Source: Variovorax sp. HW608 (GTDB lineage: Bacteria; Pseudomonadota; Gammaproteobacteria; Burkholderiales; Burkholderiaceae_C). Taken from it: a stretch of 64,000 nt of DNA. The position numbers and the translations under genes are program-made. The stretch covers positions 6,412,229 to 6,476,228 of the forward strand of contig NZ_LT607803.1 of the NCBI RefSeq assembly GCF_900090195.1. Reading direction: 5' to 3'. The notes beneath the pieces were generated by a model. It searched no databases. It saw only the letters and a list, made by a program, of their open reading frames with translations, and was not told where the DNA came from. This document shows, one piece after another, positions 1 to 64,000 of this stretch; positions within the stretch are counted from its first letter, which is position 1; each line of letters starts with the position of its first letter.

Positions 1-85
1 TTCCTTTTTCGAGCATCTGGGCCTGGTCGGCGGCTTTCTGCTCGTGGCCTGGCTCGATCTGCAGCCAAGCCGGGCCGCGGACTGA
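1..85 (+). CDS. C-terminal end of a membrane protein, possibly DoxX family
   Basis: Only the last 27 codons are inside the window, ending in TGA at 83-85. The visible peptide has a hydrophobic run (HLGLVGGFLLVAWLD) followed by a short polar tail. A glycine-rich hydrophobic helix near the C-terminus is typical of DoxX-type four-helix membrane proteins, but the fragment is too short for a firm family call. The next gene starts 52 bp downstream. Confidence 0.4.
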   Translation, partial: SFFEHLGLVGGFLLVAWLDLQPSRAAD

Positions 86-137
86 GGGCCGCGGACGATC
101 GGCCAATATCTGGAGTACCTAGAGGAGACGTACACGC

Positions 138-851
138 ATGACTGCCTCCAACTCATCGTCACCGGCCATCGAACAGGCTCCGGGCCTCTGGGAGCAATGC
201 CGCGCGCCGGTCCTGCTCACCATCGTGGGTGGCGCCATCGACACCATCGGCTTCATCGCCTTGCTGGGCTTCTTCACGGCCCATGTGACCGGCAACCTGG
301 TGCTGGCCGGCGCGGCCTTCGTGAAGGGGGGCGAGGGCCTTTGGATCAAGCTGGGCGCCATACCGCTCTTCATCGCCACGGTCATGCTCACCAAGATGTG
401 GATCGACCGCTGCAGCCAGTCCCACAAGACCATCGGCTGGATGTTCGTGGCGGAGGCGGTGTTCCTGTCGGGCTTCATGCTGGCGGGCCTCAGGTTCGAG
501 CCGTTCAGCGACCCCAATGCAGGCACCCTGGCACTGACCGGCGCATTGGGACTCATGGCCCTGGCCATCCGCAACACGGCGAGCAAGACGCTGATCAAGC
601 ACATCAGCCCCAGCACCATCATGACGGGCAATACCACCCAGTTCGGCATCGACCTGTCCAACTTCATGCGCGAGCCCAGCCGCGAGCATGGACAGGCCCT
701 GTTCAAGAGCGGCAGCGTCGTGGCGGGCTTCGTGATCGGCGCGTTTCTGGGCGCGGTGCTCTACGTGCGCCTGGGGTTCTGGAGCGTGCTGCCCTTCATG
801 CTGGTCGTCCTGTACCTGGCTAGCCTGTCCTTTCGCAAGCAGTTCATCTGA
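138..851 (+). CDS. YoaK/DUF1275 family membrane protein
   Basis: A 237-residue integral membrane protein with about six hydrophobic segments. The motif GGAIDTIGFIALLGFFTAHV followed by TGNLV near residues 31-55 is the hallmark of the DUF1275 (YoaK) family, whose biochemical role is unknown. The ATG is preceded by AGAGGAG about 10 bp upstream. The stop is 15 bp from the next start on the same strand, so the two membrane-protein genes are probably co-transcribed. I see no FNR-type box here, so this pair looks outside the low-oxygen regulon. Confidence 0.85.
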   Translation: MTASNSSSPAIEQAPGLWEQCRAPVLLTIVGGAIDTIGFIALLGFFTAHVTGNLVLAGAAFVKGGEGLWIKLGAIPLFIATVMLTKMWIDRCSQSHKTIGWMFVAEAVFLSGFMLAGLRFEPFSDPNAGTLALTGALGLMALAIRNTASKTLIKHISPSTIMTGNTTQFGIDLSNFMREPSREHGQALFKSGSVVAGFVIGAFLGAVLYVRLGFWSVLPFMLVVLYLASLSFRKQFI

Positions 852-866
852 CGCAGGATTCGGAGC

Positions 867-1460
867 ATGAACAAGAGCCGGCTCGAATCCTTCAGCGATG
901 GCGTCATCTCGGTGAGCCTGACGCTGATGCTCTATCAGATCCAGCTGCCGGCCGAATTCACCTGGAACGGGTTGCAGACCGAGGCCTATCACTTCTTCGG
1001 CTACGTCCTCAGCTTCATCTATGTCGGCATCTACTGGAACAACCACCATCATCTGTTCCAGGTGGTGCGCGGCATCAACGGCCGGATCATGTGGGCCAAC
1101 CTGAACCTGCTGTTCTGGCTGACCATGATTCCGATCACCACGACCTGGGCTGGAAAGTCGGGGCTGCTGGCGCTTCCGACGGCGTTGTATGCCCTGGTGC
1201 TTTTCATGTGCTCCGCCGCCTACTGGGTGCTGGAGCGCGCCATCATCGCGTCGGAGGGCAAAGCCTCGGTGCTCGCCAGCACCCTGGGCAAGGACCGCAA
1301 GGGAAAGCTCTCCCTCCTGGTCTACGCCCTGGCCGTGGGCTGCAGCTTGTACAGCACGATCGCCACGTTCTCCATCCTCACGGCGATGGCCGCGCTCTGG
1401 TTCCTGCCCGACTCGCGCATCGAAAAATATCTGACGCAGCAGGATGAAACAAAAACCTAG
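867..1460 (+). CDS. TMEM175/DUF1211 family membrane protein
   Basis: A 197-residue membrane protein. The N-terminal motif FSDGVISVSLTLM (residues 8-20) matches the RxxxFSDGV signature in the first helix of TMEM175-like (DUF1211) proteins, which include bacterial potassium channels. The remaining hydrophobic segments fit the six-helix single-repeat form of the family, which assembles as tetramers. It follows the DUF1275 gene by 15 bp with GGAG just before the ATG. Potassium transport is a family inference. Confidence 0.8.
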   Translation: MNKSRLESFSDGVISVSLTLMLYQIQLPAEFTWNGLQTEAYHFFGYVLSFIYVGIYWNNHHHLFQVVRGINGRIMWANLNLLFWLTMIPITTTWAGKSGLLALPTALYALVLFMCSAAYWVLERAIIASEGKASVLASTLGKDRKGKLSLLVYALAVGCSLYSTIATFSILTAMAALWFLPDSRIEKYLTQQDETKT

Positions 1461-1486
1461 CCCGCCAGGCACCGAAGGCCCGGCGG

Positions 1487-1999
1487 CTACTTCTTCTTGC
1501 TGCTCGCCGGCTGCAGCACGTCCCCCTTCAGCGTGACCGCCTGTCCGACCGGTGGCGCGGTCGTGGTCTGAACCGTGCGCATCGAGCCGTCCTGCATCCG
1601 CACGCTGACCTCGTAGGCCGTCTTGGCGTTCTTCTTTTTCTCGACCGTGTTGCCCGCGTAGGCGCCGCCGGCCGCGCCGGCGACGGTGGCGACGGTCCGC
1701 CCCCTGCCGCTGCCGATCTGGTGGCCGATCACGCCACCGACCACGCCGCCGGCCACGGCACCCACGCCGGAGGTCGGCTTCGAACTCTTGACCTGACGTA
1801 CGGATTCGACCTTGCCGCAGACGGAACAGGGCTTCGAAGGCGCAGCCGCGGGCGCCTGTTCCGCGGGCGGCGGCGTCTGCGCCTGCGCCACGGTCAACGG
1901 CGTGGCCAGCATCGCGGCGAGCACGCAGATCGAAGCCCATGGAGGCCGGGTCGCCGCGCCGTCCACAGCGCCGCGGCGGCTGGGTGAAATGGATGCCAT
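1487..1999 (-). CDS. Glycine-zipper 2TM domain envelope protein
   Basis: A 170-residue exported protein. Residues 1-40 form a signal peptide (basic start, hydrophobic VLAAMLATPLTVAQAQ, likely cleavage after AQA). A Cys pair (CSVCG) follows. Residues around 75-115 form a glycine zipper (GVGAVAGGVVGGVIGHQIG, then AGAAGGAYAGN), as in SlyB and YmgG-like proteins that insert in the outer membrane. The C-terminal third resembles the small beta domain seen after such zippers. The upstream GGAAAGGGGG on the coding strand is a good ribosome site. Function beyond envelope association is not known. Confidence 0.75.
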   Translation of the reverse strand: MASISPSRRGAVDGAATRPPWASICVLAAMLATPLTVAQAQTPPPAEQAPAAAPSKPCSVCGKVESVRQVKSSKPTSGVGAVAGGVVGGVIGHQIGSGRGRTVATVAGAAGGAYAGNTVEKKKNAKTAYEVSVRMQDGSMRTVQTTTAPPVGQAVTLKGDVLQPASSKKK

Positions 2000-2094
2000 G
2001 CAGGCCCCCTTTCCATTCCCGGTGCGAAGGCACCGGGTGCACTCAGAATCATCGCCAATGCCCGCTGCCTGTCAACGCAGCGCCCTCGCTTGCG

Positions 2095-2108
2095 TTGACG
2101 CAGATCAA
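2095..2108 (+). promoter_or_regulatory. FNR/Anr-type box, promoter of the 71-residue protein gene
   Basis: TTGAC-GCAG-ATCAA matches the FNR consensus TTGAT-N4-ATCAA at all six outer positions. A -10-like hexamer TAGCAT lies at 2130-2135, 31 bp from the box centre, as in class II FNR promoters. It faces the gene at 2174. Assignment to the Fnr-type regulator at 50.6 kb is inference. Confidence 0.75.
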
Positions 2109-2173
2109 CAGGCTCCCCGCGCAGGCGCCTAGCATGGAAACGAGCACAGCCCCACCAGCGAAGAGACCCCCGT

Positions 2174-2389
2174 ATGAACAGCTCCGAATCGCCCCAGGCG
2201 CATCTTCAGGATGCCTTTCTTCTTTCCGCACTCGGGTGGCAACACCTGTTCCAGGAACAGCTGGAAAAGCTCCAGCAAGCGCAGCTTCATGCCATGGGAG
2301 AGTGGACGCAGACCTTTGTCGCCCTCTACCAGGACGCCTGGGATCGATGGACCGCACGCTTCGGCGGCGGCGTCCCGCTCGACGGCTGA
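2174..2389 (+). CDS. Small hypothetical helical protein, phasin-sized
   Basis: A 71-residue protein with no signal peptide or membrane segment. It is Gln/Leu/Trp-rich and predicted to be helical by heptad-like spacing (LFQEQLEKLQQAQLHAMGEW). I do not recognise a named family; composition and location beside phaC resemble short granule-associated proteins, but that is inference. Its own FNR box and -10 element lie 66-79 bp and about 40 bp upstream. It converges with the USP gene, 15 bp apart. Confidence 0.6.
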   Translation: MNSSESPQAHLQDAFLLSALGWQHLFQEQLEKLQQAQLHAMGEWTQTFVALYQDAWDRWTARFGGGVPLDG

Positions 2390-2404
2390 GCGCTTCTGCA
2401 AGCG

Positions 2405-3226
2405 CTAGTGCGCCATCAGCACCGGCAAGGTCATCGATTGCAGGATCGAACGGGTGGCGCCGCCGACCACCCATTCGCGCGCGCGGCTGTGACCGTAGCA
2501 GCCCATCACCAGGAGATCTGCACCCACATCGGCCGCGAGCGACAACAAGCGCTCGCCGATCTCGCCGTCGTCCACCCCGCCCGTTCGTACCGAGGCATCG
2601 ACGCCCTGCGTCCGCAGATAGGTCTGCAGCCGGCGCAGTGAAGCTTCGGCCGCCTCGCCGTAAGCCACCACCTGCACGGAGCGCGCACGCGAGAGCCAGG
2701 GCAGCGCGGCTGTCACGGCGCGAGCGGACTCGCGCGTTTCCTTCCAGGCGATGAGGACGGTCTGCCCGACCGCCGCCACGGTTCCCGCGTAGGGCACGAT
2801 CAACGCGGGCTTGCCGCATTCGACGAGCACGCTGGACACGAACTCCGGCGGCAGGTCCGCCGCGTCGGGATCCTCTTCATTGCGCTGGCCGAGGACCAGC
2901 AGGTCGGCATACAGCGCCCGCCGGGCAAACGCCCAGGGCTCGTCGCCCAAGGCTTCTTCCCAATGCAGGCGCGGCGAGCCGGCAGCGGCATCCACGAAGA
3001 GGGCGAGTGCCTTGTCCCGGCGTTCCTTGTCGAGCTCCTTCATGATGGAGATCGCATCCGGCGCCGCGCTCAATGCGTACGGATAGCGCATCAGGGCCGT
3101 CAGGGTGCAGGGCAGGCCCGTGACCTCCGCTTCGAAGGCATCGGCCAAGGATCGCGCAAGCTGGATCCGCACCGTGGCGCGCGGCGAACTGTCGAGATGG
3201 AGCAGGATGGACTTCGGGGTCTGCAC
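2405..3226 (-). CDS. Universal stress protein, two-domain
   Basis: A 273-residue tandem UspA protein. The N-terminal domain opens with KSILLHLDSS; the C-terminal domain opens at TVLIAWKETRES and ends with the nucleotide-binding loop GCYGHSRAREWVVGGATRS, a G-x2-G-x9-G pattern. I place the start at the GTG at 3226, because AAAGGA sits 6-7 bp before it, rather than at the TTG five codons upstream. The same architecture and ending (LPVLMAH) recur at 42.2 and 48.4 kb. USPs of this type help cells survive oxygen limitation and other stresses; the ligand is not known here. Confidence 0.88.
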   Translation of the reverse strand: MQTPKSILLHLDSSPRATVRIQLARSLADAFEAEVTGLPCTLTALMRYPYALSAAPDAISIMKELDKERRDKALALFVDAAAGSPRLHWEEALGDEPWAFARRALYADLLVLGQRNEEDPDAADLPPEFVSSVLVECGKPALIVPYAGTVAAVGQTVLIAWKETRESARAVTAALPWLSRARSVQVVAYGEAAEASLRRLQTYLRTQGVDASVRTGGVDDGEIGERLLSLAADVGADLLVMGCYGHSRAREWVVGGATRSILQSMTLPVLMAH

Positions 3227-3285
3227 GGCCGTTCCTTTCAACGCTTTGGTCGCCGGCAGTCTGCGCCCTGGTTGGGCGCGCCGCC

Positions 3286-3299
3286 TTGCGCCGCGTCAA
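3286..3299 (-). promoter_or_regulatory. FNR/Anr-type box upstream of the USP gene at 2405-3226
   Basis: TTGCG-CCGC-GTCAA as written on the plus strand. On the minus strand a -10-like CAGACT lies at 3258-3263, 32 bp from the box centre. It sits in the gap between phaC and the USP gene, giving the USP its own promoter. Confidence 0.65.
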
Positions 3300-3335
3300 C
3301 TCAGCACTCGGGCCGCGATTCCCGTCACGCGCCGG

Positions 3336-5081
3336 CTAGGACTCTCGCACGTACGCGCCCGGCGCGGGAACGATCCGTCCGTCGATCGTGACGCTGCGGA
3401 CGGCCCTCGCCGCGGTTTCTCCGCTCGAGTGCTCGCGCAGCCAATGCGTCCACGCCGGCCACCACGAGCCCTGGAATCGCTGCGCGCCGGCGAGCCAGTC
3501 GTCGGGCTCCGCCGGAGCTTGGTGCGCAGCGTGGTGCATCTGGCGGTATGAAGCGGCCGCATGCGCGGCAGGCCCCTGCGGCGGGTTGACGATGCCCACG
3601 TTGTGGCCGCCCGACGTCAGCACGAAGTCGATGTCGGAATCGACGAGTCGATGGACCCGGTAGACGGATTTCCACGGCGACACATGATCCCTCTCGGTCG
3701 CGACGGCGAACATCGGGACCTTGATCCGCGACAGGTCCACCGGGTCGCGCGAGGTGCAGCAGAAGCGGCCTTCGGCCAGATCGTTGCGCAGGTACAGATG
3801 CCGCAGATACTCCGCGTGCATGCGCGCGGGCATGCGTGTGGCATCGGCGTTCCATGCGCGCAGCGCGGTCATCGGTGTGGTGGCGCCCATCAGGTACTCG
3901 TGCACCAGCTTGGACCACACCAGGTCCTTTGAATTGATGAGCTGGAAAGCCCCGGCCATCCGCCTGCCGTCGAGGTATCCGTTCTCCGTCATGAGGTCCT
4001 CGAGAAAGGCCACCTGGCTCTCGTCCATGAAGAGCCCCAGCTCGCCGGGCTCGGAGAAGTCGGTCTGCGCCGCGAACAGCGTCAGTGTCCGCAGCACGTC
4101 CCGGCATTCCGGCAGTGCCGCGGCGATGGCCAGCAGCGTACCGCCGAGGCAATAGCCTGCCGCATGGATGCCGGTCTTCGGATACAGCGACCGGATGGTG
4201 GCGAGCGAATCGAGCACACCGCGCCGGACGTAGTCTTCCATTCCCAGGCCCGCCTGTTCGCTTCGCGGGTTGCGCCACGACACGATGAAGACGGTGTGGC
4301 CGTTCTCGATGAGGTACTTCACCAGCGAATCCTGCGGCGTGAGGTCGAGGATGTAGAACTTCATGATCCATGCCGGAACGATGAACACGGGCTCACGCAG
4401 AACGGTCGCGGTTGCGGGCTCGTACTGGATCAGCTCGGCCAGCTCGTTGCGCATGACGACCTTGCCCGGCGTGAGCGCCACGGCCTGGCCCGGCAGGAAG
4501 TCCTCCACGCCGCGGGCCTTGCCATTGCCCGCGACCGTCACCGCATCGCGCGCCCAATTGACGAATCCGTTCGCCAGGTTGGCGCCGCCCGTCGTCAGCG
4601 TCCGCTTCAGCACCTCCGGATTGGTCGCGACGAAGTTGGACGGCGACAGCATGTCCAGCCACTGGCGCGCAACGAAGGCGACCTGATCCTCGTGGTGCTT
4701 CGAGACACCGCGCACACCATGCGTCGCCTCCTCCCACCACTGCTGAGCCGACAGGAAGGCACGAGCCATTGCGTCGAAGGGCGGCTCTGCCCACTCCTTG
4801 TGCGCGAATCGCCTGTCCTGTCGGGCCATGGCCTCATCCGCCTGCGCATCGTGCTCGCTCGACACGAGGGCCAGCCACCACGCCAGCGACTTGCGAAGTG
4901 CGCTCGCCGACAGCTCGGCCTGCTTCGCCGGCGACACCAGCAGGTGCACCAGCCAGTCCGACTGCGCCTGCGCGAGCGAAGCGGGAGAGATGCCGTTGGC
5001 AAGCTGTGCAATCCACTGCTTGAGCGGCAGATCCATGACAGCCGGTCCGTGACCGGCAGGGCAAACACGGGATTGATCCAT
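3336..5081 (-). CDS. phaC: Poly(R)-hydroxyalkanoate synthase, class I
   Basis: Polymerises (R)-3-hydroxyacyl-CoA, normally 3-hydroxybutyryl-CoA, into PHB at the granule surface. The 581-residue product carries an N-terminal PhaC domain and an alpha/beta-hydrolase core. The lipase-like box GYCLGG has nucleophile Cys311, with Asp465 (TERDHVSPW) and His493 (SGGHN) completing the triad. The reading frame extends upstream to a TTG at 5129, but that codon is inside the FNR box. The ATG at 5081 lies exactly 41.5 bp from the box centre, at the predicted transcription start, with no ribosome site, so a leaderless mRNA is possible. An internal ATG at 5036 is an alternative start. The gene is separate from the granule-type genes at 51-53 kb. 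Confidence 0.93.
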   Translation of the reverse strand: MDQSRVCPAGHGPAVMDLPLKQWIAQLANGISPASLAQAQSDWLVHLLVSPAKQAELSASALRKSLAWWLALVSSEHDAQADEAMARQDRRFAHKEWAEPPFDAMARAFLSAQQWWEEATHGVRGVSKHHEDQVAFVARQWLDMLSPSNFVATNPEVLKRTLTTGGANLANGFVNWARDAVTVAGNGKARGVEDFLPGQAVALTPGKVVMRNELAELIQYEPATATVLREPVFIVPAWIMKFYILDLTPQDSLVKYLIENGHTVFIVSWRNPRSEQAGLGMEDYVRRGVLDSLATIRSLYPKTGIHAAGYCLGGTLLAIAAALPECRDVLRTLTLFAAQTDFSEPGELGLFMDESQVAFLEDLMTENGYLDGRRMAGAFQLINSKDLVWSKLVHEYLMGATTPMTALRAWNADATRMPARMHAEYLRHLYLRNDLAEGRFCCTSRDPVDLSRIKVPMFAVATERDHVSPWKSVYRVHRLVDSDIDFVLTSGGHNVGIVNPPQGPAAHAAASYRQMHHAAHQAPAEPDDWLAGAQRFQGSWWPAWTHWLREHSSGETAARAVRSVTIDGRIVPAPGAYVRES

Positions 5082-5115
5082 CGCCCGATCGTCGCCGCGC
5101 AGCGCACTGCTGAGT

Positions 5116-5129
5116 TTGCGGCGCGTCAA
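5116..5129 (-). promoter_or_regulatory. FNR/Anr-type box, phaC promoter
   Basis: TTGCG-GCGC-GTCAA on the plus strand, in the 51-bp gap between phaC and the L,D-transpeptidase gene. On the minus strand ACGATC at 5087-5092 is the best -10 candidate, about 33 bp from the centre. The phaC ATG (5081) falls at the predicted +1. Confidence 0.65.
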
Positions 5130-5132
5130 GTT

Positions 5133-5960
5133 TCACCCGCCCTGTGCGTGTCCCTGCGGCGCTTTCGGCGAGACGGTCCAGGCCGCCCGCGCCTTCAGGC
5201 CGCTGTCCACGATGACGACATAGCGACCGGGGTCGGCAACCGTCTCGCGGTCTTCCTTCAGGACCCATGGCGCCTGGCCGTCGGCCACAAGCCGCTCGTA
5301 CTCGGCATCCAGCACGCCATAGTGGTCCAGGAGCGTATTCAGCGTGGCCGGAATGCGGACGCAGCCCTTGGACTGCACGCTGCCAAGGCGATGCTCCAGC
5401 GAATCGGGCTCGGTCGCGTGCATCTGCAGCCGCATGTCGATGGTCGCGCGATCGCCCCAGCCTTTCGGTGCACGTTGCCAGCCGAGGTCGTACACCCGCA
5501 TGCCTTTTCGGCCATAGCCGCGGATCCCGTTGCTGTTGAAGGTCCCCTCGGCGCGAAAGTCCGGATTGGATGGCGAATGCTCGAACACGCCCGCGGGCGT
5601 CTCGAAGTGATCGAAGGTACCGGGACGTCCCGTGGACACCGGCGATGCGCCGATGAAGCGGTAGTCGCCGGATTCCGAGCGCCAGAACAGCAGCGCCGCC
5701 TGCACCCTGGGGTCGCGATCGACCACGAGCAAATACTGCGCGCTGGACAAGTCCGCTTGCGCGTCGCGCAGGGCCGTCTCGGCGAGCCTCCGATAGCGCC
5801 GCACTTCGCCCGCGGGCACGGCGAATGCGCGGTCCACCTGGCTGCGGTAGGCCGCGGTCAATTCCTGGGGGGACGGCAGCGCCGCACTCAGGGTCGCAGT
5901 CGAGAAGAAGAAGCAAATGGCGCCCGCGAGGACCAGGACGGGCGTGCAGCATCGTTTCAT
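5133..5960 (-). CDS. L,D-transpeptidase family protein (YkuD), exported
   Basis: A 275-residue protein starting at ATG 5960 with a signal peptide (MKRCCTPVLVLAGAICFFF, cleavage near LSA-A). The C-terminal half is a YkuD domain: the region HATEPD...LGSVQSKGCVRIP carries the catalytic His and Cys, with SKGC in place of the common SHGC. Such enzymes make 3-3 peptidoglycan cross-links or attach proteins to peptidoglycan. An in-frame TTG at 6008 lies inside the FNR box and cannot be the start. The ATG is exactly 41.5 bp from the box centre, so its mRNA may be leaderless. It is divergent from hsp20. Confidence 0.83.
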   Translation of the reverse strand: MKRCCTPVLVLAGAICFFFSTATLSAALPSPQELTAAYRSQVDRAFAVPAGEVRRYRRLAETALRDAQADLSSAQYLLVVDRDPRVQAALLFWRSESGDYRFIGASPVSTGRPGTFDHFETPAGVFEHSPSNPDFRAEGTFNSNGIRGYGRKGMRVYDLGWQRAPKGWGDRATIDMRLQMHATEPDSLEHRLGSVQSKGCVRIPATLNTLLDHYGVLDAEYERLVADGQAPWVLKEDRETVADPGRYVVIVDSGLKARAAWTVSPKAPQGHAQGG

Positions 5961-5994
5961 GTCGGCATTGTCGAAACCGGGTTCACGCGAGCGA

Positions 5995-6008
5995 TTGAGC
6001 CAGATCAA
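5995..6008. promoter_or_regulatory. FNR/Anr-type box shared by the L,D-transpeptidase and hsp20 genes
   Basis: TTGAG-CCAG-ATCAA. Rightward, TACATT at 6031-6036 is 32 bp from the centre; leftward, GACAAT (minus strand, 5967-5972) is also 32 bp away. One box therefore has correctly placed -10 elements on both sides. Confidence 0.75.
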
Positions 6009-6098
6009 GCCGCTCGCTCCTGCAGCGGCCTACATTGAATTTTGCGCGGTTCAAAGTAGCCACGCTTGATCATCCACTTTCGATCCTGAGGAGCCATC

Positions 6099-6527
6099 AT
6101 GAACAGCCTGAGACTGCTGGACCCGGTGTTCGGCAACGACTTCGAAACGGCGCTGCGCCGTTTCCTCTCCCCCGCCGTCTTCGAGGGCGAGCCCGCCCCG
6201 CTGAAGATGCGCATCGACGTGACCGAGAACGAGAAGGCCTTCAACGTGAAGGCCGACATCCCCGGCGTGAAGAAGGAAGACATCAGCATCAAGGTCGAGG
6301 GCCACATCGTCAGCATCGATGCCGAGACCAAGAGCGAGAAGGAAACCCGCGGCGAGGGCGACAAGGTCCTGCGCAGCGAGCGCTACTACGGCTCGATCTC
6401 GCGCACCTTCAGCCTCGGCCAGGACGTGGACGACACCAAGGTGCAGGCCAAGTACGCCGATGGCGTGCTGACGCTGGAACTCCCCAAGAAGGCGCCCGCC
6501 ACCGCTTCGAAGATTCTCATCGAGTAA
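6099..6527 (+). CDS. Hsp20/alpha-crystallin family small heat-shock protein
   Basis: A 142-residue ATP-independent holdase. The alpha-crystallin domain spans about residues 35-135: KMRIDVTENEKAFNVKADIP begins it and ADGVLTLELPKK is the conserved end. The C-terminal KILIE supplies the I-x-I/L anchor that docks into neighbouring subunits. The gene is driven by the FNR box at 5995, with a predicted leader of about 55 nt, and GAGGAG lies upstream of the ATG. A GC-rich hairpin follows the stop codon. Confidence 0.93.
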   Translation: MNSLRLLDPVFGNDFETALRRFLSPAVFEGEPAPLKMRIDVTENEKAFNVKADIPGVKKEDISIKVEGHIVSIDAETKSEKETRGEGDKVLRSERYYGSISRTFSLGQDVDDTKVQAKYADGVLTLELPKKAPATASKILIE

Positions 6528-6535
6528 GCGCAGGT

Positions 6536-6568
6536 GCCGGCCCCGGGCTCCGGTCCCGCCGGGCCGGC
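6536..6568 (+). terminator. GC hairpin after hsp20
   Basis: GCCGGCCC (6536-6543) pairs with GGGCCGGC (6561-6568) around a 17-base loop, starting 8 bp after the hsp20 stop. There is no T-run, so it could be a terminator or an mRNA 3-prime stabiliser. Confidence 0.4.
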
Positions 6569-6595
6569 CGGGTATCTGCTTGCCAGGAGATTCCG

Positions 6596-6661
6596 ATGAC
6601 GCTGCCCCTCAATCTCGACACCGACATGGTCACGCTGCCGGCGCCGCGGCGGCGGCCGTGA
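6596..6661 (+). CDS. Possible 21-codon small ORF
   Basis: ATG at 6596 is preceded by CAGGAGA with a good spacing of about 6 bp and opens 21 codons (MTLPLNLDTDM, ending in PAPRRRP) to TGA. It lies between the hsp20 hairpin and the convergent groEL-like gene. It could be a small protein, or the remnant of a longer gene whose translation start survives. No family is recognisable. Confidence 0.25.
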   Translation: MTLPLNLDTDMVTLPAPRRRP

Positions 6662-6666
6662 CCGCC

Positions 6667-7935
<1,269 letters not shown>

Positions 7936-7986
7936 CTCTAAAGACACCTCCTGCTGACATCTTTCGCCTTCTTCTCGACTCCGGGC

Positions 7987-8000
7987 TTGCGCTAGGTCAA
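7987..8000. promoter_or_regulatory. FNR/Anr-type box between the groEL-like gene and the reductase remnant
   Basis: TTGCG-CTAG-GTCAA. Leftward, AAGATG (minus strand, 7958-7963) is about 33 bp from the centre, and the groEL-like ATG is 58 bp away. Rightward I see no well-placed -10 (CATATC is about 36 bp away). Confidence 0.6.
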
Positions 8001-8111
8001 GCGAGCGGCCTCCCGCCGGCGCGCGGTCATATCAGCCTCTCGCACTGCCCCCCATGAAGAGACGCAAGTCGCCTCTCCGAGTGCACGGGCATTCCTGCGT
8101 TTGCATGGAAC

Positions 8112-8669
8112 GTGGCCGACCCAGTCGCATGCCGTGAGGGCGTGGCCCGCGTGGAAGCCGAGCTCGGCCACGTCGACGTGCTGGTCAACAACGCCGGCAT
8201 CACCCGCGACGCCATGCTGCACAAGATGTCGGACGCGCACTGGCGCGAAGTGATCGACGTCAACCTGGGTGGCTGCTTCAACATGTGCCGCGCTGTCATC
8301 GAAGGCATGCGGGAGCGCCGCCATGGACGCATCGTCAACATGGGTTCCGTCAACGGGCTCGCGGGGCAGGCCGGCCAGTGCAACTATGCGGCAACCAAGG
8401 CGGGGATGATCGGCTTCACGAAGTCCCTCGCCCTGGAGGGCGCCTCGCGCAACATCACGGCCAACGTGATCGCGCCCGGCTACACGGACACCGCCATGGT
8501 CGGCGCGGTGCCGCCCGAGGTGCTCGCAGGAATCCTCAAGACCGTGCCGGTCGGCCGCCTCGCGACGGCTGCCGAGATCGCGCGCGCGGTGGTGTTCCTC
8601 GCATCGGAGGACGCGGGCTTCATCACCGGCATCACCTTGTCGATCAACGGCGGCAAGTACATGCCCTGA
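8112..8669 (+). pseudogene. N-terminally truncated PhaB-like acetoacetyl-CoA/3-oxoacyl reductase
   Basis: The frame encodes the C-terminal three quarters of a short-chain dehydrogenase most like PhaB: DVLVNNAGITRDAM, NMGSVNGLAGQAGQCNYAATK with the catalytic Ser-Tyr-Lys set, and the ending ITLSINGGKYMP. Homology already exists before the first usable start (GIPAFAWNVAD, from about 8088), but a stop at 8055 closes the frame. The N-terminal NADP-binding TGxxxGIG strand is absent and there is no room for it before the FNR box at 7987. A GTG at 8112 could yield 185 residues, which would lack the cofactor site. Most likely a remnant. Confidence 0.75.
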
Positions 8670-8685
8670 GCCGACGGCGCGGGAA

Positions 8686-10038
8686 TCAAAGGGCCACCGT
8701 CTGCAGATAGTCCGGCACGCCGGCCTGCCAGTTGAACCGCTCTTCGATCGCCAGGCGCAGCGCGTCGGCGGCGACCGGCTCGCCGTGCGTCACGAACACG
8801 CGCTTCGGCGCCGGCAATCCTTCCAGCCAGGCCAGGAGTTGGCTGCGATCGGCATGCGCCGAGAGCATGTCCAGCCCGACCACCTCGGCGCGCACGTGCA
8901 CATAGGCGCCATGGATCTTGATGTCCCTCGCCCCGGCCAGCATCGCCGCGCCACGGGTCCCGGCGGCCTGGTAGCCGGCGAAGAGGATCGTGCTCCTCGG
9001 ATCGGGCGCATACGCTTCCAGGTGGTGCAGCACGCGCCCGCCGGTCGCCATGCCGCTCGCCGAGATGATGATCGACGGAAAGCTCAGCCCGTTCAGCCGC
9101 TTCGACTCTTCGACCGTGTTGACGAATTTCACCTCCTTGCTCAGCGCGGCACACTGCGCGGCATCGAGGCGATGCTGGTCCGAATGACGCCGCAGGATGT
9201 GCGTCGCATCCGCTGCCATCGGACTGTTGAGATACACCGGCAGGTCGGGAATCCGGCGCGCCGCCTTGAGCAGGTGGATGCAGTGCAGAAGTGTCTGGGC
9301 CCTGCCCACCGCGAAGGCCGGCACCACGACGATGCCGCCCCGCGCGGCCGTCCGGTCGATCACTTCTGCAATCGCCGACAAGGTGTCGACCTTGGCATGC
9401 AGGCGATCGCCATAGGTGGATTCGATGACCACGTAGTCGGCAGGCTCCGGCCGCTCGGGCGGGCGCATCACCAGATCGTCATCCCGGCCCAGATCGCCGG
9501 AAAAGAGGATGCTGCCGCCCTCCCAGGCAAGGTGGATGCTCGCAGCGCCGAGGATGTGCCCGGCGCGTCGCAGTCGCCATGTCCAGCCCGGCCAGGGGGC
9601 ATGCGTCTTGTCGAAATCCAGGACTTCGAAGCGTTCGAGGGCCGCACGCGCATCGTCCTCCGTGTACAGCGGCAGTGCGGGCTTGTGGCGGGAATGGCCG
9701 TGACGATTGGCGTAATCGGCCTCCTCCTCCTGCAGGTGGCCGGAGTCGGGCAGCAGCAACTCGCACAGATCGCGCGTCGCCTGCGTGGCATAGACGGGGC
9801 CGTTGAAGCCCAGCTTGATCAGGCGCGGAACGAGGCCGCTGTGATCGAGATGCGCATGCGTCAACAAGACCGCATCGATCTCGGAGGCCTTGACCGGCAA
9901 GGGCTCCCAGTTGCGCAGGCGCAATTGCTTCAGGCCCTGGAACAGCCCGCAATCCACCAGGAGGCGGCGGCCCGCGTGCTCCAGCAAGTACTTCGACCCG
10001 GTGACCGTGTCGGTTCCACCGAGAAACCGGATGCGCAT
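8686..10038 (-). CDS. MBL-fold/beta-CASP RNA-processing hydrolase
   Basis: A 450-residue metallo-beta-lactamase-fold protein with the beta-CASP insertion and RNA-specificity domain, related to CPSF73/RNase J-like exonucleases. Zinc ligands are visible in HAHLDHSG (His61, His63, Asp65, His66), with GHILGAASI and FSGDLGRDDD further on. ESTYGDRLH, ISASGMATGGRVLHH and FAGYQAAGTRGA are typical of the family. ATG 10038 is preceded by AAGGAGA. It is divergent from the USP gene at 10173 and may share its FNR box. A role in RNA turnover under stress is inference. Confidence 0.88.
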   Translation of the reverse strand: MRIRFLGGTDTVTGSKYLLEHAGRRLLVDCGLFQGLKQLRLRNWEPLPVKASEIDAVLLTHAHLDHSGLVPRLIKLGFNGPVYATQATRDLCELLLPDSGHLQEEEADYANRHGHSRHKPALPLYTEDDARAALERFEVLDFDKTHAPWPGWTWRLRRAGHILGAASIHLAWEGGSILFSGDLGRDDDLVMRPPERPEPADYVVIESTYGDRLHAKVDTLSAIAEVIDRTAARGGIVVVPAFAVGRAQTLLHCIHLLKAARRIPDLPVYLNSPMAADATHILRRHSDQHRLDAAQCAALSKEVKFVNTVEESKRLNGLSFPSIIISASGMATGGRVLHHLEAYAPDPRSTILFAGYQAAGTRGAAMLAGARDIKIHGAYVHVRAEVVGLDMLSAHADRSQLLAWLEGLPAPKRVFVTHGEPVAADALRLAIEERFNWQAGVPDYLQTVAL

Positions 10039-10097
10039 CGTGTCTCCTTCTTCTTGCCGTCAGGCCTGACGCACGACACCATGACAACGCTCGCGAT

Positions 10098-10111
10098 TTG
10101 CGCGGCGTCAA
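10098..10111 (+). promoter_or_regulatory. FNR/Anr-type box, USP (10173) promoter
   Basis: TTGCG-CGGC-GTCAA with -10-like GATACT at 10133-10138, 31 bp from the centre. The predicted start is near 10146, giving a 27-nt leader with AAGGAG. It may also serve the divergent beta-CASP gene, although no -10 is obvious on that side. Confidence 0.75.
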
Positions 10112-10172
10112 TGGTCCGGTGCCCTGCGGGCGGATACTGAATGTTTCTGGACACCAGCGCAAGGAGTCTTCC

Positions 10173-10655
10173 ATGTATCAGCAGATCCTCGTTCCCGTCG
10201 ACGGCAGCGCGACGTCGATGCAGGGCCTCGAGCAGGCCATCGGGATGGCGCGGCTCACCAACGGTCGAATTCGCCTGATCCACGTCGTCGACGAGCTGTC
10301 CTACGCGCTCGCGACGGATGGCTATGCGGGCTACACCGGCGACTGGCTGGGCGTGCTGCGCGAGAACGGCGCCAAGCTGCTGCAGGATTGCCTGCAGAAG
10401 GTCGAGGCGGCCGACATTTCCGTCGAGACGGTGCTGCGCGACAACCTGGACGGACCGGTGCACGAGCTCGTGACGAAGGAAGCCGCGAGCTGGCCTGCCG
10501 ATCTGATCGTGCTGGGCACCCATGGACGCCGCGGAGCGAAGCGGCTGTTCCTCGGCAGCAGCGCCGAGAACATCCTGCGCACGGCGCCCGTTCCGGTCCT
10601 CCTGGTGCGCGCGCCCGAGGGCGCGTCCCAAGGTGAAGCAGCGGCGTCGACCTAG
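10173..10655 (+). CDS. Universal stress protein, single-domain
   Basis: A 160-residue UspA-fold protein starting MYQQILVPVDGSATS, with the ATP-binding signature GTHGRRGAKRLFLGSS (G-x2-G-x9-G-S) near the C-terminus. AAGGAG lies 6 bp before the ATG; the longer frame from 10098 begins inside the FNR box and is rejected. It is nearly a copy of the USP at 46403: the first 23 residues and a 35-residue stretch across the ATP loop are identical. The next USP begins 14 bp downstream, so both are likely in one operon with the P-type ATPase. Confidence 0.93.
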   Translation: MYQQILVPVDGSATSMQGLEQAIGMARLTNGRIRLIHVVDELSYALATDGYAGYTGDWLGVLRENGAKLLQDCLQKVEAADISVETVLRDNLDGPVHELVTKEAASWPADLIVLGTHGRRGAKRLFLGSSAENILRTAPVPVLLVRAPEGASQGEAAAST

Positions 10656-10669
10656 AGGAAGGCTCAGCC

Positions 10670-11128
10670 ATGTACCACCGTATCCTCGTCCCCATCGACG
10701 GCAGCAAGACTGCGGCACAGGGCCTGCAGGAAGCCATTCGCCTGGCTGCAGAACAGAAGGCCAGCCTGCACCTGCTCCATGTGATCGATGATTTCCCGAT
10801 GCTCGGGGAGCTGACGGATGTCGCTGCCTACGGCAACGTGCTGCAGACGCTGCGCGACTACGGCGAGAAACTGCTCTCCGACGCGCAGGAACTCGCGGCC
10901 AAGTCCGGCGTGAAGGCCGAGGTCGCCTTGCGCGAGGTGACGGGGGCGCGCATTGCCACCATCGTGCTCGCGGAAACGAAGGCCACCGGCTGCGACCTGA
11001 TCGTGATGGGAACGCATGGACGCCGGGGCGTCAGCCGCCTGACGCTGGGCAGCGATGCGGAACTGGTCGTGCGCGCCGCTCCGGTGCCTGTCCTGCTCGT
11101 CCGGCACCCCGGCGCAGACCCCGCCTAG
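10670..11128 (+). CDS. Universal stress protein, single-domain
   Basis: A 152-residue UspA-fold protein (MYHRILVPIDGSKTA). The nucleotide-binding loop is GTHGRRGVSRLTLGSDAE, followed by the terminal strand VPVLLVRHP. It is second in the operon after the USP at 10173, and its stop lies 7 bp before the likely GTG of the P-type ATPase. It has no promoter box of its own. Confidence 0.92.
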   Translation: MYHRILVPIDGSKTAAQGLQEAIRLAAEQKASLHLLHVIDDFPMLGELTDVAAYGNVLQTLRDYGEKLLSDAQELAAKSGVKAEVALREVTGARIATIVLAETKATGCDLIVMGTHGRRGVSRLTLGSDAELVVRAAPVPVLLVRHPGADPA

Positions 11129-11135
11129 CCGCGCC

Positions 11136-13700
11136 GTGGGCTCTCCCGAACCTTCTTCCGCCTGGTGGGTCGATCCCGCACCGGCGGCGACGGAAGGGCT
11201 GTCCCGGTCCGAGGCTGAGGAGCGGCTGGCCCGGCACGGCCCCAACACGCTGGAGGCGCACAACGAGCGTCCGCTCGCGCTGCAGTTCCTCGAACGCTTT
11301 CGCAACCCGCTCGTGCTCGTGCTGCTGGCCGCCAGCGCCGTCTCGGCCGCGACCGGCGACGCTGCCAACTTCTTCATCATCATGGCGCTGGTGCTGCTCA
11401 GCGTCACGCTGGACTTCGTCCAGGAACATCGGGCCAACCGCGCGGCGCAAAAGCTGCGCGAATCGGTGGCACTGCGCGCCACGGTGATTCGCGAGGGGCG
11501 GCAGCAGGAACTGCCGGTGGCGCAGCTGGCTCCTGGCGACGTCGTGCTGCTCGCCGCGGGCGAGCGGATCCCGGCCGACGGCAGGCTGATCGAGGCGCGT
11601 GACTTCTTCGTCAACCAGGCCCTGCTGACCGGGGAGTCCTATCCCGTCGAGAAGCGTCCGGGCGAACTGGATCGCGGCGCGACGGAGCTGCAGCAGGCCT
11701 CCAACGCGGTATTCATGGGGAGCACGGTGGTGTCCGGCAGTGCGCGCGTCTGCATCATGGCGACGGGCGCCGCCACGGCGCTCGGCGAAGTGGCCCACAG
11801 CATCCAGTCGGAGCCGCCGCCGACCGCGTTCGAAGCGGGGATGCACCGCTTCGCCATGCTGCTCGTGCGCGTGACGCTGTGGATGGTGCTGTTCGTCATG
11901 CTGGTCAACCTGGTGCTGCACCGGCCGCTGCTCGAATCCTTCCTGTTTGCCGTCGCGCTGGCGGTGGGCCTGACTCCCGAGCTGCTGCCGATGGTGGTGA
12001 CCGTCACGCTCTCGCGCGGCGCATTGCGCATGGCGCAGCGCCGCGTCATCGTCAAGCGGCTGCCCGCGATCCAGAACCTCGGCGCCATGGATGTGCTGTG
12101 CACCGACAAGACGGGCACGCTGACCGAGGCCCGGATCAGCCTCGAGCGCTGCATCGATCCCGAGGGGCGGGACAGCCAGCGCGTGCTGATGCTGGCCCAC
12201 CTCAACAGCGTCTTCGAGAGCGGTCTCAAGAGCCCGCTGGACGAGGCCATCCTCGCCCGCGAGATCGACGCTGGGCCGTGGAAGAAGATCGATGAAGTGC
12301 CCTTCGATTTCGAGCGCAGGCGGGTTTCGGTGCTGGTCGATCGCGGCGACGCGCGCTGGCTGGTCGTCAAGGGTGCGCCGGACGATGTCATCGCCGCATG
12401 CAGCCATCACGAAGTCGACGGCGGCCGCTCGCGGGTGCCACTCGATGACCCCGCGAGGCAGCGGCTGCGCACGCAATGCCGCGAGCTGGAGCGGCAGGGC
12501 CTGCGCGTTCTCGGTGTGTCGTGGCGCGACGTGGCGCCCGATCATCCGCACGCCGACGTGCGCGACGAAAGCAACCTGGTGTTCGCCGGCTTCGCGGCCT
12601 TCATCGACCCGCCCAAGGCCGGCGCAGGCGAAGCGCTCGCGGCGCTGTCCCGAAGCGGCGTCGCCGTGAAGATCGTCAGCGGCGACAGCGAACTCGTGGT
12701 CGAGCACCTGTGCCAGCTGCTCCATATTCCGGTGACCGGCGTGCTCACGGGACGCGAGATCGCCGCCATGGACGAGGCCGCGCTGCGCGCGCGCGTGCAG
12801 AGGACCAACCTCTTCTGCCGCGTCAATCCGACGCAGAAGAACCGCATCATCCTCGCGCTGAAGGCGCGCGGCCACGTGGTGGGCTACCTGGGCGACGGGG
12901 TCAACGATGCGCCGCCGCTTCGCTCGGCCGACGTGGGCCTGACCGTGGATTCCGCGGTCGACGTCGCGCGCGAAGTGGCCGACATGGTGATGCTCGACCA
13001 CGACCTCGGCGTGCTGCACGCCGGGGTGCTCGAAGGCCGGCGGACCTTCGGCAACGTGATGAAGTACATCATGATGGGCACGAGCTCCAACTTCGGGAAC
13101 ATGCTGAGCATGGCGGGCGCCGCGCTGTTCCTGCCCTTCCTGCCGCTGCTGCCGACGCAGATCCTGCTCAACAACATCCTCTACGACATGTCGGAGGCGG
13201 CGATCCCGCTGGACCGCGTCGACGAACAGGGCCTGCGCCGACCCGGCACGCTGGACATGGGGTTCATCCAGCGCTACATGTGGCTCTTCGGCCTGATCAG
13301 TTCGGCCTTCGACGCGCTGACCTTCTGGGTCCTGCTCGGCGTGCTGCACGCGGATGCCACGCTCTTTCGCACCGGGTGGTTCATGGAGTCGCTGATCACC
13401 CAGGTGCTCGTGATCTTCGTGATCCGCACGCGCGACCGGCCCTGGCGCAGCCGGCCCGGCGCGATGCTCACGGGCACTTCGCTGGCCGTCGTGGCCGTTG
13501 CCCTGGCGCTGCCCTACGCGCCGCTCGGCCGGCTCGTGCACCTGGAGCCGCCGCCGACGGTCTTCCTGGCCTGGCTCGCGGGCATGGTGGCGACCTATCT
13601 GGTGCTGGTGGAGATCGCGAAGCGCTTCTTCTACCTTCACCTCGCGTCCAGGCGGGGCCATCGGATGCCTGTCCGCCGGGCGCGGACGCGCCAGGCCTGA
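11136..13700 (+). CDS. Cation-transporting P-type ATPase, MgtA-like (P3B)
   Basis: An 854-residue inner-membrane pump. It has the N-terminal cation-ATPase domain (LSRSEAEERLARHGPNTLE), the actuator loop LTGESYPVEK (164-173), the phosphorylation site DVLCTDKTGTLT with Asp324, and the hinge GDGVNDAPPLRSADVGL. VGLTPELLPMVV in the M4 helix and SSNFGNMLSMAGAALFLPF near M5-M6 match magnesium-type MgtA/MgtB pumps rather than calcium or heavy-metal pumps. The start is placed at the GTG at 11136 because the longer frame runs back into the USP gene. Mg2+ as substrate is a family inference. Confidence 0.85.
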   Translation: MGSPEPSSAWWVDPAPAATEGLSRSEAEERLARHGPNTLEAHNERPLALQFLERFRNPLVLVLLAASAVSAATGDAANFFIIMALVLLSVTLDFVQEHRANRAAQKLRESVALRATVIREGRQQELPVAQLAPGDVVLLAAGERIPADGRLIEARDFFVNQALLTGESYPVEKRPGELDRGATELQQASNAVFMGSTVVSGSARVCIMATGAATALGEVAHSIQSEPPPTAFEAGMHRFAMLLVRVTLWMVLFVMLVNLVLHRPLLESFLFAVALAVGLTPELLPMVVTVTLSRGALRMAQRRVIVKRLPAIQNLGAMDVLCTDKTGTLTEARISLERCIDPEGRDSQRVLMLAHLNSVFESGLKSPLDEAILAREIDAGPWKKIDEVPFDFERRRVSVLVDRGDARWLVVKGAPDDVIAACSHHEVDGGRSRVPLDDPARQRLRTQCRELERQGLRVLGVSWRDVAPDHPHADVRDESNLVFAGFAAFIDPPKAGAGEALAALSRSGVAVKIVSGDSELVVEHLCQLLHIPVTGVLTGREIAAMDEAALRARVQRTNLFCRVNPTQKNRIILALKARGHVVGYLGDGVNDAPPLRSADVGLTVDSAVDVAREVADMVMLDHDLGVLHAGVLEGRRTFGNVMKYIMMGTSSNFGNMLSMAGAALFLPFLPLLPTQILLNNILYDMSEAAIPLDRVDEQGLRRPGTLDMGFIQRYMWLFGLISSAFDALTFWVLLGVLHADATLFRTGWFMESLITQVLVIFVIRTRDRPWRSRPGAMLTGTSLAVVAVALALPYAPLGRLVHLEPPPTVFLAWLAGMVATYLVLVEIAKRFFYLHLASRRGHRMPVRRARTRQA

Positions 13701-13780
13701 ACCGCCATGGTCTTTCGCCACCCGCGAGCCGCGGGCCGGCCCATGACCGCTGCTTCGGTGGAACCGCGCGGTGGCCGAGA

Positions 13781-15832
13781 ATGAGCGCCATGAACGAAGC
13801 TCCCGAATTCGACGAAGGTACGGTCTTCCGCTCGCTTTTCGCTGCCTATCCGGACGCGCTCCTGGTGGTCGATCTGGAAGGCATCATTCGCCTGGCCAAT
13901 CCCGCCGCGCTCGCGCTCCTGGGCTACGAAGCCGACGAGTTGCTGGGCCTCGGCGTCGATGTCCTCGTGCCCGATGCCATCCGTCCGCGCCATGCGGCGT
14001 ACCGGGATGCCTATGCTGCGCACCCGCGGCCCCGTCCGATGGGAACGCAGATGGACCTGGTCGCCAGGCGCCGTGACGGGCGCGAAGTGATGGTCGAGAT
14101 CGCCCTCAGCCCGCTGCAGGACCATGGGCTGCCCTACGTGGTGGCGGCCATCCGCAACATCACGGACTATCCGCGCGTCAAGCAGGCGCTTCAGCGGGCG
14201 CGTTATGCGGAGCACCTGGCCAAATTCGGGCGCCTCGCCGTGGATGCCCGCGAATCGGAAAAACTCCTGGCCGAGGTGCCCGTCGTGGCTGCCGATGCAC
14301 TGCAGGTGGAAATGGCCGAAGTCCGGCTGCTCGAGCCGAACGGACTCAAGGTCCGGGTCGCCACGGCCGCTGGCCCGGATTCGGCACAGAGGATTGGCCT
14401 CAGGCTCGCGATCGAGCCGGGCTCCGCGCTCGAAATGGTCCTGGCCGAAGGCAAGGCCGTCGTGGCGGGTGACAGCGACGGGCACGCCGAACGAAGCCTC
14501 GAATTGACGCCCAGCGATCGCGAGACCGGGGTCGTCTGCAAGCTGCTGGTGCCCTTGGCGGACCGGGGCCGCACGATCGGGGCGCTGGCCGTGCGTTCCC
14601 GCACCCGGCGCACCTTTGGCGAGGACGAACTGAACTTTCTGGAATCGCTGTCGAGCCTGCTGGCGACGGTCCTGCAGCGCGCCAGCAGCGAAGATGCGCT
14701 GAACCATGCACAGCGCCTCGAATCGGTCGGCCAGCTCACCGGTGGCATCGCGCATGACTTCAACAACCTGCTCACGGTGATCTCCGGCAATCTCCAGATC
14801 CTGCGCGATGTGCCCGCGTACGCATCGGATGCGCTCGTGCAGCCGCTGGTCGACTCGGCCCTCCGCGCCACGCAGCGCGGCGCCGAACTCACCGCCAAGC
14901 TCCTGGCCTTTTCGCGCCGCCAGGTGCTTCAACCTACCGTGGTCGACCTCGGCGTTCTGCTGCGCTCCCTCACCGGCATGCTGCGCCGGACGCTGGACCA
15001 GCGCATCGCGATCGAACTCGACGTCGCCGTCGACCTGCGGTGCACGGTCGATCCCGTCCAGCTCGAGTCCGCGCTCCTGAACATTGCGCTCAATGCGCGC
15101 GATGCCATGCCGAAGGGGGGCACCCTGAGGTTCAACTGCCATGTGGCCGTGACGAAGCCGCCGGAACTCGAGCTCGCGGAGGCGGGCGCGGCAGGCTTCA
15201 TCGCCATCGAGATCTCGGACACCGGTGAAGGCATGCCGGAAGCCGTCCGCGAGCGGGCGTTCGAACCCTTCTTCACCACCAAGGAAAGCGGGCGAGGCAC
15301 CGGGCTCGGCCTGGCCACCGTGTACGGTTTCGCACACCAATCGCGGGGGGCGGCCACCCTCGAGAGCACGCCGGGCCACGGCACCACCGTCACCTTGTAC
15401 TTGCCGCGCGTGGGCGGCGGCGAGGTCCAGGCCGAAGTGCAAAGCGCCAGCCCCAGAGCGAATATCCCCAAGGGCTTGAAGGTCCTGCTCGTCGAGGACG
15501 ACCCGGAAGTCATCGCCGTGGTCCGGCAGTTTCTGACATCGATGGGCCTCGAGGTGCTGCCCTGCACGGACGGTCAGCAGGCCCTGCAGGTACTGGAAGA
15601 CCAGCCGGTCGATCTGTTGCTGACCGACGTCTTCCTCGGCCCCGGCCTGCGTGGCACCGAGGTGGCGGCCAGGGCAAGGCGCAGACGCCCCGGCCTTCCG
15701 ATCCTCCTGATGTCGGGCTATTCCGGTGAATTGCTCGACGACCCGATGGGGTGGGAGGTGCTGGCAAAGCCCTATACCCGCGCCGAGCTCGAACGCGCGA
15801 TCGGCCGGGTGCTCAAGAACCGGGCGCAGTGA
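13781..15832 (+). CDS. Hybrid histidine kinase: PAS-GAF-HisKA-HATPase-REC
   Basis: A 683-residue soluble sensor kinase without membrane segments. Order: PAS (about 15-130), GAF (about 150-300), HisKA with phospho-acceptor His325 in LTGGIAHDFNNLL, HATPase_c (ALLNIALNARDAMP; SDTGEGMP; GTGLGLATVYGF) and a C-terminal receiver with Asp616 (DLLLTDVFLG). The PAS domain contains RPRHAAYRDAY with His71, aligning with the RSRHDSY segment that holds the proximal haem ligand of FixL, so a haem-based gas sensor is possible. It follows the P-ATPase by 80 bp and no partner regulator is adjacent. ATG 13790 is an alternative start. Confidence 0.9.
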   Translation: MSAMNEAPEFDEGTVFRSLFAAYPDALLVVDLEGIIRLANPAALALLGYEADELLGLGVDVLVPDAIRPRHAAYRDAYAAHPRPRPMGTQMDLVARRRDGREVMVEIALSPLQDHGLPYVVAAIRNITDYPRVKQALQRARYAEHLAKFGRLAVDARESEKLLAEVPVVAADALQVEMAEVRLLEPNGLKVRVATAAGPDSAQRIGLRLAIEPGSALEMVLAEGKAVVAGDSDGHAERSLELTPSDRETGVVCKLLVPLADRGRTIGALAVRSRTRRTFGEDELNFLESLSSLLATVLQRASSEDALNHAQRLESVGQLTGGIAHDFNNLLTVISGNLQILRDVPAYASDALVQPLVDSALRATQRGAELTAKLLAFSRRQVLQPTVVDLGVLLRSLTGMLRRTLDQRIAIELDVAVDLRCTVDPVQLESALLNIALNARDAMPKGGTLRFNCHVAVTKPPELELAEAGAAGFIAIEISDTGEGMPEAVRERAFEPFFTTKESGRGTGLGLATVYGFAHQSRGAATLESTPGHGTTVTLYLPRVGGGEVQAEVQSASPRANIPKGLKVLLVEDDPEVIAVVRQFLTSMGLEVLPCTDGQQALQVLEDQPVDLLLTDVFLGPGLRGTEVAARARRRRPGLPILLMSGYSGELLDDPMGWEVLAKPYTRAELERAIGRVLKNRAQ

Positions 15833-15871
15833 GCTGCGCTGAAACTGCGTCCACGCGAGAACACAGCAGAC

Positions 15872-15885
15872 TTGAGCAGCGTCAA
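15872..15885 (+). promoter_or_regulatory. FNR/Anr-type box, carbamoyltransferase-like gene 1
   Basis: TTGAG-CAGC-GTCAA with -10-like TAGCGT at 15907-15912, 31 bp from the centre. The predicted +1 coincides with the GTG at 15920. The arrangement is repeated at 46979. Confidence 0.75.
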
Positions 15886-15919
15886 GTCCGGCGGGCTCAA
15901 CCGGCGTAGCGTCGTCCAC

Positions 15920-16630
15920 GTGACGATGCTTCATGCCGTGCGAAGTGCAGCGGACGATCCCTTGACGTCCGCCAGCAGGATCGCTTCACTCATCGCGACC
16001 GCCGACCAGCTGCGGCAGTCCTCGGCCGCGCCGTTGCGTGGCAAGAACCTCGCGCTGCTTCGCGCCAAGGGGGCTCCCCGGGCGTCGCAACTTCAACATG
16101 CCGCCGAAGCGCTCGGCGCGCGGGTGGCCCTGCTGGACTTCGCTCCCCAGGACGGCAGCGCCGATGCAAGCAGCGAGCTCATCACGCTGGCACGCATGCT
16201 CGGCCGCATGTACGACGCCATCGATTGCGACGACCTGGGCGCCTCGGCGCAGCGATTGATCGCGTTGCACGCCGGCGTGCCCGTCTTCCCGGGCCTCGCG
16301 CTCGACACCCATCCGGCCAGGGTCATCGCAGACCTCTGGACGCTCTGCGAGCGCCAGGCGCCGGCTGGGCGGCGGATCGTCTTCGTCGGGAACGGACGCA
16401 GTCGGCGGGCCCAGATGTTCGTGACGGCGGCCCGCACGATGGGCATCGCGATCCTCATGAAGTCGCTCGCCGATGCCGGGGGCGAAGGAACGCCGGCCAT
16501 CGCGGACGCCTCCCGGGCCAGCCACTGGATCCTCTGGATCGGCGGCGTGGCCATCGACCGCGACGCCATGCAGGAAAGCCACCGGCGCATCATGCAGGCC
16601 GTGCTGGTCCACACCCTGCTCGGCGCCTGA
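15920..16630 (+). CDS. Ornithine/aspartate carbamoyltransferase-like protein, catalytic motifs lost (copy 1)
   Basis: A 236-residue protein with the carbamoyltransferase fold pattern: SLIATADQLRQ and LRGKNLALL at the start, MLGRMYDAIDCDDL, then AGVPVFPGLALDTHPARVIADLWTL, and a Rossmann-type strand IVFVGNG. The carbamoyl-phosphate loop (STRTR) is absent, the HPxQ motif reads HPAR, and no HCLP motif remains, so normal catalysis is unlikely. It is also shorter than true enzymes (about 300-340). The GTG at 15920 is at the predicted +1 of the FNR promoter without a ribosome site; ATG 15926 and GTG 15938 are alternatives. A paralogue of exactly equal length is at 47027. Function unknown. Confidence 0.75.
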   Translation: MTMLHAVRSAADDPLTSASRIASLIATADQLRQSSAAPLRGKNLALLRAKGAPRASQLQHAAEALGARVALLDFAPQDGSADASSELITLARMLGRMYDAIDCDDLGASAQRLIALHAGVPVFPGLALDTHPARVIADLWTLCERQAPAGRRIVFVGNGRSRRAQMFVTAARTMGIAILMKSLADAGGEGTPAIADASRASHWILWIGGVAIDRDAMQESHRRIMQAVLVHTLLGA

Positions 16631-16638
16631 ATCCTGCG

Positions 16639-18048
16639 TCAGGCAGACGGCGCGGGAGCGCCCACCACCCGCGACACCTTGCCGCTGCGGCCGACGCGCC
16701 CCGGCTCTCCACATCGGCACTCGATCCGCACGTCGGTCGCCCCCTGCGATCGCAGGAACTCGCCCAGCACGCGCTGCGCCCTCCGGAGCGCGAGTTCCGC
16801 ATCGGCACTGCGCGATCCGGTGCAAAGCAGGAGATCGCACGGCCCCTTCTGAACGAGCTGGAAATCGAAGAGCCCGGCCCCCTCCTCGATCGCGGTGCTC
16901 AATGCGAGCGGGAGCACCTTGACGGAACCGGCGCGCTCGCTGCCCAGGCAGAGCGTGTCCTCGCAACGACCCTGTACCTCGATCACGGGCAGATGGCAGC
17001 CGCACGCGCATGGGTCCGCATGCACGACGATGCGATCGCCCAGGTCGTATCGGATGATCGGCTGGACGTGGTTGGAAAGATTCGTCAGCAGCACCGTCGC
17101 GCCGGCTTCGCCGGCCGGCACCGCGCGGCCCCGGTCATCCACCGATTCCAGGATGGCCCAATCGGAGTTCAGGTGCATGGCGCCCCGTTCGCACTCGAAG
17201 GCGAGCGACAGAAACTCCGAGGCCCCATAGCTGTTGATCAGCCGGCAGTCGAAGGCGCGGCGAATGAAGTCGCGCTTGGCGGGCGACAGATCCTCGCCAC
17301 CGGTCCACACCTCGCGCGGGACCGTCCGCATCCGTCCGCCGAGCCGCTCCTCAGCCAGCAGCGCCGCCGCGCTCGGATAGGTGGCGATGACCGTCGGCGC
17401 CAGGGCATCGATGTCCCGGACGATGGCCTCCATCGGCTGCATGAACGAGATGCAGCGCAAGCGCTGCCAAAGCGCGGGATTGAGCCGCCGCAGCCGCTCG
17501 ATCGAGACCGTGCTCGCGAAATGGCCGTTCGTCGCGCCGACGAACGCGATCCGCTCGCCCCACGCCCAGGGGCCGAAGAGCTGCCGCATGGCCCGGGACA
17601 TCGGCCCACGGACCGCGTCGAGTGCGTCGCACACCGCGAGTGCGAGATCGTCCTGGACGAAGACACCCGGCTCGCCGCTGCTGCCGGAGCTCTCCCACGC
17701 CAGGTAGCGGCCCAGGAAGGGTTCGGCAATGCGGCTGGCATCCGAGACGAAGCGGCAGAGGCCGTCGAGCCGGATCGCGGGATCCGTGACCCACTGGTCG
17801 AAATGGCTCATCAGCTCGCACTTCCTCGCCACCGGCAGGTCTTCGAGGCGGACCCTGTCGACATCGTGGTTGCGCAGCACACGCCCGTAGAACGGCGAGC
17901 GCTCCCTGGCCCAGGCCAGCAGGTGGCGCAGGCGCTGCCGGCGCCGTTCCTCCAGGGCGTCGCGACTGGCGTGGGACGCCATCGCAACGTCCATCGCGAT
18001 CGTCCCCCAGAGCCAGGGATCGATCGGCGGCGGCATGACGGGCGGCAT
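16639..18048 (-). CDS. PaaK-like adenylate-forming ligase
   Basis: A 469-residue member of the phenylacetate-CoA ligase/coenzyme F390 synthetase group of adenylating enzymes. Visible are the P-loop ESSGSSGEPGVF, YGASE as the A5 motif, and IRYDLGD as the A7 motif. A CACGCHLPVIEVQGR segment follows, like the Cys-containing region before the C-terminal domain of PaaK. Substrate is not inferable. It lies 24 bp downstream of the BON gene on the same strand and is probably co-transcribed with it. Confidence 0.8.
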   Translation of the reverse strand: MPPVMPPPIDPWLWGTIAMDVAMASHASRDALEERRRQRLRHLLAWARERSPFYGRVLRNHDVDRVRLEDLPVARKCELMSHFDQWVTDPAIRLDGLCRFVSDASRIAEPFLGRYLAWESSGSSGEPGVFVQDDLALAVCDALDAVRGPMSRAMRQLFGPWAWGERIAFVGATNGHFASTVSIERLRRLNPALWQRLRCISFMQPMEAIVRDIDALAPTVIATYPSAAALLAEERLGGRMRTVPREVWTGGEDLSPAKRDFIRRAFDCRLINSYGASEFLSLAFECERGAMHLNSDWAILESVDDRGRAVPAGEAGATVLLTNLSNHVQPIIRYDLGDRIVVHADPCACGCHLPVIEVQGRCEDTLCLGSERAGSVKVLPLALSTAIEEGAGLFDFQLVQKGPCDLLLCTGSRSADAELALRRAQRVLGEFLRSQGATDVRIECRCGEPGRVGRSGKVSRVVGAPAPSA

Positions 18049-18072
18049 GGCCTCGAGCTCGGCCGCAGGACC

Positions 18073-18723
18073 TCAGTTCGCGACCTTCAGTTCGTTGACG
18101 ACACTCGTGACGCCCACGGCGGACCATGCGGCAGCCTGCGCGGCCGTACGCTCCGCCCACGAGTGGACGGTGCCACGCAGTGTCGCCTCGGATCCATCGA
18201 TGACCACGTCGATGTCCTCTGCCTCCTTCTCGGCCTGGCGAACCAATGCCTCGCGAATCTTGGTCGCCACATTGGAATGAGCGGCACGCTGCCTCAGAAC
18301 GATGCTGTTGCTGACACCCACCACCCCCTTGAGCGAGCGCACGGCGCGCGCCGCCGCATTGCGCTGGTACTCCCACTCCACGTCGCCCTTGAGCGTGACC
18401 CATCCCTGCTCGACCTTCAGGCTGATGCCGGCAGGGACCTGCGCGCTCCACGTCAGCGCATCTTCCGCAGCGGCCGCGATCTCGGAATCGCTTCGCTGGT
18501 GACTCGGCGCAAGCTTGACATCCAGCTCGAGCGCAAGCGCCCTGACGCCCTGCACGCGCTGGACCGCGCGCTCCACCAGGAACTTCTCCCCGTAGGTGCC
18601 GAGGTGCCCGGTGAGCGTGACCACGCCGTTCTCCACCATGACCCCGACGTGGGCTGCGTTGATCGCCGGATCCCACTCGAGTTCGCTCTCCACGTCCTTC
18701 TTGAGTTGGGCATCTGTCTTCAT
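18073..18723 (-). CDS. BON-domain protein, three BON repeats (copy 1)
   Basis: A 216-residue protein starting MKTDAQLKKDVESELEWDP, preceded by GGAAAGG. Three BON modules follow (about 5-70, 80-145, 150-216), each with the V-x-L-x-G pattern (GVVTLTGHLGTY; GWVTLKGDVEWEY; SEATLRGTVHSWAE). BON domains bind membranes or envelope components; no signal peptide is visible. The paralogue at 49778 has exactly the same length. It may be expressed from the FNR box at 18856, although the leftward -10 (GATGCG) is poor. Confidence 0.88.
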   Translation of the reverse strand: MKTDAQLKKDVESELEWDPAINAAHVGVMVENGVVTLTGHLGTYGEKFLVERAVQRVQGVRALALELDVKLAPSHQRSDSEIAAAAEDALTWSAQVPAGISLKVEQGWVTLKGDVEWEYQRNAAARAVRSLKGVVGVSNSIVLRQRAAHSNVATKIREALVRQAEKEAEDIDVVIDGSEATLRGTVHSWAERTAAQAAAWSAVGVTSVVNELKVAN

Positions 18724-18855
18724 GATCGACCTTTCCACTGGCGTTGCATCTGCCGATTCGATCCCGCGAGGCGCGCAGCGCCTGCACGTGCAGGAAATCG
18801 TAGGAGCCTGCCATGCGCGTGTCCATGCCGCATCGGCACGGGATCGAGCGAACAA

Positions 18856-18869
18856 TTGATATGCGTCAA
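18856..18869. promoter_or_regulatory. FNR/Anr-type box between the BON gene and the Mla-type operon
   Basis: TTGAT-ATGC-GTCAA, one of the best matches in the window. Rightward, TAGCAT at 18891-18896 is 31 bp from the centre, so the lipid-transporter operon is the clear target. Leftward, only GATGCG lies at the right distance. Confidence 0.75.
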
Positions 18870-18977
18870 TCGACCGGAGGCTCCGGTTCCTAGCATGGGC
18901 TGATCATCCGAAACGGTCTACGATGCCATCGCCGCGGCGCTCGATCCGGGTGCGGCAGACAACCCCTGATCCTCGCC

Positions 18978-20090
18978 ATGCACGCCACCGTGGAACCGTC
19001 CCAAGCCAGCATGTCCCCGCTGGCCGATGGTGGATGGTCGCTGGCCGGCAGCTGGACGGTGCGCGGTCTGGGCGACTTGCCCAAAGCGCTCGACGCGCAC
19101 GCCTGCGGCACCGGCACGGTCGTGCTGGATGGCGCCTCGCTCGCGGCCATCGACAGCGCGGGTGCCTGGGTGCTCCAGCGCTGGCTGCGCCGGCACGGTG
19201 CGGAGGCCGCGCTGCGCAACTGGCCGCCCCGCATGCAGATGCTGATGACACGGGTCGGCGAAGAGCCCGATCGACCCTTGCTGGAGCCGCCCGCGCGGTC
19301 CCCCCTGGAGCGACTCGGCCGCCAGGCCGAGGCCGCGGCACAGCAGGCGCTCGGGCTGCTGCGCTTCGTGGGACAGGCCGCCACGGCCGCGCTGGCCTTG
19401 CTGATGCGCCCGCGCCGCATCCGCTGGCGCACCGCGTTGCGCAACATCCAGATCGACGGCTTCGACGCACTCCCGATCATCGGACTCACCTCGTTCCTGC
19501 TCGGCGTGGTCGTGGCCTACCAGGGCGCGGACCAGCTGAGGCACTACGGCGCCAACGTGTTCGTGGTCGATCTGGTCGGCTATGCGATGCTGCGCGAGTT
19601 CGCCCCGCTGATCAGCGCGATCATCATCGCCGGGCGTTCCGGCTCCGCCTACGCGGCCCAGATCGGCACCATGGTCGTGACCGAGGAGGTCGATGCGATG
19701 CGCACCATCGCGATCGATCCGATCGAGCTGCTCGTGCTGCCGAAGGTGATGGCGCTTGCCGTCTCGCTGCCGCTGCTCACCATGTTCGCGGACGTGACCG
19801 GCGTGCTGGGCGGCATGGTGATGGCACGAGCGCAACTGGACATCGGCTTTCCGGAATTCTTCGATCGTTTCGGCCGCGAGATGCACGCAACCACGCTGCT
19901 GGTGGGCGTCGGCAAGTCGCTGGTGTTCGCGCTCGTGATCGCGCTGATCGGCTGCTTCCAGGGCTTTCGCACCCGTGGCAGCGCCGACAGCGTGGGCCGG
20001 CAGACGACGAAGAGCGTGGTGCAGTCGATCTTCCTCGTGATCGTGGCGGACGCCCTGTTCTCCGTCGCCTTCAACATGCTGGACCTGTAG
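18978..20090 (+). CDS. MlaE-type lipid ABC transporter permease with N-terminal STAS-like domain
   Basis: A 370-residue permease. Residues 1-110 form a STAS-like domain (TVVLDGASLAAIDSAGAWVL), and the rest is the MlaE core (IDGFDALPIIGLTSFLLGVV; PLISAIIIAGRSGSAYAAQI; TEEVDAMRTIAIDPIELLVL). MlaE-MlaB fusions of this kind are known in retrograde phospholipid transport between the outer and inner membranes. It opens a four-gene operon with ATP-binding, MCE and lipoprotein partners. The FNR promoter lies about 75 nt upstream. Confidence 0.9.
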   Translation: MHATVEPSQASMSPLADGGWSLAGSWTVRGLGDLPKALDAHACGTGTVVLDGASLAAIDSAGAWVLQRWLRRHGAEAALRNWPPRMQMLMTRVGEEPDRPLLEPPARSPLERLGRQAEAAAQQALGLLRFVGQAATAALALLMRPRRIRWRTALRNIQIDGFDALPIIGLTSFLLGVVVAYQGADQLRHYGANVFVVDLVGYAMLREFAPLISAIIIAGRSGSAYAAQIGTMVVTEEVDAMRTIAIDPIELLVLPKVMALAVSLPLLTMFADVTGVLGGMVMARAQLDIGFPEFFDRFGREMHATTLLVGVGKSLVFALVIALIGCFQGFRTRGSADSVGRQTTKSVVQSIFLVIVADALFSVAFNMLDL

Positions 20091-20103
20091 GGCCCGGGCA
20101 CCC

Positions 20104-20919
20104 ATGGCGCCGCCCCCCGACACGGTGATCGCGATGAACAAGGTCTGCACCCGCTTCGGCAGCCATACGGTGCACGCCGATCTCGACCTGGAGGTCCGGC
20201 GCGGCGAGATCCTCGCGATCGCGGGCGGCAGCGGCTCGGGCAAGTCGGTGCTCATGCGCGAGATGATCCTGCTGCAGCGCCCGACTTCGGGTTCGATCCA
20301 TCTGTTCGGCCACGACGCCGCGACGCTCAGCGTGACCGAGGCGCATGCGCTGCGGCTGCGATGGGGCGTCATGTTCCAGCACGGGGGCTTGTTCAGCGCG
20401 CTCAACGTGCGCGAGAACATCGGCCTTCCGCTTCGCGAGCACAGCCGGCTCGACCGCGCGCTGATCGACCGCATCGCCGAGTGGAAGCTGTCCCTCACCG
20501 GCCTGCCGCCCGATGCCGGCCTGAAGCAGCCGGGCGAATTCAGCGGCGGCATGCTCAAGCGCGCATCGCTGGCGCGCGCGATCGCGCTCGACCCCGAGCT
20601 GCTGTTCCTCGACGAACCGACCTCCGGGCTGGACCCGGACAGCGCCGCGGGCGTGAGCGAGCTGATCCTGCGCACCCACGCGCTCTATGGATTGACGATC
20701 GTGATCATCACGCACGACCTCGATCTGCTGTGGCAGGTCTGCGACCGCGTTGCGGTTCTCGGCGAAGGGCGGGTGCTGGCCAGCGGCTCGATGGAGGAAC
20801 TGTCGCGGCACGAGCACCCGATCGTGCGCGGCTACTTCGAGGGCCCGCGCCAGCAGCGGGCCGCCGCATCGGCGGCACAGAATCGCCGCGAAAAGGAGGC
20901 GCCATGGACGACAAGGTGA
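20104..20919 (+). CDS. MlaF-type ABC transporter ATP-binding protein
   Basis: A 271-residue ATPase. Walker A is GGSGSGKS, the signature is EFSGGMLKRASLARA and Walker B is LLFLDEPTSGLDPDS, followed by the switch His in IIITHD. FSGGM in place of LSGGQ is typical of MlaF-type ATPases. It starts 13 bp after the permease gene and its last 16 bases overlap the MCE gene, indicating translational coupling. Confidence 0.92.
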   Translation: MAPPPDTVIAMNKVCTRFGSHTVHADLDLEVRRGEILAIAGGSGSGKSVLMREMILLQRPTSGSIHLFGHDAATLSVTEAHALRLRWGVMFQHGGLFSALNVRENIGLPLREHSRLDRALIDRIAEWKLSLTGLPPDAGLKQPGEFSGGMLKRASLARAIALDPELLFLDEPTSGLDPDSAAGVSELILRTHALYGLTIVIITHDLDLLWQVCDRVAVLGEGRVLASGSMEELSRHEHPIVRGYFEGPRQQRAAASAAQNRREKEAPWTTR

Positions 20920-21842
20920 ACTACGGACTGGTCGGCGCATTCGTGCTCCTGCTCGGCGCCGCGCTGGTGGCGGGCGTGCTGTGGCTGGCCGCCGGCGCCC
21001 ATGGCGGCAAGCGCTACGGGACCTACCAGTCGATCATGCGCGAATCCGTCTCCGGGCTGAACGTGGATGCGCCGGTCAAGTACCTCGGCGTCGACGTCGG
21101 CAAGGTCAAGGAAATCGCGATCGATCCCGCGGATTCGAGCCAGGTGCGGCTGCGCTTCCTGATCGAGCAGGGAACGCCGATCAAGAAGGACACCGAGGCG
21201 GTGCTGAAGACCCAGGGGCTCACCGGCATCGCCTATGTCGAGCTCAGCGGCGGCACGGCCCGTTCGCCGCCGCTTCGCGCCGCCAATGCCGAGGACATTC
21301 CCACCATCCCCTCCAAGCCCTCGCTGAGCACCCGGCTCGAAAGCGTGCTCTCCACGGTGCTCGCCAGCGTGGACCGCATGTCCTCGAACCTGAACGCCAT
21401 CTTCGATGCCGATACGCGGGCCGCGTTGAAGCAGATGCTCGCGGACACCGCGGCCCTGACCCATACCCTGGCCGAGCAGCAGGCCGCGCTCTCGAGCGGC
21501 ATCGCCGACGCGGCGCGCACCGCCGGCAACACGGCCCGCGCGAGCGAGCATCTCGATCGTGCGGTCGACCGCATCGCGGCGGCCGCCGACTCGGTCGACA
21601 GGATGGCCGGCAAGGTCAACGATGCGAGCGAGCGTGTCGGCCGCAGCGTCGAGGCGGCGGCGGGTGGCCTCCAGGCGGTCAGTGCCGACGCGGCGCCCGC
21701 GCTGGCGAACTTGCTGGGCGAGATGAACCAGCTCGCCGTTTCCCTGCAGCGCCTGAGCGAACAGACGGAACGCAATCCGAACAGCCTGCTGGTGGGCGCC
21801 CCCACGAGAAGGCCCGGCCCCGGCGAAGGGGCTCGCCCATGA
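20904..21842 (+). CDS. MlaD-type MCE-domain substrate-binding protein
   Basis: A 312-residue protein with one N-terminal membrane anchor (YGLVGAFVLLLGAALVAGVL) and an MCE domain at about 35-120 (YQSIMRESVSGLNVDAPVKY, VKEIAIDP, LTGIAYVEL). A long periplasmic helical tail rich in Ala, Asp and Arg follows (about 140-290), as in MCE proteins that form lipid channels. AAAAGGAGG precedes the ATG inside the end of the ATPase gene. Confidence 0.9.
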   Translation: MDDKVNYGLVGAFVLLLGAALVAGVLWLAAGAHGGKRYGTYQSIMRESVSGLNVDAPVKYLGVDVGKVKEIAIDPADSSQVRLRFLIEQGTPIKKDTEAVLKTQGLTGIAYVELSGGTARSPPLRAANAEDIPTIPSKPSLSTRLESVLSTVLASVDRMSSNLNAIFDADTRAALKQMLADTAALTHTLAEQQAALSSGIADAARTAGNTARASEHLDRAVDRIAAAADSVDRMAGKVNDASERVGRSVEAAAGGLQAVSADAAPALANLLGEMNQLAVSLQRLSEQTERNPNSLLVGAPTRRPGPGEGARP

Positions 21843-21898
21843 GCCGCGCGGCCGCTCCGAAGGCGAATACCGAAGCGCTGCTGCGCGGAGGTTGCCAA

Positions 21899-22534
21899 AT
21901 GATGCGCCGGTCCGGTCATGCCGCGCGCACAGCGCTGATCGCCGCGTTGCTTTCGGCCCTGCTGGGCGCTTGCGCCAGGTCGCTCCTGCCGGAGCCGGCG
22001 GCTTCGCCGACGCTGTTCGCGCTTTCCGGCGAGAGCGAGGCGTCCGCTGCGACGGCGGGACCGGTTGCGCCCACGCGGACACTGATCGTCGATCTTCCAC
22101 GCGCCACGCCGGGCTTCGAGAGCTCGCAGATCGCCTACGTGCGGCGGCCCTACGAGATCGAGTATTTCGCGCACAACCAATGGGTGGACACGCCGTCGAA
22201 CATGCTGGCCCCGCAGATGGTGCGCGCGATCGGAGGCACCGGCGCGTTCCACGCCGTTCTGGGCACGCCCACCTCGGCGGTCGGCCAGTTCCGGCTGGAG
22301 ACCGAAATCGTGCGGCTGCAGCAGGACTTCTCGACGACACCGAGCCATGTGCGCCTGACGCTGCGCGCGGCCCTGATCGACACCGCGACCCGCAAGGTCG
22401 TGGCGAGCCGCGAGTTCGACGCCCGCGTCGACGCGCCCACCGAGGACCCCTACGGCGGCGTGATCGCCGCACAGCGTGCCGCCAGCCAGGTCATGGCCGA
22501 ACTGGCGCTGTTCTGCGCTGCTTCGGTCCGCTGA
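21899..22534 (+). CDS. ABC-type transport auxiliary lipoprotein (PqiC/DUF330-like)
   Basis: A 211-residue lipoprotein. The signal peptide ends in the lipobox LLGAC; the mature protein begins ARSLLPEPAASPTLFALSG. VRRPYEIEYFAHNQWVDTP is characteristic of the auxiliary lipoproteins that accompany MCE transporters. I place the start at ATG 21899, seven bases after GGAGG; an in-frame ATG at 21839 overlapping the previous stop would add 20 residues ahead of the signal peptide. It completes the Mla-type operon. Confidence 0.85.
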   Translation: MMRRSGHAARTALIAALLSALLGACARSLLPEPAASPTLFALSGESEASAATAGPVAPTRTLIVDLPRATPGFESSQIAYVRRPYEIEYFAHNQWVDTPSNMLAPQMVRAIGGTGAFHAVLGTPTSAVGQFRLETEIVRLQQDFSTTPSHVRLTLRAALIDTATRKVVASREFDARVDAPTEDPYGGVIAAQRAASQVMAELALFCAASVR

Positions 22535-22576
22535 AGCAGCAGACATGGATGCCGATGGCAGGACGAGCGAGGTTCT

Positions 22577-22590
22577 TTGCGATAGCTCAA
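22577..22590 (+). promoter_or_regulatory. Weak FNR/Anr-type box before the Ala-rich exported protein
   Basis: TTGCG-ATAG-CTCAA keeps the outer TTG and CAA. No clear -10 hexamer lies at the distance used elsewhere (the nearest is CATGAA at 22610), so this is the weakest box of the set. Confidence 0.4.
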
Positions 22591-22645
22591 CCACCTCGGG
22601 CCTTGCCCGCATGAAGCTCGCCCTATCGATCATTGGGAGCCAGCC

Positions 22646-23239
22646 ATGCCGATGAAGATCCTGATCGCCCTTCTTGCCCTCACCCTCGGCACCGCCTCTT
22701 CCGCCGCGGGCCTGGAGCCTCCGGGTCAGCTGAGCCCGGTGTCGACGCCGTCCCAGAAGGCCAAGGACGCCGCCAGCAAGGCCGCGCAGGAGGCGCAACG
22801 CGCGGCCAAGAATGCGGCCGACGCCGCGAGCGCCGCCGCCGAGCAAGGCAAGATCAACGCCGGGAAGATTTCGAAGGCGTTGGCGGAAGCCATTCGGCGC
22901 GCCGCGAAGAAGGCAACGGACGCGTCGAGACGCTTCGAGGAAAAGGCCTCGGAATCGTCGGCCATGGCACTGGACGCCAGCAAGGAAGCCGCGAACGCGG
23001 CGCTGGAAGAAGGCAGGAAGGCGACCCAGGCCAGCGAGGAGGCCCTGCGGCGCGCGGAAGAGGCCGCCAGGATTGCCGCGCAGTCGACCGAGGCGGAGGC
23101 CGAGAAGGCGGCCCAGGCCACGCGCGAAGCGCTCGAAGCTGCCGCCGAGGCGACCCGCAAGGCGGCGCAGGCCGCGGCGAAGGCCGTCGAGACGGCCCGC
23201 GGTCCCGGACCCGCCGCGCCGCAGGCCCCGGCCAAGTAG
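22646..23239 (+). CDS. Exported Ala/Lys/Glu-rich helical protein
   Basis: A 197-residue protein with a signal peptide (MPMKILIALLALTLGTASSA). The mature part is almost pure amphipathic helix made of Ala, Lys, Glu and Arg, for example KAKDAASKAAQEAQRAAKNA, in 11-residue-like repeats. This composition resembles apolipoprotein- or LEA-like proteins and could coat membranes or lipid, which would suit its place after a lipid transporter. Low-complexity sequence makes family assignment unsafe. It converges with pgi, 20 bp apart. Confidence 0.65.
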   Translation: MPMKILIALLALTLGTASSAAGLEPPGQLSPVSTPSQKAKDAASKAAQEAQRAAKNAADAASAAAEQGKINAGKISKALAEAIRRAAKKATDASRRFEEKASESSAMALDASKEAANAALEEGRKATQASEEALRRAEEAARIAAQSTEAEAEKAAQATREALEAAAEATRKAAQAAAKAVETARGPGPAAPQAPAK

Positions 23240-23259
23240 GCAGACCGGGCCGATCCGCC

Positions 23260-24855
23260 TCAGCCGAACAGGCGCTTCATCATCCCCGCGGTCGAGGCAT
23301 CGAGGCCCTGCGTGTCGCCGCTGGCAATGCGCGGCAGCAGCTCGTTGCAGAGCGCCTTGCCGAGCTCGACGCCCCACTGGTCGAAGCTGTTGATGCCCCA
23401 CAGCGCGCCGCTCGTGAAGACGCGGTGCTCGTACAGCGCGACGAGCGCGCCCAGGCTGCGAGGCGTCAGCCGGTCGAGCAGCAGCGTGGTGCTGGGCCGG
23501 TTGCCGGGGAAGGTCCGGTGCCGCGCGACGACTTCCGGCGCCAGCGACTTCGCGGCCGTCGGCGCGCGCTCCGACAGCGCCTGGTCCGTCCGCTTGCCGA
23601 GCATCAGGGCCTGCGCCTGCGCCAGGCCATTGGCCAGGAGCTTGGTGTGCTGGTCGGCCAGGTCGTGCGTCGGGTGCTTGACGAGCACGAATTCGACCGG
23701 GATCACGTCGGTGCCCTGGTGCAGCATCTGGAAGTAGGCGTGCTGGCCGTTGGTGCCGGGTTCGCCCCACACCACCGGGCTGGTCGCGAAAGGCAAGGCG
23801 TTGCCATCCTGGTCCACGCACTTGCCGTTCGATTCCATCTCCAGTTGCTGCAGGTAGGCCGGCAGCCGCCTGAGCCCCTGGTGATAAGGCGCGACGCTGC
23901 GGGTCGTGAAACCGTGGAAGTTGCGATACCAGACGTCGATCAGCCCCAGCAGCACCGGCAGGTTCTTTGCGAGAGGCGCGGTGGCGAAGTGGCGGTCCAT
24001 CTCGTGGGCGCCGGCCAGCAGGGCACGGAAGTGGTCCGCGCCGATGGCCAGGGCGATCGGCAGGCCGATGGCCGACCACAGCGAATAGCGCCCGCCGACC
24101 CAGTCCCAGAAGCCGAAGGTGGTCTCGATGCCGAACTCGGCCGCCGCCTTCACGTTGGTGGTGGTGGCCACGAAGTGCTTCGCCGTGTCGCTGCCGCCGT
24201 TGGCCAGGAACCAGGACTTGGCCGCATGGGCGTTGGCCATGGTCTCCTGCGTCGTGAAGGTCTTGCTCGCGATGACGAACAGCGTGTCGGCCGGATGCAG
24301 GTGGCGCAGCACCGAGCTGATGTCGTGGCCGTCGACGTTGGAGACGAAGTGGAAGCGCAGCTGCGGGTGCACGAAGGCCTCGAGCGCCGGCACCACCATC
24401 TGCGGCCCGAGGTCGCTGCCGCCGATGCCGATGTTCACGATGTGGCGGATGCCGCTGGCCGGGGTGTCCCGCACCGACTCGGCATAGGCGAGCATCGCGT
24501 CCAGCACGCCGTGCACCTCGTCGCTGAAGGGCCCGTCGCCACGGGGGGCGCGCAAGGCGGTGTGCAGCACCGCGCGATCTTCGGTGGTGTTGATCGCCGC
24601 GCCCGCGAGCATCGCGTCGCGCCGCTGTTCGAGTTCGCATTCGCGTGCCAGTTCGAACAGGAGGCGCAGCGTCTGGGCATCGACGAGGTTCTTCGACAGG
24701 TCGGCGAAGAGGCCTGGCGCCTCGAAGGAGAGCGCCTGGAAGCGTCCAGGGTGGCGGGCAAAGGCGTCACGCAGGTCGAAGCTGCTGCCTTGCGACTGGT
24801 AGTGCTCGGCGAGGGCGCGCCAGGCCTGGGTCTGATCGCAGCGAGGGGTGTTCAT
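23260..24855 (-). CDS. pgi: Glucose-6-phosphate isomerase
   Basis: Interconverts fructose-6-phosphate and glucose-6-phosphate. The 531-residue protein shows GIGGSDLGPQMV, FVSNVDGHD, WVGGRYSLWSAIGLPIAL and the signature GINSFDQWGVELGKAL. It is the last gene of the leftward sugar operon, 30 bp after zwf. Together with the PfkB kinase encoded divergently, it would deliver a phosphorylated ketohexose into the Entner-Doudoroff route. Confidence 0.96.
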   Translation of the reverse strand: MNTPRCDQTQAWRALAEHYQSQGSSFDLRDAFARHPGRFQALSFEAPGLFADLSKNLVDAQTLRLLFELARECELEQRRDAMLAGAAINTTEDRAVLHTALRAPRGDGPFSDEVHGVLDAMLAYAESVRDTPASGIRHIVNIGIGGSDLGPQMVVPALEAFVHPQLRFHFVSNVDGHDISSVLRHLHPADTLFVIASKTFTTQETMANAHAAKSWFLANGGSDTAKHFVATTTNVKAAAEFGIETTFGFWDWVGGRYSLWSAIGLPIALAIGADHFRALLAGAHEMDRHFATAPLAKNLPVLLGLIDVWYRNFHGFTTRSVAPYHQGLRRLPAYLQQLEMESNGKCVDQDGNALPFATSPVVWGEPGTNGQHAYFQMLHQGTDVIPVEFVLVKHPTHDLADQHTKLLANGLAQAQALMLGKRTDQALSERAPTAAKSLAPEVVARHRTFPGNRPSTTLLLDRLTPRSLGALVALYEHRVFTSGALWGINSFDQWGVELGKALCNELLPRIASGDTQGLDASTAGMMKRLFG

Positions 24856-24885
24856 CGTGTGTCTCGGAATGGGGTTGCGTGGAAC

Positions 24886-26349
24886 TCAGGACTCCTCGCG
24901 CCAGGCCGCGCCGTCGCGTCCGACGAGTGCGCTGGAGGCGGCGGGCCCCCATGAGCCGGCGCCGTAGGGCCTGGGCATCTCGCCGGAGGCCTGCCAGCCG
25001 TCCAGGATCGGCTCGCACCAGCGCCACGCGGCGTCCAGCTCGTCCCTGCGCATGAAGAGCGTCAGGTTGCCGCGGATGGCGTCCAGCAGCAGCCGTTCGT
25101 AGGCTTCCATCGGGCGCTGCTTGAACTGCTCGGCGAAGTCCAGGTTCAGGCCGACCGGCCTGAGGCTCATGGTGTCGCCCGGCACCTTGGCCATCATGAA
25201 GAGCTCGAGCCCCTCCTCCGGCTGGAGCTGGATCACCAGCCGGTTGCCGAGCGTTTCCTTGCCTGCCGACGGAAAGATCGAATGCGGGATGCTGCGGAAG
25301 TTGACGACGATCTCGGCCACGCGCTCGGCCATCCGCTTGCCGGTGCGCAGGTAGAACGGAACGCCCGACCAGCGCCAGCTCTCGAGCTCGGCGCGGATGG
25401 CCACGTAGGTTTCCGTCGAGGTGTCGGGCGGGATGCCGGCTTCGTCGAGGTAGCCCGGCACCGCGGCGCCGTTGACCGTCCCCGCGCGGTACTGCCCGCG
25501 CACGGTGCAGGCACCGACGTTGGCGCGCGTGATGGGCGCGAGCGCGCGCAGGACCTTGAGCTTCTCGTCGCGCACCGCGTCCGGGTGGATGGAGGTCGGC
25601 GGCTCCATCGCGACGATGCACAGCAACTGCAGGAGGTGGTTCTGCACCATGTCGCGCAGCGCGCCGGTGCGGTCGTAGAAATCGCCCCGGGTCTCCACCC
25701 CGACCTGCTCGGCGATGGTGATCTGCACGTTGCGCACCCAGGTGCGGTTCCACAGCGGCTCCAGCAGCGCGTTGGCGAAGCGCAGCGCGAGCAGGTTCTG
25801 GACCGGCTCCTTGCCGAGGTAGTGGTCGATGCGGAAGATCTGCGGCTCGGTGAAGACGCTGCCCACGTCCTCGTTGATCTTCTGCGCCGAGGCCAGGTCG
25901 CGCCCGAGGGGCTTCTCCAGCACGACGCGCGAGTTCGCGTCGACCAGGCCGGCCGCCGCCAGGTTCTTGCAGATCGGGGCGAAGAAGTCCGGTGCGGTGG
26001 AAAGGAAGAAGACCCGCACCTGTGCCGGCGAGTCCTTCAGCGTATCGGCCAGCACGCCGAAGTCCTGCGGCGTGTTCGCCTCGACCTTGGCGTAGTCCAG
26101 GCGCTCGGCGAAGGTCTCGAAGGTCGCCTTGTCGATGTCGGCGGCGGGCACGAACCGGTCGAAGCTCGCTTCCACCTTGGCGATGAACTCGGCCCGGCTC
26201 AGGGTCTCGCGCGCCAGGCCCAGGATGCGGCCATGCGGCGGCAGGTCGCCATCGCGGTGACGGAAGTAGAGGGCGGGCAGCAGCTTGCGCATGGCGAGGT
26301 CGCCGGTGCCGCCGAACAGGAGCAGATCGAATGAATTGACTTTGGGCAT
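24886..26349 (-). CDS. zwf: Glucose-6-phosphate 1-dehydrogenase
   Basis: Oxidises glucose-6-phosphate to 6-phosphogluconolactone with NAD(P)+. The 487-residue protein has the cofactor loop [17 protein letters not shown] near the N-terminus and the substrate motif [13 protein letters not shown] with the active-site Lys. ATG 26349 is preceded by GGAACCCCC, a weak ribosome site. The gene is 26 bp after eda. No 6-phosphogluconolactonase of the Pgl/DevB type is in the operon. Confidence 0.96.
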
Positions 26350-26375
26350 GGGGGTTCCTGCTTGCGTGAGTGGTG

Positions 26376-27004
26376 TCAGTCCGCGGCGCGCGACAGGCCG
26401 GCGGTCTCGCGCGCCAGCGCCGTGATGCGGCCCCAGTCCCGCGCGGCGACCGCGCCGGCCGGCGTCAGCCACGAGCCGCCGACGCAGGCCACGTTGGGCA
26501 AGGCCAGGAAGTCCGGCGCGGTGGCGGCGCTGATGCCGCCCGTGGGGCAGAAGCGCAGCTCGGGGAAAGGCCCGCCCAGCGCCTTCAGCATGCCGATGCC
26601 GCCGGCCTGCTGGGCCGGAAAGAGCTTGAGTTCCGTGAAGCCCGCGGCACGCGCCGCGATCACGTCCGATGGCGTCATCACGCCGGGCAGCAGGGGCAGC
26701 GCGCTGTCCCGGGCGGCGGCGACCAGCTCCGGCGTCAACCCGGGGCTGACGCCGAACAGCGCGCCGGCCTTGAGCGCGGCGTCGAAATCCTTCGCCTGCG
26801 TGATGGTGCCGACGCCGGTGATCGCGCCCTCGACCTCGTTCGCGATGGCCTCGATGGCCTTCAGCGCCGCCGGCGTGCGCAGGGTCACTTCGAGCACGCG
26901 GATGCCGCCTGCCACCAGCGCGCGCGCCAGCGGCACCGCGTCTTCCAGCCGGTCGATGACGATGACCGGGATCACCGGTCCGGTGCGCATGATGGAAAGG
27001 ACGT

Positions 27005-27008
<4 letters not shown>
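26376..27008 (-). CDS. eda: KDPG/KHG aldolase
   Basis: Cleaves 2-keto-3-deoxy-6-phosphogluconate into pyruvate and glyceraldehyde-3-phosphate. The 210-residue class I aldolase has the catalytic Glu in [13 protein letters not shown], and the Schiff-base Lys in [13 protein letters not shown]. The GGIS phosphate loop is present ([11 protein letters not shown]). Its ATG overlaps the edd stop as ATGA, so the two are translationally coupled. Confidence 0.96.
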
Positions 27009-28918
<1,910 letters not shown>

Positions 28919-28950
28919 CTTGGTGGTCTCGAACGGAGGTGGGTGGGCCT

Positions 28951-30366
28951 TCAGGCGCGCGCGATGTGCAGCAGGTTGGTGGTTCCGGCCTTGCCGAAGG
29001 GCATGCCGGCGGCGATCACGACGATGTCGCCGGGGTTCGCATGGCCTTCGTTGCGTGCCACGGCGCAACCCGTCTCGACCATGGCCGGCACGTCGCCGAC
29101 GTCGTGTTCCAGGTGCACCGGGTGCACGCCCCAGGCCAGCGCAAGACGGCGTGCGACCGGCATTTCGGGCGTGATGCCAAGCACCGGCACCACCGGGCGC
29201 TCGCGCGCCGCGCGCAGGCTCGTGGAGCCGGAACGCGTGTAGGTGACCATCGCCGTCACCGGCACCAGGCTCGCGGTCTGCCGCAGCGACGCGCAGATCG
29301 CGTCGGCCACCGTCGGCTGGGGCGCGCTGTGCGATGCGTCGATCACCGTGCGGTAGTGCGGATCGCGCTCCACCTCGGCAATGATGCGGTCCATCATCGC
29401 GACCGCCTCGCGCGGATATCGGCCCGAGGCCGATTCGGCCGACAGCATCACCGCGTCCGCGCCGTCGTAGATCGCCGTCGCCACATCCGAGGCCTCGGCA
29501 CGCGTGGGCACCGGCGCGCCGATCATCGACTCGAGCATCTGAGTGGCGACGATCACCGGCTTGCCGGCATCGCGGCAGGCACGCACGATGCGCTTCTGGA
29601 TGCGCGGCACCTGCTCGGCCGGCATCTCCACGCCGAGGTCGCCGCGGGCGACCATCACCGCATCGGACAGCGCGACGATGGCGTCGAGCCGTTCGATCGC
29701 CGCCGGCTTCTCCAGCTTGGCGAGCACCCCCGCGCGGCCCTGCACGATCCCGCGCAGCTCCTGCATGTCCTCGGGCCGCTGCACGAACGAGAGCGCCACC
29801 CAGTCGACGCCGAGCGCCAGGCCGAAGTCCAGGTCGGCGCGGTCCTTGGCCGTCAGCGCCGAGATCGGCAGCAGCACGCCGGGCACGTTGACGCCCTTGC
29901 GCTCCGACAGGATGCCGCCCGCGATGACCGTGGTGTCCGCGAAATGAGGGCCGCAGGCCTGCACGCGCAGGCGGATCTTGCCGTCGTCGAGCAGCAGATC
30001 GGTGCCGGCTTCGAGCGCCGCGAAGATCTCCGGATGCAGCAGCGGTGCGCGCCGCGCGCTGCCCGGCGCGCTATCGAGGTCGAGGCGGAAAGAGTTGCCG
30101 GCGATCAGCGTGACCGGACCATCGGCGAAGCTGCCGACCCGCAGCTTGGGCCCCTGCAGGTCGAGCAGGATGGCGATCGGCCGCCCGGTCTCCTCTTCGA
30201 TGCGCCGCACGATGTCGTAGCGCGCGCGGTGCTGCTCATGGCTGCCATGGCTGAAGTTGAAGCGGAACACGTCGGCGCCGGCATCGAAGAGCGCACGGAT
30301 GGTCTCGGCGTCGGAGCTCGCCGGCCCGAGGGTGGCGACGATCTTGGCTTGGCGTTGGCGATGCAT
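28951..30366 (-). CDS. pyk: Pyruvate kinase
   Basis: Makes pyruvate and ATP from phosphoenolpyruvate. The 471-residue protein has [37 protein letters not shown], and the catalytic Lys region [14 protein letters not shown] followed by [10 protein letters not shown]. The C-terminal domain is complete. It starts 11 bp after the aldehyde dehydrogenase gene, so the lower half of glycolysis is co-regulated with Entner-Doudoroff enzymes here. Confidence 0.96.
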
Positions 30367-30377
30367 GGCCCGCCCCT

Positions 30378-32015
30378 TCAGAGAATGAAGCCGGTGTTGA
30401 TGAAGCTGGACTGGTGGTCCTGCACGATGGCGTTGAGCAGCTTCTTGGCTTGCTCGGTCTGCTTGGCGGCCACCATCGAGCGGATCGAGAAGGCGCGCAG
30501 CGCATCGGCCACCGACAGCGTGCCCTCGGCCGAGTCCTTGCGGCCGGCAAAGGGAAACACGTCCGGGCCGCGCTGGCATTGGCAGTTGATGTTGACGCGG
30601 CACACCTGGTTGACCAGCGGGTCGACCAGCGCGCCGATCTGGCCCGGGTCGGAGCCGAAGATGCTGACCTGCTGGCCGTGGTCCGAGGTGATGACGTAGT
30701 CGAGCGCGGTCTCGATGTCGTCGAAGGGCATCACCGGCACCAGCGGGCCGAACTGCTCCTCGCGGTAGAGCTTCATGCCCTCGGCGACCGGGTACACCAC
30801 CGCGGGATGGAACAGCGTCTGGCAGAACTCGCCGCCGCCCTCGTTGACGACGCGTGCGCCCTTCGCGCGGGCATCGTCGAGCGCCTCGGTCATGTAGGCG
30901 GTGCGGTGCAGTCCGGGCAGCGGCGTGATGCTCACGCCGCTCTCCCAGGGCATGCCGATCTTGAGCTTGTCGAGTTCCTCCACGAAGCGCTGCAGGAAGC
31001 GGTCGGCGATCGAGCGGTGCACGATCAGCATCTTGAGCGCCGTGCAGCGCTGGCCGTTGAACGACAGCGCGCCCAGGAGGCATTCCTTGACCGTGAGCTC
31101 GATGTCGGCGTCGGGCAGGATGATGGCGGCGTTCTTGGCGTCCAGGCCGAGGATCGCCCGCAGGCGGTGCGACTTCGGATGCTGCTTCTTCAGGTGGTCG
31201 GCCACCTTGCTCGAACCGATCAGCGCCAGCACGTTGACCTTGCCCGAGGCCAAGAGGCGCGGCACCACCAGCGCACCGGGCGCATAGATGGTGTTGATCA
31301 CGCCCGCGGGAAAGGCCGAGCGGAAGGCCTCCAGCAGCGGATGGAACAAGAGCGTGCCGTACTGCGGCGGCTTGAACACCACCGTGTTGCCCATCAGCAG
31401 TGCCGGGATCAGCGTCGCGAAAGTCTCGTTCAGCGGGTAGTTGTACGGCCCCATGCAGAGCACCACGCCGAGCGGCGTGCGCCGGATCTGGCCGATGGTG
31501 CCCTCGGCGATCTCGAAGCGCGAGCTCGCGTTGTCCAGGTCCTTCAGCGCCTGGATGGTGGCCTGGATGTACTCGACGGTGCGGTCGAACTCCTTGCGCG
31601 AATCGGCCAGGCTCTTGCCGATCTCCCACATGATCAGGTTCACGATCGCCTCGCGCTGCTGCGCCATGCGGCGCACGAACTCCTGCATGCAGGCGATGCG
31701 CTCGGCCACCGCCATGGTCGGCCATTCGCCGCGGCCGTTGGCATAGGCGGCCACCGCGGCGTCGAGCGCGGCATCGCTCTCGGCCTCGCCCATCACCGGG
31801 TAGCTGCCGATCTCGACCTGGCGCACTTCGCCGGTGGCAGCATCGCGCGTGCACACCGGCGACAGCACGGTCTTGCTCGGGCCGCTCCATTCGATCAGCC
31901 GGCCGGCGACCAGCGAGTGGCGCTGGTGGATCTGTTCGGCCAGGCGGTATTCGGCCGGGATGTCCTCGGGAGCGGGAAAGTGCTGTGCGAGTTGGGCGCT
32001 GCGGTCGGTGGTCAT
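30378..32015 (-). CDS. Aldehyde dehydrogenase, GapN-like non-phosphorylating G3P dehydrogenase
   Basis: A 545-residue ALDH-family enzyme. Nucleophile Cys324 is in FNGQRCTALK; MGPYNYPLNETFATLIPALL and FKPPQYGTL match NADP-dependent glyceraldehyde-3-phosphate dehydrogenases (GapN/ALDH11-like). The motif that usually holds the general-base Glu (ELGGK) reads GLDAK, so Gly290 occupies that position. Between pyk and ROK genes in an Entner-Doudoroff operon, oxidation of glyceraldehyde-3-phosphate with NADPH production is the most sensible role, though other semialdehydes cannot be excluded. Start ATG 32015 has GGAG upstream. Confidence 0.8.
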   Translation of the reverse strand: MTTDRSAQLAQHFPAPEDIPAEYRLAEQIHQRHSLVAGRLIEWSGPSKTVLSPVCTRDAATGEVRQVEIGSYPVMGEAESDAALDAAVAAYANGRGEWPTMAVAERIACMQEFVRRMAQQREAIVNLIMWEIGKSLADSRKEFDRTVEYIQATIQALKDLDNASSRFEIAEGTIGQIRRTPLGVVLCMGPYNYPLNETFATLIPALLMGNTVVFKPPQYGTLLFHPLLEAFRSAFPAGVINTIYAPGALVVPRLLASGKVNVLALIGSSKVADHLKKQHPKSHRLRAILGLDAKNAAIILPDADIELTVKECLLGALSFNGQRCTALKMLIVHRSIADRFLQRFVEELDKLKIGMPWESGVSITPLPGLHRTAYMTEALDDARAKGARVVNEGGGEFCQTLFHPAVVYPVAEGMKLYREEQFGPLVPVMPFDDIETALDYVITSDHGQQVSIFGSDPGQIGALVDPLVNQVCRVNINCQCQRGPDVFPFAGRKDSAEGTLSVADALRAFSIRSMVAAKQTEQAKKLLNAIVQDHQSSFINTGFIL

Positions 32016-32037
32016 GGGGTCTCCGTAGGGTTGGGGA

Positions 32038-33255
32038 TCAGCGATCGAGCTTGAGGAACAGGTCGCGATCGGGGGCGAAGTTCGCGTACAGCGGCAACAT
32101 CGCGCCGCCGATCGCGCGTGCATCGGCGCCAATGGCGCCGGCGAGCAGTCCGGGACGCGCGATGCCTTCCCAGCTGAACCGGTCCAGCGCGCCATCGATC
32201 TGCGCCAGAACCTCAGCCAGCATCTCGCGGCTGAACGACCCGTCGACGATCACGCCGTCGAGCTCCAGCAGCGCCGTCGCGCTATGAATGGCCATGGCGA
32301 TCGCCGGGCTCGCCCCCTGCATCCATTCGCGCGTGATGGGCAGCCATGGCGCCTCGACCGCGCGCGCATCGGCGACGGCGCGCGCGTCGAGCCCCGCCTG
32401 CGCGTACATCTTCTCGAGCGTGAAGAGGGATGCCACGCTCAGCAATTGGCGCGGCGCAGCGCCGTCGGCGCCGCCGAGCCCGAGCGGCATCGACCCCAGG
32501 GCCCCGGCGTTGCCGGTGGCTCCGGGACGCAGGTGGCTGTCGATCACGAGCCCCCCGCCGATGAAGGTGTCGATGAAGACGTACAGGAAGCTGCGGACGC
32601 TGCGTCCGCGCCCGGCCACCAGTTCGGCCACGCAGGCGGCTGCCGTGTCCTTGACGAGTTCGACCGGCAGCGACGTCATGGCAGCCACCCGCGCGCGGAT
32701 GTCGATGTCGTTCCACTTGGCGGCCTGCTCCGGCGCCACGCCGAGCAGCGACTGCCAGCCGCCGAGCGACAGCGGCGCCGCGATGCCGATGCCGTACAGC
32801 AATTCCGCACGCTCGGGGCCGAGCGACTGGCGCAAGGTCTTCAGGCGCGCGCGGATCTCGTCGAACAAGGTGTCGGGATCGGGGAACTCGTAGGCCAGCG
32901 TCAGGCGCTCGCGCACCTGTTCGGTGAAGTCGACCAGCAGCACGTCGAGGCTGCGCCGCCCGATCTTGATGCCGATCGAATACGCGCCTTCGGGATTCAG
33001 CGCCATCGGCACGGACGGCTGCCCGATCTTGCCGCGCAGCGGCGCGCGCTTGACCACCAGCGCGTCGGCCTCCAGGCGCGAGATGATGATCTGCACCGTC
33101 TGCGCCGAGAGATGGGTCAGGCGCGCGATCTCTGCCTTCGGCAGCGGGCCGTTCAGGCGGATCGCCTGCAGCACCACGCGCTCGTTGAACTGGCGTATGC
33201 CCACCTGGTTGGAACCGCGCGGACGCACCCCATCGGCACCCTGGGCGCTGTTCAT
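32038..33255 (-). CDS. ROK-family transcriptional regulator (leftward operon)
   Basis: A 405-residue NagC/XylR-type repressor. Winged helix at about 20-80 (NERVVLQAIRLNGPLPKAEI, then LSAQTVQIIISRLEAD), followed by a ROK sugar-kinase-like domain (GIGIAAPLSLGG; LYVFIDTFIGGGLVID; GNAGALGSMP). It overlaps the FucU-like gene by 4 bp (ATGA) and is 22 bp upstream of the GapN-like gene. It probably controls this divergent sugar region; the palindrome at 33798 over the -35 element is a good operator candidate. Confidence 0.88.
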   Translation of the reverse strand: MNSAQGADGVRPRGSNQVGIRQFNERVVLQAIRLNGPLPKAEIARLTHLSAQTVQIIISRLEADALVVKRAPLRGKIGQPSVPMALNPEGAYSIGIKIGRRSLDVLLVDFTEQVRERLTLAYEFPDPDTLFDEIRARLKTLRQSLGPERAELLYGIGIAAPLSLGGWQSLLGVAPEQAAKWNDIDIRARVAAMTSLPVELVKDTAAACVAELVAGRGRSVRSFLYVFIDTFIGGGLVIDSHLRPGATGNAGALGSMPLGLGGADGAAPRQLLSVASLFTLEKMYAQAGLDARAVADARAVEAPWLPITREWMQGASPAIAMAIHSATALLELDGVIVDGSFSREMLAEVLAQIDGALDRFSWEGIARPGLLAGAIGADARAIGGAMLPLYANFAPDRDLFLKLDR

Positions 33256-33707
33256 GGCAGGAGGTCCTGTGCGATCACGCCCTTCCTGAACAGGAAGTTG
33301 GCGTAGGGCTGCAACTCGCCCGTCTGCACGATGGCGTAGGCGCCGCGCACGCGCTCGTAGAACGCGAAACGCTCCACCGGCTCGCACTGGGCGTCCGTCG
33401 CATCGCGGCGCGAGACCAGTTGGCCGATGACGTCGCGCTGCAGCGCCGAGCGATAGCCCTCGGGGGTGCCGCTCACCTGCATGAACGCGACCGGCTGGGT
33501 CACGGCTGCATCGAGCGGGAACACGGACAGGACCGCTCTGCAGGCCTCGCGCATCCCCACGCCGGACAGGCGCAGGATCGGCTTGCCGCGGCCGAGCGAC
33601 GCGGCCGTGAAATTGGCATCGGCCAGGACGATCTCGTCGCCATGCCCCATTTCGCACAACACCTTGAGCAGTTCGGGGCAAAGGAGCGGGTCGATGTTCT
33701 TCAGCAA
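33252..33707 (-). CDS. FucU/RbsD-family sugar mutarotase
   Basis: A 151-residue protein of the FucU branch: LKNIDPLLCPELLKVLCEMG at the N-terminus, HGDEIVLADANF with the conserved His, and RFAFYERVRGAYAIVQTGE near the C-terminus. These enzymes interconvert sugar anomers. The frame is open to a GTG at 33719, but GGAG seven bases before the TTG at 33707 and the classical start (M)LKNIDPL favour the TTG. It is first in the leftward operon and overlaps the ROK gene by 4 bp. Confidence 0.82.
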   Translation of the reverse strand: MLKNIDPLLCPELLKVLCEMGHGDEIVLADANFTAASLGRGKPILRLSGVGMREACRAVLSVFPLDAAVTQPVAFMQVSGTPEGYRSALQRDVIGQLVSRRDATDAQCEPVERFAFYERVRGAYAIVQTGELQPYANFLFRKGVIAQDLLP

Positions 33708-33778
33708 GCTTGTCTCCACGTGCGGCCGGTCGACGGACCGACCGCGGTTCCTTGGTCTGTCGCCCTTGCGACAAGGGG

Positions 33779-33807
33779 ATTATGGGCACTTCATATTAAT
33801 AAATCAA
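33779..33807 (-). promoter_or_regulatory. Sigma-70-type promoter of the leftward sugar operon
   Basis: On the minus strand, TTGATT (33802-33807) and CATAAT (33779-33784) are separated by exactly 17 bp, giving a strong -35/-10 pair. It points at the FucU-like gene with a leader of roughly 65 nt. Confidence 0.6.
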
Positions 33808-33818
33808 TTGAATTTATT
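33798..33818. promoter_or_regulatory. 21-bp palindrome over the -35 element, likely ROK operator
   Basis: AATAAAT (33798-33804) and ATTTATT (33812-33818) are perfect inverted arms around CAATTGA. It overlaps the -35 hexamer of the leftward promoter, the expected position for repression. NagC/XylR-type ROK repressors bind AT-rich palindromes of this kind; which of the two ROK proteins binds is unknown. Confidence 0.6.
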
Positions 33819-34071
33819 TAGTGTTCTCCCTAATCCCTGACCCAGCGGAAGGAGCGCCAGGCCCCGCCTCGGCAACCCGTCCTTTGCCCTTGCCTGGCCT
33901 GAGCCTGGACCGAGTCGATCCCAACCGTCCGTCGGACCCGGATCCGCGGAAACGAAACATCGGGAAATCCCTGATCGCGCATCTCGACCCACGCACTAAA
34001 CTTTCTTCAACTTGAATTAATTAATAGCCGAGACGATGCGAATGCCGGCCCGGCACTCAAGGAGACATGCG

Positions 34072-35328
34072 GTGAGACAAAGCGGCCCCGGACGGGGTAC
34101 GAATTCGGTGAACCTGCGGCTCTACAACGAGCGCACGCTGCTGCAGCGCCTGCGCCGCGCCGGTGAGGCCTCGAAGGCCGATCTGGCGCGCTGGGCCCAG
34201 CTCACGAACACCGCCGTCGGCAGCATCGTCCAGTCGCTCGAGGAGTCCCACCTGATCGAAACGGCCGGCCGCCGCCAGGAAGGCCAGCGCGGCCAGCCCG
34301 CCGGCCTCTACCGCATCAACCCCGAAGGCGCCTACGGCATCGGCGTGCGGCTCGACCGCACCAGCATCGAAACCGTGCTGATCGACCTCGGCGGCCGCAT
34401 CCTCGCCCGTGAAGCGCATGACCTTCTCCTGCCCCATCCCGAGCGCGCGCTGGCGCTCGTGACGAAAGACGTGGCCCGCATGGTCGCGGCGCTCGACCGC
34501 GAGCAGCGCGGCCGCCTGATGGGTGTGGGCCTGGCCCAGCCCTACAACCTCGGAAGCTGGCTGCGCGAACTCGACCTGAAAGCCGACTTCCGCATCTGGG
34601 ACGACGTCGACTTCGGCGCCCTGCTCTCCCAGGCCGTCCAGCAGCCGGTGTTCAAGGAAAACGACGGCAACGCCGCCGCCATCGCCGAGCTTTTCTTCGG
34701 CGTCGGCCGCGAGGAAAACGACTTCCTCTACGTCTTCATCGGCGCCGCGCTCGGCGCCGGCGCCGTGATCGGCGGCGAGAGCCTGCGCGGCAGCACCGGC
34801 AACGCGGCCGACCTCGGGCTCATGCCGGTCCCGCCCAGCCGCCTGGCATCGGCCCCGCCCTTGGACCGTCAATGGGACATCCTGCTGTCGCGCGCCTCGC
34901 TGAATTCGCTGGCGCGCCACCTGCGCCACAACGGCCTGCCGGTGCGCAACCACGACGACCTCGAAGCGCGCGTCCAATCCGGCGGCCGCGAAGTCAACGA
35001 ATGGCTCGACGACTGCGTGGATGCCCTCGTTCCTTCGCTGCGCGCATCGCTCGCGGTGCTCGACCTGCCCGCCGTGGTGATCGACTGCGACATCGACGAA
35101 GGCCTGGTCGACCAGCTCATCCGGCGCGTCGATGCGGGCCTCAGGCAGATCGCACCCGAAGCCCGGCAGACGCCGCGCCTGCTGCGCGGCAGCTTCGGCG
35201 CCAATGCCGGCGCCGTCGGCGCGGCCAGCCTGCCCATGTTCTTCAGTTTCTCGCCGCGCGCCGACGTGCTGCGCGGACAGTCCGCCTCCGCTTTCTCCCA
35301 CACCGCCAAGGAGACCACCCATGCCTGA
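34072..35328 (+). CDS. ROK-family transcriptional regulator (rightward operon)
   Basis: A 418-residue ROK repressor. Winged helix ([20 protein letters not shown], then [16 protein letters not shown]), then a ROK domain with [36 protein letters not shown] and [11 protein letters not shown]. The GTG at 34072 is chosen because AAGGAG sits seven bases upstream; ATG 34036 would add 12 residues without a ribosome site. Its end overlaps the ABC ATPase gene by 8 bp, so regulator and transporter are coupled. Having two ROK regulators back to back is unusual. Confidence 0.87.
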
Positions 35329-36862
35329 AGGCACCCCTCACCTGCTCGAACTGCGCAACATCTCCAAGACCTTCCCCGGCGTGAAGGCCTTGCAGAACGT
35401 GCAACTGCAAGCCAACAAGGGCCTCGTGCATGCCCTGATGGGCGAGAACGGCGCCGGCAAGTCGACGCTCATGAAGATCCTCTCGGGCGCCTACATGCCC
35501 GACCCCGGCGCCGAGATCCGCATCGACGGCAAGCCCGTGACCATCGATGGCCCGCTGGCGGCCAAGGCGCTCGGCGTGTCAGTGATCTACCAGGAGCTCA
35601 GCCTCGCGCCCAACCTCACGGTGGCGGAGAACATCTACATGGGCCGCCCGATGGTCAAGGGCGCGCTGGTCGACCGCGCCGGCATGGCCGAATCGTGCGC
35701 CGCCACGCTGCAGCGCCTCGGTGCGGACTTCGGGCCGTCCACCATCGTCGAGACGCTCTCCATCGCGCAGCGCCAGCTGGTGGAAATCGCACGCGCGGTG
35801 CACTTCGACTGCCGCATCCTGGTGATGGACGAGCCGACCACGCCGCTGTCCACCCACGAGACCGACCGCCTCTTCGCGCTCATCAAGCGCCTGCGCAGCG
35901 AGGGCATCGCGATCCTCTACATCAGCCATCGCATGGACGAGATCGACGAGCTGGCCGACGAGGTCACGGTGCTGCGCGACGGCACCTACGTCGGCACGCT
36001 GGCGCGCGCCGAGCTCTCGCGCGACAAGCTGGTGAAGATGATGGTCGGCCGCGACCTCTCGGGTTTCTACCGCAAGGAACACCAGGGCCTGCACACGGGC
36101 GAGCGCATGCTGGCGGTGCGCAACATGTCCGACGGCCGCCGCGTGCGCGACTGCAGCCTGGAGCTGTTCGCGGGCGAGGTGCTCGGCCTTGCCGGCCTGG
36201 TCGGCGCCGGACGCACGGAACTGGCGCGGCTGATCTTCGGCGCCGATGCCCGCACCAGCGGCGAAGTGCAGCTGGGCGACAAGCCCCTCAAGATCGAGCA
36301 GCCGCTCGACGCCATCCGCTCGGGCATCCTCTACCTGACCGAAGACCGCAAGGGCGAGGGCCTGTTCCTCGACCTGAGCGTGCGCGAAAACATCAACGTG
36401 ATGGTCTGCCCGCTGGACGCCCAGGCCGGCGGCGTGATGGACGGCCGGCGCGCCGTCGAGCGCGCCCGCGATGCGATTCGGCAGCTCTCGATCCGCGTCG
36501 CCTCGCCGCGCGTCAACGTGGGATCGCTGTCGGGCGGCAACCAGCAGAAGGTGCTGCTGGCGCGCCTCTTGGAGCTCAAGCCGAAGGTGCTGATCCTCGA
36601 CGAGCCCACGCGCGGCGTGGACATCGGCGCCAAGAGCGAGATCTATCGCCTGATCGACGAGCTCGCGCGCCGCGGCGTCGCGGTGCTCGTGATCTCGAGC
36701 GAGCTGGCCGAAGTGGTCGGCATCTGCGACCGCGTGATCGTGATGCGCGAGGGCCATCTCGTCGGCGAAGTCGGCGGCGACACCGGCATCGCGATCACCC
36801 AGGAAAACATCGTGGCCCTGGCCACCGGCGCCACCAGCGGCACCGTCCCGACCGTGCACTGA
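35321..36862 (+). CDS. Sugar ABC transporter ATP-binding protein, two-domain
   Basis: A 513-residue RbsA/MglA-type ATPase with two nucleotide-binding domains. The first has Walker A GENGAGKS and Walker [13 protein letters not shown]; its signature reads [11 protein letters not shown]. The second has a degenerate Walker A ([10 protein letters not shown]), [13 protein letters not shown] and [18 protein letters not shown], as normal for the family. It imports a monosaccharide with the permease and binding protein that follow. Confidence 0.94.
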
Positions 36863-36894
36863 CCCCTTCACCCCTACGCATCCGGAGACACACC

Positions 36895-37965
36895 ATGAAC
36901 CCATCGCACCCGGCCGACCCGGCCCTGCCCGATCCCTTCCCGGCAGCCGCCCCGATCGCCGACGGCAGCAGCACGCCCGCCGTTCCCGTCACGGAGCACG
37001 TGAAGCCCGTCGTGCCGACATCGCGCAGCAAGGACCTCCTGCGCGCCATCGGCATGCTGCCGGTGCTGATCCTGCTGTGCATCGGCTTTGCGGTGTCGAG
37101 CGAGAACTTCGCCAGCTGGCAGAACTTCTCCATCATCACCCAGCAGGCCTCGATCAACATCGTGCTCGCCGCGGGCATGACCTTCGTCATCCTCACCGGC
37201 GGCATCGACCTGTCGGTGGGCTCGATCCTGGCGGCCTCGGCCGTGGTGGCCATGCTGATGTCGAACGTTCCCGGCCTCGGCATGCTGGGCATCGCCGCGG
37301 GCCTCGGCTGCGGCCTCGTCTTCGGCCTGATCAACGGCGTGCTCGTGGCCTTCGTGAAGCTGCCGCCGTTCATCGTGACGCTCGGTGCACTCACCGCGGT
37401 GCGCGGCATCGCGCGGCTGATCGGCAACGACGCCACCGTCTTCAACCCGCAGCTGCCCTTCGCCTTCATCGGCAACGGCGACGTGCTGGGCGTGCCATGG
37501 CTGGTGATCATCGCCTTCGCGGTGATCGCGCTGTCGTGGTTCATCCTGCGCCGCACGGTGCTGGGCCTGAACATCTACTCGGTCGGCGGCAACCCCGAAG
37601 CCGCGCGCCTCGCGGGCATCAAGGTCTGGGCGGTGCTGCTGTTCGTCTACTGCACCTCGGGGCTGCTCTCGGGCCTGGGCGGCGTGATGGCTTCGGCGCG
37701 GCTCTACGCGGCCAATGGACTGCAGCTGGGCGCCTCCTACGAACTCGACGCGATCGCCGCCGTGATCCTTGGCGGCACCAGCTTCGTCGGCGGCACGGGC
37801 TCGATCGTCGGCACATTGGTCGGCGCGCTGATCATCGCGGTGCTCACCAACGGCCTGATCCTGCTGGGCGTGTCCGACATCTGGCAATACATCGTCAAGG
37901 GCCTCGTGATCATCGGCGCCGTCGCGCTCGATCGCTACCGCCGCAAGGGCTCCGCAAGGACCTGA
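36895..37965 (+). CDS. Sugar ABC transporter permease, RbsC/FrcC type
   Basis: A 356-residue inner-membrane permease with a long polar N-terminal tail (about 50 residues) before the first helix. It carries FVILTGGIDLSVGSILAASA, the conserved EAA-like loop GGNPEAARLAGI, and GAYELDAI-like LGASYELDAIAAVILGGTSF. GGAG precedes the ATG by about 8 bases. Order ATPase-permease-binding protein-kinase resembles fructose or ribose systems. Confidence 0.93.
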   Translation: MNPSHPADPALPDPFPAAAPIADGSSTPAVPVTEHVKPVVPTSRSKDLLRAIGMLPVLILLCIGFAVSSENFASWQNFSIITQQASINIVLAAGMTFVILTGGIDLSVGSILAASAVVAMLMSNVPGLGMLGIAAGLGCGLVFGLINGVLVAFVKLPPFIVTLGALTAVRGIARLIGNDATVFNPQLPFAFIGNGDVLGVPWLVIIAFAVIALSWFILRRTVLGLNIYSVGGNPEAARLAGIKVWAVLLFVYCTSGLLSGLGGVMASARLYAANGLQLGASYELDAIAAVILGGTSFVGGTGSIVGTLVGALIIAVLTNGLILLGVSDIWQYIVKGLVIIGAVALDRYRRKGSART

Positions 37966-38019
37966 CCCCCGCATCGCTTCCCCTCAACCCACCCACCAAC
38001 CACCACCTGGAGACTCTTC

Positions 38020-38958
38020 ATGCGCAAGCAACTCTTCGCCCTCGCCGCCATTGCCGCTGCCCTCGCGGCGCCCCTCGCACACGCCGCGGACAAGGAATTC
38101 AAGAACGTGGGCATCACGCTGGGCTCGATGGGCAATCCCTTCTTCGTCTCGCTCGCCAAGGGCGCCGAAGCCAGGGCCAAGCAGTACAACCCGAACGTGA
38201 AGGTCACGGCGCTGTCGGCCGACTACGACCTGAACAAGCAGTTCTCGCAGATCGACGGCTTCATCTCCGCCGGCTCGGACCTGATCCTGGTGAACGCGGT
38301 CGATGCCAAGGCGATCGAGCCGGCGCTGATGAAGGCCAAGAAGGCCGGCATCATCGTGGTCGGCGTGGACGTGGCGGCCAACGGCGCCGATGCCACCGTG
38401 CAGACCAACAACGTGCAGGCCGGCGAGATCGCCTGCCAGTACATCGCCGACAAGCTCGGCGGCAAGGGCAATGTGATCATCCAGAACGGCCCGCAGGTGT
38501 CGGCCGTGATCGACCGCGTCAACGGCTGCAAGACGGTGTTCAAGAAGAGCCCCGACATCAAGGTCCTCTCGGACGACCAGGACGCCAAGGGCTCGCGCGA
38601 AGGGGGCCTGAACGTGATGCAGAACCACCTCACGCGCTTCCCCAAGATCGATGCGGTGTTCGCCATCAACGACCCGCAGGCGATCGGCACCGACCTGGCG
38701 GCCAAGCAGCTCAACCGCAAGAACATCATCATCACCTCGGTGGACGGCGCGCCGGACATCGAGACCGCGCTCAAGGGCGACACCCAGGTGCAGGCCTCGG
38801 CCAGCCAGGACCCCTACATGATCGCCGTGAAGGCGGTGGAGATCGGGCATGACATCCTCAACGGCAAGAAGCCCGAGTCCCCGATGACGCTGTTGCCCTC
38901 GACGCTGATCACGCGCACCAACGTCAAGGACTACAAGGGCTGGCAGGCGCCGCGCTGA
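38020..38958 (+). CDS. Sugar ABC transporter periplasmic binding protein
   Basis: A 312-residue type 1 periplasmic binding protein (RbsB/FrcB-like). The signal peptide is MRKQLFALAAIAAALAAPLA with cleavage after AHA. The mature domain starts KNVGITLGSMGNPFFVSLAK, and later shows VFAINDPQAIGTDLAA and VDGAPDIETAL. The sugar bound cannot be read from the sequence; the kinase two genes on favours a hexose such as fructose. Confidence 0.93.
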   Translation: MRKQLFALAAIAAALAAPLAHAADKEFKNVGITLGSMGNPFFVSLAKGAEARAKQYNPNVKVTALSADYDLNKQFSQIDGFISAGSDLILVNAVDAKAIEPALMKAKKAGIIVVGVDVAANGADATVQTNNVQAGEIACQYIADKLGGKGNVIIQNGPQVSAVIDRVNGCKTVFKKSPDIKVLSDDQDAKGSREGGLNVMQNHLTRFPKIDAVFAINDPQAIGTDLAAKQLNRKNIIITSVDGAPDIETALKGDTQVQASASQDPYMIAVKAVEIGHDILNGKKPESPMTLLPSTLITRTNVKDYKGWQAPR

Positions 38959-38975
38959 AGCCGGGAGGAACCGTC

Positions 38976-39902
38976 ATGTTCGTGGTCTGCGGCGAAGCGC
39001 TGATGGATGTCTACATGGGCGAGTCCACGCCCACGGGCATGACGCTGGATGCGCGCATCGGCGGCTCGCCTCTCAACGTGGCGCAGGGCCTGGCGCGGCT
39101 GGCGCGGCCCGTCGCCTTCCTGACGGGCCTGTCGAGCGATGCGCTCGGCGAGCGGCTCCTGGCCTCGCTTCGGGACGAAGGGGTCGACACCTCGCTGATC
39201 CTGCGCAGCGACGCGCCGAGCACGCTGAGCGTGGTGAGCGTCGACGCGAGCGGCGTGCCGCGCTACGCCTTCCACGGCAACGGCGCGGCGGACCGGCAGA
39301 TCACGCAGGACACGCTCCCTGCGCTGCCGGCGGCGACGCGCGTGCTGCAGTTCGGCTCGTATGCGCTGGTGGTGGAGCCGGTGGGCAGTGCGCTCCGAGC
39401 ATTGGCGGCGCGCGAGCGCGACCGGCGCCTCATCGCCTACGACCCGAACGTGCGGCTCAATGTCGAGCCCGACCTCGGGCACTGGCGCGCGGTGGTCGAG
39501 CAGATGGTGTCGATCGCGCATCTGGTGAAGGTGAGCGACGAGGACCTGGGCCTGCTCTACCCGGCCGAGACACCGGAGCAGGTCGCGGCGCGCTGGCTGG
39601 CGCAGGGCGCATCGCTGGTGGCCGTGACGCGCGGCCGGCACGGGGCGAGCGCGTGGACCCGCAGCGCGCAAGCGAATGTGCCGTCGCCCGAGACGAAGGT
39701 CATCGACACGGTCGGCGCGGGCGACACCTTCCAGGCGGCGCTGCTGACCTGGCTGGACGAGCACGGTGCGCTCGCGCCAGAAGCCTTGTCGAAACTGGAT
39801 GCCGCATCGCTCGATGCGCTGCTGCGATTCGCCGCACGCGCCGCCGCGATCACCTGTTCGCGCCGCGGCGCGGACATGCCGCGGCGCGACGAGCTCGCCT
39901 GA
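38976..39902 (+). CDS. PfkB-family carbohydrate kinase, fructokinase-like
   Basis: A 308-residue sugar kinase. The N-terminal motif GGSPLNVAQGLARLA and the anion-hole motif DTVGAGDTFQAALL with the catalytic Asp define PfkB kinases; the start (VVCGEALMDVY) is fructokinase-like. It is 17 bp after the binding-protein gene and would phosphorylate the imported sugar. Fructose to fructose-6-phosphate followed by Pgi would connect both divergent operons, but this is inference. Confidence 0.87.
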   Translation: MFVVCGEALMDVYMGESTPTGMTLDARIGGSPLNVAQGLARLARPVAFLTGLSSDALGERLLASLRDEGVDTSLILRSDAPSTLSVVSVDASGVPRYAFHGNGAADRQITQDTLPALPAATRVLQFGSYALVVEPVGSALRALAARERDRRLIAYDPNVRLNVEPDLGHWRAVVEQMVSIAHLVKVSDEDLGLLYPAETPEQVAARWLAQGASLVAVTRGRHGASAWTRSAQANVPSPETKVIDTVGAGDTFQAALLTWLDEHGALAPEALSKLDAASLDALLRFAARAAAITCSRRGADMPRRDELA

Positions 39903-39906
39903 TGTG

Positions 39907-40803
39907 ATGGACATCGAACGCCTGCCCGTCGAACCCTGCCTGCTCGGCGAATCGCCGCTGTGGCATCCGCGCGAGCAGGCGCTGTACTGGTGCGACATCC
40001 CGGGCCGCACCCTGCATCGCTATGACCCCGGCAGCCAGGCACACGCGAGCTGGGCCTTCGCGCACGATCTCGGCTGCTGCGCCGCCTGCGACGACGGCAC
40101 GCTGATCGTGGCGCAGCGCGACAGCCTGCTCGGCTTCGATCCGGCGACCGGCGGGCGGACCGTGATGGCCAGCGCCCCCTACGACACGGCGTTCGAGCGC
40201 TTCAACGACGGCAAGACCGACCCGCGCGGCCGCTTCTGGGTCGGGACGATCTACGAACCACGCGACCAGCGTCTGGCATCGCTGTACCGGCTCGATCCGC
40301 AGGGCCTGCAGCGCGTCGCCGGCGACATCACGACCAGCAACGGCCTCGCCTTCAGTCCCGACGGCCGCACGATGTACTGGGCCGACACCAAGGCCCACAC
40401 GGTCACCGCCTGGGACTACGACCTCAAGCGCGGCGAGCCCGCGAACCGCCGCATCTTCGCGCGCTTCGACCCACCGGCCGCACACCCGCCCTCCGGAGAC
40501 TACGCCGGCCGGCCCGACGGCGCCGCCGTCGATTCGGAGGGCTGCTACTGGGTGGCGATGTTCGAAGGCGGCCGGGTGCTGCGCTACTCGCCAGAGGGCG
40601 AGTTGTTGCGCACGGTTCAGCTCCCCGTGCGTTGCCCGACCATGCCCTGCTTCGGAGGGGCGGACCTGCGCACCCTCTACATCACCACGGCGCGAGAGAA
40701 GCGGCCGGCCGACGAGCTGGCAGCCATGCCGTGGTCCGGCTGCGTTCTGCAACTGCGCGTCGATGTACCGGGACTTCCGGCCACCCTCGTGCGACAGCCA
40801 TGA
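39907..40803 (+). CDS. SMP-30/gluconolactonase family lactonase
   Basis: A 298-residue six-bladed beta-propeller lactonase. Metal ligands are suggested by LGESPLWHP (Glu), SNGLAFSPDG (Asn) and RPDGAAVDSEG (Asp); FNDGKTDPRGRFWVGT is also typical. These enzymes hydrolyse sugar lactones. The start is ATG 39907, or the GTG directly before it, 4 bp after the kinase stop. As no Pgl/DevB gene is present, it might serve the lactone step, although the family normally acts on unphosphorylated lactones. Confidence 0.87.
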   Translation: MDIERLPVEPCLLGESPLWHPREQALYWCDIPGRTLHRYDPGSQAHASWAFAHDLGCCAACDDGTLIVAQRDSLLGFDPATGGRTVMASAPYDTAFERFNDGKTDPRGRFWVGTIYEPRDQRLASLYRLDPQGLQRVAGDITTSNGLAFSPDGRTMYWADTKAHTVTAWDYDLKRGEPANRRIFARFDPPAAHPPSGDYAGRPDGAAVDSEGCYWVAMFEGGRVLRYSPEGELLRTVQLPVRCPTMPCFGGADLRTLYITTAREKRPADELAAMPWSGCVLQLRVDVPGLPATLVRQP

Positions 40804-40817
40804 CGGTCGCTGGCACG

Positions 40818-40837
40818 ACCCGGCCACGGCTCCGGGT
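40818..40837. terminator. Hairpin between convergent lactonase and response-regulator genes
   Basis: ACCCGG (40818-40823) pairs with CCGGGT (40832-40837) around an 8-base loop, exactly in the gap between two convergent genes. It has no T-run; a bidirectional termination role is inferred from position. Confidence 0.35.
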
Positions 40838-41584
40838 TCAGCCGGCTTCGACCTTCGCGACCAGGATGTAGCCTGCCCCGCGCACCGACTTGATGATCTG
40901 GGGGTTGCCCGGGTCGGCTTCGAGCTTGCGGCGCAGACGCCCGATCTGCACGTCGATGGTCCGGTCGAACGGGCCCGCCTCGCGCCCGCGCGTGGATTCG
41001 AGCAGGAAATCGCGCGACAGCACCCGGTTCGGGTGGCTTGCGAGCACGCTGAGCAGTTCGAACTCCCCGGTGGTCAGCACGGTCTCCGTGCCGTTCGGAT
41101 CGAGCAGGCGTCGTGCGGCCGTGTCGAGCGCCCAGTTCGCAAAGCGCAGCACCTGCCCATTCGGGGCCGGCGGCGAAGCCACGGCCGGGGCAGCCGGCGG
41201 CGGGGCCGGCGCCACGCGCCGCAGCACGGCCTTGATGCGGGCCAGCAGCTCGCGCAGATCGAAGGGCTTGGTGACATAGTCGTCGGCCCCCACCTCCAGC
41301 CCCACCACCTTGTCCACCGCGTCGCCGCGGCCCGTCACGATGATGAGGCCGCAGTGCCAGTGTTCGCGCACGGTCCGGGCGATCGCGAAACCGTCCTCCC
41401 CCGGCAGGCCGAGGTCGAGCAGGAGCAGGGCCGGTGGATCGCTGGCCATCAACGCCATCAGGTCCGATCCCGAGTGGACCGCGCTGACGCGATAGCCCTG
41501 GGCGCTCAGGTAGACGGACAGCATGCGGGTGATCTCGACCTCGTCGTCGAGGACGGCGAGATGCGGGGTGGCGACTGTGTTCAC
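40838..41584 (-). CDS. OmpR-family response regulator
   Basis: A 248-residue regulator. The receiver has acidic DDE near residue 13, phospho-acceptor Asp57 (LLLLDLGLPGEDG) and the Lys in YVTKPFD. A Pro/Ala-rich linker (APAPPPAAPAVASPP) leads to a winged helix (TTGEFELLSVLASHPNRVLS; GRLRRKLEADP). The GTG at 41584 is the only usable start; the nearby ATG is out of frame. No kinase is adjacent. The gene is 34 bp downstream of the DksA/TraR-type gene and probably shares its FNR promoter. Confidence 0.9.
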   Translation of the reverse strand: MNTVATPHLAVLDDEVEITRMLSVYLSAQGYRVSAVHSGSDLMALMASDPPALLLLDLGLPGEDGFAIARTVREHWHCGLIIVTGRGDAVDKVVGLEVGADDYVTKPFDLRELLARIKAVLRRVAPAPPPAAPAVASPPAPNGQVLRFANWALDTAARRLLDPNGTETVLTTGEFELLSVLASHPNRVLSRDFLLESTRGREAGPFDRTIDVQIGRLRRKLEADPGNPQIIKSVRGAGYILVAKVEAG

Positions 41585-41618
41585 CGGGCCATCGTAACCC
41601 GGCCGGCGGCCTTCGACT

Positions 41619-42023
41619 TCAGGTGCGGCGCTGCCTTTCGCTGGCCAGCTGGCAGGCGCCGCAGCGCAGCGCCGTCGGATAGGCCATGAGGCGCTCGCGC
41701 GGAATGCCTTCTGCGCAGTCCACGCACACGCCATAGCGGCCCTCGTCCATTCGCCGCAGGGCCTGCTCGATCTCACGCAGGCGCTGGCGATCGGCGTCGA
41801 TCTCGGCGAAGCGCAGGTCCTCGCTGCGCTCCAGTTCCGCATCGTCCGCGTTGTCGTGGACCTCATGTTCGTACGACACGCGCTCCTGGAGGGGGTTCAG
41901 CGGCTCGGTGCGCCGACACAGCTCGTCCAGCGTGCGTTGCTTCAGGGTCTCGAGCTGCCTGCGCAAGGTCTGGCGGTCGAGCTCGGCCAACACGCCGCTT
42001 GGGACCGGTGCATCGGATTTCAT
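41619..42023 (-). CDS. DksA/TraR-family zinc-finger protein
   Basis: A 134-residue protein likely to act in the RNA polymerase secondary channel. An N-terminal coiled coil (about 15-85, with acidic DNADDAELERSEDLR at its tip) is followed by a C4 zinc finger: CVDC, then CGAC 23 residues later. GRYGVCVDCAEGIP is the usual prokaryotic DksA/TraR motif. ATG 42023 has AAAGGAA upstream. The FNR box at 42101 with TACATT points at it, linking transcription control to low oxygen. Confidence 0.9.
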   Translation of the reverse strand: MKSDAPVPSGVLAELDRQTLRRQLETLKQRTLDELCRRTEPLNPLQERVSYEHEVHDNADDAELERSEDLRFAEIDADRQRLREIEQALRRMDEGRYGVCVDCAEGIPRERLMAYPTALRCGACQLASERQRRT

Positions 42024-42100
42024 GGCATTCCTTTCACATGGGGAGCGAGGCATGAGGCCCCCGCTTCGGCCCAATGTAGGGAAGACGCCGGCGTGCCGGT

Positions 42101-42114
42101 TTGTGCTGGATCAA
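42101..42114 (-). promoter_or_regulatory. FNR/Anr-type box, DksA/TraR-like gene promoter
   Basis: TTGTG-CTGG-ATCAA on the plus strand. On the minus strand TACATT (42073-42078) lies 32 bp from the centre, the same hexamer as at hsp20. The predicted leader is about 43 nt. Confidence 0.7.
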
Positions 42115-42135
42115 ACCGGAGTTCGACGCCCGGCC

Positions 42136-42149
42136 TTGACGAAGCGCAA
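42136..42149 (+). promoter_or_regulatory. FNR/Anr-type box, USP (42209) promoter
   Basis: TTGAC-GAAG-CGCAA; its reverse complement is TTGCG-CTTC-GTCAA, the variant common in this window. GAAGAT at 42171-42176 is 31 bp from the centre but a poor -10. The two divergent genes therefore have one box each, 35 bp apart. Confidence 0.55.
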
Positions 42150-42208
42150 ACGCCGCCGGCGCCTGCGCGCGAAGATGCGGCATCGCATCCATGAAGAAGG
42201 GCACAGCG

Positions 42209-43051
42209 GTGAGCTACAAGACGATCCTGGTCCACCTCGACAACAGCAGCCGTTGCGCGGCGCGCATCGCCTTCACTGCGGCACTGGCGCACGAGCACGA
42301 TGCCCACGTGGTCGGCCTGCTGCCGACGGGCCTCTACGAAGGCTCGATCCCGGCCGGCGCGATCGACACCGGTGCGGGCGATTTCATTGCGGAATCGGCC
42401 GCCTACCTGAAGCAGCGCGCCGAAGGCATCGCCGAGACCTTCCGCACGCAGATGAAGGCCTCGCGATCCGTCTCCTTCGAGTTGCGCCAGGTCGACGGCT
42501 TGACCACCGACGCATTGATCGAGCATGGGCGCACCAGCGATCTCGTGGTGCTCGGCCAGGAAGGCGGCGGCGACCGGACGGATACCCCCTCCCACGGGCT
42601 GGTGGGCGAGGTCATGCTGGGACTTGGCCGCCCCGTGGCGGTGGTGCCCTACGCCGGAGAGTTCAAGGCAGCCCCGCGCCGCGTCATGGTGGCCTGGAAC
42701 GGTTCGCGCGAATCCGCGCTGGCCCTCGGCGCGGCCTTGCCGGTGCTGTCGCGCGCCGACCAGGTGACGCTGCTCCATGTCGCCGGGAAGGATGACACGG
42801 AGGACGCGCGGCCGATGATGCAGCTGCATCTCGCCGGCTGGCTCGACCGGCACGGCATCGCGGCCACGGTCGACCGCCTGGTCGGCGACGTGCCGATGTC
42901 CGACGCGCTGCTGTCACGGCTGTGCGACCTCCAGAGCGACATGCTCGTGATGGGCGGCTATGGCCACTCGCGCGTGCGCGAGCTGGTGCTGGGCGGGATG
43001 ACGCGCGAGATCCTCGCGCACATGACCGTGCCCGTGCTGATGGCCCACTGA
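42209..43051 (+). CDS. Universal stress protein, two-domain
   Basis: A 280-residue tandem UspA protein (SYKTILVHLDNSSRCAARIA; second domain from RVMVAWNGSRESALAL; loop GGYGHSRVRELVLGGMTRE; ending LPVLMAH-like VPVLMAH). I prefer the GTG at 42209, which has AAGG eight bases upstream and reproduces the start seen in the homologue at 3226; the ATG at 42191 lacks a ribosome site. The next gene starts 16 bp downstream. Confidence 0.88.
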   Translation: MSYKTILVHLDNSSRCAARIAFTAALAHEHDAHVVGLLPTGLYEGSIPAGAIDTGAGDFIAESAAYLKQRAEGIAETFRTQMKASRSVSFELRQVDGLTTDALIEHGRTSDLVVLGQEGGGDRTDTPSHGLVGEVMLGLGRPVAVVPYAGEFKAAPRRVMVAWNGSRESALALGAALPVLSRADQVTLLHVAGKDDTEDARPMMQLHLAGWLDRHGIAATVDRLVGDVPMSDALLSRLCDLQSDMLVMGGYGHSRVRELVLGGMTREILAHMTVPVLMAH

Positions 43052-43067
43052 CCCGGCGCCCGAGTCA

Positions 43068-44564
43068 GTGCACGTGCCAACCCCGGAACCAGACGGTCCG
43101 CCCCCGCGGGGCCGGCTGGCGGAGCACGCAGCCCTGGTGCGCGCGCTCGCGCTGCGACTGGGCGCGCGGGTGATCGAGACCCACATCTCCTGGATCCTGC
43201 TCACGCCCGCTCACGCCTACAAGCTGAAGAAGCCGGTGCGCCTCGCCTTCCTGGACTACGCCACGCTGCGCAAGCGGCGGCACTTCTGCCACGAGGAAGT
43301 GCGCGTGAACCGCCGCACGGCGCCTTCGCTGTACCTGGGTGTCGCACGCATCACGGGGAACCCATCGGCGCCCGAGATCGACGGCGCCGGGCCGGTGCTC
43401 GACTATGCCGTGCACATGCGACGTTTCGCCGATGGAGCCCTCTTCAGCGAGCGATTGGCCGCAGGCACGCTCACCGCGCGCGACGTGGACGAGCTTGCCG
43501 CCATGCTGGCCGCTGCGCACGCTGCAGCGCCCGTCCGGCGCCACGTAACCGCTGAGCACACGGGGCACGCGCCCCCGCTGCGCCGCGCCCTGGCTGCGCT
43601 CGAGGGCGTGCGCCCGATGCTCTCCGCCGCCGAGAGCGCAGGCCTGCAGGCGTGGCTCGAGGCAGGCGCCCGCAAGCTCGAGCCCGAATGGGTCTCGCGC
43701 CGCCGCAGCGGCCATGTCCGCGAATGCCACGGCGACCTTCACCTGGACAACATCGTCGACCTCGACGGGGCGGTCGCCGGCTTCGACGCCATCGAGTTCG
43801 ACCCCGCGCTGCGATGGATCGACGTTGCGGAAGATGCAGCGTTTCCGGCGATGGACTTCGCGGCGCGCGGGCGGCCGGACTTCGCCTGGCGATTCCTCAA
43901 CGCATGGCTCGACGCCACCGGCGAGCAGCAAGCCGCAGGCGTGCTGCGCTACGCGCTCGTCTACCGGGCACTGGTGCGCGCCCAGGTCGAGCACCTGCGC
44001 GCGGGCCGCTGCGCCGCGGCAACGGCCTACGTCCGCGCGGCACTCGAATGGTCGCACCCGGCCTTGCCGCGCCTGGTGATCACGCACGGCCTGCCCGGCT
44101 CCGGCAAGACCTTCCAGTCCCAAAGGCTGCTGGAGCAGCATGGGGCGATCCGCGTGCGCTCCGACGTGGAACGCAAGCGCCTGTTCGGCCTGGGTGCGCT
44201 CGAGAGCTCGCGCGCGCACGGGCTCGACATCTATTCGCGCGAGGCGACGGCGCGCACCTACGAGCAGCTCTTCGCGCTCGCGCGCACCCTCCTCGGCGCG
44301 GGCTTCAGCGTGGTGATCGATGCGGCTTTCCTGCGTCGCGCCGAGCGCGACGCGGCACATGAACTCGCACGCCGGTGCGGCGTGCGGTTCCAGATCCTCG
44401 CCTGCCAGGCACCGGATGGGGTCCTGCGCGAGCGCCTCGCCGCCCGCACATCCGATGCCTCGGAGGCCGACGCCGCCGTGCTGCGGCAGTTGCGCGCGGC
44501 CGCCGAGCCGCTCGCAGCCGACGAGCCCCTCCTGCCCTCACCCCTGGCGGCCGCGCACGGATGA
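43068..44564 (+). CDS. APH-like phosphotransferase fused to an AAA/kinase ATP-binding domain
   Basis: A 498-residue two-domain protein. Residues about 20-320 resemble aminoglycoside/choline-type phosphotransferases (HVRECHGDLHLDNIV with the catalytic Asp, and FDAIEFDPALRWID as the metal-binding region). Residues about 335-498 are a P-loop kinase (THGLPGSGKTFQSQ; VRSDVERKRLFGL). Such fusions occur in stress and PHB-associated loci, but their substrate is unknown. GTG start 16 bp after the USP stop. Its last 27 bases overlap the convergent MscS gene. Confidence 0.85.
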   Translation: MHVPTPEPDGPPPRGRLAEHAALVRALALRLGARVIETHISWILLTPAHAYKLKKPVRLAFLDYATLRKRRHFCHEEVRVNRRTAPSLYLGVARITGNPSAPEIDGAGPVLDYAVHMRRFADGALFSERLAAGTLTARDVDELAAMLAAAHAAAPVRRHVTAEHTGHAPPLRRALAALEGVRPMLSAAESAGLQAWLEAGARKLEPEWVSRRRSGHVRECHGDLHLDNIVDLDGAVAGFDAIEFDPALRWIDVAEDAAFPAMDFAARGRPDFAWRFLNAWLDATGEQQAAGVLRYALVYRALVRAQVEHLRAGRCAAATAYVRAALEWSHPALPRLVITHGLPGSGKTFQSQRLLEQHGAIRVRSDVERKRLFGLGALESSRAHGLDIYSREATARTYEQLFALARTLLGAGFSVVIDAAFLRRAERDAAHELARRCGVRFQILACQAPDGVLRERLAARTSDASEADAAVLRQLRAAAEPLAADEPLLPSPLAAAHG

Positions 44565-46214
44565 CACCTGCGGGCCCGGCGAGGCGGGGCTCGCGTACCA
44601 CTGCGTCTTCGGCACCACGACCGCGTGGTCCGGCTGGCCCAGGAAGTGCGGCGACATGATCTGGACACCGTGCTCGTTGAAGGCGTCCTGGATGCTCTCG
44701 TGAAGGGCCGAAAGGATCGGGATGCGGTCCGGCGGGTTCTCGATGCTGGCGAACAGCTCGTATTCGACGTAGAAGTCCGACAGCGCGCGCTGGTAGACGT
44801 AGGGCTCCGGCGTCGCGCGCACGCCGCGGGTCCTGCGCGCCGCGTCGATCAGCAGTGCATGCACCTGCCGCCAGGGCGCGTCGTAGCCGATGGTGACCTT
44901 GGTGCTGAGCAGCGTGCCGTGCGTGCCCGAGAGCTTCGAATAGTTGTGGATCGGACTGGAGATCACGACCGAATTCGGGATCGTGATTTCGTCGTTGCGC
45001 ACGTTGACGATCTTGGTCGCGAGCGAGGCCACCTCGGTGACCACGCCCTGCACGCCGTTGATGTCGACGAAGTCGCCCTTGTGCAGCGAGCGCGAGTAGA
45101 TGACGACCAGCCCGCTCATGAGTTGCGTGACCAGCCCGGTGGACCCGAGCGTGATCATCAGGCCGAACAGGACCGAGAGTCCCTTGAACACATCGCTGCT
45201 CGCGCCGGGCAGGAAAGGATAGGCCACTGCGATGCCGACGCACCAGGCAAAGACCGTGAAGATGCGGCGGGTCGCGCTCACGGTCTCGGGGTGGAACAGC
45301 GGCAGGCGCAGGCGGCCCTTCTGCAGCGCATCGAACAGGTAGCCCAGCAGGTCGACGACCAGGCGTGTGAATGCGAGGACGATCACGACGGTTGCAAACC
45401 CCGGCAGGCTGTCCAGCGCGCCCTCGGCCAGCCAGGAGAGCTTGTGCACCAGCCAATCGCCGAGATCGCGCGCGATCGGCGCCGTGGCCACGAAGCTGCC
45501 GAGCACGAAGTGCGCCCATGAATAGGTGAGCGCGAGCAGGACGATCCATTGGAGCACCTGCAGGACAACGACCGCCACCCTGGCGAGGAATTCGCGCCAG
45601 TCGACGTGGGAAAAGCGTGCCGCGAGCACGTCCCGCCTCTTTTCCATCAGCACCACCACCCGGGCCATGACCCGATAGGCGCCCCAGACCAACGCAACGA
45701 AGAGCAAGGTGGCACCAGCCGACCGCAACAGGCCTTGCAGCAACAGCGGCCTGCTGCGCATCTCGCCCCATGCGGCGTGGACCTCCTCCATGTGGTCGCG
45801 CGTCTGGGCGACCAGGGCGTCGAAATCCTGCTTGGTGTCGGCGTCGACGTCACCCTCGACCACCGAGAACAAGGGAAGGTCGCCGACCAGGAACTGCACG
45901 CCGCGGCCGCCGCCGGACTGGAACTGCACGGTATTGATCGGCAGCGCAACCGCCTCGTCCGGCAACGCCTCCAGGCGTTCGCGGGCCCGCCGCACGCGCG
46001 CCTGCGGCGTCATGCCGGCGATGCGCCCCCGCATCGTGAGGATGTCGCGATGGAGTATGCGCAGCGTGGCGGCTTCGTCGGGCTGGGCGGCGGCGGATGG
46101 CGCCGACGCCTTCGATGCGAGGTCCCCGGCATCCGCCGCGGCCTGGCAGGTGGCGCTGAAGGCAAGCAGCCATCCCGCCACAAGGGTCGCCAACATCGAA
46201 GTCATGCTGCTCAT
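44538..46214 (-). CDS. MscS-family mechanosensitive channel with long N-terminal region
   Basis: A 558-residue protein. Signal peptide (MSSMTSMLATLVAGWLLAFS, cleavage near CQA-A), a periplasmic domain to about residue 160, several membrane segments, then the MscS core: ITLGSTGLVTQLMSGLVVIY, and the beta domain GDFVDINGVQGVVTEVASLA with ITIPNSVV. It releases solutes upon osmotic downshift. The perfect FNR palindrome at 46285 with TAGCAT at the right distance points to low-oxygen control. The 3-prime end overlaps the APH/AAA gene by 27 bp tail to tail. Confidence 0.9.
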   Translation of the reverse strand: MSSMTSMLATLVAGWLLAFSATCQAAADAGDLASKASAPSAAAQPDEAATLRILHRDILTMRGRIAGMTPQARVRRARERLEALPDEAVALPINTVQFQSGGGRGVQFLVGDLPLFSVVEGDVDADTKQDFDALVAQTRDHMEEVHAAWGEMRSRPLLLQGLLRSAGATLLFVALVWGAYRVMARVVVLMEKRRDVLAARFSHVDWREFLARVAVVVLQVLQWIVLLALTYSWAHFVLGSFVATAPIARDLGDWLVHKLSWLAEGALDSLPGFATVVIVLAFTRLVVDLLGYLFDALQKGRLRLPLFHPETVSATRRIFTVFAWCVGIAVAYPFLPGASSDVFKGLSVLFGLMITLGSTGLVTQLMSGLVVIYSRSLHKGDFVDINGVQGVVTEVASLATKIVNVRNDEITIPNSVVISSPIHNYSKLSGTHGTLLSTKVTIGYDAPWRQVHALLIDAARRTRGVRATPEPYVYQRALSDFYVEYELFASIENPPDRIPILSALHESIQDAFNEHGVQIMSPHFLGQPDHAVVVPKTQWYASPASPGPQVSSVRGRQG

Positions 46215-46284
46215 GGTCTCGTCCGGTGCGCCGCGTGGGCCTTGCCCTCCCTGGGTCGTTCGATGCTATTTTGGCGGATATCGC

Positions 46285-46310
46285 TGCCGCTTGATCCGGA
46301 TCAAGCGGCA
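46285..46310 (-). promoter_or_regulatory. Perfect FNR consensus box in a 26-bp palindrome, mscS promoter
   Basis: The core TTGAT-CCGG-ATCAA (46291-46304) is the exact FNR consensus, and six more bases on each side pair perfectly, giving a 26-bp palindrome. On the minus strand TAGCAT (46263-46268) lies 32 bp from the centre. The predicted mscS leader is about 42 nt. Confidence 0.85.
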
Positions 46311-46326
46311 TCGGCCCCTGCGGCGC

Positions 46327-46340
46327 TTGACCTGCGTCAA
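46327..46340 (+). promoter_or_regulatory. FNR/Anr-type box, USP (46403) promoter
   Basis: TTGAC-CTGC-GTCAA with -10-like CATACT at 46362-46367, exactly 31 bp from the centre. The predicted leader is about 28 nt and includes AAGGAG. Confidence 0.8.
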
Positions 46341-46402
46341 TCGCGATCGCGGGCTGCGCGCCATACTGGGGCTCGTTCAAGAACACCCACAAGGAGCACG
46401 CC

Positions 46403-46939
46403 ATGTACCAGCAGATTCTCGTCCCCGTCGACGGCAGCGCGACCTCGATGCAGGGCCTCGAGCAGGCCATCGACATGGCGCGACTCGTCAACGGCAGGCT
46501 GCGGCTGATCCACGTGGTCGACGAGCTGTCCGCCGCCTTTGCGATGGACGCCTATTCCGGCTATGTCGGCGACTGGGTGGGCCTGCTGCGCGAGAACGGC
46601 AGCAAGCTCCTGGCCGAATGCCGGCAGAAGGCCCTGGCCGCCGGCATCGCAGCGGACACGATACTGCGCGACAACCTCGACGGCTCGGTGCCCGAGCTCG
46701 TCACGAAGGAGGCCGCGAGCTGGCCGGCCGATCTGATCGTGCTGGGCACCCACGGCCGCCGCGGGGCGAAGCGCCTGTTCCTCGGCAGCAGCGCCGAGCA
46801 GATCCTGCGCATCGCGCCCGTCCCCATCCTGCTGGTGCGCGCGATCGAACAGCCGACCGAGGGCGAAAAGACGGAGGCGGAGGCCGGGCGCAAGCCGCTT
46901 CGCGTGACGCTGCCCAGCGGCGCGCTGGCGATCGAATGA
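46403..46939 (+). CDS. Universal stress protein, single-domain, with C-terminal extension
   Basis: A 178-residue UspA-fold protein with the ATP loop GTHGRRGAKRLFLGSS. It is the close paralogue of the USP at 10173: 23 identical N-terminal residues and a 35-residue identical stretch. It adds a tail (EGEKTEAEAGRKPLRVTLPS, ending GALAIE) that is absent in the copy at 10173 but similar to the tail of the USP at 47853 (ending GALSIE). AAGGAG precedes the ATG. Confidence 0.93.
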   Translation: MYQQILVPVDGSATSMQGLEQAIDMARLVNGRLRLIHVVDELSAAFAMDAYSGYVGDWVGLLRENGSKLLAECRQKALAAGIAADTILRDNLDGSVPELVTKEAASWPADLIVLGTHGRRGAKRLFLGSSAEQILRIAPVPILLVRAIEQPTEGEKTEAEAGRKPLRVTLPSGALAIE

Positions 46940-46978
46940 GCCACGGGCGCCTGTCAGGCGCTTGAGGACGCATCGATA

Positions 46979-46992
46979 TTGAGCGGCGTCAA
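46979..46992 (+). promoter_or_regulatory. FNR/Anr-type box, carbamoyltransferase-like gene 2
   Basis: TTGAG-CGGC-GTCAA with TAGCGT at 47014-47019, 31 bp from the centre. The predicted +1 coincides with the GTG at 47027, the same geometry as at 15872. Confidence 0.75.
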
Positions 46993-47026
46993 GTCCGCCC
47001 GTCGCAACCGGCGTAGCGTTGGCCGC

Positions 47027-47737
47027 GTGATCGCCTCTCATGCCGTGCGACCTCCGGTGGCCGACCCCCTGTCTTCCGCCGGGATTGCCTCCCTCATTGC
47101 GACCGCCGAGCAACTGCGGCGGCCCGCAGCCGCGCGTCCGCTGCGCGGCAAGAACCTCGCGCTGCTGCGTCCGGATGCCTCCGCCGGGCCGTCGAGCCTG
47201 CAACATGCCGCCGAGGAAATCGGCGCCCGCGTGGCCATGCTGGAATTTCCCCGCCCCGCGCGGACCCGCCAAGCAGACGAGGAGGTCGGTACGCTGGCCC
47301 GTCTGCTCGGCCGCATGTACGACGGCATCGATTGCGCCGATCTCCATGCCTCGATCCGGCGGCTGATCGAGTCGCAGGCCGGCGTGCCGGTGTTCCCCGG
47401 CCTGGAACTCGATACCCATCCGGCCCGGGTGATCGCGGACCTCTGGACGCTCTGCGAGCACCAGGGCCCGGGCGACCGGCGGATCGTCTTCATCGGCAAC
47501 GGACGCAGGGCGCGGGCCCGGATGTTCATGGCCGCGGCCCGCGCGATGGGCGTCGCGATCCTCACGAAGACCCGCGCCGAGGGCGGCGGCGAGAAGATGG
47601 CGGCGGTCGCGGACGCCTCCGGGCCCGGCCGCTGGGTCCTGTGGATCGGCGACATGGCGGTCGACGACGAAGCCGCGCAGGACAACCACCGCCGCATCAT
47701 GCAGGCCGTGCTGGTCGACGCCTTGCGCAGCGCCTGA
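47027..47737 (+). CDS. Ornithine/aspartate carbamoyltransferase-like protein, catalytic motifs lost (copy 2)
   Basis: A 236-residue paralogue of the protein at 15920, of identical length. Conserved blocks include SLIATAEQLRR, LRGKNLALLR, LLGRMYDGIDCADL, and AGVPVFPGLELDTHPARV followed by IADLWTLCE. Like copy 1 it lacks the STRTR carbamoyl-phosphate loop, has HPAR instead of HPxQ, and keeps a C-terminal helix (NHRRIMQAVLVDAL) like the NRMHTIKAV helix of true enzymes. GTG 47027 lies at the predicted +1 with no ribosome site; GTG 47045 is an alternative. Retention of both copies suggests a non-catalytic or altered function. Confidence 0.75.
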   Translation: MIASHAVRPPVADPLSSAGIASLIATAEQLRRPAAARPLRGKNLALLRPDASAGPSSLQHAAEEIGARVAMLEFPRPARTRQADEEVGTLARLLGRMYDGIDCADLHASIRRLIESQAGVPVFPGLELDTHPARVIADLWTLCEHQGPGDRRIVFIGNGRRARARMFMAAARAMGVAILTKTRAEGGGEKMAAVADASGPGRWVLWIGDMAVDDEAAQDNHRRIMQAVLVDALRSA

Positions 47738-47770
47738 GTCTTTCGTCGGGCGGCACCCGATGACCCTCGT

Positions 47771-47784
47771 TTGCGCCAGATCAA
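47771..47784 (+). promoter_or_regulatory. FNR/Anr-type box, USP (47853) promoter
   Basis: TTGCG-CCAG-ATCAA with GATACT at 47807-47812, 32 bp from the centre. The predicted leader is about 34 nt and carries GAAGGAGG. Confidence 0.8.
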
Positions 47785-47852
47785 GCGCGTCCTTCGCTGC
47801 CCTTTCGATACTGGGCGCATCGCATTACCTGCACCGCACCGAAGGAGGCTCC

Positions 47853-48404
47853 ATGTACCAACGCATCCTGGTCCCCGTCGACGGCAGCCCGGTCTCGCAG
47901 CACGGACTCGAAGAGGCCATCCGCCTCGCCCAGCTGACCCATGGCCGGCTGCGGCTGGTCCATGTCGTCGACGACCTGTCGCTGGCCCTCGCCATGGACG
48001 CTCAGTCCGGCACGCCGGGAAAGTGGCTTCAGGCCGCACGCGACGACGGTGCGCGTGTCATCGAGGACGCGAAGCGCAGCGCACTGGCGGCCGGCGTCGA
48101 GGTCGAGACCGCGCTGCACGAACGCTACACCGCGACGGCATACCCCGCGGTCATCTCTGAATCCCCGGTCCAGGACGTCGTCATCACGGAAGCCACGCAA
48201 TGGCGTGCCGACCTGATCGTGCTCGGCACGCACGGGCGCCGCGGCGTCTCGCGGCTCGTCATGGGAAGCAGCGCGGAACAGATTCTTCGCCTCGCACCCG
48301 TGCCGGTCCTGCTGGTGCGTGCGCAAGACGAAGGGAAGCAGGCGGACGCGAAAAACGAGGCGATCCGCATCCACCAGCCGACCGGGGCACTGTCGATCGA
48401 GTAG
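47853..48404 (+). CDS. Universal stress protein, single-domain
   Basis: A 183-residue UspA-fold protein (MYQRILVPVDGSPVSQHGLE) with ATP loop GTHGRRGVSRLVMGSSAEQ and a C-terminal tail ending [14 protein letters not shown] lies seven bases before the ATG; the longer frame from 47760 begins ahead of the promoter and is rejected. A two-domain USP follows 40 bp downstream, probably in the same transcript. Confidence 0.93.
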   Translation: MYQRILVPVDGSPVSQHGLEEAIRLAQLTHGRLRLVHVVDDLSLALAMDAQSGTPGKWLQAARDDGARVIEDAKRSALAAGVEVETALHERYTATAYPAVISESPVQDVVITEATQWRADLIVLGTHGRRGVSRLVMGSSAEQILRLAPVPVLLVRAQDEGKQADAKNEAIRIHQPTGALSIE

Positions 48405-48444
48405 CCGAACAGCGAGGCGCGTCCGGAAAGACGGGCAAAGGACC

Positions 48445-49272
48445 ATGACCGCGTTTCAATCCCTTCTCGTGCACCTGGACGGCACGGCGCGCGCCGCGGT
48501 GCGCATGAACCTCGCGCTCAGACTCGCGCTCGCCTGGCGGGCCCGCGTCAGCGCACTGTTTGCGGTCGCTCCGAGCCACCTGCCCCTGCTGCCGGTGGGC
48601 CCCGGCATGCCGCCGCTGCCGCCGGACGCGCGCATCGAGGCCGAACACCGCCGACGTGCGCTGGCGACCTACGATCGCTCCTGCGCCCTCGCGAACCAGC
48701 CCTGCGAATGGCTCGAACTGGACGGCGATCCGGTCATCGAGACCTTCACCCGCCGGGCGCTGCTCGCCGATCTGCTCTTTCTGGGCCAGCGCGATCCGGC
48801 CGATGCGACCGGCTTCGATGTTCCTGCCGACTTCGTCGAATCGGTCGTGATCGGCAGCGGGCGTCCGGCGCTGATCATTCCCTTCGCCGGCGAGATCGCG
48901 GATTCGCCGGACAGCGCACTGGTGGCGTGGAAGCCCACGCGCGAGTGCGCGCGCGCGCTCGCGGCGGCGATTCCCTTCCTGCAGAAGGCACACCACGTCC
49001 ATCTGGTCGAGGAAGACGGGGCCGAGTGGCATTCCGTGCCCATCGACGTGCGCGACTACCTGCGCCTGCATGGCATCGAGCGGGTCCACGAGCACGCAAG
49101 GCTCGCGCCGGACAGCGACGGCGAGGCGATCCTTTCGATCGCCTCCGACTGCGATGCCGATCTGCTCGTCATGGGCTGCTACGGGCACAGCCGCGCGCGC
49201 GAGCTGCTGCTCGGTGGGGCGACGCGGACCGTGCTGGATTCGATGACGCTTCCGGTCCTCATGGCGCATTGA
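48445..49272 (+). CDS. Universal stress protein, two-domain
   Basis: A 275-residue tandem UspA protein (FQSLLVHLDGTARAAVRMNL; second domain from SALVAWKPTRECARAL; loop GCYGHSRARELLLGGATRT; ending LPVLMAH). It matches the protein at 2405 in architecture, with RALLADLLFLGQRD against RALYADLLVLGQRN in the middle. AAAGGA precedes the ATG. It is followed by the CBS-domain gene after 9 bp. Confidence 0.9.
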   Translation: MTAFQSLLVHLDGTARAAVRMNLALRLALAWRARVSALFAVAPSHLPLLPVGPGMPPLPPDARIEAEHRRRALATYDRSCALANQPCEWLELDGDPVIETFTRRALLADLLFLGQRDPADATGFDVPADFVESVVIGSGRPALIIPFAGEIADSPDSALVAWKPTRECARALAAAIPFLQKAHHVHLVEEDGAEWHSVPIDVRDYLRLHGIERVHEHARLAPDSDGEAILSIASDCDADLLVMGCYGHSRARELLLGGATRTVLDSMTLPVLMAH

Positions 49273-49281
49273 GGAGTCGAC

Positions 49282-49674
49282 ATGAGCCAAGCCATTTCCT
49301 CCCTGATGCAGCGTCCCGTCGTCAGCGTGGGCATGGACGACACGGTGGCCCAGGTGGAGGCACTGCTCGCCAGCCGGCACCTGACCTGGGTCCCCGTGCT
49401 CGAGCCGACGAATCGCGAGGTGGCCGGGATCATCAGCGCCGCGGATCTCGTGGCTTTCCACGCGCAGGGCCGCGATCCCGCCACGACCCGTGCCTGGCAG
49501 ATGTGCACCTACAAGCCGGTCGTGGTGGACGCCGGGACACCGGTCGCCATGGTGGCCGCGCTCATGGTCGAGCGCGGCATCCACCACGTGGCCGTGAGCG
49601 ACCGCAACGGCATTGCCGGCGTCGTCTCGTCGCTGGACTTCGTGCGGACCTTCGTGCCCGAGGGCCTTCGCTGA
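49282..49674 (+). CDS. CBS-domain pair protein
   Basis: A 130-residue stand-alone Bateman module: first CBS about 5-60 (MQRPVVSVGMDDTVAQVEAL; GIISAADLV), second about 75-128 (YKPVVVDAGTPVAMVAALMV; GVVSSLDFVRTF). CBS pairs bind adenine nucleotides, so it may sense energy charge next to the USPs. GAGGAG precedes the ATG by seven bases. Confidence 0.9.
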   Translation: MSQAISSLMQRPVVSVGMDDTVAQVEALLASRHLTWVPVLEPTNREVAGIISAADLVAFHAQGRDPATTRAWQMCTYKPVVVDAGTPVAMVAALMVERGIHHVAVSDRNGIAGVVSSLDFVRTFVPEGLR

Positions 49675-49777
49675 GCGGACGGCTCGCACCACCTACCGCG
49701 GCCTGGCCCGCTCGAAGCAGCCACCGCCACCCTTTAAGCGCCCATCCTGGCGCCATCACCCCATGAAAGGAAGTCAC

Positions 49778-50428
49778 ATGCGATCCGATGCACAACTCAG
49801 GAGCGACGTCCAGGCCGAACTGGACTGGGATCCCGCGATCCACTCGACCCAGATCGGGGTGATCGCCGCGGACGGCATCGTCACCCTGACGGGCCACGTC
49901 GCCAGCCACGCCGAGAAGCACGCCGCCGAATCCGCGGCCCGTCGCGTCAAGGGGGTCAAGGCACTGGCGGTGGAGATCACCGTCAAGCTGCCCGACGACG
50001 CGACGCGCAGCGACGCCGACATCGCCCTCGCGGCCGAACGCGGCCTCGAATGGTCGGCGCTCGTGCCGGCCGCCACGATCAAGCCGGAGGTCGAGAACGG
50101 CTGGGTCACCCTGAACGGCGAAGTCGAGTGGGACTACCAGCGCCGGGCCGCCGAGAAGGCGGTGCGCAACCTGATGGGCGTCACCGGCGTCACGAACGCG
50201 ATCAGGATCATTCCGAAGGTGAAGGTGGTCGATATCGAGAAGCGGCTTCACGACGCCCTGTCGCGCCAGGCCGACCGCGAAGCCGGCCACATCCAGGTCA
50301 CGGTGGAGGGCTCCGAGGTCCGCCTCAAAGGCAGGGTCCACTCCTGGGCGGAACTCAACGCGGTGCAGGGCGCGGCCTGGTCGGCGCCCGGCGTGAGCTC
50401 GGTGGTCAATGACCTCATGATCGACTGA
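49778..50428 (+). CDS. BON-domain protein, three BON repeats (copy 2)
   Basis: A 216-residue paralogue of the BON protein at 18073, identical in length and layout: RSDAQLRSDVQAELDWDPAI, GIVTLTGHVASHAE, GWVTLNGEVEWDYQRRAAEK, SEVRLKGRVHSWAELNA. ATG 49778 follows GAAAGGAAG by four bases; ATG 49763 is possible but less well placed. No FNR box lies directly upstream, so it probably rides on the USP-CBS transcript, 103 bp away. Confidence 0.88.
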   Translation: MRSDAQLRSDVQAELDWDPAIHSTQIGVIAADGIVTLTGHVASHAEKHAAESAARRVKGVKALAVEITVKLPDDATRSDADIALAAERGLEWSALVPAATIKPEVENGWVTLNGEVEWDYQRRAAEKAVRNLMGVTGVTNAIRIIPKVKVVDIEKRLHDALSRQADREAGHIQVTVEGSEVRLKGRVHSWAELNAVQGAAWSAPGVSSVVNDLMID

Positions 50429-50595
50429 CCTGCGGGTTCCCTGGCTGCCCCGGCGTGCCCCGACGCCGCGCTGCGCTCGCTGTTCTCGTTTACAGAGCAT
50501 TTACGCAGCGTTACGCAACCGCTTTCTCCGTTCCGCGAACTGTTTCATCGCAAGCCTAGGCTCACGGTCATTCATTAGGATCAGGAGCAAATGCG

Positions 50596-51330
50596 ATGAC
50601 ACAGGTATTCGACCAGCGGGCAGTGGATGAGGCATCGTTCGCGCAGCGTATTGCCGACACCCTCCAACTGGTGCAGGCGACACTGCCCGTGCAACGGCGC
50701 ATGGTTCACGCCGGCGACACGATCTACCAGGTGGGCCAGGAGTTCGGCTCGCTGTATGTCGTGAATTCGGGCCTGGTCAAGATGGTGAACCTTTCGAGCG
50801 AAGGCCGCGAACAGGTGGTCGCCCTGCACTTCCGGGGCGATTGGCTGGGTCTGGACGGCATCGCCGGCGGCCACTACGGCTGCGATGCGGTTGCCATGGA
50901 CACGGGCGAAGTGTGGTCGTTCCGCTATGACGACCTCCTGCGCGCCGCCCTGCGGACGCCGGCGCTGCTGACCGCGCTGCACGAAGCGATGAGCAGGCAG
51001 CTGGCACGCGATCACGAGTCCCTCCAGTCCCTGTGCGCGCTGCCGGCCGATGCCCGGGTGGCAGGGTTCCTGCACTACTGGGCCGAAGCGATGGCACGGC
51101 GCGGCTTGCGCACGGACCAGATTTCCCTGCGCATGACGCGCGCGGAGATCGGGAACTACCTGGGCATGACGCTCGAGACCGTCAGCCGCGCGCTGTCCCG
51201 CCTGGCCCGCAGCGATGTCATCCGCTTCATGGAAAAGGGTCGGCGCGACATCCACATCCCCCGCGTCGAAGCCCTGACGACCTTCATGGCGCAGGTTGCG
51301 GGGCCAGCCAGTGCGAGGGCGATTCACTAG
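50596..51330 (+). CDS. Crp/Fnr-family regulator with FNR-type DNA recognition, lacking the Fe-S cysteines
   Basis: A 244-residue regulator. Cyclic-nucleotide-like effector domain at about 30-120 (GDTIYQVGQEFGSLYVVNSG), dimer helix, then a winged helix with LRMTRAEIGNYLGMTLETVS. The recognition helix keeps Glu194, Ser197 and Arg198, the residues FNR uses to read TTGAT. FNR's N-terminal cysteine cluster is absent; only Cys96 and Cys147 exist, so direct [4Fe-4S] oxygen sensing is unlikely. The ATG overlaps the stop of a two-codon ORF (ATG-CGA-TGA at 50591). It is the obvious local candidate for binding the 15 boxes. No box precedes its own gene. Confidence 0.9.
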   Translation: MTQVFDQRAVDEASFAQRIADTLQLVQATLPVQRRMVHAGDTIYQVGQEFGSLYVVNSGLVKMVNLSSEGREQVVALHFRGDWLGLDGIAGGHYGCDAVAMDTGEVWSFRYDDLLRAALRTPALLTALHEAMSRQLARDHESLQSLCALPADARVAGFLHYWAEAMARRGLRTDQISLRMTRAEIGNYLGMTLETVSRALSRLARSDVIRFMEKGRRDIHIPRVEALTTFMAQVAGPASARAIH

Positions 51331-51443
51331 GGCAGTTGGCCTAACTATCGAACCGATCTAGCTTTCCCGGCCTAGGTGTTTGCGAAGAAGATGAACCCGT
51401 CGCGCCAATCCGGCGAAGACCGATTCACTTCAAAGGAAGCTTC

Positions 51444-51908
51444 ATGTCCACGCAGAACATCTCCTCGGCCGCCATCCACGTCGTCGGCCAATACAACGAC
51501 GCCGGCAAGACCCTGGTCAACGCCTATCGCGCAGGCGCGTACCGCCTGCTCGGGGGCACGGGCTTCCTGGCGAAGCGCGTCGACATCGAAACCGGCCGCC
51601 TGGTCGCCCTCATGGACCGCTTCGCCGAGAGCGCCACGAGCGGCATCGAATCCATCGCCAAGGCCGCGGCGCGCGTCGAAGCGCCGCTGACCACTTCCGT
51701 CATCAACGCCTTCGCGCGCGTCCACCAGCCGATCGCCAGCGCGTCGGTGAAGATCGCCGACACTGTCGCTGCCGGTGCGAAGAAAATCGAGCGCCGCGTG
51801 GCCGGCAGCGCGGAATCCGGCTCGCATGGGGCACAAGCGACGAAGTCGAGGGCGACGCCCGCCGCGCGCCGTCGCACCCCGCGCGGGTCGCGCGCGCTCA
51901 AGGCCTGA
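51444..51908 (+). CDS. Helical protein with basic tail, possible phasin or granule DNA-binding protein
   Basis: A 154-residue protein. The first 110 residues are amphipathic helix (YNDAGKTLVNAYRAGAYRLL; VALMDRFAESATSGIESIAK); the C-terminus is Arg/Ala/Ser-rich (ATPAARRRTPRGSRALKA), like histone-H1-type tails of PhaF or PhaM-like proteins. No signal peptide. AAAGGAAG precedes the ATG. Location before another granule-type protein and a PhaD-like regulator supports a PHB-granule role, as inference. Confidence 0.6.
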   Translation: MSTQNISSAAIHVVGQYNDAGKTLVNAYRAGAYRLLGGTGFLAKRVDIETGRLVALMDRFAESATSGIESIAKAAARVEAPLTTSVINAFARVHQPIASASVKIADTVAAGAKKIERRVAGSAESGSHGAQATKSRATPAARRRTPRGSRALKA

Positions 51909-51965
51909 CCCCGATGCCCGAGTGGGCCGCGGGCCCTCTTTCGGAACATCCTTCTGGAGCAAGGC

Positions 51966-52463
51966 ATGGCGACTCGCCGCAATGAGACCGACAACCTGAA
52001 GAAGAAGGAGCAGGCGCCGGCGGCCGCCGGCAAGACCGCGCCCGCCACCAAGGCCGCGCCGCGAAGGAAGCCGGCGGCGCGCAAGCCGGAGGCAACGCCG
52101 GAACCACCCGCCCAGGGCACCGGCAGCGCCAAGGGGCTGCTGCGCGCGGGCCTCCAGGCGTTGGGCAGCGTGCGCGACGACGTCGTCAAGCATCAGACCA
52201 ACGTCATCGAGACCCTGCTCGGCATGCCGAAGACCAGCAATGTCAGCGGCAGGAGCGCCGCGGCGCGCGCATTTCCCGCGCTCGACGTCGGGCTGCGCAA
52301 GTTCGAGGACGTGTTCGACCAGCGCGTGGCAGCGGCGATGCAGCGCCTCGGCCTGCCGCGCGCAGAGGAAGTCCAGGCGTTGCACGAGCAGGTACGCCTG
52401 CTGCAGGAGCGCATCGACCGGCTGGAACGCGGCGGCGAAAGTCCCAACCGCCGCAGGCGCTGA
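51966..52463 (+). CDS. Phasin-family (PhaF/PhaI-like) granule-associated protein
   Basis: A 165-residue protein with a Lys/Ala/Pro-rich N-terminus (TKAAPRRKPAARKPEATPEP) and a helical C-terminal phasin part: KFEDVFDQRVAAAMQRLGLP followed by a coiled coil (QALHEQVRLLQERIDRLE). The motif EDVFDQRV...LGLPRAEEV resembles PhaF/PhaI granule proteins. Here the basic Ala/Lys segment is N-terminal, opposite to PhaF. It precedes the TetR gene by 27 bp. Confidence 0.72.
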   Translation: MATRRNETDNLKKKEQAPAAAGKTAPATKAAPRRKPAARKPEATPEPPAQGTGSAKGLLRAGLQALGSVRDDVVKHQTNVIETLLGMPKTSNVSGRSAAARAFPALDVGLRKFEDVFDQRVAAAMQRLGLPRAEEVQALHEQVRLLQERIDRLERGGESPNRRRR

Positions 52464-52490
52464 AGACGAACGGACCGCAGCGCGCCAGCC

Positions 52491-53123
52491 GTGGCCAGTC
52501 TCAAAACCCGCGAACGCATCCTCGAGGCCAGCCTCGCGCTTTTCAACGCGCAGGGGCTCGCGGCGGTGTCGACGCACCGCATCGCGGCCGAGCTCGGCAT
52601 CAGCCCCGGCAACCTGCACTACCACTTCAACGCCAAGCAGCTCATCGTCGAGCGGCTGTTCCGCCGCTTCGAGGAACGGCTGGAACTCCTCAACGCCTCG
52701 GCGGCGAACGTGCGCGCGATCGACGATCTCTGGCTGTCGCTGCACCTGCGCTTCGAGGCCATCGATGCATACCGCTTCGTCTATCGCGACATGGCCTACC
52801 TGAGCGGCGAATACCCGGTGCTCGGCGAGCGCGCGCGGGCGCTCACCGCGCAGAACCTGCTGGCGGCCCAGGCCTTGTGCGAGGCGCTGGCGGCCGCGGG
52901 CGTCATCGAGGCAACGGTCGAGGAAGCACAGATGCTCGCGCTGCAGATGGTCTTCACCACTACCTGCTGGCTGTCGTTCGAGCGGCTGGTGCCGGGCCGC
53001 GATGCGCTGCGCGAGGCCGACCCGGGGCTGGCGGCGTTCTACACGCTCGCGCTCGTCTCGCCCTACGTCTCGCGCGAATCGAAGGCCTACCTCGAGTACC
53101 TGCGGGGCAAGTACCTCGGCTGA
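52491..53123 (+). CDS. TetR/AcrR-family regulator, PhaD-like
   Basis: A 210-residue repressor. The TetR helix-turn-helix is at about 5-50 (RERILEASLALFNAQGLAAV; HRIAAELGISPGNLHYHFNA). The NLHYHF variant and the all-helical ligand domain resemble PhaD, a regulator found with phasin genes. GTG start, 27 bp after the phasin gene. An acyl-CoA-type ligand is family inference. Confidence 0.85.
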   Translation: MASLKTRERILEASLALFNAQGLAAVSTHRIAAELGISPGNLHYHFNAKQLIVERLFRRFEERLELLNASAANVRAIDDLWLSLHLRFEAIDAYRFVYRDMAYLSGEYPVLGERARALTAQNLLAAQALCEALAAAGVIEATVEEAQMLALQMVFTTTCWLSFERLVPGRDALREADPGLAAFYTLALVSPYVSRESKAYLEYLRGKYLG

Positions 53124-53174
53124 CTTCTCACTGCGAGGAACCAGACTGCTGGCGCGCCGATCCAACCCAGCGTC

Positions 53175-54677
53175 ATGTGCCCGTTCATCACGCCAGGCCG
53201 GGGGCCAAGCCCGAGCGATCGAGCGCCGAGCCGCTCGATCGAGCGTGTTGTCATGCTCGCGCTGGCCGGCCTGCTCGGCGCGTGCGCGTCCCCATCCTCG
53301 CCGCCTGACCCGATCGCCGTTGTCAGCGCGCCATCGGCACCTGCGGCATCCGCCCCCGCCTTCTCCTCCCTCGTGGCCAGCCGCAGCGCCAGCATCGTCG
53401 ACATCAGCACGCTGCGCATCGGAGGCGCCGACGACAGGGCGGTCGAACTGGAGCTCGCGCCCGAGCTGGACTTCGCCGACCGGCTCGCCTCGCCCCTGCC
53501 GGGGAGCGTTCGGCTGAGCCAGACCCGCGACCTCGCCTCGGGCGTGATCCTCACGAGCGACGGCCTGATCCTGACCAGCGCGCACGTGGTTGCGGGCGCG
53601 GACGAAGCGCAGGTCCGCCTCGACGACGGCCGGCGCTTCCCGGGGCGCGTGGTCGGCATCGACCGGCGCACCGACGTGGGGCTCATGAAGATCGACGCCA
53701 GCGGCCTTGCGCCCGCGGTCATCGGCGATTCCACCGGCCTCGCGCCGGGCGACTGGGTGGCGGCGATCGGCGCGCCCTTCGGTTTTCACGGAAGTGTCAC
53801 GGCCGGCGTGGTGAGCGCGGTCGACCGCTATGTCGCCGGCGGCGGCGAGGTGCCCTACATCCAGACCGACGTCGCGATCAATCCGGGCAGTTCGGGAAGC
53901 CCGCTGTTCAACAGCCGCGGCGAAGTCGTCGGCATCAATTCGATGATCTACAGCGGCAGCGGCGGCTACATGGGCCTGTCGTTCGCGGTGCCGATCAACC
54001 TGGCGATGAAGATCGCGGGGCAGCTGAAGTCCACCGGTCGCGTGCAACGCGCGCGCATCGGCGCCGACTTCCAGGAGATGACCCCCGCGCTGGCGCAATC
54101 CTTCAGCCTGAAGCAGGCGGCCGGCGCGCTCGTGGTCGGCGTGGATCCGAACGGCCCTGCGCGATCCGCCGGACTGCTGCGCGGCGACGTCGTGACCGCC
54201 TTCGACGGCAAGCCGATCGTGCGCTCCACCGACCTGCAGCAGCGGATCTCGCAAGGCCGGCCCGGCAGCCGCAGCGCGCTGGAGGTGTGGCGGCGCGGCG
54301 CGGCGCGCACGCTCTGGGTCGTCCTGTCCGAAGAGCCCGCGCCGCGCAGCATCCTGCGGCCGAGCGTCGCGGTCGAATGGGGCGACGGCCTCGGCCTGAG
54401 CCTGGGCGAGCTGTCGTCCAGCCAGCGCCTGCAACTCGGCATCGACGGTGGCCTCATGGTGCGCGAAGCCGCCGGCGCGGCCCGCAGCGAGGGCATCCGC
54501 GCGGGCGATCTAATCGTCGCGGTGAACGACACCCGCGTCGAACGCATCGAGGACTTCCAGCGCAGCCTCTCGGCCGTCGCGCCGGGCCGCAGCGTCGCCC
54601 TGCTGGTCATGCGCGACCGGCGGCTGGCCTACGTGCCGGTGCGGCTGCCGGAGCGCGCCCTCAAGCCGGCGAACTGA
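53175..54677 (+). CDS. HtrA/DegP-like serine protease, lipoprotein, two PDZ domains
   Basis: A 500-residue exported protease. A lipobox (LLGAC, Cys37) suggests membrane anchoring. The trypsin-like domain has His137 (SAHVV), Asp167 (DRRTDVGLMKID) and Ser240 (NPGSSGSPLFN; the usual GNSGGP is GSSGSP). Two PDZ modules follow (about 290-370 and 390-490; GPARSAGLLRGDVVTAFDG; SEGIRAGDLIVAVNDT). ATG 53175 or an internal ATG 53253 could be the start; the latter leaves a very short N-region. Likely handles misfolded envelope proteins. Confidence 0.87.
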   Translation: MCPFITPGRGPSPSDRAPSRSIERVVMLALAGLLGACASPSSPPDPIAVVSAPSAPAASAPAFSSLVASRSASIVDISTLRIGGADDRAVELELAPELDFADRLASPLPGSVRLSQTRDLASGVILTSDGLILTSAHVVAGADEAQVRLDDGRRFPGRVVGIDRRTDVGLMKIDASGLAPAVIGDSTGLAPGDWVAAIGAPFGFHGSVTAGVVSAVDRYVAGGGEVPYIQTDVAINPGSSGSPLFNSRGEVVGINSMIYSGSGGYMGLSFAVPINLAMKIAGQLKSTGRVQRARIGADFQEMTPALAQSFSLKQAAGALVVGVDPNGPARSAGLLRGDVVTAFDGKPIVRSTDLQQRISQGRPGSRSALEVWRRGAARTLWVVLSEEPAPRSILRPSVAVEWGDGLGLSLGELSSSQRLQLGIDGGLMVREAAGAARSEGIRAGDLIVAVNDTRVERIEDFQRSLSAVAPGRSVALLVMRDRRLAYVPVRLPERALKPAN

Positions 54678-54702
54678 GCACCGGCCGCCCCTGCGGACCA
54701 CT

Positions 54703-54727
54703 CGACAGTAAGCCGCTGTCCGACAGC
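54703..54727 (+). promoter_or_regulatory. Alternative hairpins upstream of glgB
   Basis: GACAG (54704-54708), CTGTC (54716-54720) and ACAGC (54723-54727) can pair in two mutually exclusive ways, the second being GCTGT-CCG-ACAGC. They lie about 50 bp before glgB. The stems are short, so a regulatory role is only a possibility. Confidence 0.2.
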
Positions 54728-54774
54728 CGGATCAGCACTCGACACCTGCACGAACGCGGCGAGGCGTCATAGAA

Positions 54775-56739
54775 ATGACGTTCGGCCCTGGCCCGGGGCA
54801 CTCAACGTGGAAAGAACACTTCGTGAGCGCTGCACCCCTTACCCAGGCATTCGACGACATGGACGCCTACCTCTTCCGGGAAGGCACCCATTCGCGCCTG
54901 CATGACAGGCTGGGCGCCCATCTGGCCGGCGACGGACAGGGCGCATCCTTTGCGGTCTGGGCGCCGAACGCGACCTCGGTGTCGGTCATCGGCGACTGGA
55001 ACGACTGGAACGGCCACGCCGACGCGCTTGCGCCGCGCGCCGATTCGACCGGAGTCTGGGAAGGCCGCTGCCAGCGCGCCCGCCACGGGCAGGCCTACAA
55101 GTTCCGCATCACCGCGCACGGCGGCCGCGTGCTCGAAAAGGCCGATCCGCTCGCCTTCTTCGCCGAAGCGCCGCCGGCCACCGCGTCGCGCCTCTGGTCG
55201 CTCGACTACACCTGGAGCGACGGCGACTGGATGCGGCAACGCGCCGCACGCAACGCCGCCGACGCCCCGATCGCCATCTACGAAGTGCACGCCGGATCGT
55301 GGCGCCGCCACGACGGCCAGCCGCTGGACTGGCGCGATCTCGCGCACGCGCTGGCCGACTACGTGAATTCGATCGGCTTCACGCACGTCGAGCTGATGCC
55401 GATCACCGAGCATCCGTTCTATGGATCGTGGGGCTATCAAACCACCGGCTATTTCGCGCCCACCTCGCGCTACGGCACGCCGCAGGACTTCATGTACTTC
55501 GTGGACCACCTGCACCAGCGCGGCATCGGCGTGCTGCTCGATTGGGTGCCCTCGCACTTCCCGACCGACCCGCACGGACTCGCCTCGTTCGACGGCACGC
55601 ACCTCTACGAGCATGCGGACCCGCGCCAGGGCTTCCATCCGGAATGGAACTCGGCCATCTTCAACTACGGCCGCAACGAGGTGCGCAGCTTCCTGATGTC
55701 CTCGGGCCTCTTCTGGCTCGACCGCTATCACATCGACGGGCTGCGGGTGGATGCGGTCGCGTCGATGCTCTACCTCGACTACGCACGCCAGGGCACCGGC
55801 TGGATTCCCAACCGCCACGGCGGCCGCGAGAACCTCGAGGCGATCCACTTTCTCCAGCAACTCAACCGCGCCACCTACCGCGACCATCCCGACACCTTCA
55901 CCGTGGCCGAGGAGTCGACCGCCTGGCCGCAGGTCTCTCGGCCCACCGACGCGGGCGGCCTCGGCTTCGGCATGAAGTGGAACATGGGGTGGATGCACGA
56001 CACCCTCGCCTACATGCGCGAGGACCCGGTGCACCGGCGCTATCACCACCACCGGCTGACCTTCTCGATGGTCTACGCCTTCAGCGAGAACTTCGTGCTG
56101 CCGCTCTCGCACGACGAAGTGGTCTACGGCAAGGGCTCGCTGATCAGCAAGATGCCAGGCGACGACTGGCGGCAGTTCGCCAATCTGCGGCTGCTCTTGT
56201 CGTACATGTGGGCACACCCGGGCAAGAAGCTGCTCTTCATGGGCGGCGAGTTCGCCCAGCGGCACGAATGGACGCACGAAGGCGAGCTCGACTGGGAGTC
56301 TCTGCGGTCCGAGCAGCATCGCGGCGTGCAGCACCTGGTGGGCGAGCTCAACCGCCTGCTGCGCGAAGAGCCGGCGCTGCACGAGCTCGACTTCTCGTCC
56401 GACGGCTTCCAGTGGCTCGAACCCAACGACCATGAACAGAGCGTCGTTGCCTTCCTGCGACGTTCGCGCTCGGCCGGCTCGCTGCTGGTGATCTCCAACA
56501 TGACGCCGGTGCCGCGCCAGAACTACTGCGTGGGCGTTCCGACCGACGGTACCTGGGCCGAGATCCTCAACAGCGACGCGCGCGCATTCGGCGGCTCGGG
56601 CTGGGGCAACCTCGGCGCGGTGCGCGCCTCGCCGATGCGTTCGCACGGCCAGCCGCACTCGGTGTGCCTGACGCTGCCGCCCCTGTCCACCCTCTTCCTG
56701 AAGGTCGTTGCCGATGATCAGCAAGCTCCTGCTGCGTGA
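54775..56739 (+). CDS. glgB: 1,4-alpha-glucan branching enzyme
   Basis: Introduces alpha-1,6 branches into glucan. The 654-residue GH13 enzyme has the N-terminal CBM48 (GASFAVWAPNATSVSVIGDW), EVHAGSW, GSWGYQTTGYFAPTSRYG, nucleophile region DGLRVDAVASMLYLDY (Asp326), acid/base FTVAEESTAW (Glu379) and LPLSHDEVVYGK. ATG 54775 opens the frame; the GTG at 54823 after GGAAAG is a plausible shorter start. It overlaps glgE by 26 bp and leads the alpha-glucan operon. Confidence 0.94.
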   Translation: MTFGPGPGHSTWKEHFVSAAPLTQAFDDMDAYLFREGTHSRLHDRLGAHLAGDGQGASFAVWAPNATSVSVIGDWNDWNGHADALAPRADSTGVWEGRCQRARHGQAYKFRITAHGGRVLEKADPLAFFAEAPPATASRLWSLDYTWSDGDWMRQRAARNAADAPIAIYEVHAGSWRRHDGQPLDWRDLAHALADYVNSIGFTHVELMPITEHPFYGSWGYQTTGYFAPTSRYGTPQDFMYFVDHLHQRGIGVLLDWVPSHFPTDPHGLASFDGTHLYEHADPRQGFHPEWNSAIFNYGRNEVRSFLMSSGLFWLDRYHIDGLRVDAVASMLYLDYARQGTGWIPNRHGGRENLEAIHFLQQLNRATYRDHPDTFTVAEESTAWPQVSRPTDAGGLGFGMKWNMGWMHDTLAYMREDPVHRRYHHHRLTFSMVYAFSENFVLPLSHDEVVYGKGSLISKMPGDDWRQFANLRLLLSYMWAHPGKKLLFMGGEFAQRHEWTHEGELDWESLRSEQHRGVQHLVGELNRLLREEPALHELDFSSDGFQWLEPNDHEQSVVAFLRRSRSAGSLLVISNMTPVPRQNYCVGVPTDGTWAEILNSDARAFGGSGWGNLGAVRASPMRSHGQPHSVCLTLPPLSTLFLKVVADDQQAPAA

Positions 56740-58759
56740 CGATGCACCCGCGCCGGTCGACGCGGTCGACGGCCGAAGCCGCGCCGTAGTGGATGCGGTC
56801 CTCCCGATCGTGGACCGCGGGCGCTTCGCGGTGAAGCGCACGGTCGGCGAAAGCCTGCGCGTCACCGCACATGTCTTCACCGACGGACACGACGTGCCGC
56901 GCGTGATGCTCCAGTGGTGGAAGGACGGCGACGCGCGCAGCCACGAGCTGCCGATGAAGCTGCGCTACAACGACGAGTGGCATGCCGAGTTCACCCCGCC
57001 GGTGATCGGCCGCTACCACTACACGGTGGTGGCCTGGGTCGATGCCTTCGAGTCGTGGCGGCACGAGCTGACCCGCCGCGTCGACGAGGACGACATCCGC
57101 CTCGCCGCCCGCACCGGCGCACTGGAGATCACCGGGGCCGCGGAACGCGCCAAGGGCGAGGACCGCGAAACCCTCGCGCACTGGGCGCGCTCGCTGCAGG
57201 AAGGCGCCGACGACCGCGCGATGGAAGTCGCCGCGCTGAAGGCGCTCGCGCTCGACGAGGACCTCGCCGAGATCGCCGCGCACCATCCGGACCGCCACCT
57301 CGAATCGCGCTTCGCCGCCGAGATCCCGCTGGTGGTGGACCGCGAACGCGCGCGCTTCAGCACCTGGTACGAGCTCTTTCCGCGCTCGGCCTCCTCGACG
57401 CCGGGCGTGCACGGCAGCTTCCGCGACGTGGAGGAACGGCTGCCGCTCGTCGCCTCGATGGGCTTCGACGTGCTCTACATGCCGCCGATCCATCCGATCG
57501 GCCGCGTGCAGCGCAAGGGGCGCAACAACACGCTCACCCCCGAGCCCGGCGACGTGGGCAGCCCCTGGGCCATCGGTGCGGCCGAAGGCGGCCACAAGGC
57601 CATCCTTCCCGAACTCGGCTCGGCGGAGGACTTCCGCCATCTGGTCGCGGCGGCGTCGCGCATGGGCCTCGACATCGCGATGGACATCGCGTTCCAGTGC
57701 GCGCCGGACCACCCCTACGTGAAGGAACATCCCACCTGGTTCCGCTGGCGGCCCGACAACACGGTGCAGTACGCCGAGAACCCGCCGAAGAAATACCAGG
57801 ACATCTATCCCTTTCACTTCGAAAGCGTCGACTGGGAGGGGCTCTGGAGTGAACTCAAGTCGGTCTTCGACCACTGGATCGCGCAGGGCGTGACGATTTT
57901 CCGCGTCGACAACCCGCACACCAAGTCCTTCGCGTTCTGGGAATGGGTGATCGCCGAGCTCAAGCGCGAGCACCCCGAAGTGATCTTCCTCGCCGAAGCC
58001 TTCACGCGGCCGAAGGTGATGCACCGGCTCGCCAAGCTCGGCTACACGCAGTCCTACACCTACTTCACCTGGCGCAACAGCAAGGAAGAGCTCACCGCGT
58101 ACTTCACCGAGCTCAACACCGCGCCGGGCCGGGAGTACTTCCGCCCCAACGTGTGGCCGAACACGCCGGACATCCTGCATGCCTCCTTGCAAACCGGCGA
58201 GGAGCCGGTCTTCAGGGCACGGCTGGTGCTCGCCGCGACGCTCGCGGCCAACTACGGCATGTACGGGCCGGCCTTCGAGCTCTTCGAACACCTGCCGCGC
58301 GGACCGTCGAGCGAGGAGTACCTCGACTCCGAGAAATACCAGCTTCGCCACTGGAACTGGAGCGCCGATGCGGGCCTGCGCCCCTTCATCACGCGCATCA
58401 ACCAGATCCGCCGCGCCAACGACGCCCTGCAGTGGGACCACAGCCTGCGCTTCCTCGACATCGACAACGACCAGCTGATCGCCTACATGAAGACCTCGCC
58501 GGACGAATCGCGCGCGGTGGTCACGGTGGTCAACCTCGATCCGCACCGCACGCAGACCGGCTGGCTGCACCTCGCGCCCGACGACATCGGCGTGGCGCGC
58601 GATCGGCCCTTCCAGATGCACGACCTGCTGACCGACCAGCGCTTCGTCTGGCGCGGCACGCACCACTACATCGAGCTCGATCCGTACCGCATGCCGGCCC
58701 ACGTCATGGCCGTGCGGCGGCGCCTGCGCGACGAGCGGGACTTCGACTACTACGCATGA
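56714..58759 (+). CDS. glgE: Alpha-1,4-glucan:maltose-1-phosphate maltosyltransferase
   Basis: Extends alpha-glucan using maltose-1-phosphate. The 681-residue GH13_3 protein shows the N-terminal beta domain (VTAHVFTDGHDVPRVMLQWW), WYELFPRS, YMPPIHPIGRVQRKGRNN, nucleophile Asp399 in FRVDNPHTKSFAFWEW and Glu428 in FLAEAFTRPKVMHRLAKLGY. A TTG two codons upstream is less likely than ATG 56714. It is overlapped by glgB and followed 10 bp later by the treS-maltokinase gene. Confidence 0.95.
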   Translation: MISKLLLRDDAPAPVDAVDGRSRAVVDAVLPIVDRGRFAVKRTVGESLRVTAHVFTDGHDVPRVMLQWWKDGDARSHELPMKLRYNDEWHAEFTPPVIGRYHYTVVAWVDAFESWRHELTRRVDEDDIRLAARTGALEITGAAERAKGEDRETLAHWARSLQEGADDRAMEVAALKALALDEDLAEIAAHHPDRHLESRFAAEIPLVVDRERARFSTWYELFPRSASSTPGVHGSFRDVEERLPLVASMGFDVLYMPPIHPIGRVQRKGRNNTLTPEPGDVGSPWAIGAAEGGHKAILPELGSAEDFRHLVAAASRMGLDIAMDIAFQCAPDHPYVKEHPTWFRWRPDNTVQYAENPPKKYQDIYPFHFESVDWEGLWSELKSVFDHWIAQGVTIFRVDNPHTKSFAFWEWVIAELKREHPEVIFLAEAFTRPKVMHRLAKLGYTQSYTYFTWRNSKEELTAYFTELNTAPGREYFRPNVWPNTPDILHASLQTGEEPVFRARLVLAATLAANYGMYGPAFELFEHLPRGPSSEEYLDSEKYQLRHWNWSADAGLRPFITRINQIRRANDALQWDHSLRFLDIDNDQLIAYMKTSPDESRAVVTVVNLDPHRTQTGWLHLAPDDIGVARDRPFQMHDLLTDQRFVWRGTHHYIELDPYRMPAHVMAVRRRLRDERDFDYYA

Positions 58760-58769
58760 GAGTGACCCC

Positions 58770-62078
<3,309 letters not shown>

Positions 62079-62118
62079 ACCAGCCCCGGCGGCCTCAGAA
62101 CTGACACAGGAGAGTTCC

Positions 62119-62907
62119 ATGGAAAGCTTCTCGATGCATCTCGAACCGCTGCGCGCCTTCCTGATCCAGATCGGTGCCCTCCTCCCCCGGCTGCTCTTCG
62201 CGGTGCTCGCGGTGGCCGTCGGCTGGCTGCTGGCGAAGGCGGTGCGCTTCGCCGTGGTGCGCGGGCTGCACGCGGTCAACTTCCAGGTGCTCACCGAGCG
62301 CTCGGGCCTCGACGGCTTCCTGCGCCAGGGCGGCATGGTGTCGGATGCGACCGCGGTCTTCGGCGTGCTCGCGTACTGGATGGTGATCCTCGCCTCGCTC
62401 GTGATCGCCTTCAACGGCCTGGGCCTGGCCTACGTCACCGACCTGCTCGGCCGCGTGATGTGGTTCGTGCCCAATCTCATCGTGGCCCTGCTGGTGCTGG
62501 CCTTCGGCGCCTATTTCGCCCGCTTCGTCGGCGACGCGGTGAGCACCTACGGCCGCAGCACCGGCATGCAGGATTCGCTGCTGCTCGGCAAGGTCGCGCA
62601 GTACGCGATTCTCCTGTTCGTGGTGCTGATCGCGCTCGACCAGGTGAAGATCGGCGGCGACATCGTGCGCCAGAGCTTCCTCATCATCCTGGCCGGCGTG
62701 GTGTTCGCGCTCGCGCTGGCCTTCGGGCTCGCCGGCAAGGACTGGGCCGCGCGGCGCATCGAGGAATGGTGGCCGCGCGAACAGCCGGTGCCGCCGCGAA
62801 GCAACCTGCGCGAGCCGCCGATCCAGCGTGAGGCGCCCACCCCGCCGAGGCCGCACGTCGCCGGCTGGCCGCATCGCGGCAACGACCACGACCGGCCGCA
62901 TCCGTGA
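62119..62907 (+). CDS. MscS-type transmembrane-helix protein
   Basis: A 262-residue membrane protein with five or so helices (LLPRLLFAVLAVAVGWLLAK; FGVLAYWMVILASLVIAFNG; FVPNLIVALLVLAFGAYFAR). It carries the conserved TM-helix repeat found beside MscS domains but no MscS beta barrel, ending in a Pro/Arg-rich cytoplasmic tail. CAGGAGAG precedes the ATG. It is embedded in the glucan operon and overlaps glgX by 4 bp (GTGA), suggesting co-expression for osmotic balance; the function is inferred. Confidence 0.78.
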   Translation: MESFSMHLEPLRAFLIQIGALLPRLLFAVLAVAVGWLLAKAVRFAVVRGLHAVNFQVLTERSGLDGFLRQGGMVSDATAVFGVLAYWMVILASLVIAFNGLGLAYVTDLLGRVMWFVPNLIVALLVLAFGAYFARFVGDAVSTYGRSTGMQDSLLLGKVAQYAILLFVVLIALDQVKIGGDIVRQSFLIILAGVVFALALAFGLAGKDWAARRIEEWWPREQPVPPRSNLREPPIQREAPTPPRPHVAGWPHRGNDHDRPHP

Positions 62908-64000
62908 CGAAGCGCGACCATGTTCTGCTCTCGGCCATCTGGCCCGGCAGGCCGTACCCGCTCGGCGCCACGTGGGACGGGCACGGCGCCAACTTCGCGC
63001 TCTTCTCCAGGCACGCCGAAGGCGTGGAGCTGTGCTTCTTCGACGACAAGGGACGCCATGAGCGCCAGCGCATCCGCCTGCGCGAGCGCACCAACGACGT
63101 CTGGCATTGCTACCTGCCCGAGGCGCGTCCCGGCATGGCCTACGGCTATCGCGTGCATGGCCGCTACAAGCCCGAGGAAGGCCACCGCTTCAATCCGCAC
63201 AAGCTGCTGCTCGACCCCTACGCCAAGGACCTGATCGGCGAGCTGCGCTGGAGCGACGCGCTCTACGGCTACTCGGTCGGCAGCAAGCGGCAGGACCTTT
63301 CCTTCGACCGGCGCGACAGCGCGGCGTTCATGCCGAAGGGCCGGGTGCTCGAAACCGCCTTCACCTGGGGCGACGACCGCCGGCCCGAGGTGCCGTGGCA
63401 GGACATGGTCATCTACGAGATGCACGTGCGCGGCTTCAGCAAGCTGCACCCGGACATCCCCGAGCACCTGCGCGGCACCTATGGGGCGCTCGCCACCGAG
63501 CCCGCGATCGAGCACCTGAAGCGCCTGGGCGTGACCACCATCGAGCTGCTGCCGGTGCACGCCTTCCTGAACGACCGCCACCTCGCCGACCAGGGCCTGC
63601 AGAACTACTGGGGCTACAACACGCTCGGCTACTTCGCCCCCGAGGTGCGCTACAGCGCATCGGGCAAGGTGAAGGAATTCAAGACCATGGTCAAGACCCT
63701 GCACGCGGCCGGCTTCGAGGTGATCCTCGACGTGGTCTACAACCACACCTGCGAGGGCAACCACCTCGGCCCGACCTTGTCGATGCGCGGGGTGGACAAC
63801 GCCTCCTACTACATCGCCAACGCCGAGCAGCCGCGCTACTACGACGACTTCACCGGCTGCGGCAACACGGTCAACCTCGAACAGCCGCGCGCGCTGCAGC
63901 TCGTGATGGATTCGCTGCGCTACTGGGCCGAGGAGATGCACGTCGACGGCTTCCGCTTCGACCTCGCATCCGCGCTCGCGCGCGAGGCCGGCAAGGTCGA
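62904..64000 (+). CDS. glgX: Glycogen debranching enzyme, isoamylase type (incomplete at window end)
   Basis: The first 365 residues of a GlgX-type GH13_11 enzyme that removes alpha-1,6 branches. The GTG at 62904 overlaps the previous stop. Visible are the CBM48 start (GRPYPLGATWDGHGANFALF), YEMHVRGFSKLHPDIPEHLR, NYWGYNTLGYFAPEVRY, VILDVVYNHTCEGNHLGPTL and DGFRFDLASALAR with the nucleophile Asp. The remaining half is outside the window. Confidence 0.93.
   Translation, partial: MTKRDHVLLSAIWPGRPYPLGATWDGHGANFALFSRHAEGVELCFFDDKGRHERQRIRLRERTNDVWHCYLPEARPGMAYGYRVHGRYKPEEGHRFNPHKLLLDPYAKDLIGELRWSDALYGYSVGSKRQDLSFDRRDSAAFMPKGRVLETAFTWGDDRRPEVPWQDMVIYEMHVRGFSKLHPDIPEHLRGTYGALATEPAIEHLKRLGVTTIELLPVHAFLNDRHLADQGLQNYWGYNTLGYFAPEVRYSASGKVKEFKTMVKTLHAAGFEVILDVVYNHTCEGNHLGPTLSMRGVDNASYYIANAEQPRYYDDFTGCGNTVNLEQPRALQLVMDSLRYWAEEMHVDGFRFDLASALAREAGKV

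Follow-up and report, generated by a model that had tools for sequence, protein, structure and literature searches.

The hFixL-FxkR-FixK(f) relay is known from Rhizobium leguminosarum 3841 and R. etli (PMC7888657, PMC4999443), and the available part of its description dates the hFixL-FxkR-FixKf cascade back to the ancestor of the Rhizobiaceae (PMC4999443). As described in these accounts, it comprises a hybrid PAS kinase with a receiver, a response regulator, and a repeat operator before a cluster-less CRP/FNR gene, whose product reads boxes of the TTGAT-N4-ATCAA type, for example before the cbb3 oxidase; each of these traits has an observed or predicted counterpart in the DNA analysed here. 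The lxa locus of the Burkholderia cepacia complex holds USPs and a small heat-shock protein according to partial texts (PMC5234846, PMC6127331, PMC9104464, PMC3759415), and the Herbaspirillum seropedicae report, in its accessible part, describes multiple Fe-S Fnr paralogs as keeping their cysteines and, as predicted here, betaproteobacterial FNR paralogs with shared targets that include uspA genes (PMC5934665). The FixLJ-FixK/Anr2 system of the B. cepacia complex, as far as the excerpts describe it, resembles the present case in its low-oxygen locus and in the two-component control of an FNR-type gene. Its response regulator is FixJ, a LuxR-type protein, whereas the one here is of the OmpR type. 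We propose that the 64-kb window from Variovorax sp. HW608 (the whole stretch of DNA analysed) probably carries a Burkholderiales counterpart of the hFixL-FxkR-FixK relay, in which a cluster-less FNR would take FixK's place and read class II boxes.

The preliminary description had listed 15 FNR-type boxes in promoter positions, and all 15 were recovered at their exact coordinates, between called genes and facing a start. On the plus strand, box 2095–2108 (−10 TAGCAT, 2130–2135) stands before a small ORF at 2174, box 10098–10111 (GATACT, 10133–10138) before a USP gene at 10173, box 15872–15885 (TAGCGT, 15907–15912) before an OTCase-N-type gene at 16124, box 18856–18869 (TAGCAT, 18891–18896) before mlaE-F-D-aux (18978–22534), and box 22577–22590 (weak −10-like GAAGCT, 22613–22618) before the gene of an Ala-rich protein at 22646. 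They are followed by box 42136–42149 (−10-like GAAGAT, 42171–42176) before a USP gene at 42191, box 46327–46340 (CATACT, 46362–46367) before a USP gene at 46403, box 46979–46992 (TAGCGT, 47014–47019) before an OTCase-N-type gene at 47057, and box 47771–47784 (GATACT, 47807–47812) before a USP gene at 47853. On the minus strand lie box 3286–3299 (CAGACT, 3263–3258) before a double-domain USP gene (2405–3226; near-copy in an island at 2.4 Mb), box 5116–5129 (GACGAT, 5093–5088) before PhaC (3336–5036), box 7987–8000 (−10-like AAAGAT, 7964–7959) before a shortened GroEL gene (6667–7935; identical copy in the 2.4 Mb island), box 42101–42114 (TACATT, 42078–42073) before a dksA-like gene (41619–41993) followed 34 bp on by a response-regulator gene (40838–41584), and box 46291–46304 (TAGCAT, 46268–46263) before MscS (44538–46196), the only one of the 15 with the full TTGAT-N4-ATCAA consensus. 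Box 5995–6008 has −10 hexamers in both directions, TACATT (6031–6036) towards Hsp20 at 6099 and GACAAT (5972–5967) towards gene 5133–5960, whose Pfam match to YkuD lies below the cut-off. Pfam agreed with the target families named before (USP, PhaC, Hsp20, MscS, DksA-like and Mla). Genes of the same type as the one at 47057 are also boxed in relatives.

The census revealed 17 TTGN8CAA sites in the window; shuffling predicts 5.07, and none of 100 shuffles reached the observed number. The two further sites lie at 9911 in a beta-CASP gene and at 31240 in a GapN-like gene of the sugar block, so that the claimed lack of boxes in this block held for intergenic sites and not overall. With our own gene calls, the spacer of 8 accounted for 15 intergenic sites in the window and each spacer of 4–7 and 9–12 for 0–1, and in 28 stretches of 20 kb drawn at random from this genome the 28 intergenic sites for spacer 8 fell within the span of 17–42 seen for the other spacers. 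Against random stretches the plain motif was less striking (17 versus 7.7 expected, p 0.002), and the stricter TTGN6RTCAA occurred 13 times in the window versus 1.14 expected (Poisson p ~3e-10). Genome-wide, the latter was counted 150 times forward and 139 times reverse, and its reversed pattern 75 and 73 times. Near-copies of some window boxes in the 2.4 Mb island mean that not all 15 are independent. In the regulator loci of 80 relatives, there were 297 intergenic TTGN8CAA sites versus 28–48 for other spacers.

A fixed −10 spacing had been claimed for at least ten boxes, and the results exceeded it: a NANNNT −10-like hexamer is centred 31 or 32 bp from the box centre in 15 of 15. Counted by orientation, the geometry was present in 16 of 23 box-gene orientations, a share that drops to 2.9% for other pairs of offsets (binomial p 5e-20), and in the 80 relatives' loci in 219 of 265 promoter-facing boxes and 233 of 399 orientations, where other offsets gave 1–15 matches each. 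All 15 window boxes therefore show the arrangement of a class II FNR-box promoter, in which about 32 bp separate a TTG-N8-CAA box of 14 bp from the centre of the −10. We conclude that they are real sites and probably low-oxygen-type gene switches, and their geometry suggests that they would serve as class II FNR-type activator sites.

Further box islands were located at 1.59–1.64, 2.41–2.48 and 6.20–6.21 Mb, the last of which contains fnr, hemN and ccoN. In one of the three closest relatives (L055), pgi-zwf-eda-edd-pyk-gapN is found one gene away from the regulator, and boxed genes flank the regulator on the opposite side. The notion of one regulon split around the sugar block was abandoned in view of the islands elsewhere and of this adjacency to sugar genes. 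The low-oxygen character of the regulon is retained by inference, since ccoN and hemN have the same promoter type here and in some relatives; its confinement to the window is not. The window boxes would belong to a low-oxygen regulon for stress and survival that extends over several islands across the genome. Genome-wide counts of TTGCGN4RTCAA in 150 genomes did not visibly separate those with the regulator from those without it.

The likely reader of the boxes is the CRP/FNR-family regulator encoded at 50596–51330 on the plus strand. Its FNR-type recognition helix (ETVSR, within GNYLGMTLETVSR) carries the motif E-xx-SR, which is present in 79 of 80 orthologs. The N-terminal Cys motif for a [4Fe-4S] cluster is absent from the window protein and from all 80 orthologs, even with the frame extended to the upstream stop; the NCBIfam Fnr model scored 123.1 bits, under the cut-off of 228; and Trp occupies the position equivalent to C122 in the window protein and all 15 aligned ortholog rows, which argues against a cluster. 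In a tree of 27 rows with long branches, it joined the betaproteobacterial Fe-S FNRs (support 85/99) and fell outside the rhizobial FixK clade; its identity to rhizobial FixK9a is 28%. A BCAM0049-like protein in a B. cenocepacia record differs from it in being of the Fe-S type with Cys codons in frame. The earlier placement of this regulator behind the boxes was thus kept as far as reading is concerned; lacking the Fe-S cysteines, it cannot sense oxygen as FNR does, and sensing must lie elsewhere. An OTCase N-terminal-domain protein (47057–47737, plus strand) adjoins the regulator in 62 of the 80 relatives' loci, a neighbour that also distinguishes the locus from the rhizobial relay. Autoregulation through the adjoining box in relatives was dropped, because at 64 of 72 sites this box points away from the regulator and at 1 it points towards it, with the −10 facing the other way, and the regulator gene thus seems not to be box-driven.

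Alternatively, an ordinary Fe-S FNR could read the boxes, with the 50596 protein a minor or unrelated paralog. Such an FNR, with an N-terminal C-x2-C-x5-C, is encoded in this genome at 6.203 Mb; a box precedes its gene by 60 bp, and the neighbouring hemN and ccoN have boxes with the −10 geometry seen in the window. We consider this improbable as the main explanation because the 80 relatives show a strong enrichment of boxes around the cluster-less gene, and boxes persist where no Fe-S FNR is detectable. The cluster-less regulator was found in 27 of 150 sampled family genomes, and 7 of these 27 (two of them only 90 and 93% complete) showed no Fe-S FNR, the best other match being at most 33%. 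In these seven genomes, the −10 accompanies 14 of the 19 promoter-facing boxes close to the regulator, including those of ccoN in one genome and of hemN in two, and stress genes are boxed as well. That boxes of the same geometry occur there suggests that the cluster-less protein very likely reads them.

Upstream of the regulator lies a K-box-like direct repeat, TTTACGCAGCGTTAC (50500–50514, plus strand), with a −10-like TAGGCT at 50557–50562, 52 bp centre to centre. TTYAC-N5-GTTAC has one exact match in the 7.73 Mb genome, at this promoter, and of its 55 occurrences in the relatives' loci, 54 precede the regulator and 53 have a NANNNT at a centre distance of 52 bp. Within one mismatch, the operator was found in 71 of 80 regulator promoters versus 1 of 80 shuffled; the exact form is present in 54 of 80 and missing from 26. 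Among the 27 genomes with the regulator, five (G067, G092, G099, G105 and G128) have no exact operator anywhere, and in three (G068, G040 and G085) the exact matches lie elsewhere. Raw counts of TTYACN5GTTAC are low everywhere, and the pattern occurs at least once in 118 of the 150 genomes, so it is the position of the operator that is informative and not its mere presence. It shares the 15-bp frame of the pRL9 K-box, GTTAC-N5-GTTAC in both places, with the first half altered here. Its position of about −62 relative to the predicted start site equals the −62 given for the rhizobial K-box in the available parts of the reports (PMC7888657, PMC4999443).

The candidate activator of this promoter is the OmpR-type response regulator at 40838–41584 (minus strand). 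Among the 150 genomes, precisely the 27 that have the regulator also encode this protein, with an identity of at least 64% (two matches partial, 70 and 74%), the best in other genomes being 53% (Fisher p 2e-30). Rhizobial FxkR found it as the best match in the genome (48%, 217.7 bits), by a modest margin over the next response regulator (201.6 bits). The candidate kinase, at 13781–15832 on the plus strand, is a hybrid histidine kinase of PAS-GAF-HisKA-HATPase-REC architecture, differing from the PAS-PAS sensor described, in the text available, for the rhizobial relay; its kinase and receiver part is 44% identical to hFixL9 (residues 280–670), and its PAS domain is nearest in the PDB to the haem PAS of FixL. 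His71, which aligns with the proximal haem ligand of FixL, is conserved in 59 of 61 rows (2 gaps), and Met91 stands in place of the distal Arg. The conserved His was rejected as proof of haem, as such residues are common in PAS domains and the distal Arg is missing, and oxygen binding by this PAS is doubtful. The kinase, response regulator and regulator genes are scattered over 37 kb in this genome.

It is also conceivable that the 50596 protein senses a signal directly, by redox at a remaining Cys, by haem or by NO, with the two-component pair controlling something else. Cys residues are still present in its sensor part, and cluster-less CRP/FNR proteins such as DNR, which senses NO by haem, set a precedent. 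We regard direct sensing as unlikely, given that the distribution of the response regulator matches that of the regulator exactly in the 150 genomes and that a direct repeat unique in the genome marks the 50596 promoter. It is very improbable that segmental duplication of a few promoters produced most of the 15 boxes, with the enrichment then overstating selection: several window segments are 90–99% identical in the 2.4 Mb island, some including boxes, but the flanks differ for most window boxes and the relatives are equally enriched beside other genes.

In the proposed Burkholderiales relay, whose DNA binding, phosphotransfer, oxygen signal and activation are predicted from sequence, the kinase at 13781 would sense oxygen or redox state and pass phosphate to the regulator at 40838, which would bind the repeat at 50500–50514 and turn on the cluster-less FNR at 50596. 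As the main reader, this FNR would activate the USP, Hsp20, PhaC, Mla and MscS genes through their boxes, and at box 42101 the dksA-like/response-regulator pair, giving positive feedback in this genome. Such feedback was not borne out as a general rule: of 51 scorable cases, only 9 have a class II box before the response-regulator operon. Boxes of this kind should also be bound by the Fe-S FNR at 6.203 Mb, and the two proteins would share the regulon. The earlier likening of the targets to lxa held for USPs and the small heat-shock protein, as far as the published descriptions cover them; in 200 kb of one B. cenocepacia record, no gene matched the window USPs and lxa was not found.

On balance, we lean towards the view that a FixK-like relay evolved within the Burkholderiales themselves: a betaproteobacterial FNR may have lost its cluster, come under an hFixL/FxkR-like hybrid kinase and OmpR-type regulator through a dedicated K-box-like operator, and wholly replaced the Fe-S FNR at the cbb3 oxidase, hemN and stress islands in some Variovorax and Roseateles lineages. 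If so, different classes would have come to share the same wiring, by convergence or by transfer, with an operator of equal frame and position but a cluster-less FNR of other descent, and this relay may control the cbb3 oxidase and hemN in bacteria such as Variovorax sp. Root473, where no Fe-S FNR is detectable.

All 15 FNR-type boxes (TTGN8CAA) listed between 2095 and 47771 in the preliminary description were recovered at their exact positions by a pattern scan of the window (6412229-6476228 of the single 7.73-Mb contig of the genome). The window contained 17 TTGN8CAA sites versus 5.07 expected, and the remaining two, at 9911 and 31240, were both intragenic. Among intergenic sites in the window, a spacer of 8 occurred 15 times and spacer lengths of 4-7 and 9-12 at most once each, while spacer 8 was not enriched in 28 stretches of 20 kb drawn at random from this genome (28 intergenic sites versus 17-42 for the other spacers). 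The intergenic box density was 2.96 per kb in the window versus 0.20 per kb elsewhere in the genome, a comparison less safe than the spacer control because the simple codon-usage gene caller, trained on the window, leaves more DNA unassigned elsewhere. The full TTGAT-N4-ATCAA form was found at box 46291 alone, the other window boxes being relaxed. The region 51444-62907, downstream of the regulator gene at 50596, held zero TTGN8CAA boxes; it carries phasin-like, TetR and DegP-like genes and, as read from translations alone, GlgB, GlgE-like and TreS-like genes.

The hexamer NANNNT was then counted at centre distances of 20 to 44 from intergenic boxes facing a gene at 30-250 bp. The window gave 7 matches at distance 31 and 9 at 32, with no more than 2 at each other distance; all 15 boxes had a hexamer at 31 or 32, in line with the fixed -10 spacing proposed earlier. 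In 80 loci of relatives around orthologs of the regulator, a -10 was present at 31 or 32 in 233 of 399 orientations, or 219 of 265 boxes, and other distances gave 1-15 matches each. Control spacers showed no peak at 31/32. In a class II arrangement the box lies at about -41.5, and the spacing at 31/32 is such an arrangement.

The boxes had been regarded as one low-oxygen regulon split around a sugar block. Neither part of this view was supported. Among the matches listed (100 of 289 places in one genome listing, 100 of 103 in another), TTGN6RTCAA, TTGABN4RTCAA and TTGCGN4RTCAA clustered in the window and in three further islands at 1.594-1.637, 2.408-2.480 and 6.200-6.212 Mb. In one relative's locus (L055), a single gene separates the regulator from the glycolytic block and the boxed genes lie on the regulator's other side, showing the block as a neighbour, not a divider. 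On the 6.2 Mb island lie hemN, ccoN, a gene for a heavy-metal P-type ATPase and an Fe-S FNR gene that has a box of its own. The 2.4 Mb island carries 98-100% copies of both BON genes, two double-domain USPs, PaaK-like, SDR and CBS genes (the CBS copy being cut by the end of the stretch). Two other USPs, the OTCase-N genes and the kinase are represented there by fragments only. With shared genes partly near-identical and partly fragmentary, the segments have thus undergone duplication and reshuffling, and among the boxes some are copies of one another.

The GroEL-like protein at 6667-7935 (422 aa) lacks about 120 middle residues; the GroEL of the 2.4 Mb island (L017, 11750-13375; 541 aa) is otherwise 98% identical and has an identical box promoter. 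The short-chain dehydrogenase call at 8142-8669 is N-terminally incomplete relative to the Pfam model, and an equal-length copy (99%) is present in the 2.4 Mb island. Islands at 1.6, 2.4 and 4.37 Mb (L013-L015, L019, L022) have common segments of 71-94% DNA identity with similarly placed boxes, including a heavy-metal P-type ATPase and a UbiB/ABC1-like kinase. The beta-CASP metallo-hydrolase at 8686-10038 recurs next to boxes (window, L015, L056, L060, L062, L067, L068), and near the cluster-less FNR in relatives.

The gene at 50596 encodes a CRP/FNR protein that carries the FNR recognition helix. The N-terminal cysteine cluster is missing from this protein, the fourth cluster cysteine aligning with Trp, and the N-terminal Cys motif was found in 0 of 80 orthologs, even when reading frames were prolonged as far as the upstream stop. 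A tree of 27 rows with long branches gives moderate evidence for a single clade (97/97) adjoining betaproteobacterial Fe-S FNRs and separate from rhizobial FixK (85/99). Judged by this regulator, the nearest named relatives of the window genome belong to Variovorax. Counted within three genes of the regulator, OTCase-N was present in 62 of the 80 loci, the hybrid kinase in 64, the OmpR-type response regulator in 54 and the full set of three in 43; the kinase, response regulator and regulator genes lie scattered in the window genome. Of 72 sites with a box adjoining the regulator, 64 have the box pointing away from this gene and one has it pointing towards the gene. Stand-alone proteins of the OTCase N-terminal (carbamoyl-phosphate-binding) domain are encoded at 16124-16630 (168 aa) and 47057-47737 (226 aa), and in relatives such a gene stands boxed beside the cluster-less FNR more often than any other.

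The regulator was present at at least 57% identity in 27 of 150 sampled family genomes, and in seven of these (completeness 100, 100, 99, 99, 97, 93 and 90%) nothing else matched Fe-S FNR at more than 33% identity. Near the regulator in these seven were 20 intergenic boxes, 19 of them gene-facing and 14 of the 19 with a -10 at 31/32. These included the boxes before OTCase-N in all five loci having it, and those before ccoN (G109), hemN (G032, G092) and USP or BON genes (G109, G091). These sequence data make the cluster-less protein the natural, and very likely, reader of the boxes where Fe-S FNR was not found. The window genome has both proteins, and either may act at any given box.

The regulator promoter itself contains the repeat TTYAC-N5-GTTAC, exact in 54 of 80 loci and with one mismatch in another 17 (shuffled, 1 of 80); the exact form is missing from 26. 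Across 1.42 Mb of relatives' loci, 54 of 55 exact copies precede the regulator, and in the window genome the repeat occurs once, 96 bp before 50596, versus nine times for the reversed pattern. Of the 27 regulator-bearing genomes, five lacked the exact form and three had it elsewhere only. The hexamer lying downstream of the repeat at 52 bp, centre to centre, matched TANNNT in 45 and NANNNT in 53 of 55 promoters, which places the predicted operator at about -62. Full-length matches (at least 64% identity) to the OmpR-type response regulator at 40838 were found in 25 of the 150 genomes, its own included, and partial ones in G105 and G091 (74 and 70%), where the gene adjoins kinase and regulator. 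With presence thresholds placed at gaps after the data were seen, the 27 genomes with the response regulator were exactly the 27 with the regulator, the best match in the other 123 being 53%.

The closest known system is hFixL-FxkR-FixK of Rhizobium, whose origin is placed in Rhizobiaceae in the available text of one report (PMC4999443). Searches covered FxkR with K-box and hFixL, FxkR with Betaproteobacteria/Burkholderiales, and FNR with OmpR and Variovorax; the matches listed, as titles and abstract beginnings with subscription literature mostly outside this scope, included no report of an FxkR-type relay in Burkholderiales. On Rhizobium 3841 pRL9 (L145), the K-box GTTACAAACTGTTAC precedes each of two fixK genes and has the same 15-bp frame as TTYAC-N5-GTTAC; the rhizobial K-box position is given as -62 in the available text of another report (PMC7888657). 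TTGN8CAA sites lie close to cco and hemN genes on pRL9. The best match of FxkR in the window genome was 40838, by a modest margin, and the kinase and receiver parts of the PAS-GAF hybrid histidine kinase at 13781 were 44% identical to hFixL9. The regulator, unlike its rhizobial counterpart, is not a FixK by tree. In the PAS domain of the kinase, the His that aligns with the FixL proximal ligand is retained and the distal Arg is not, so the signal sensed by the kinase could be the redox state or a different gas. By analogy, the 50596 system should work like the hFixL-FxkR-FixK relay.
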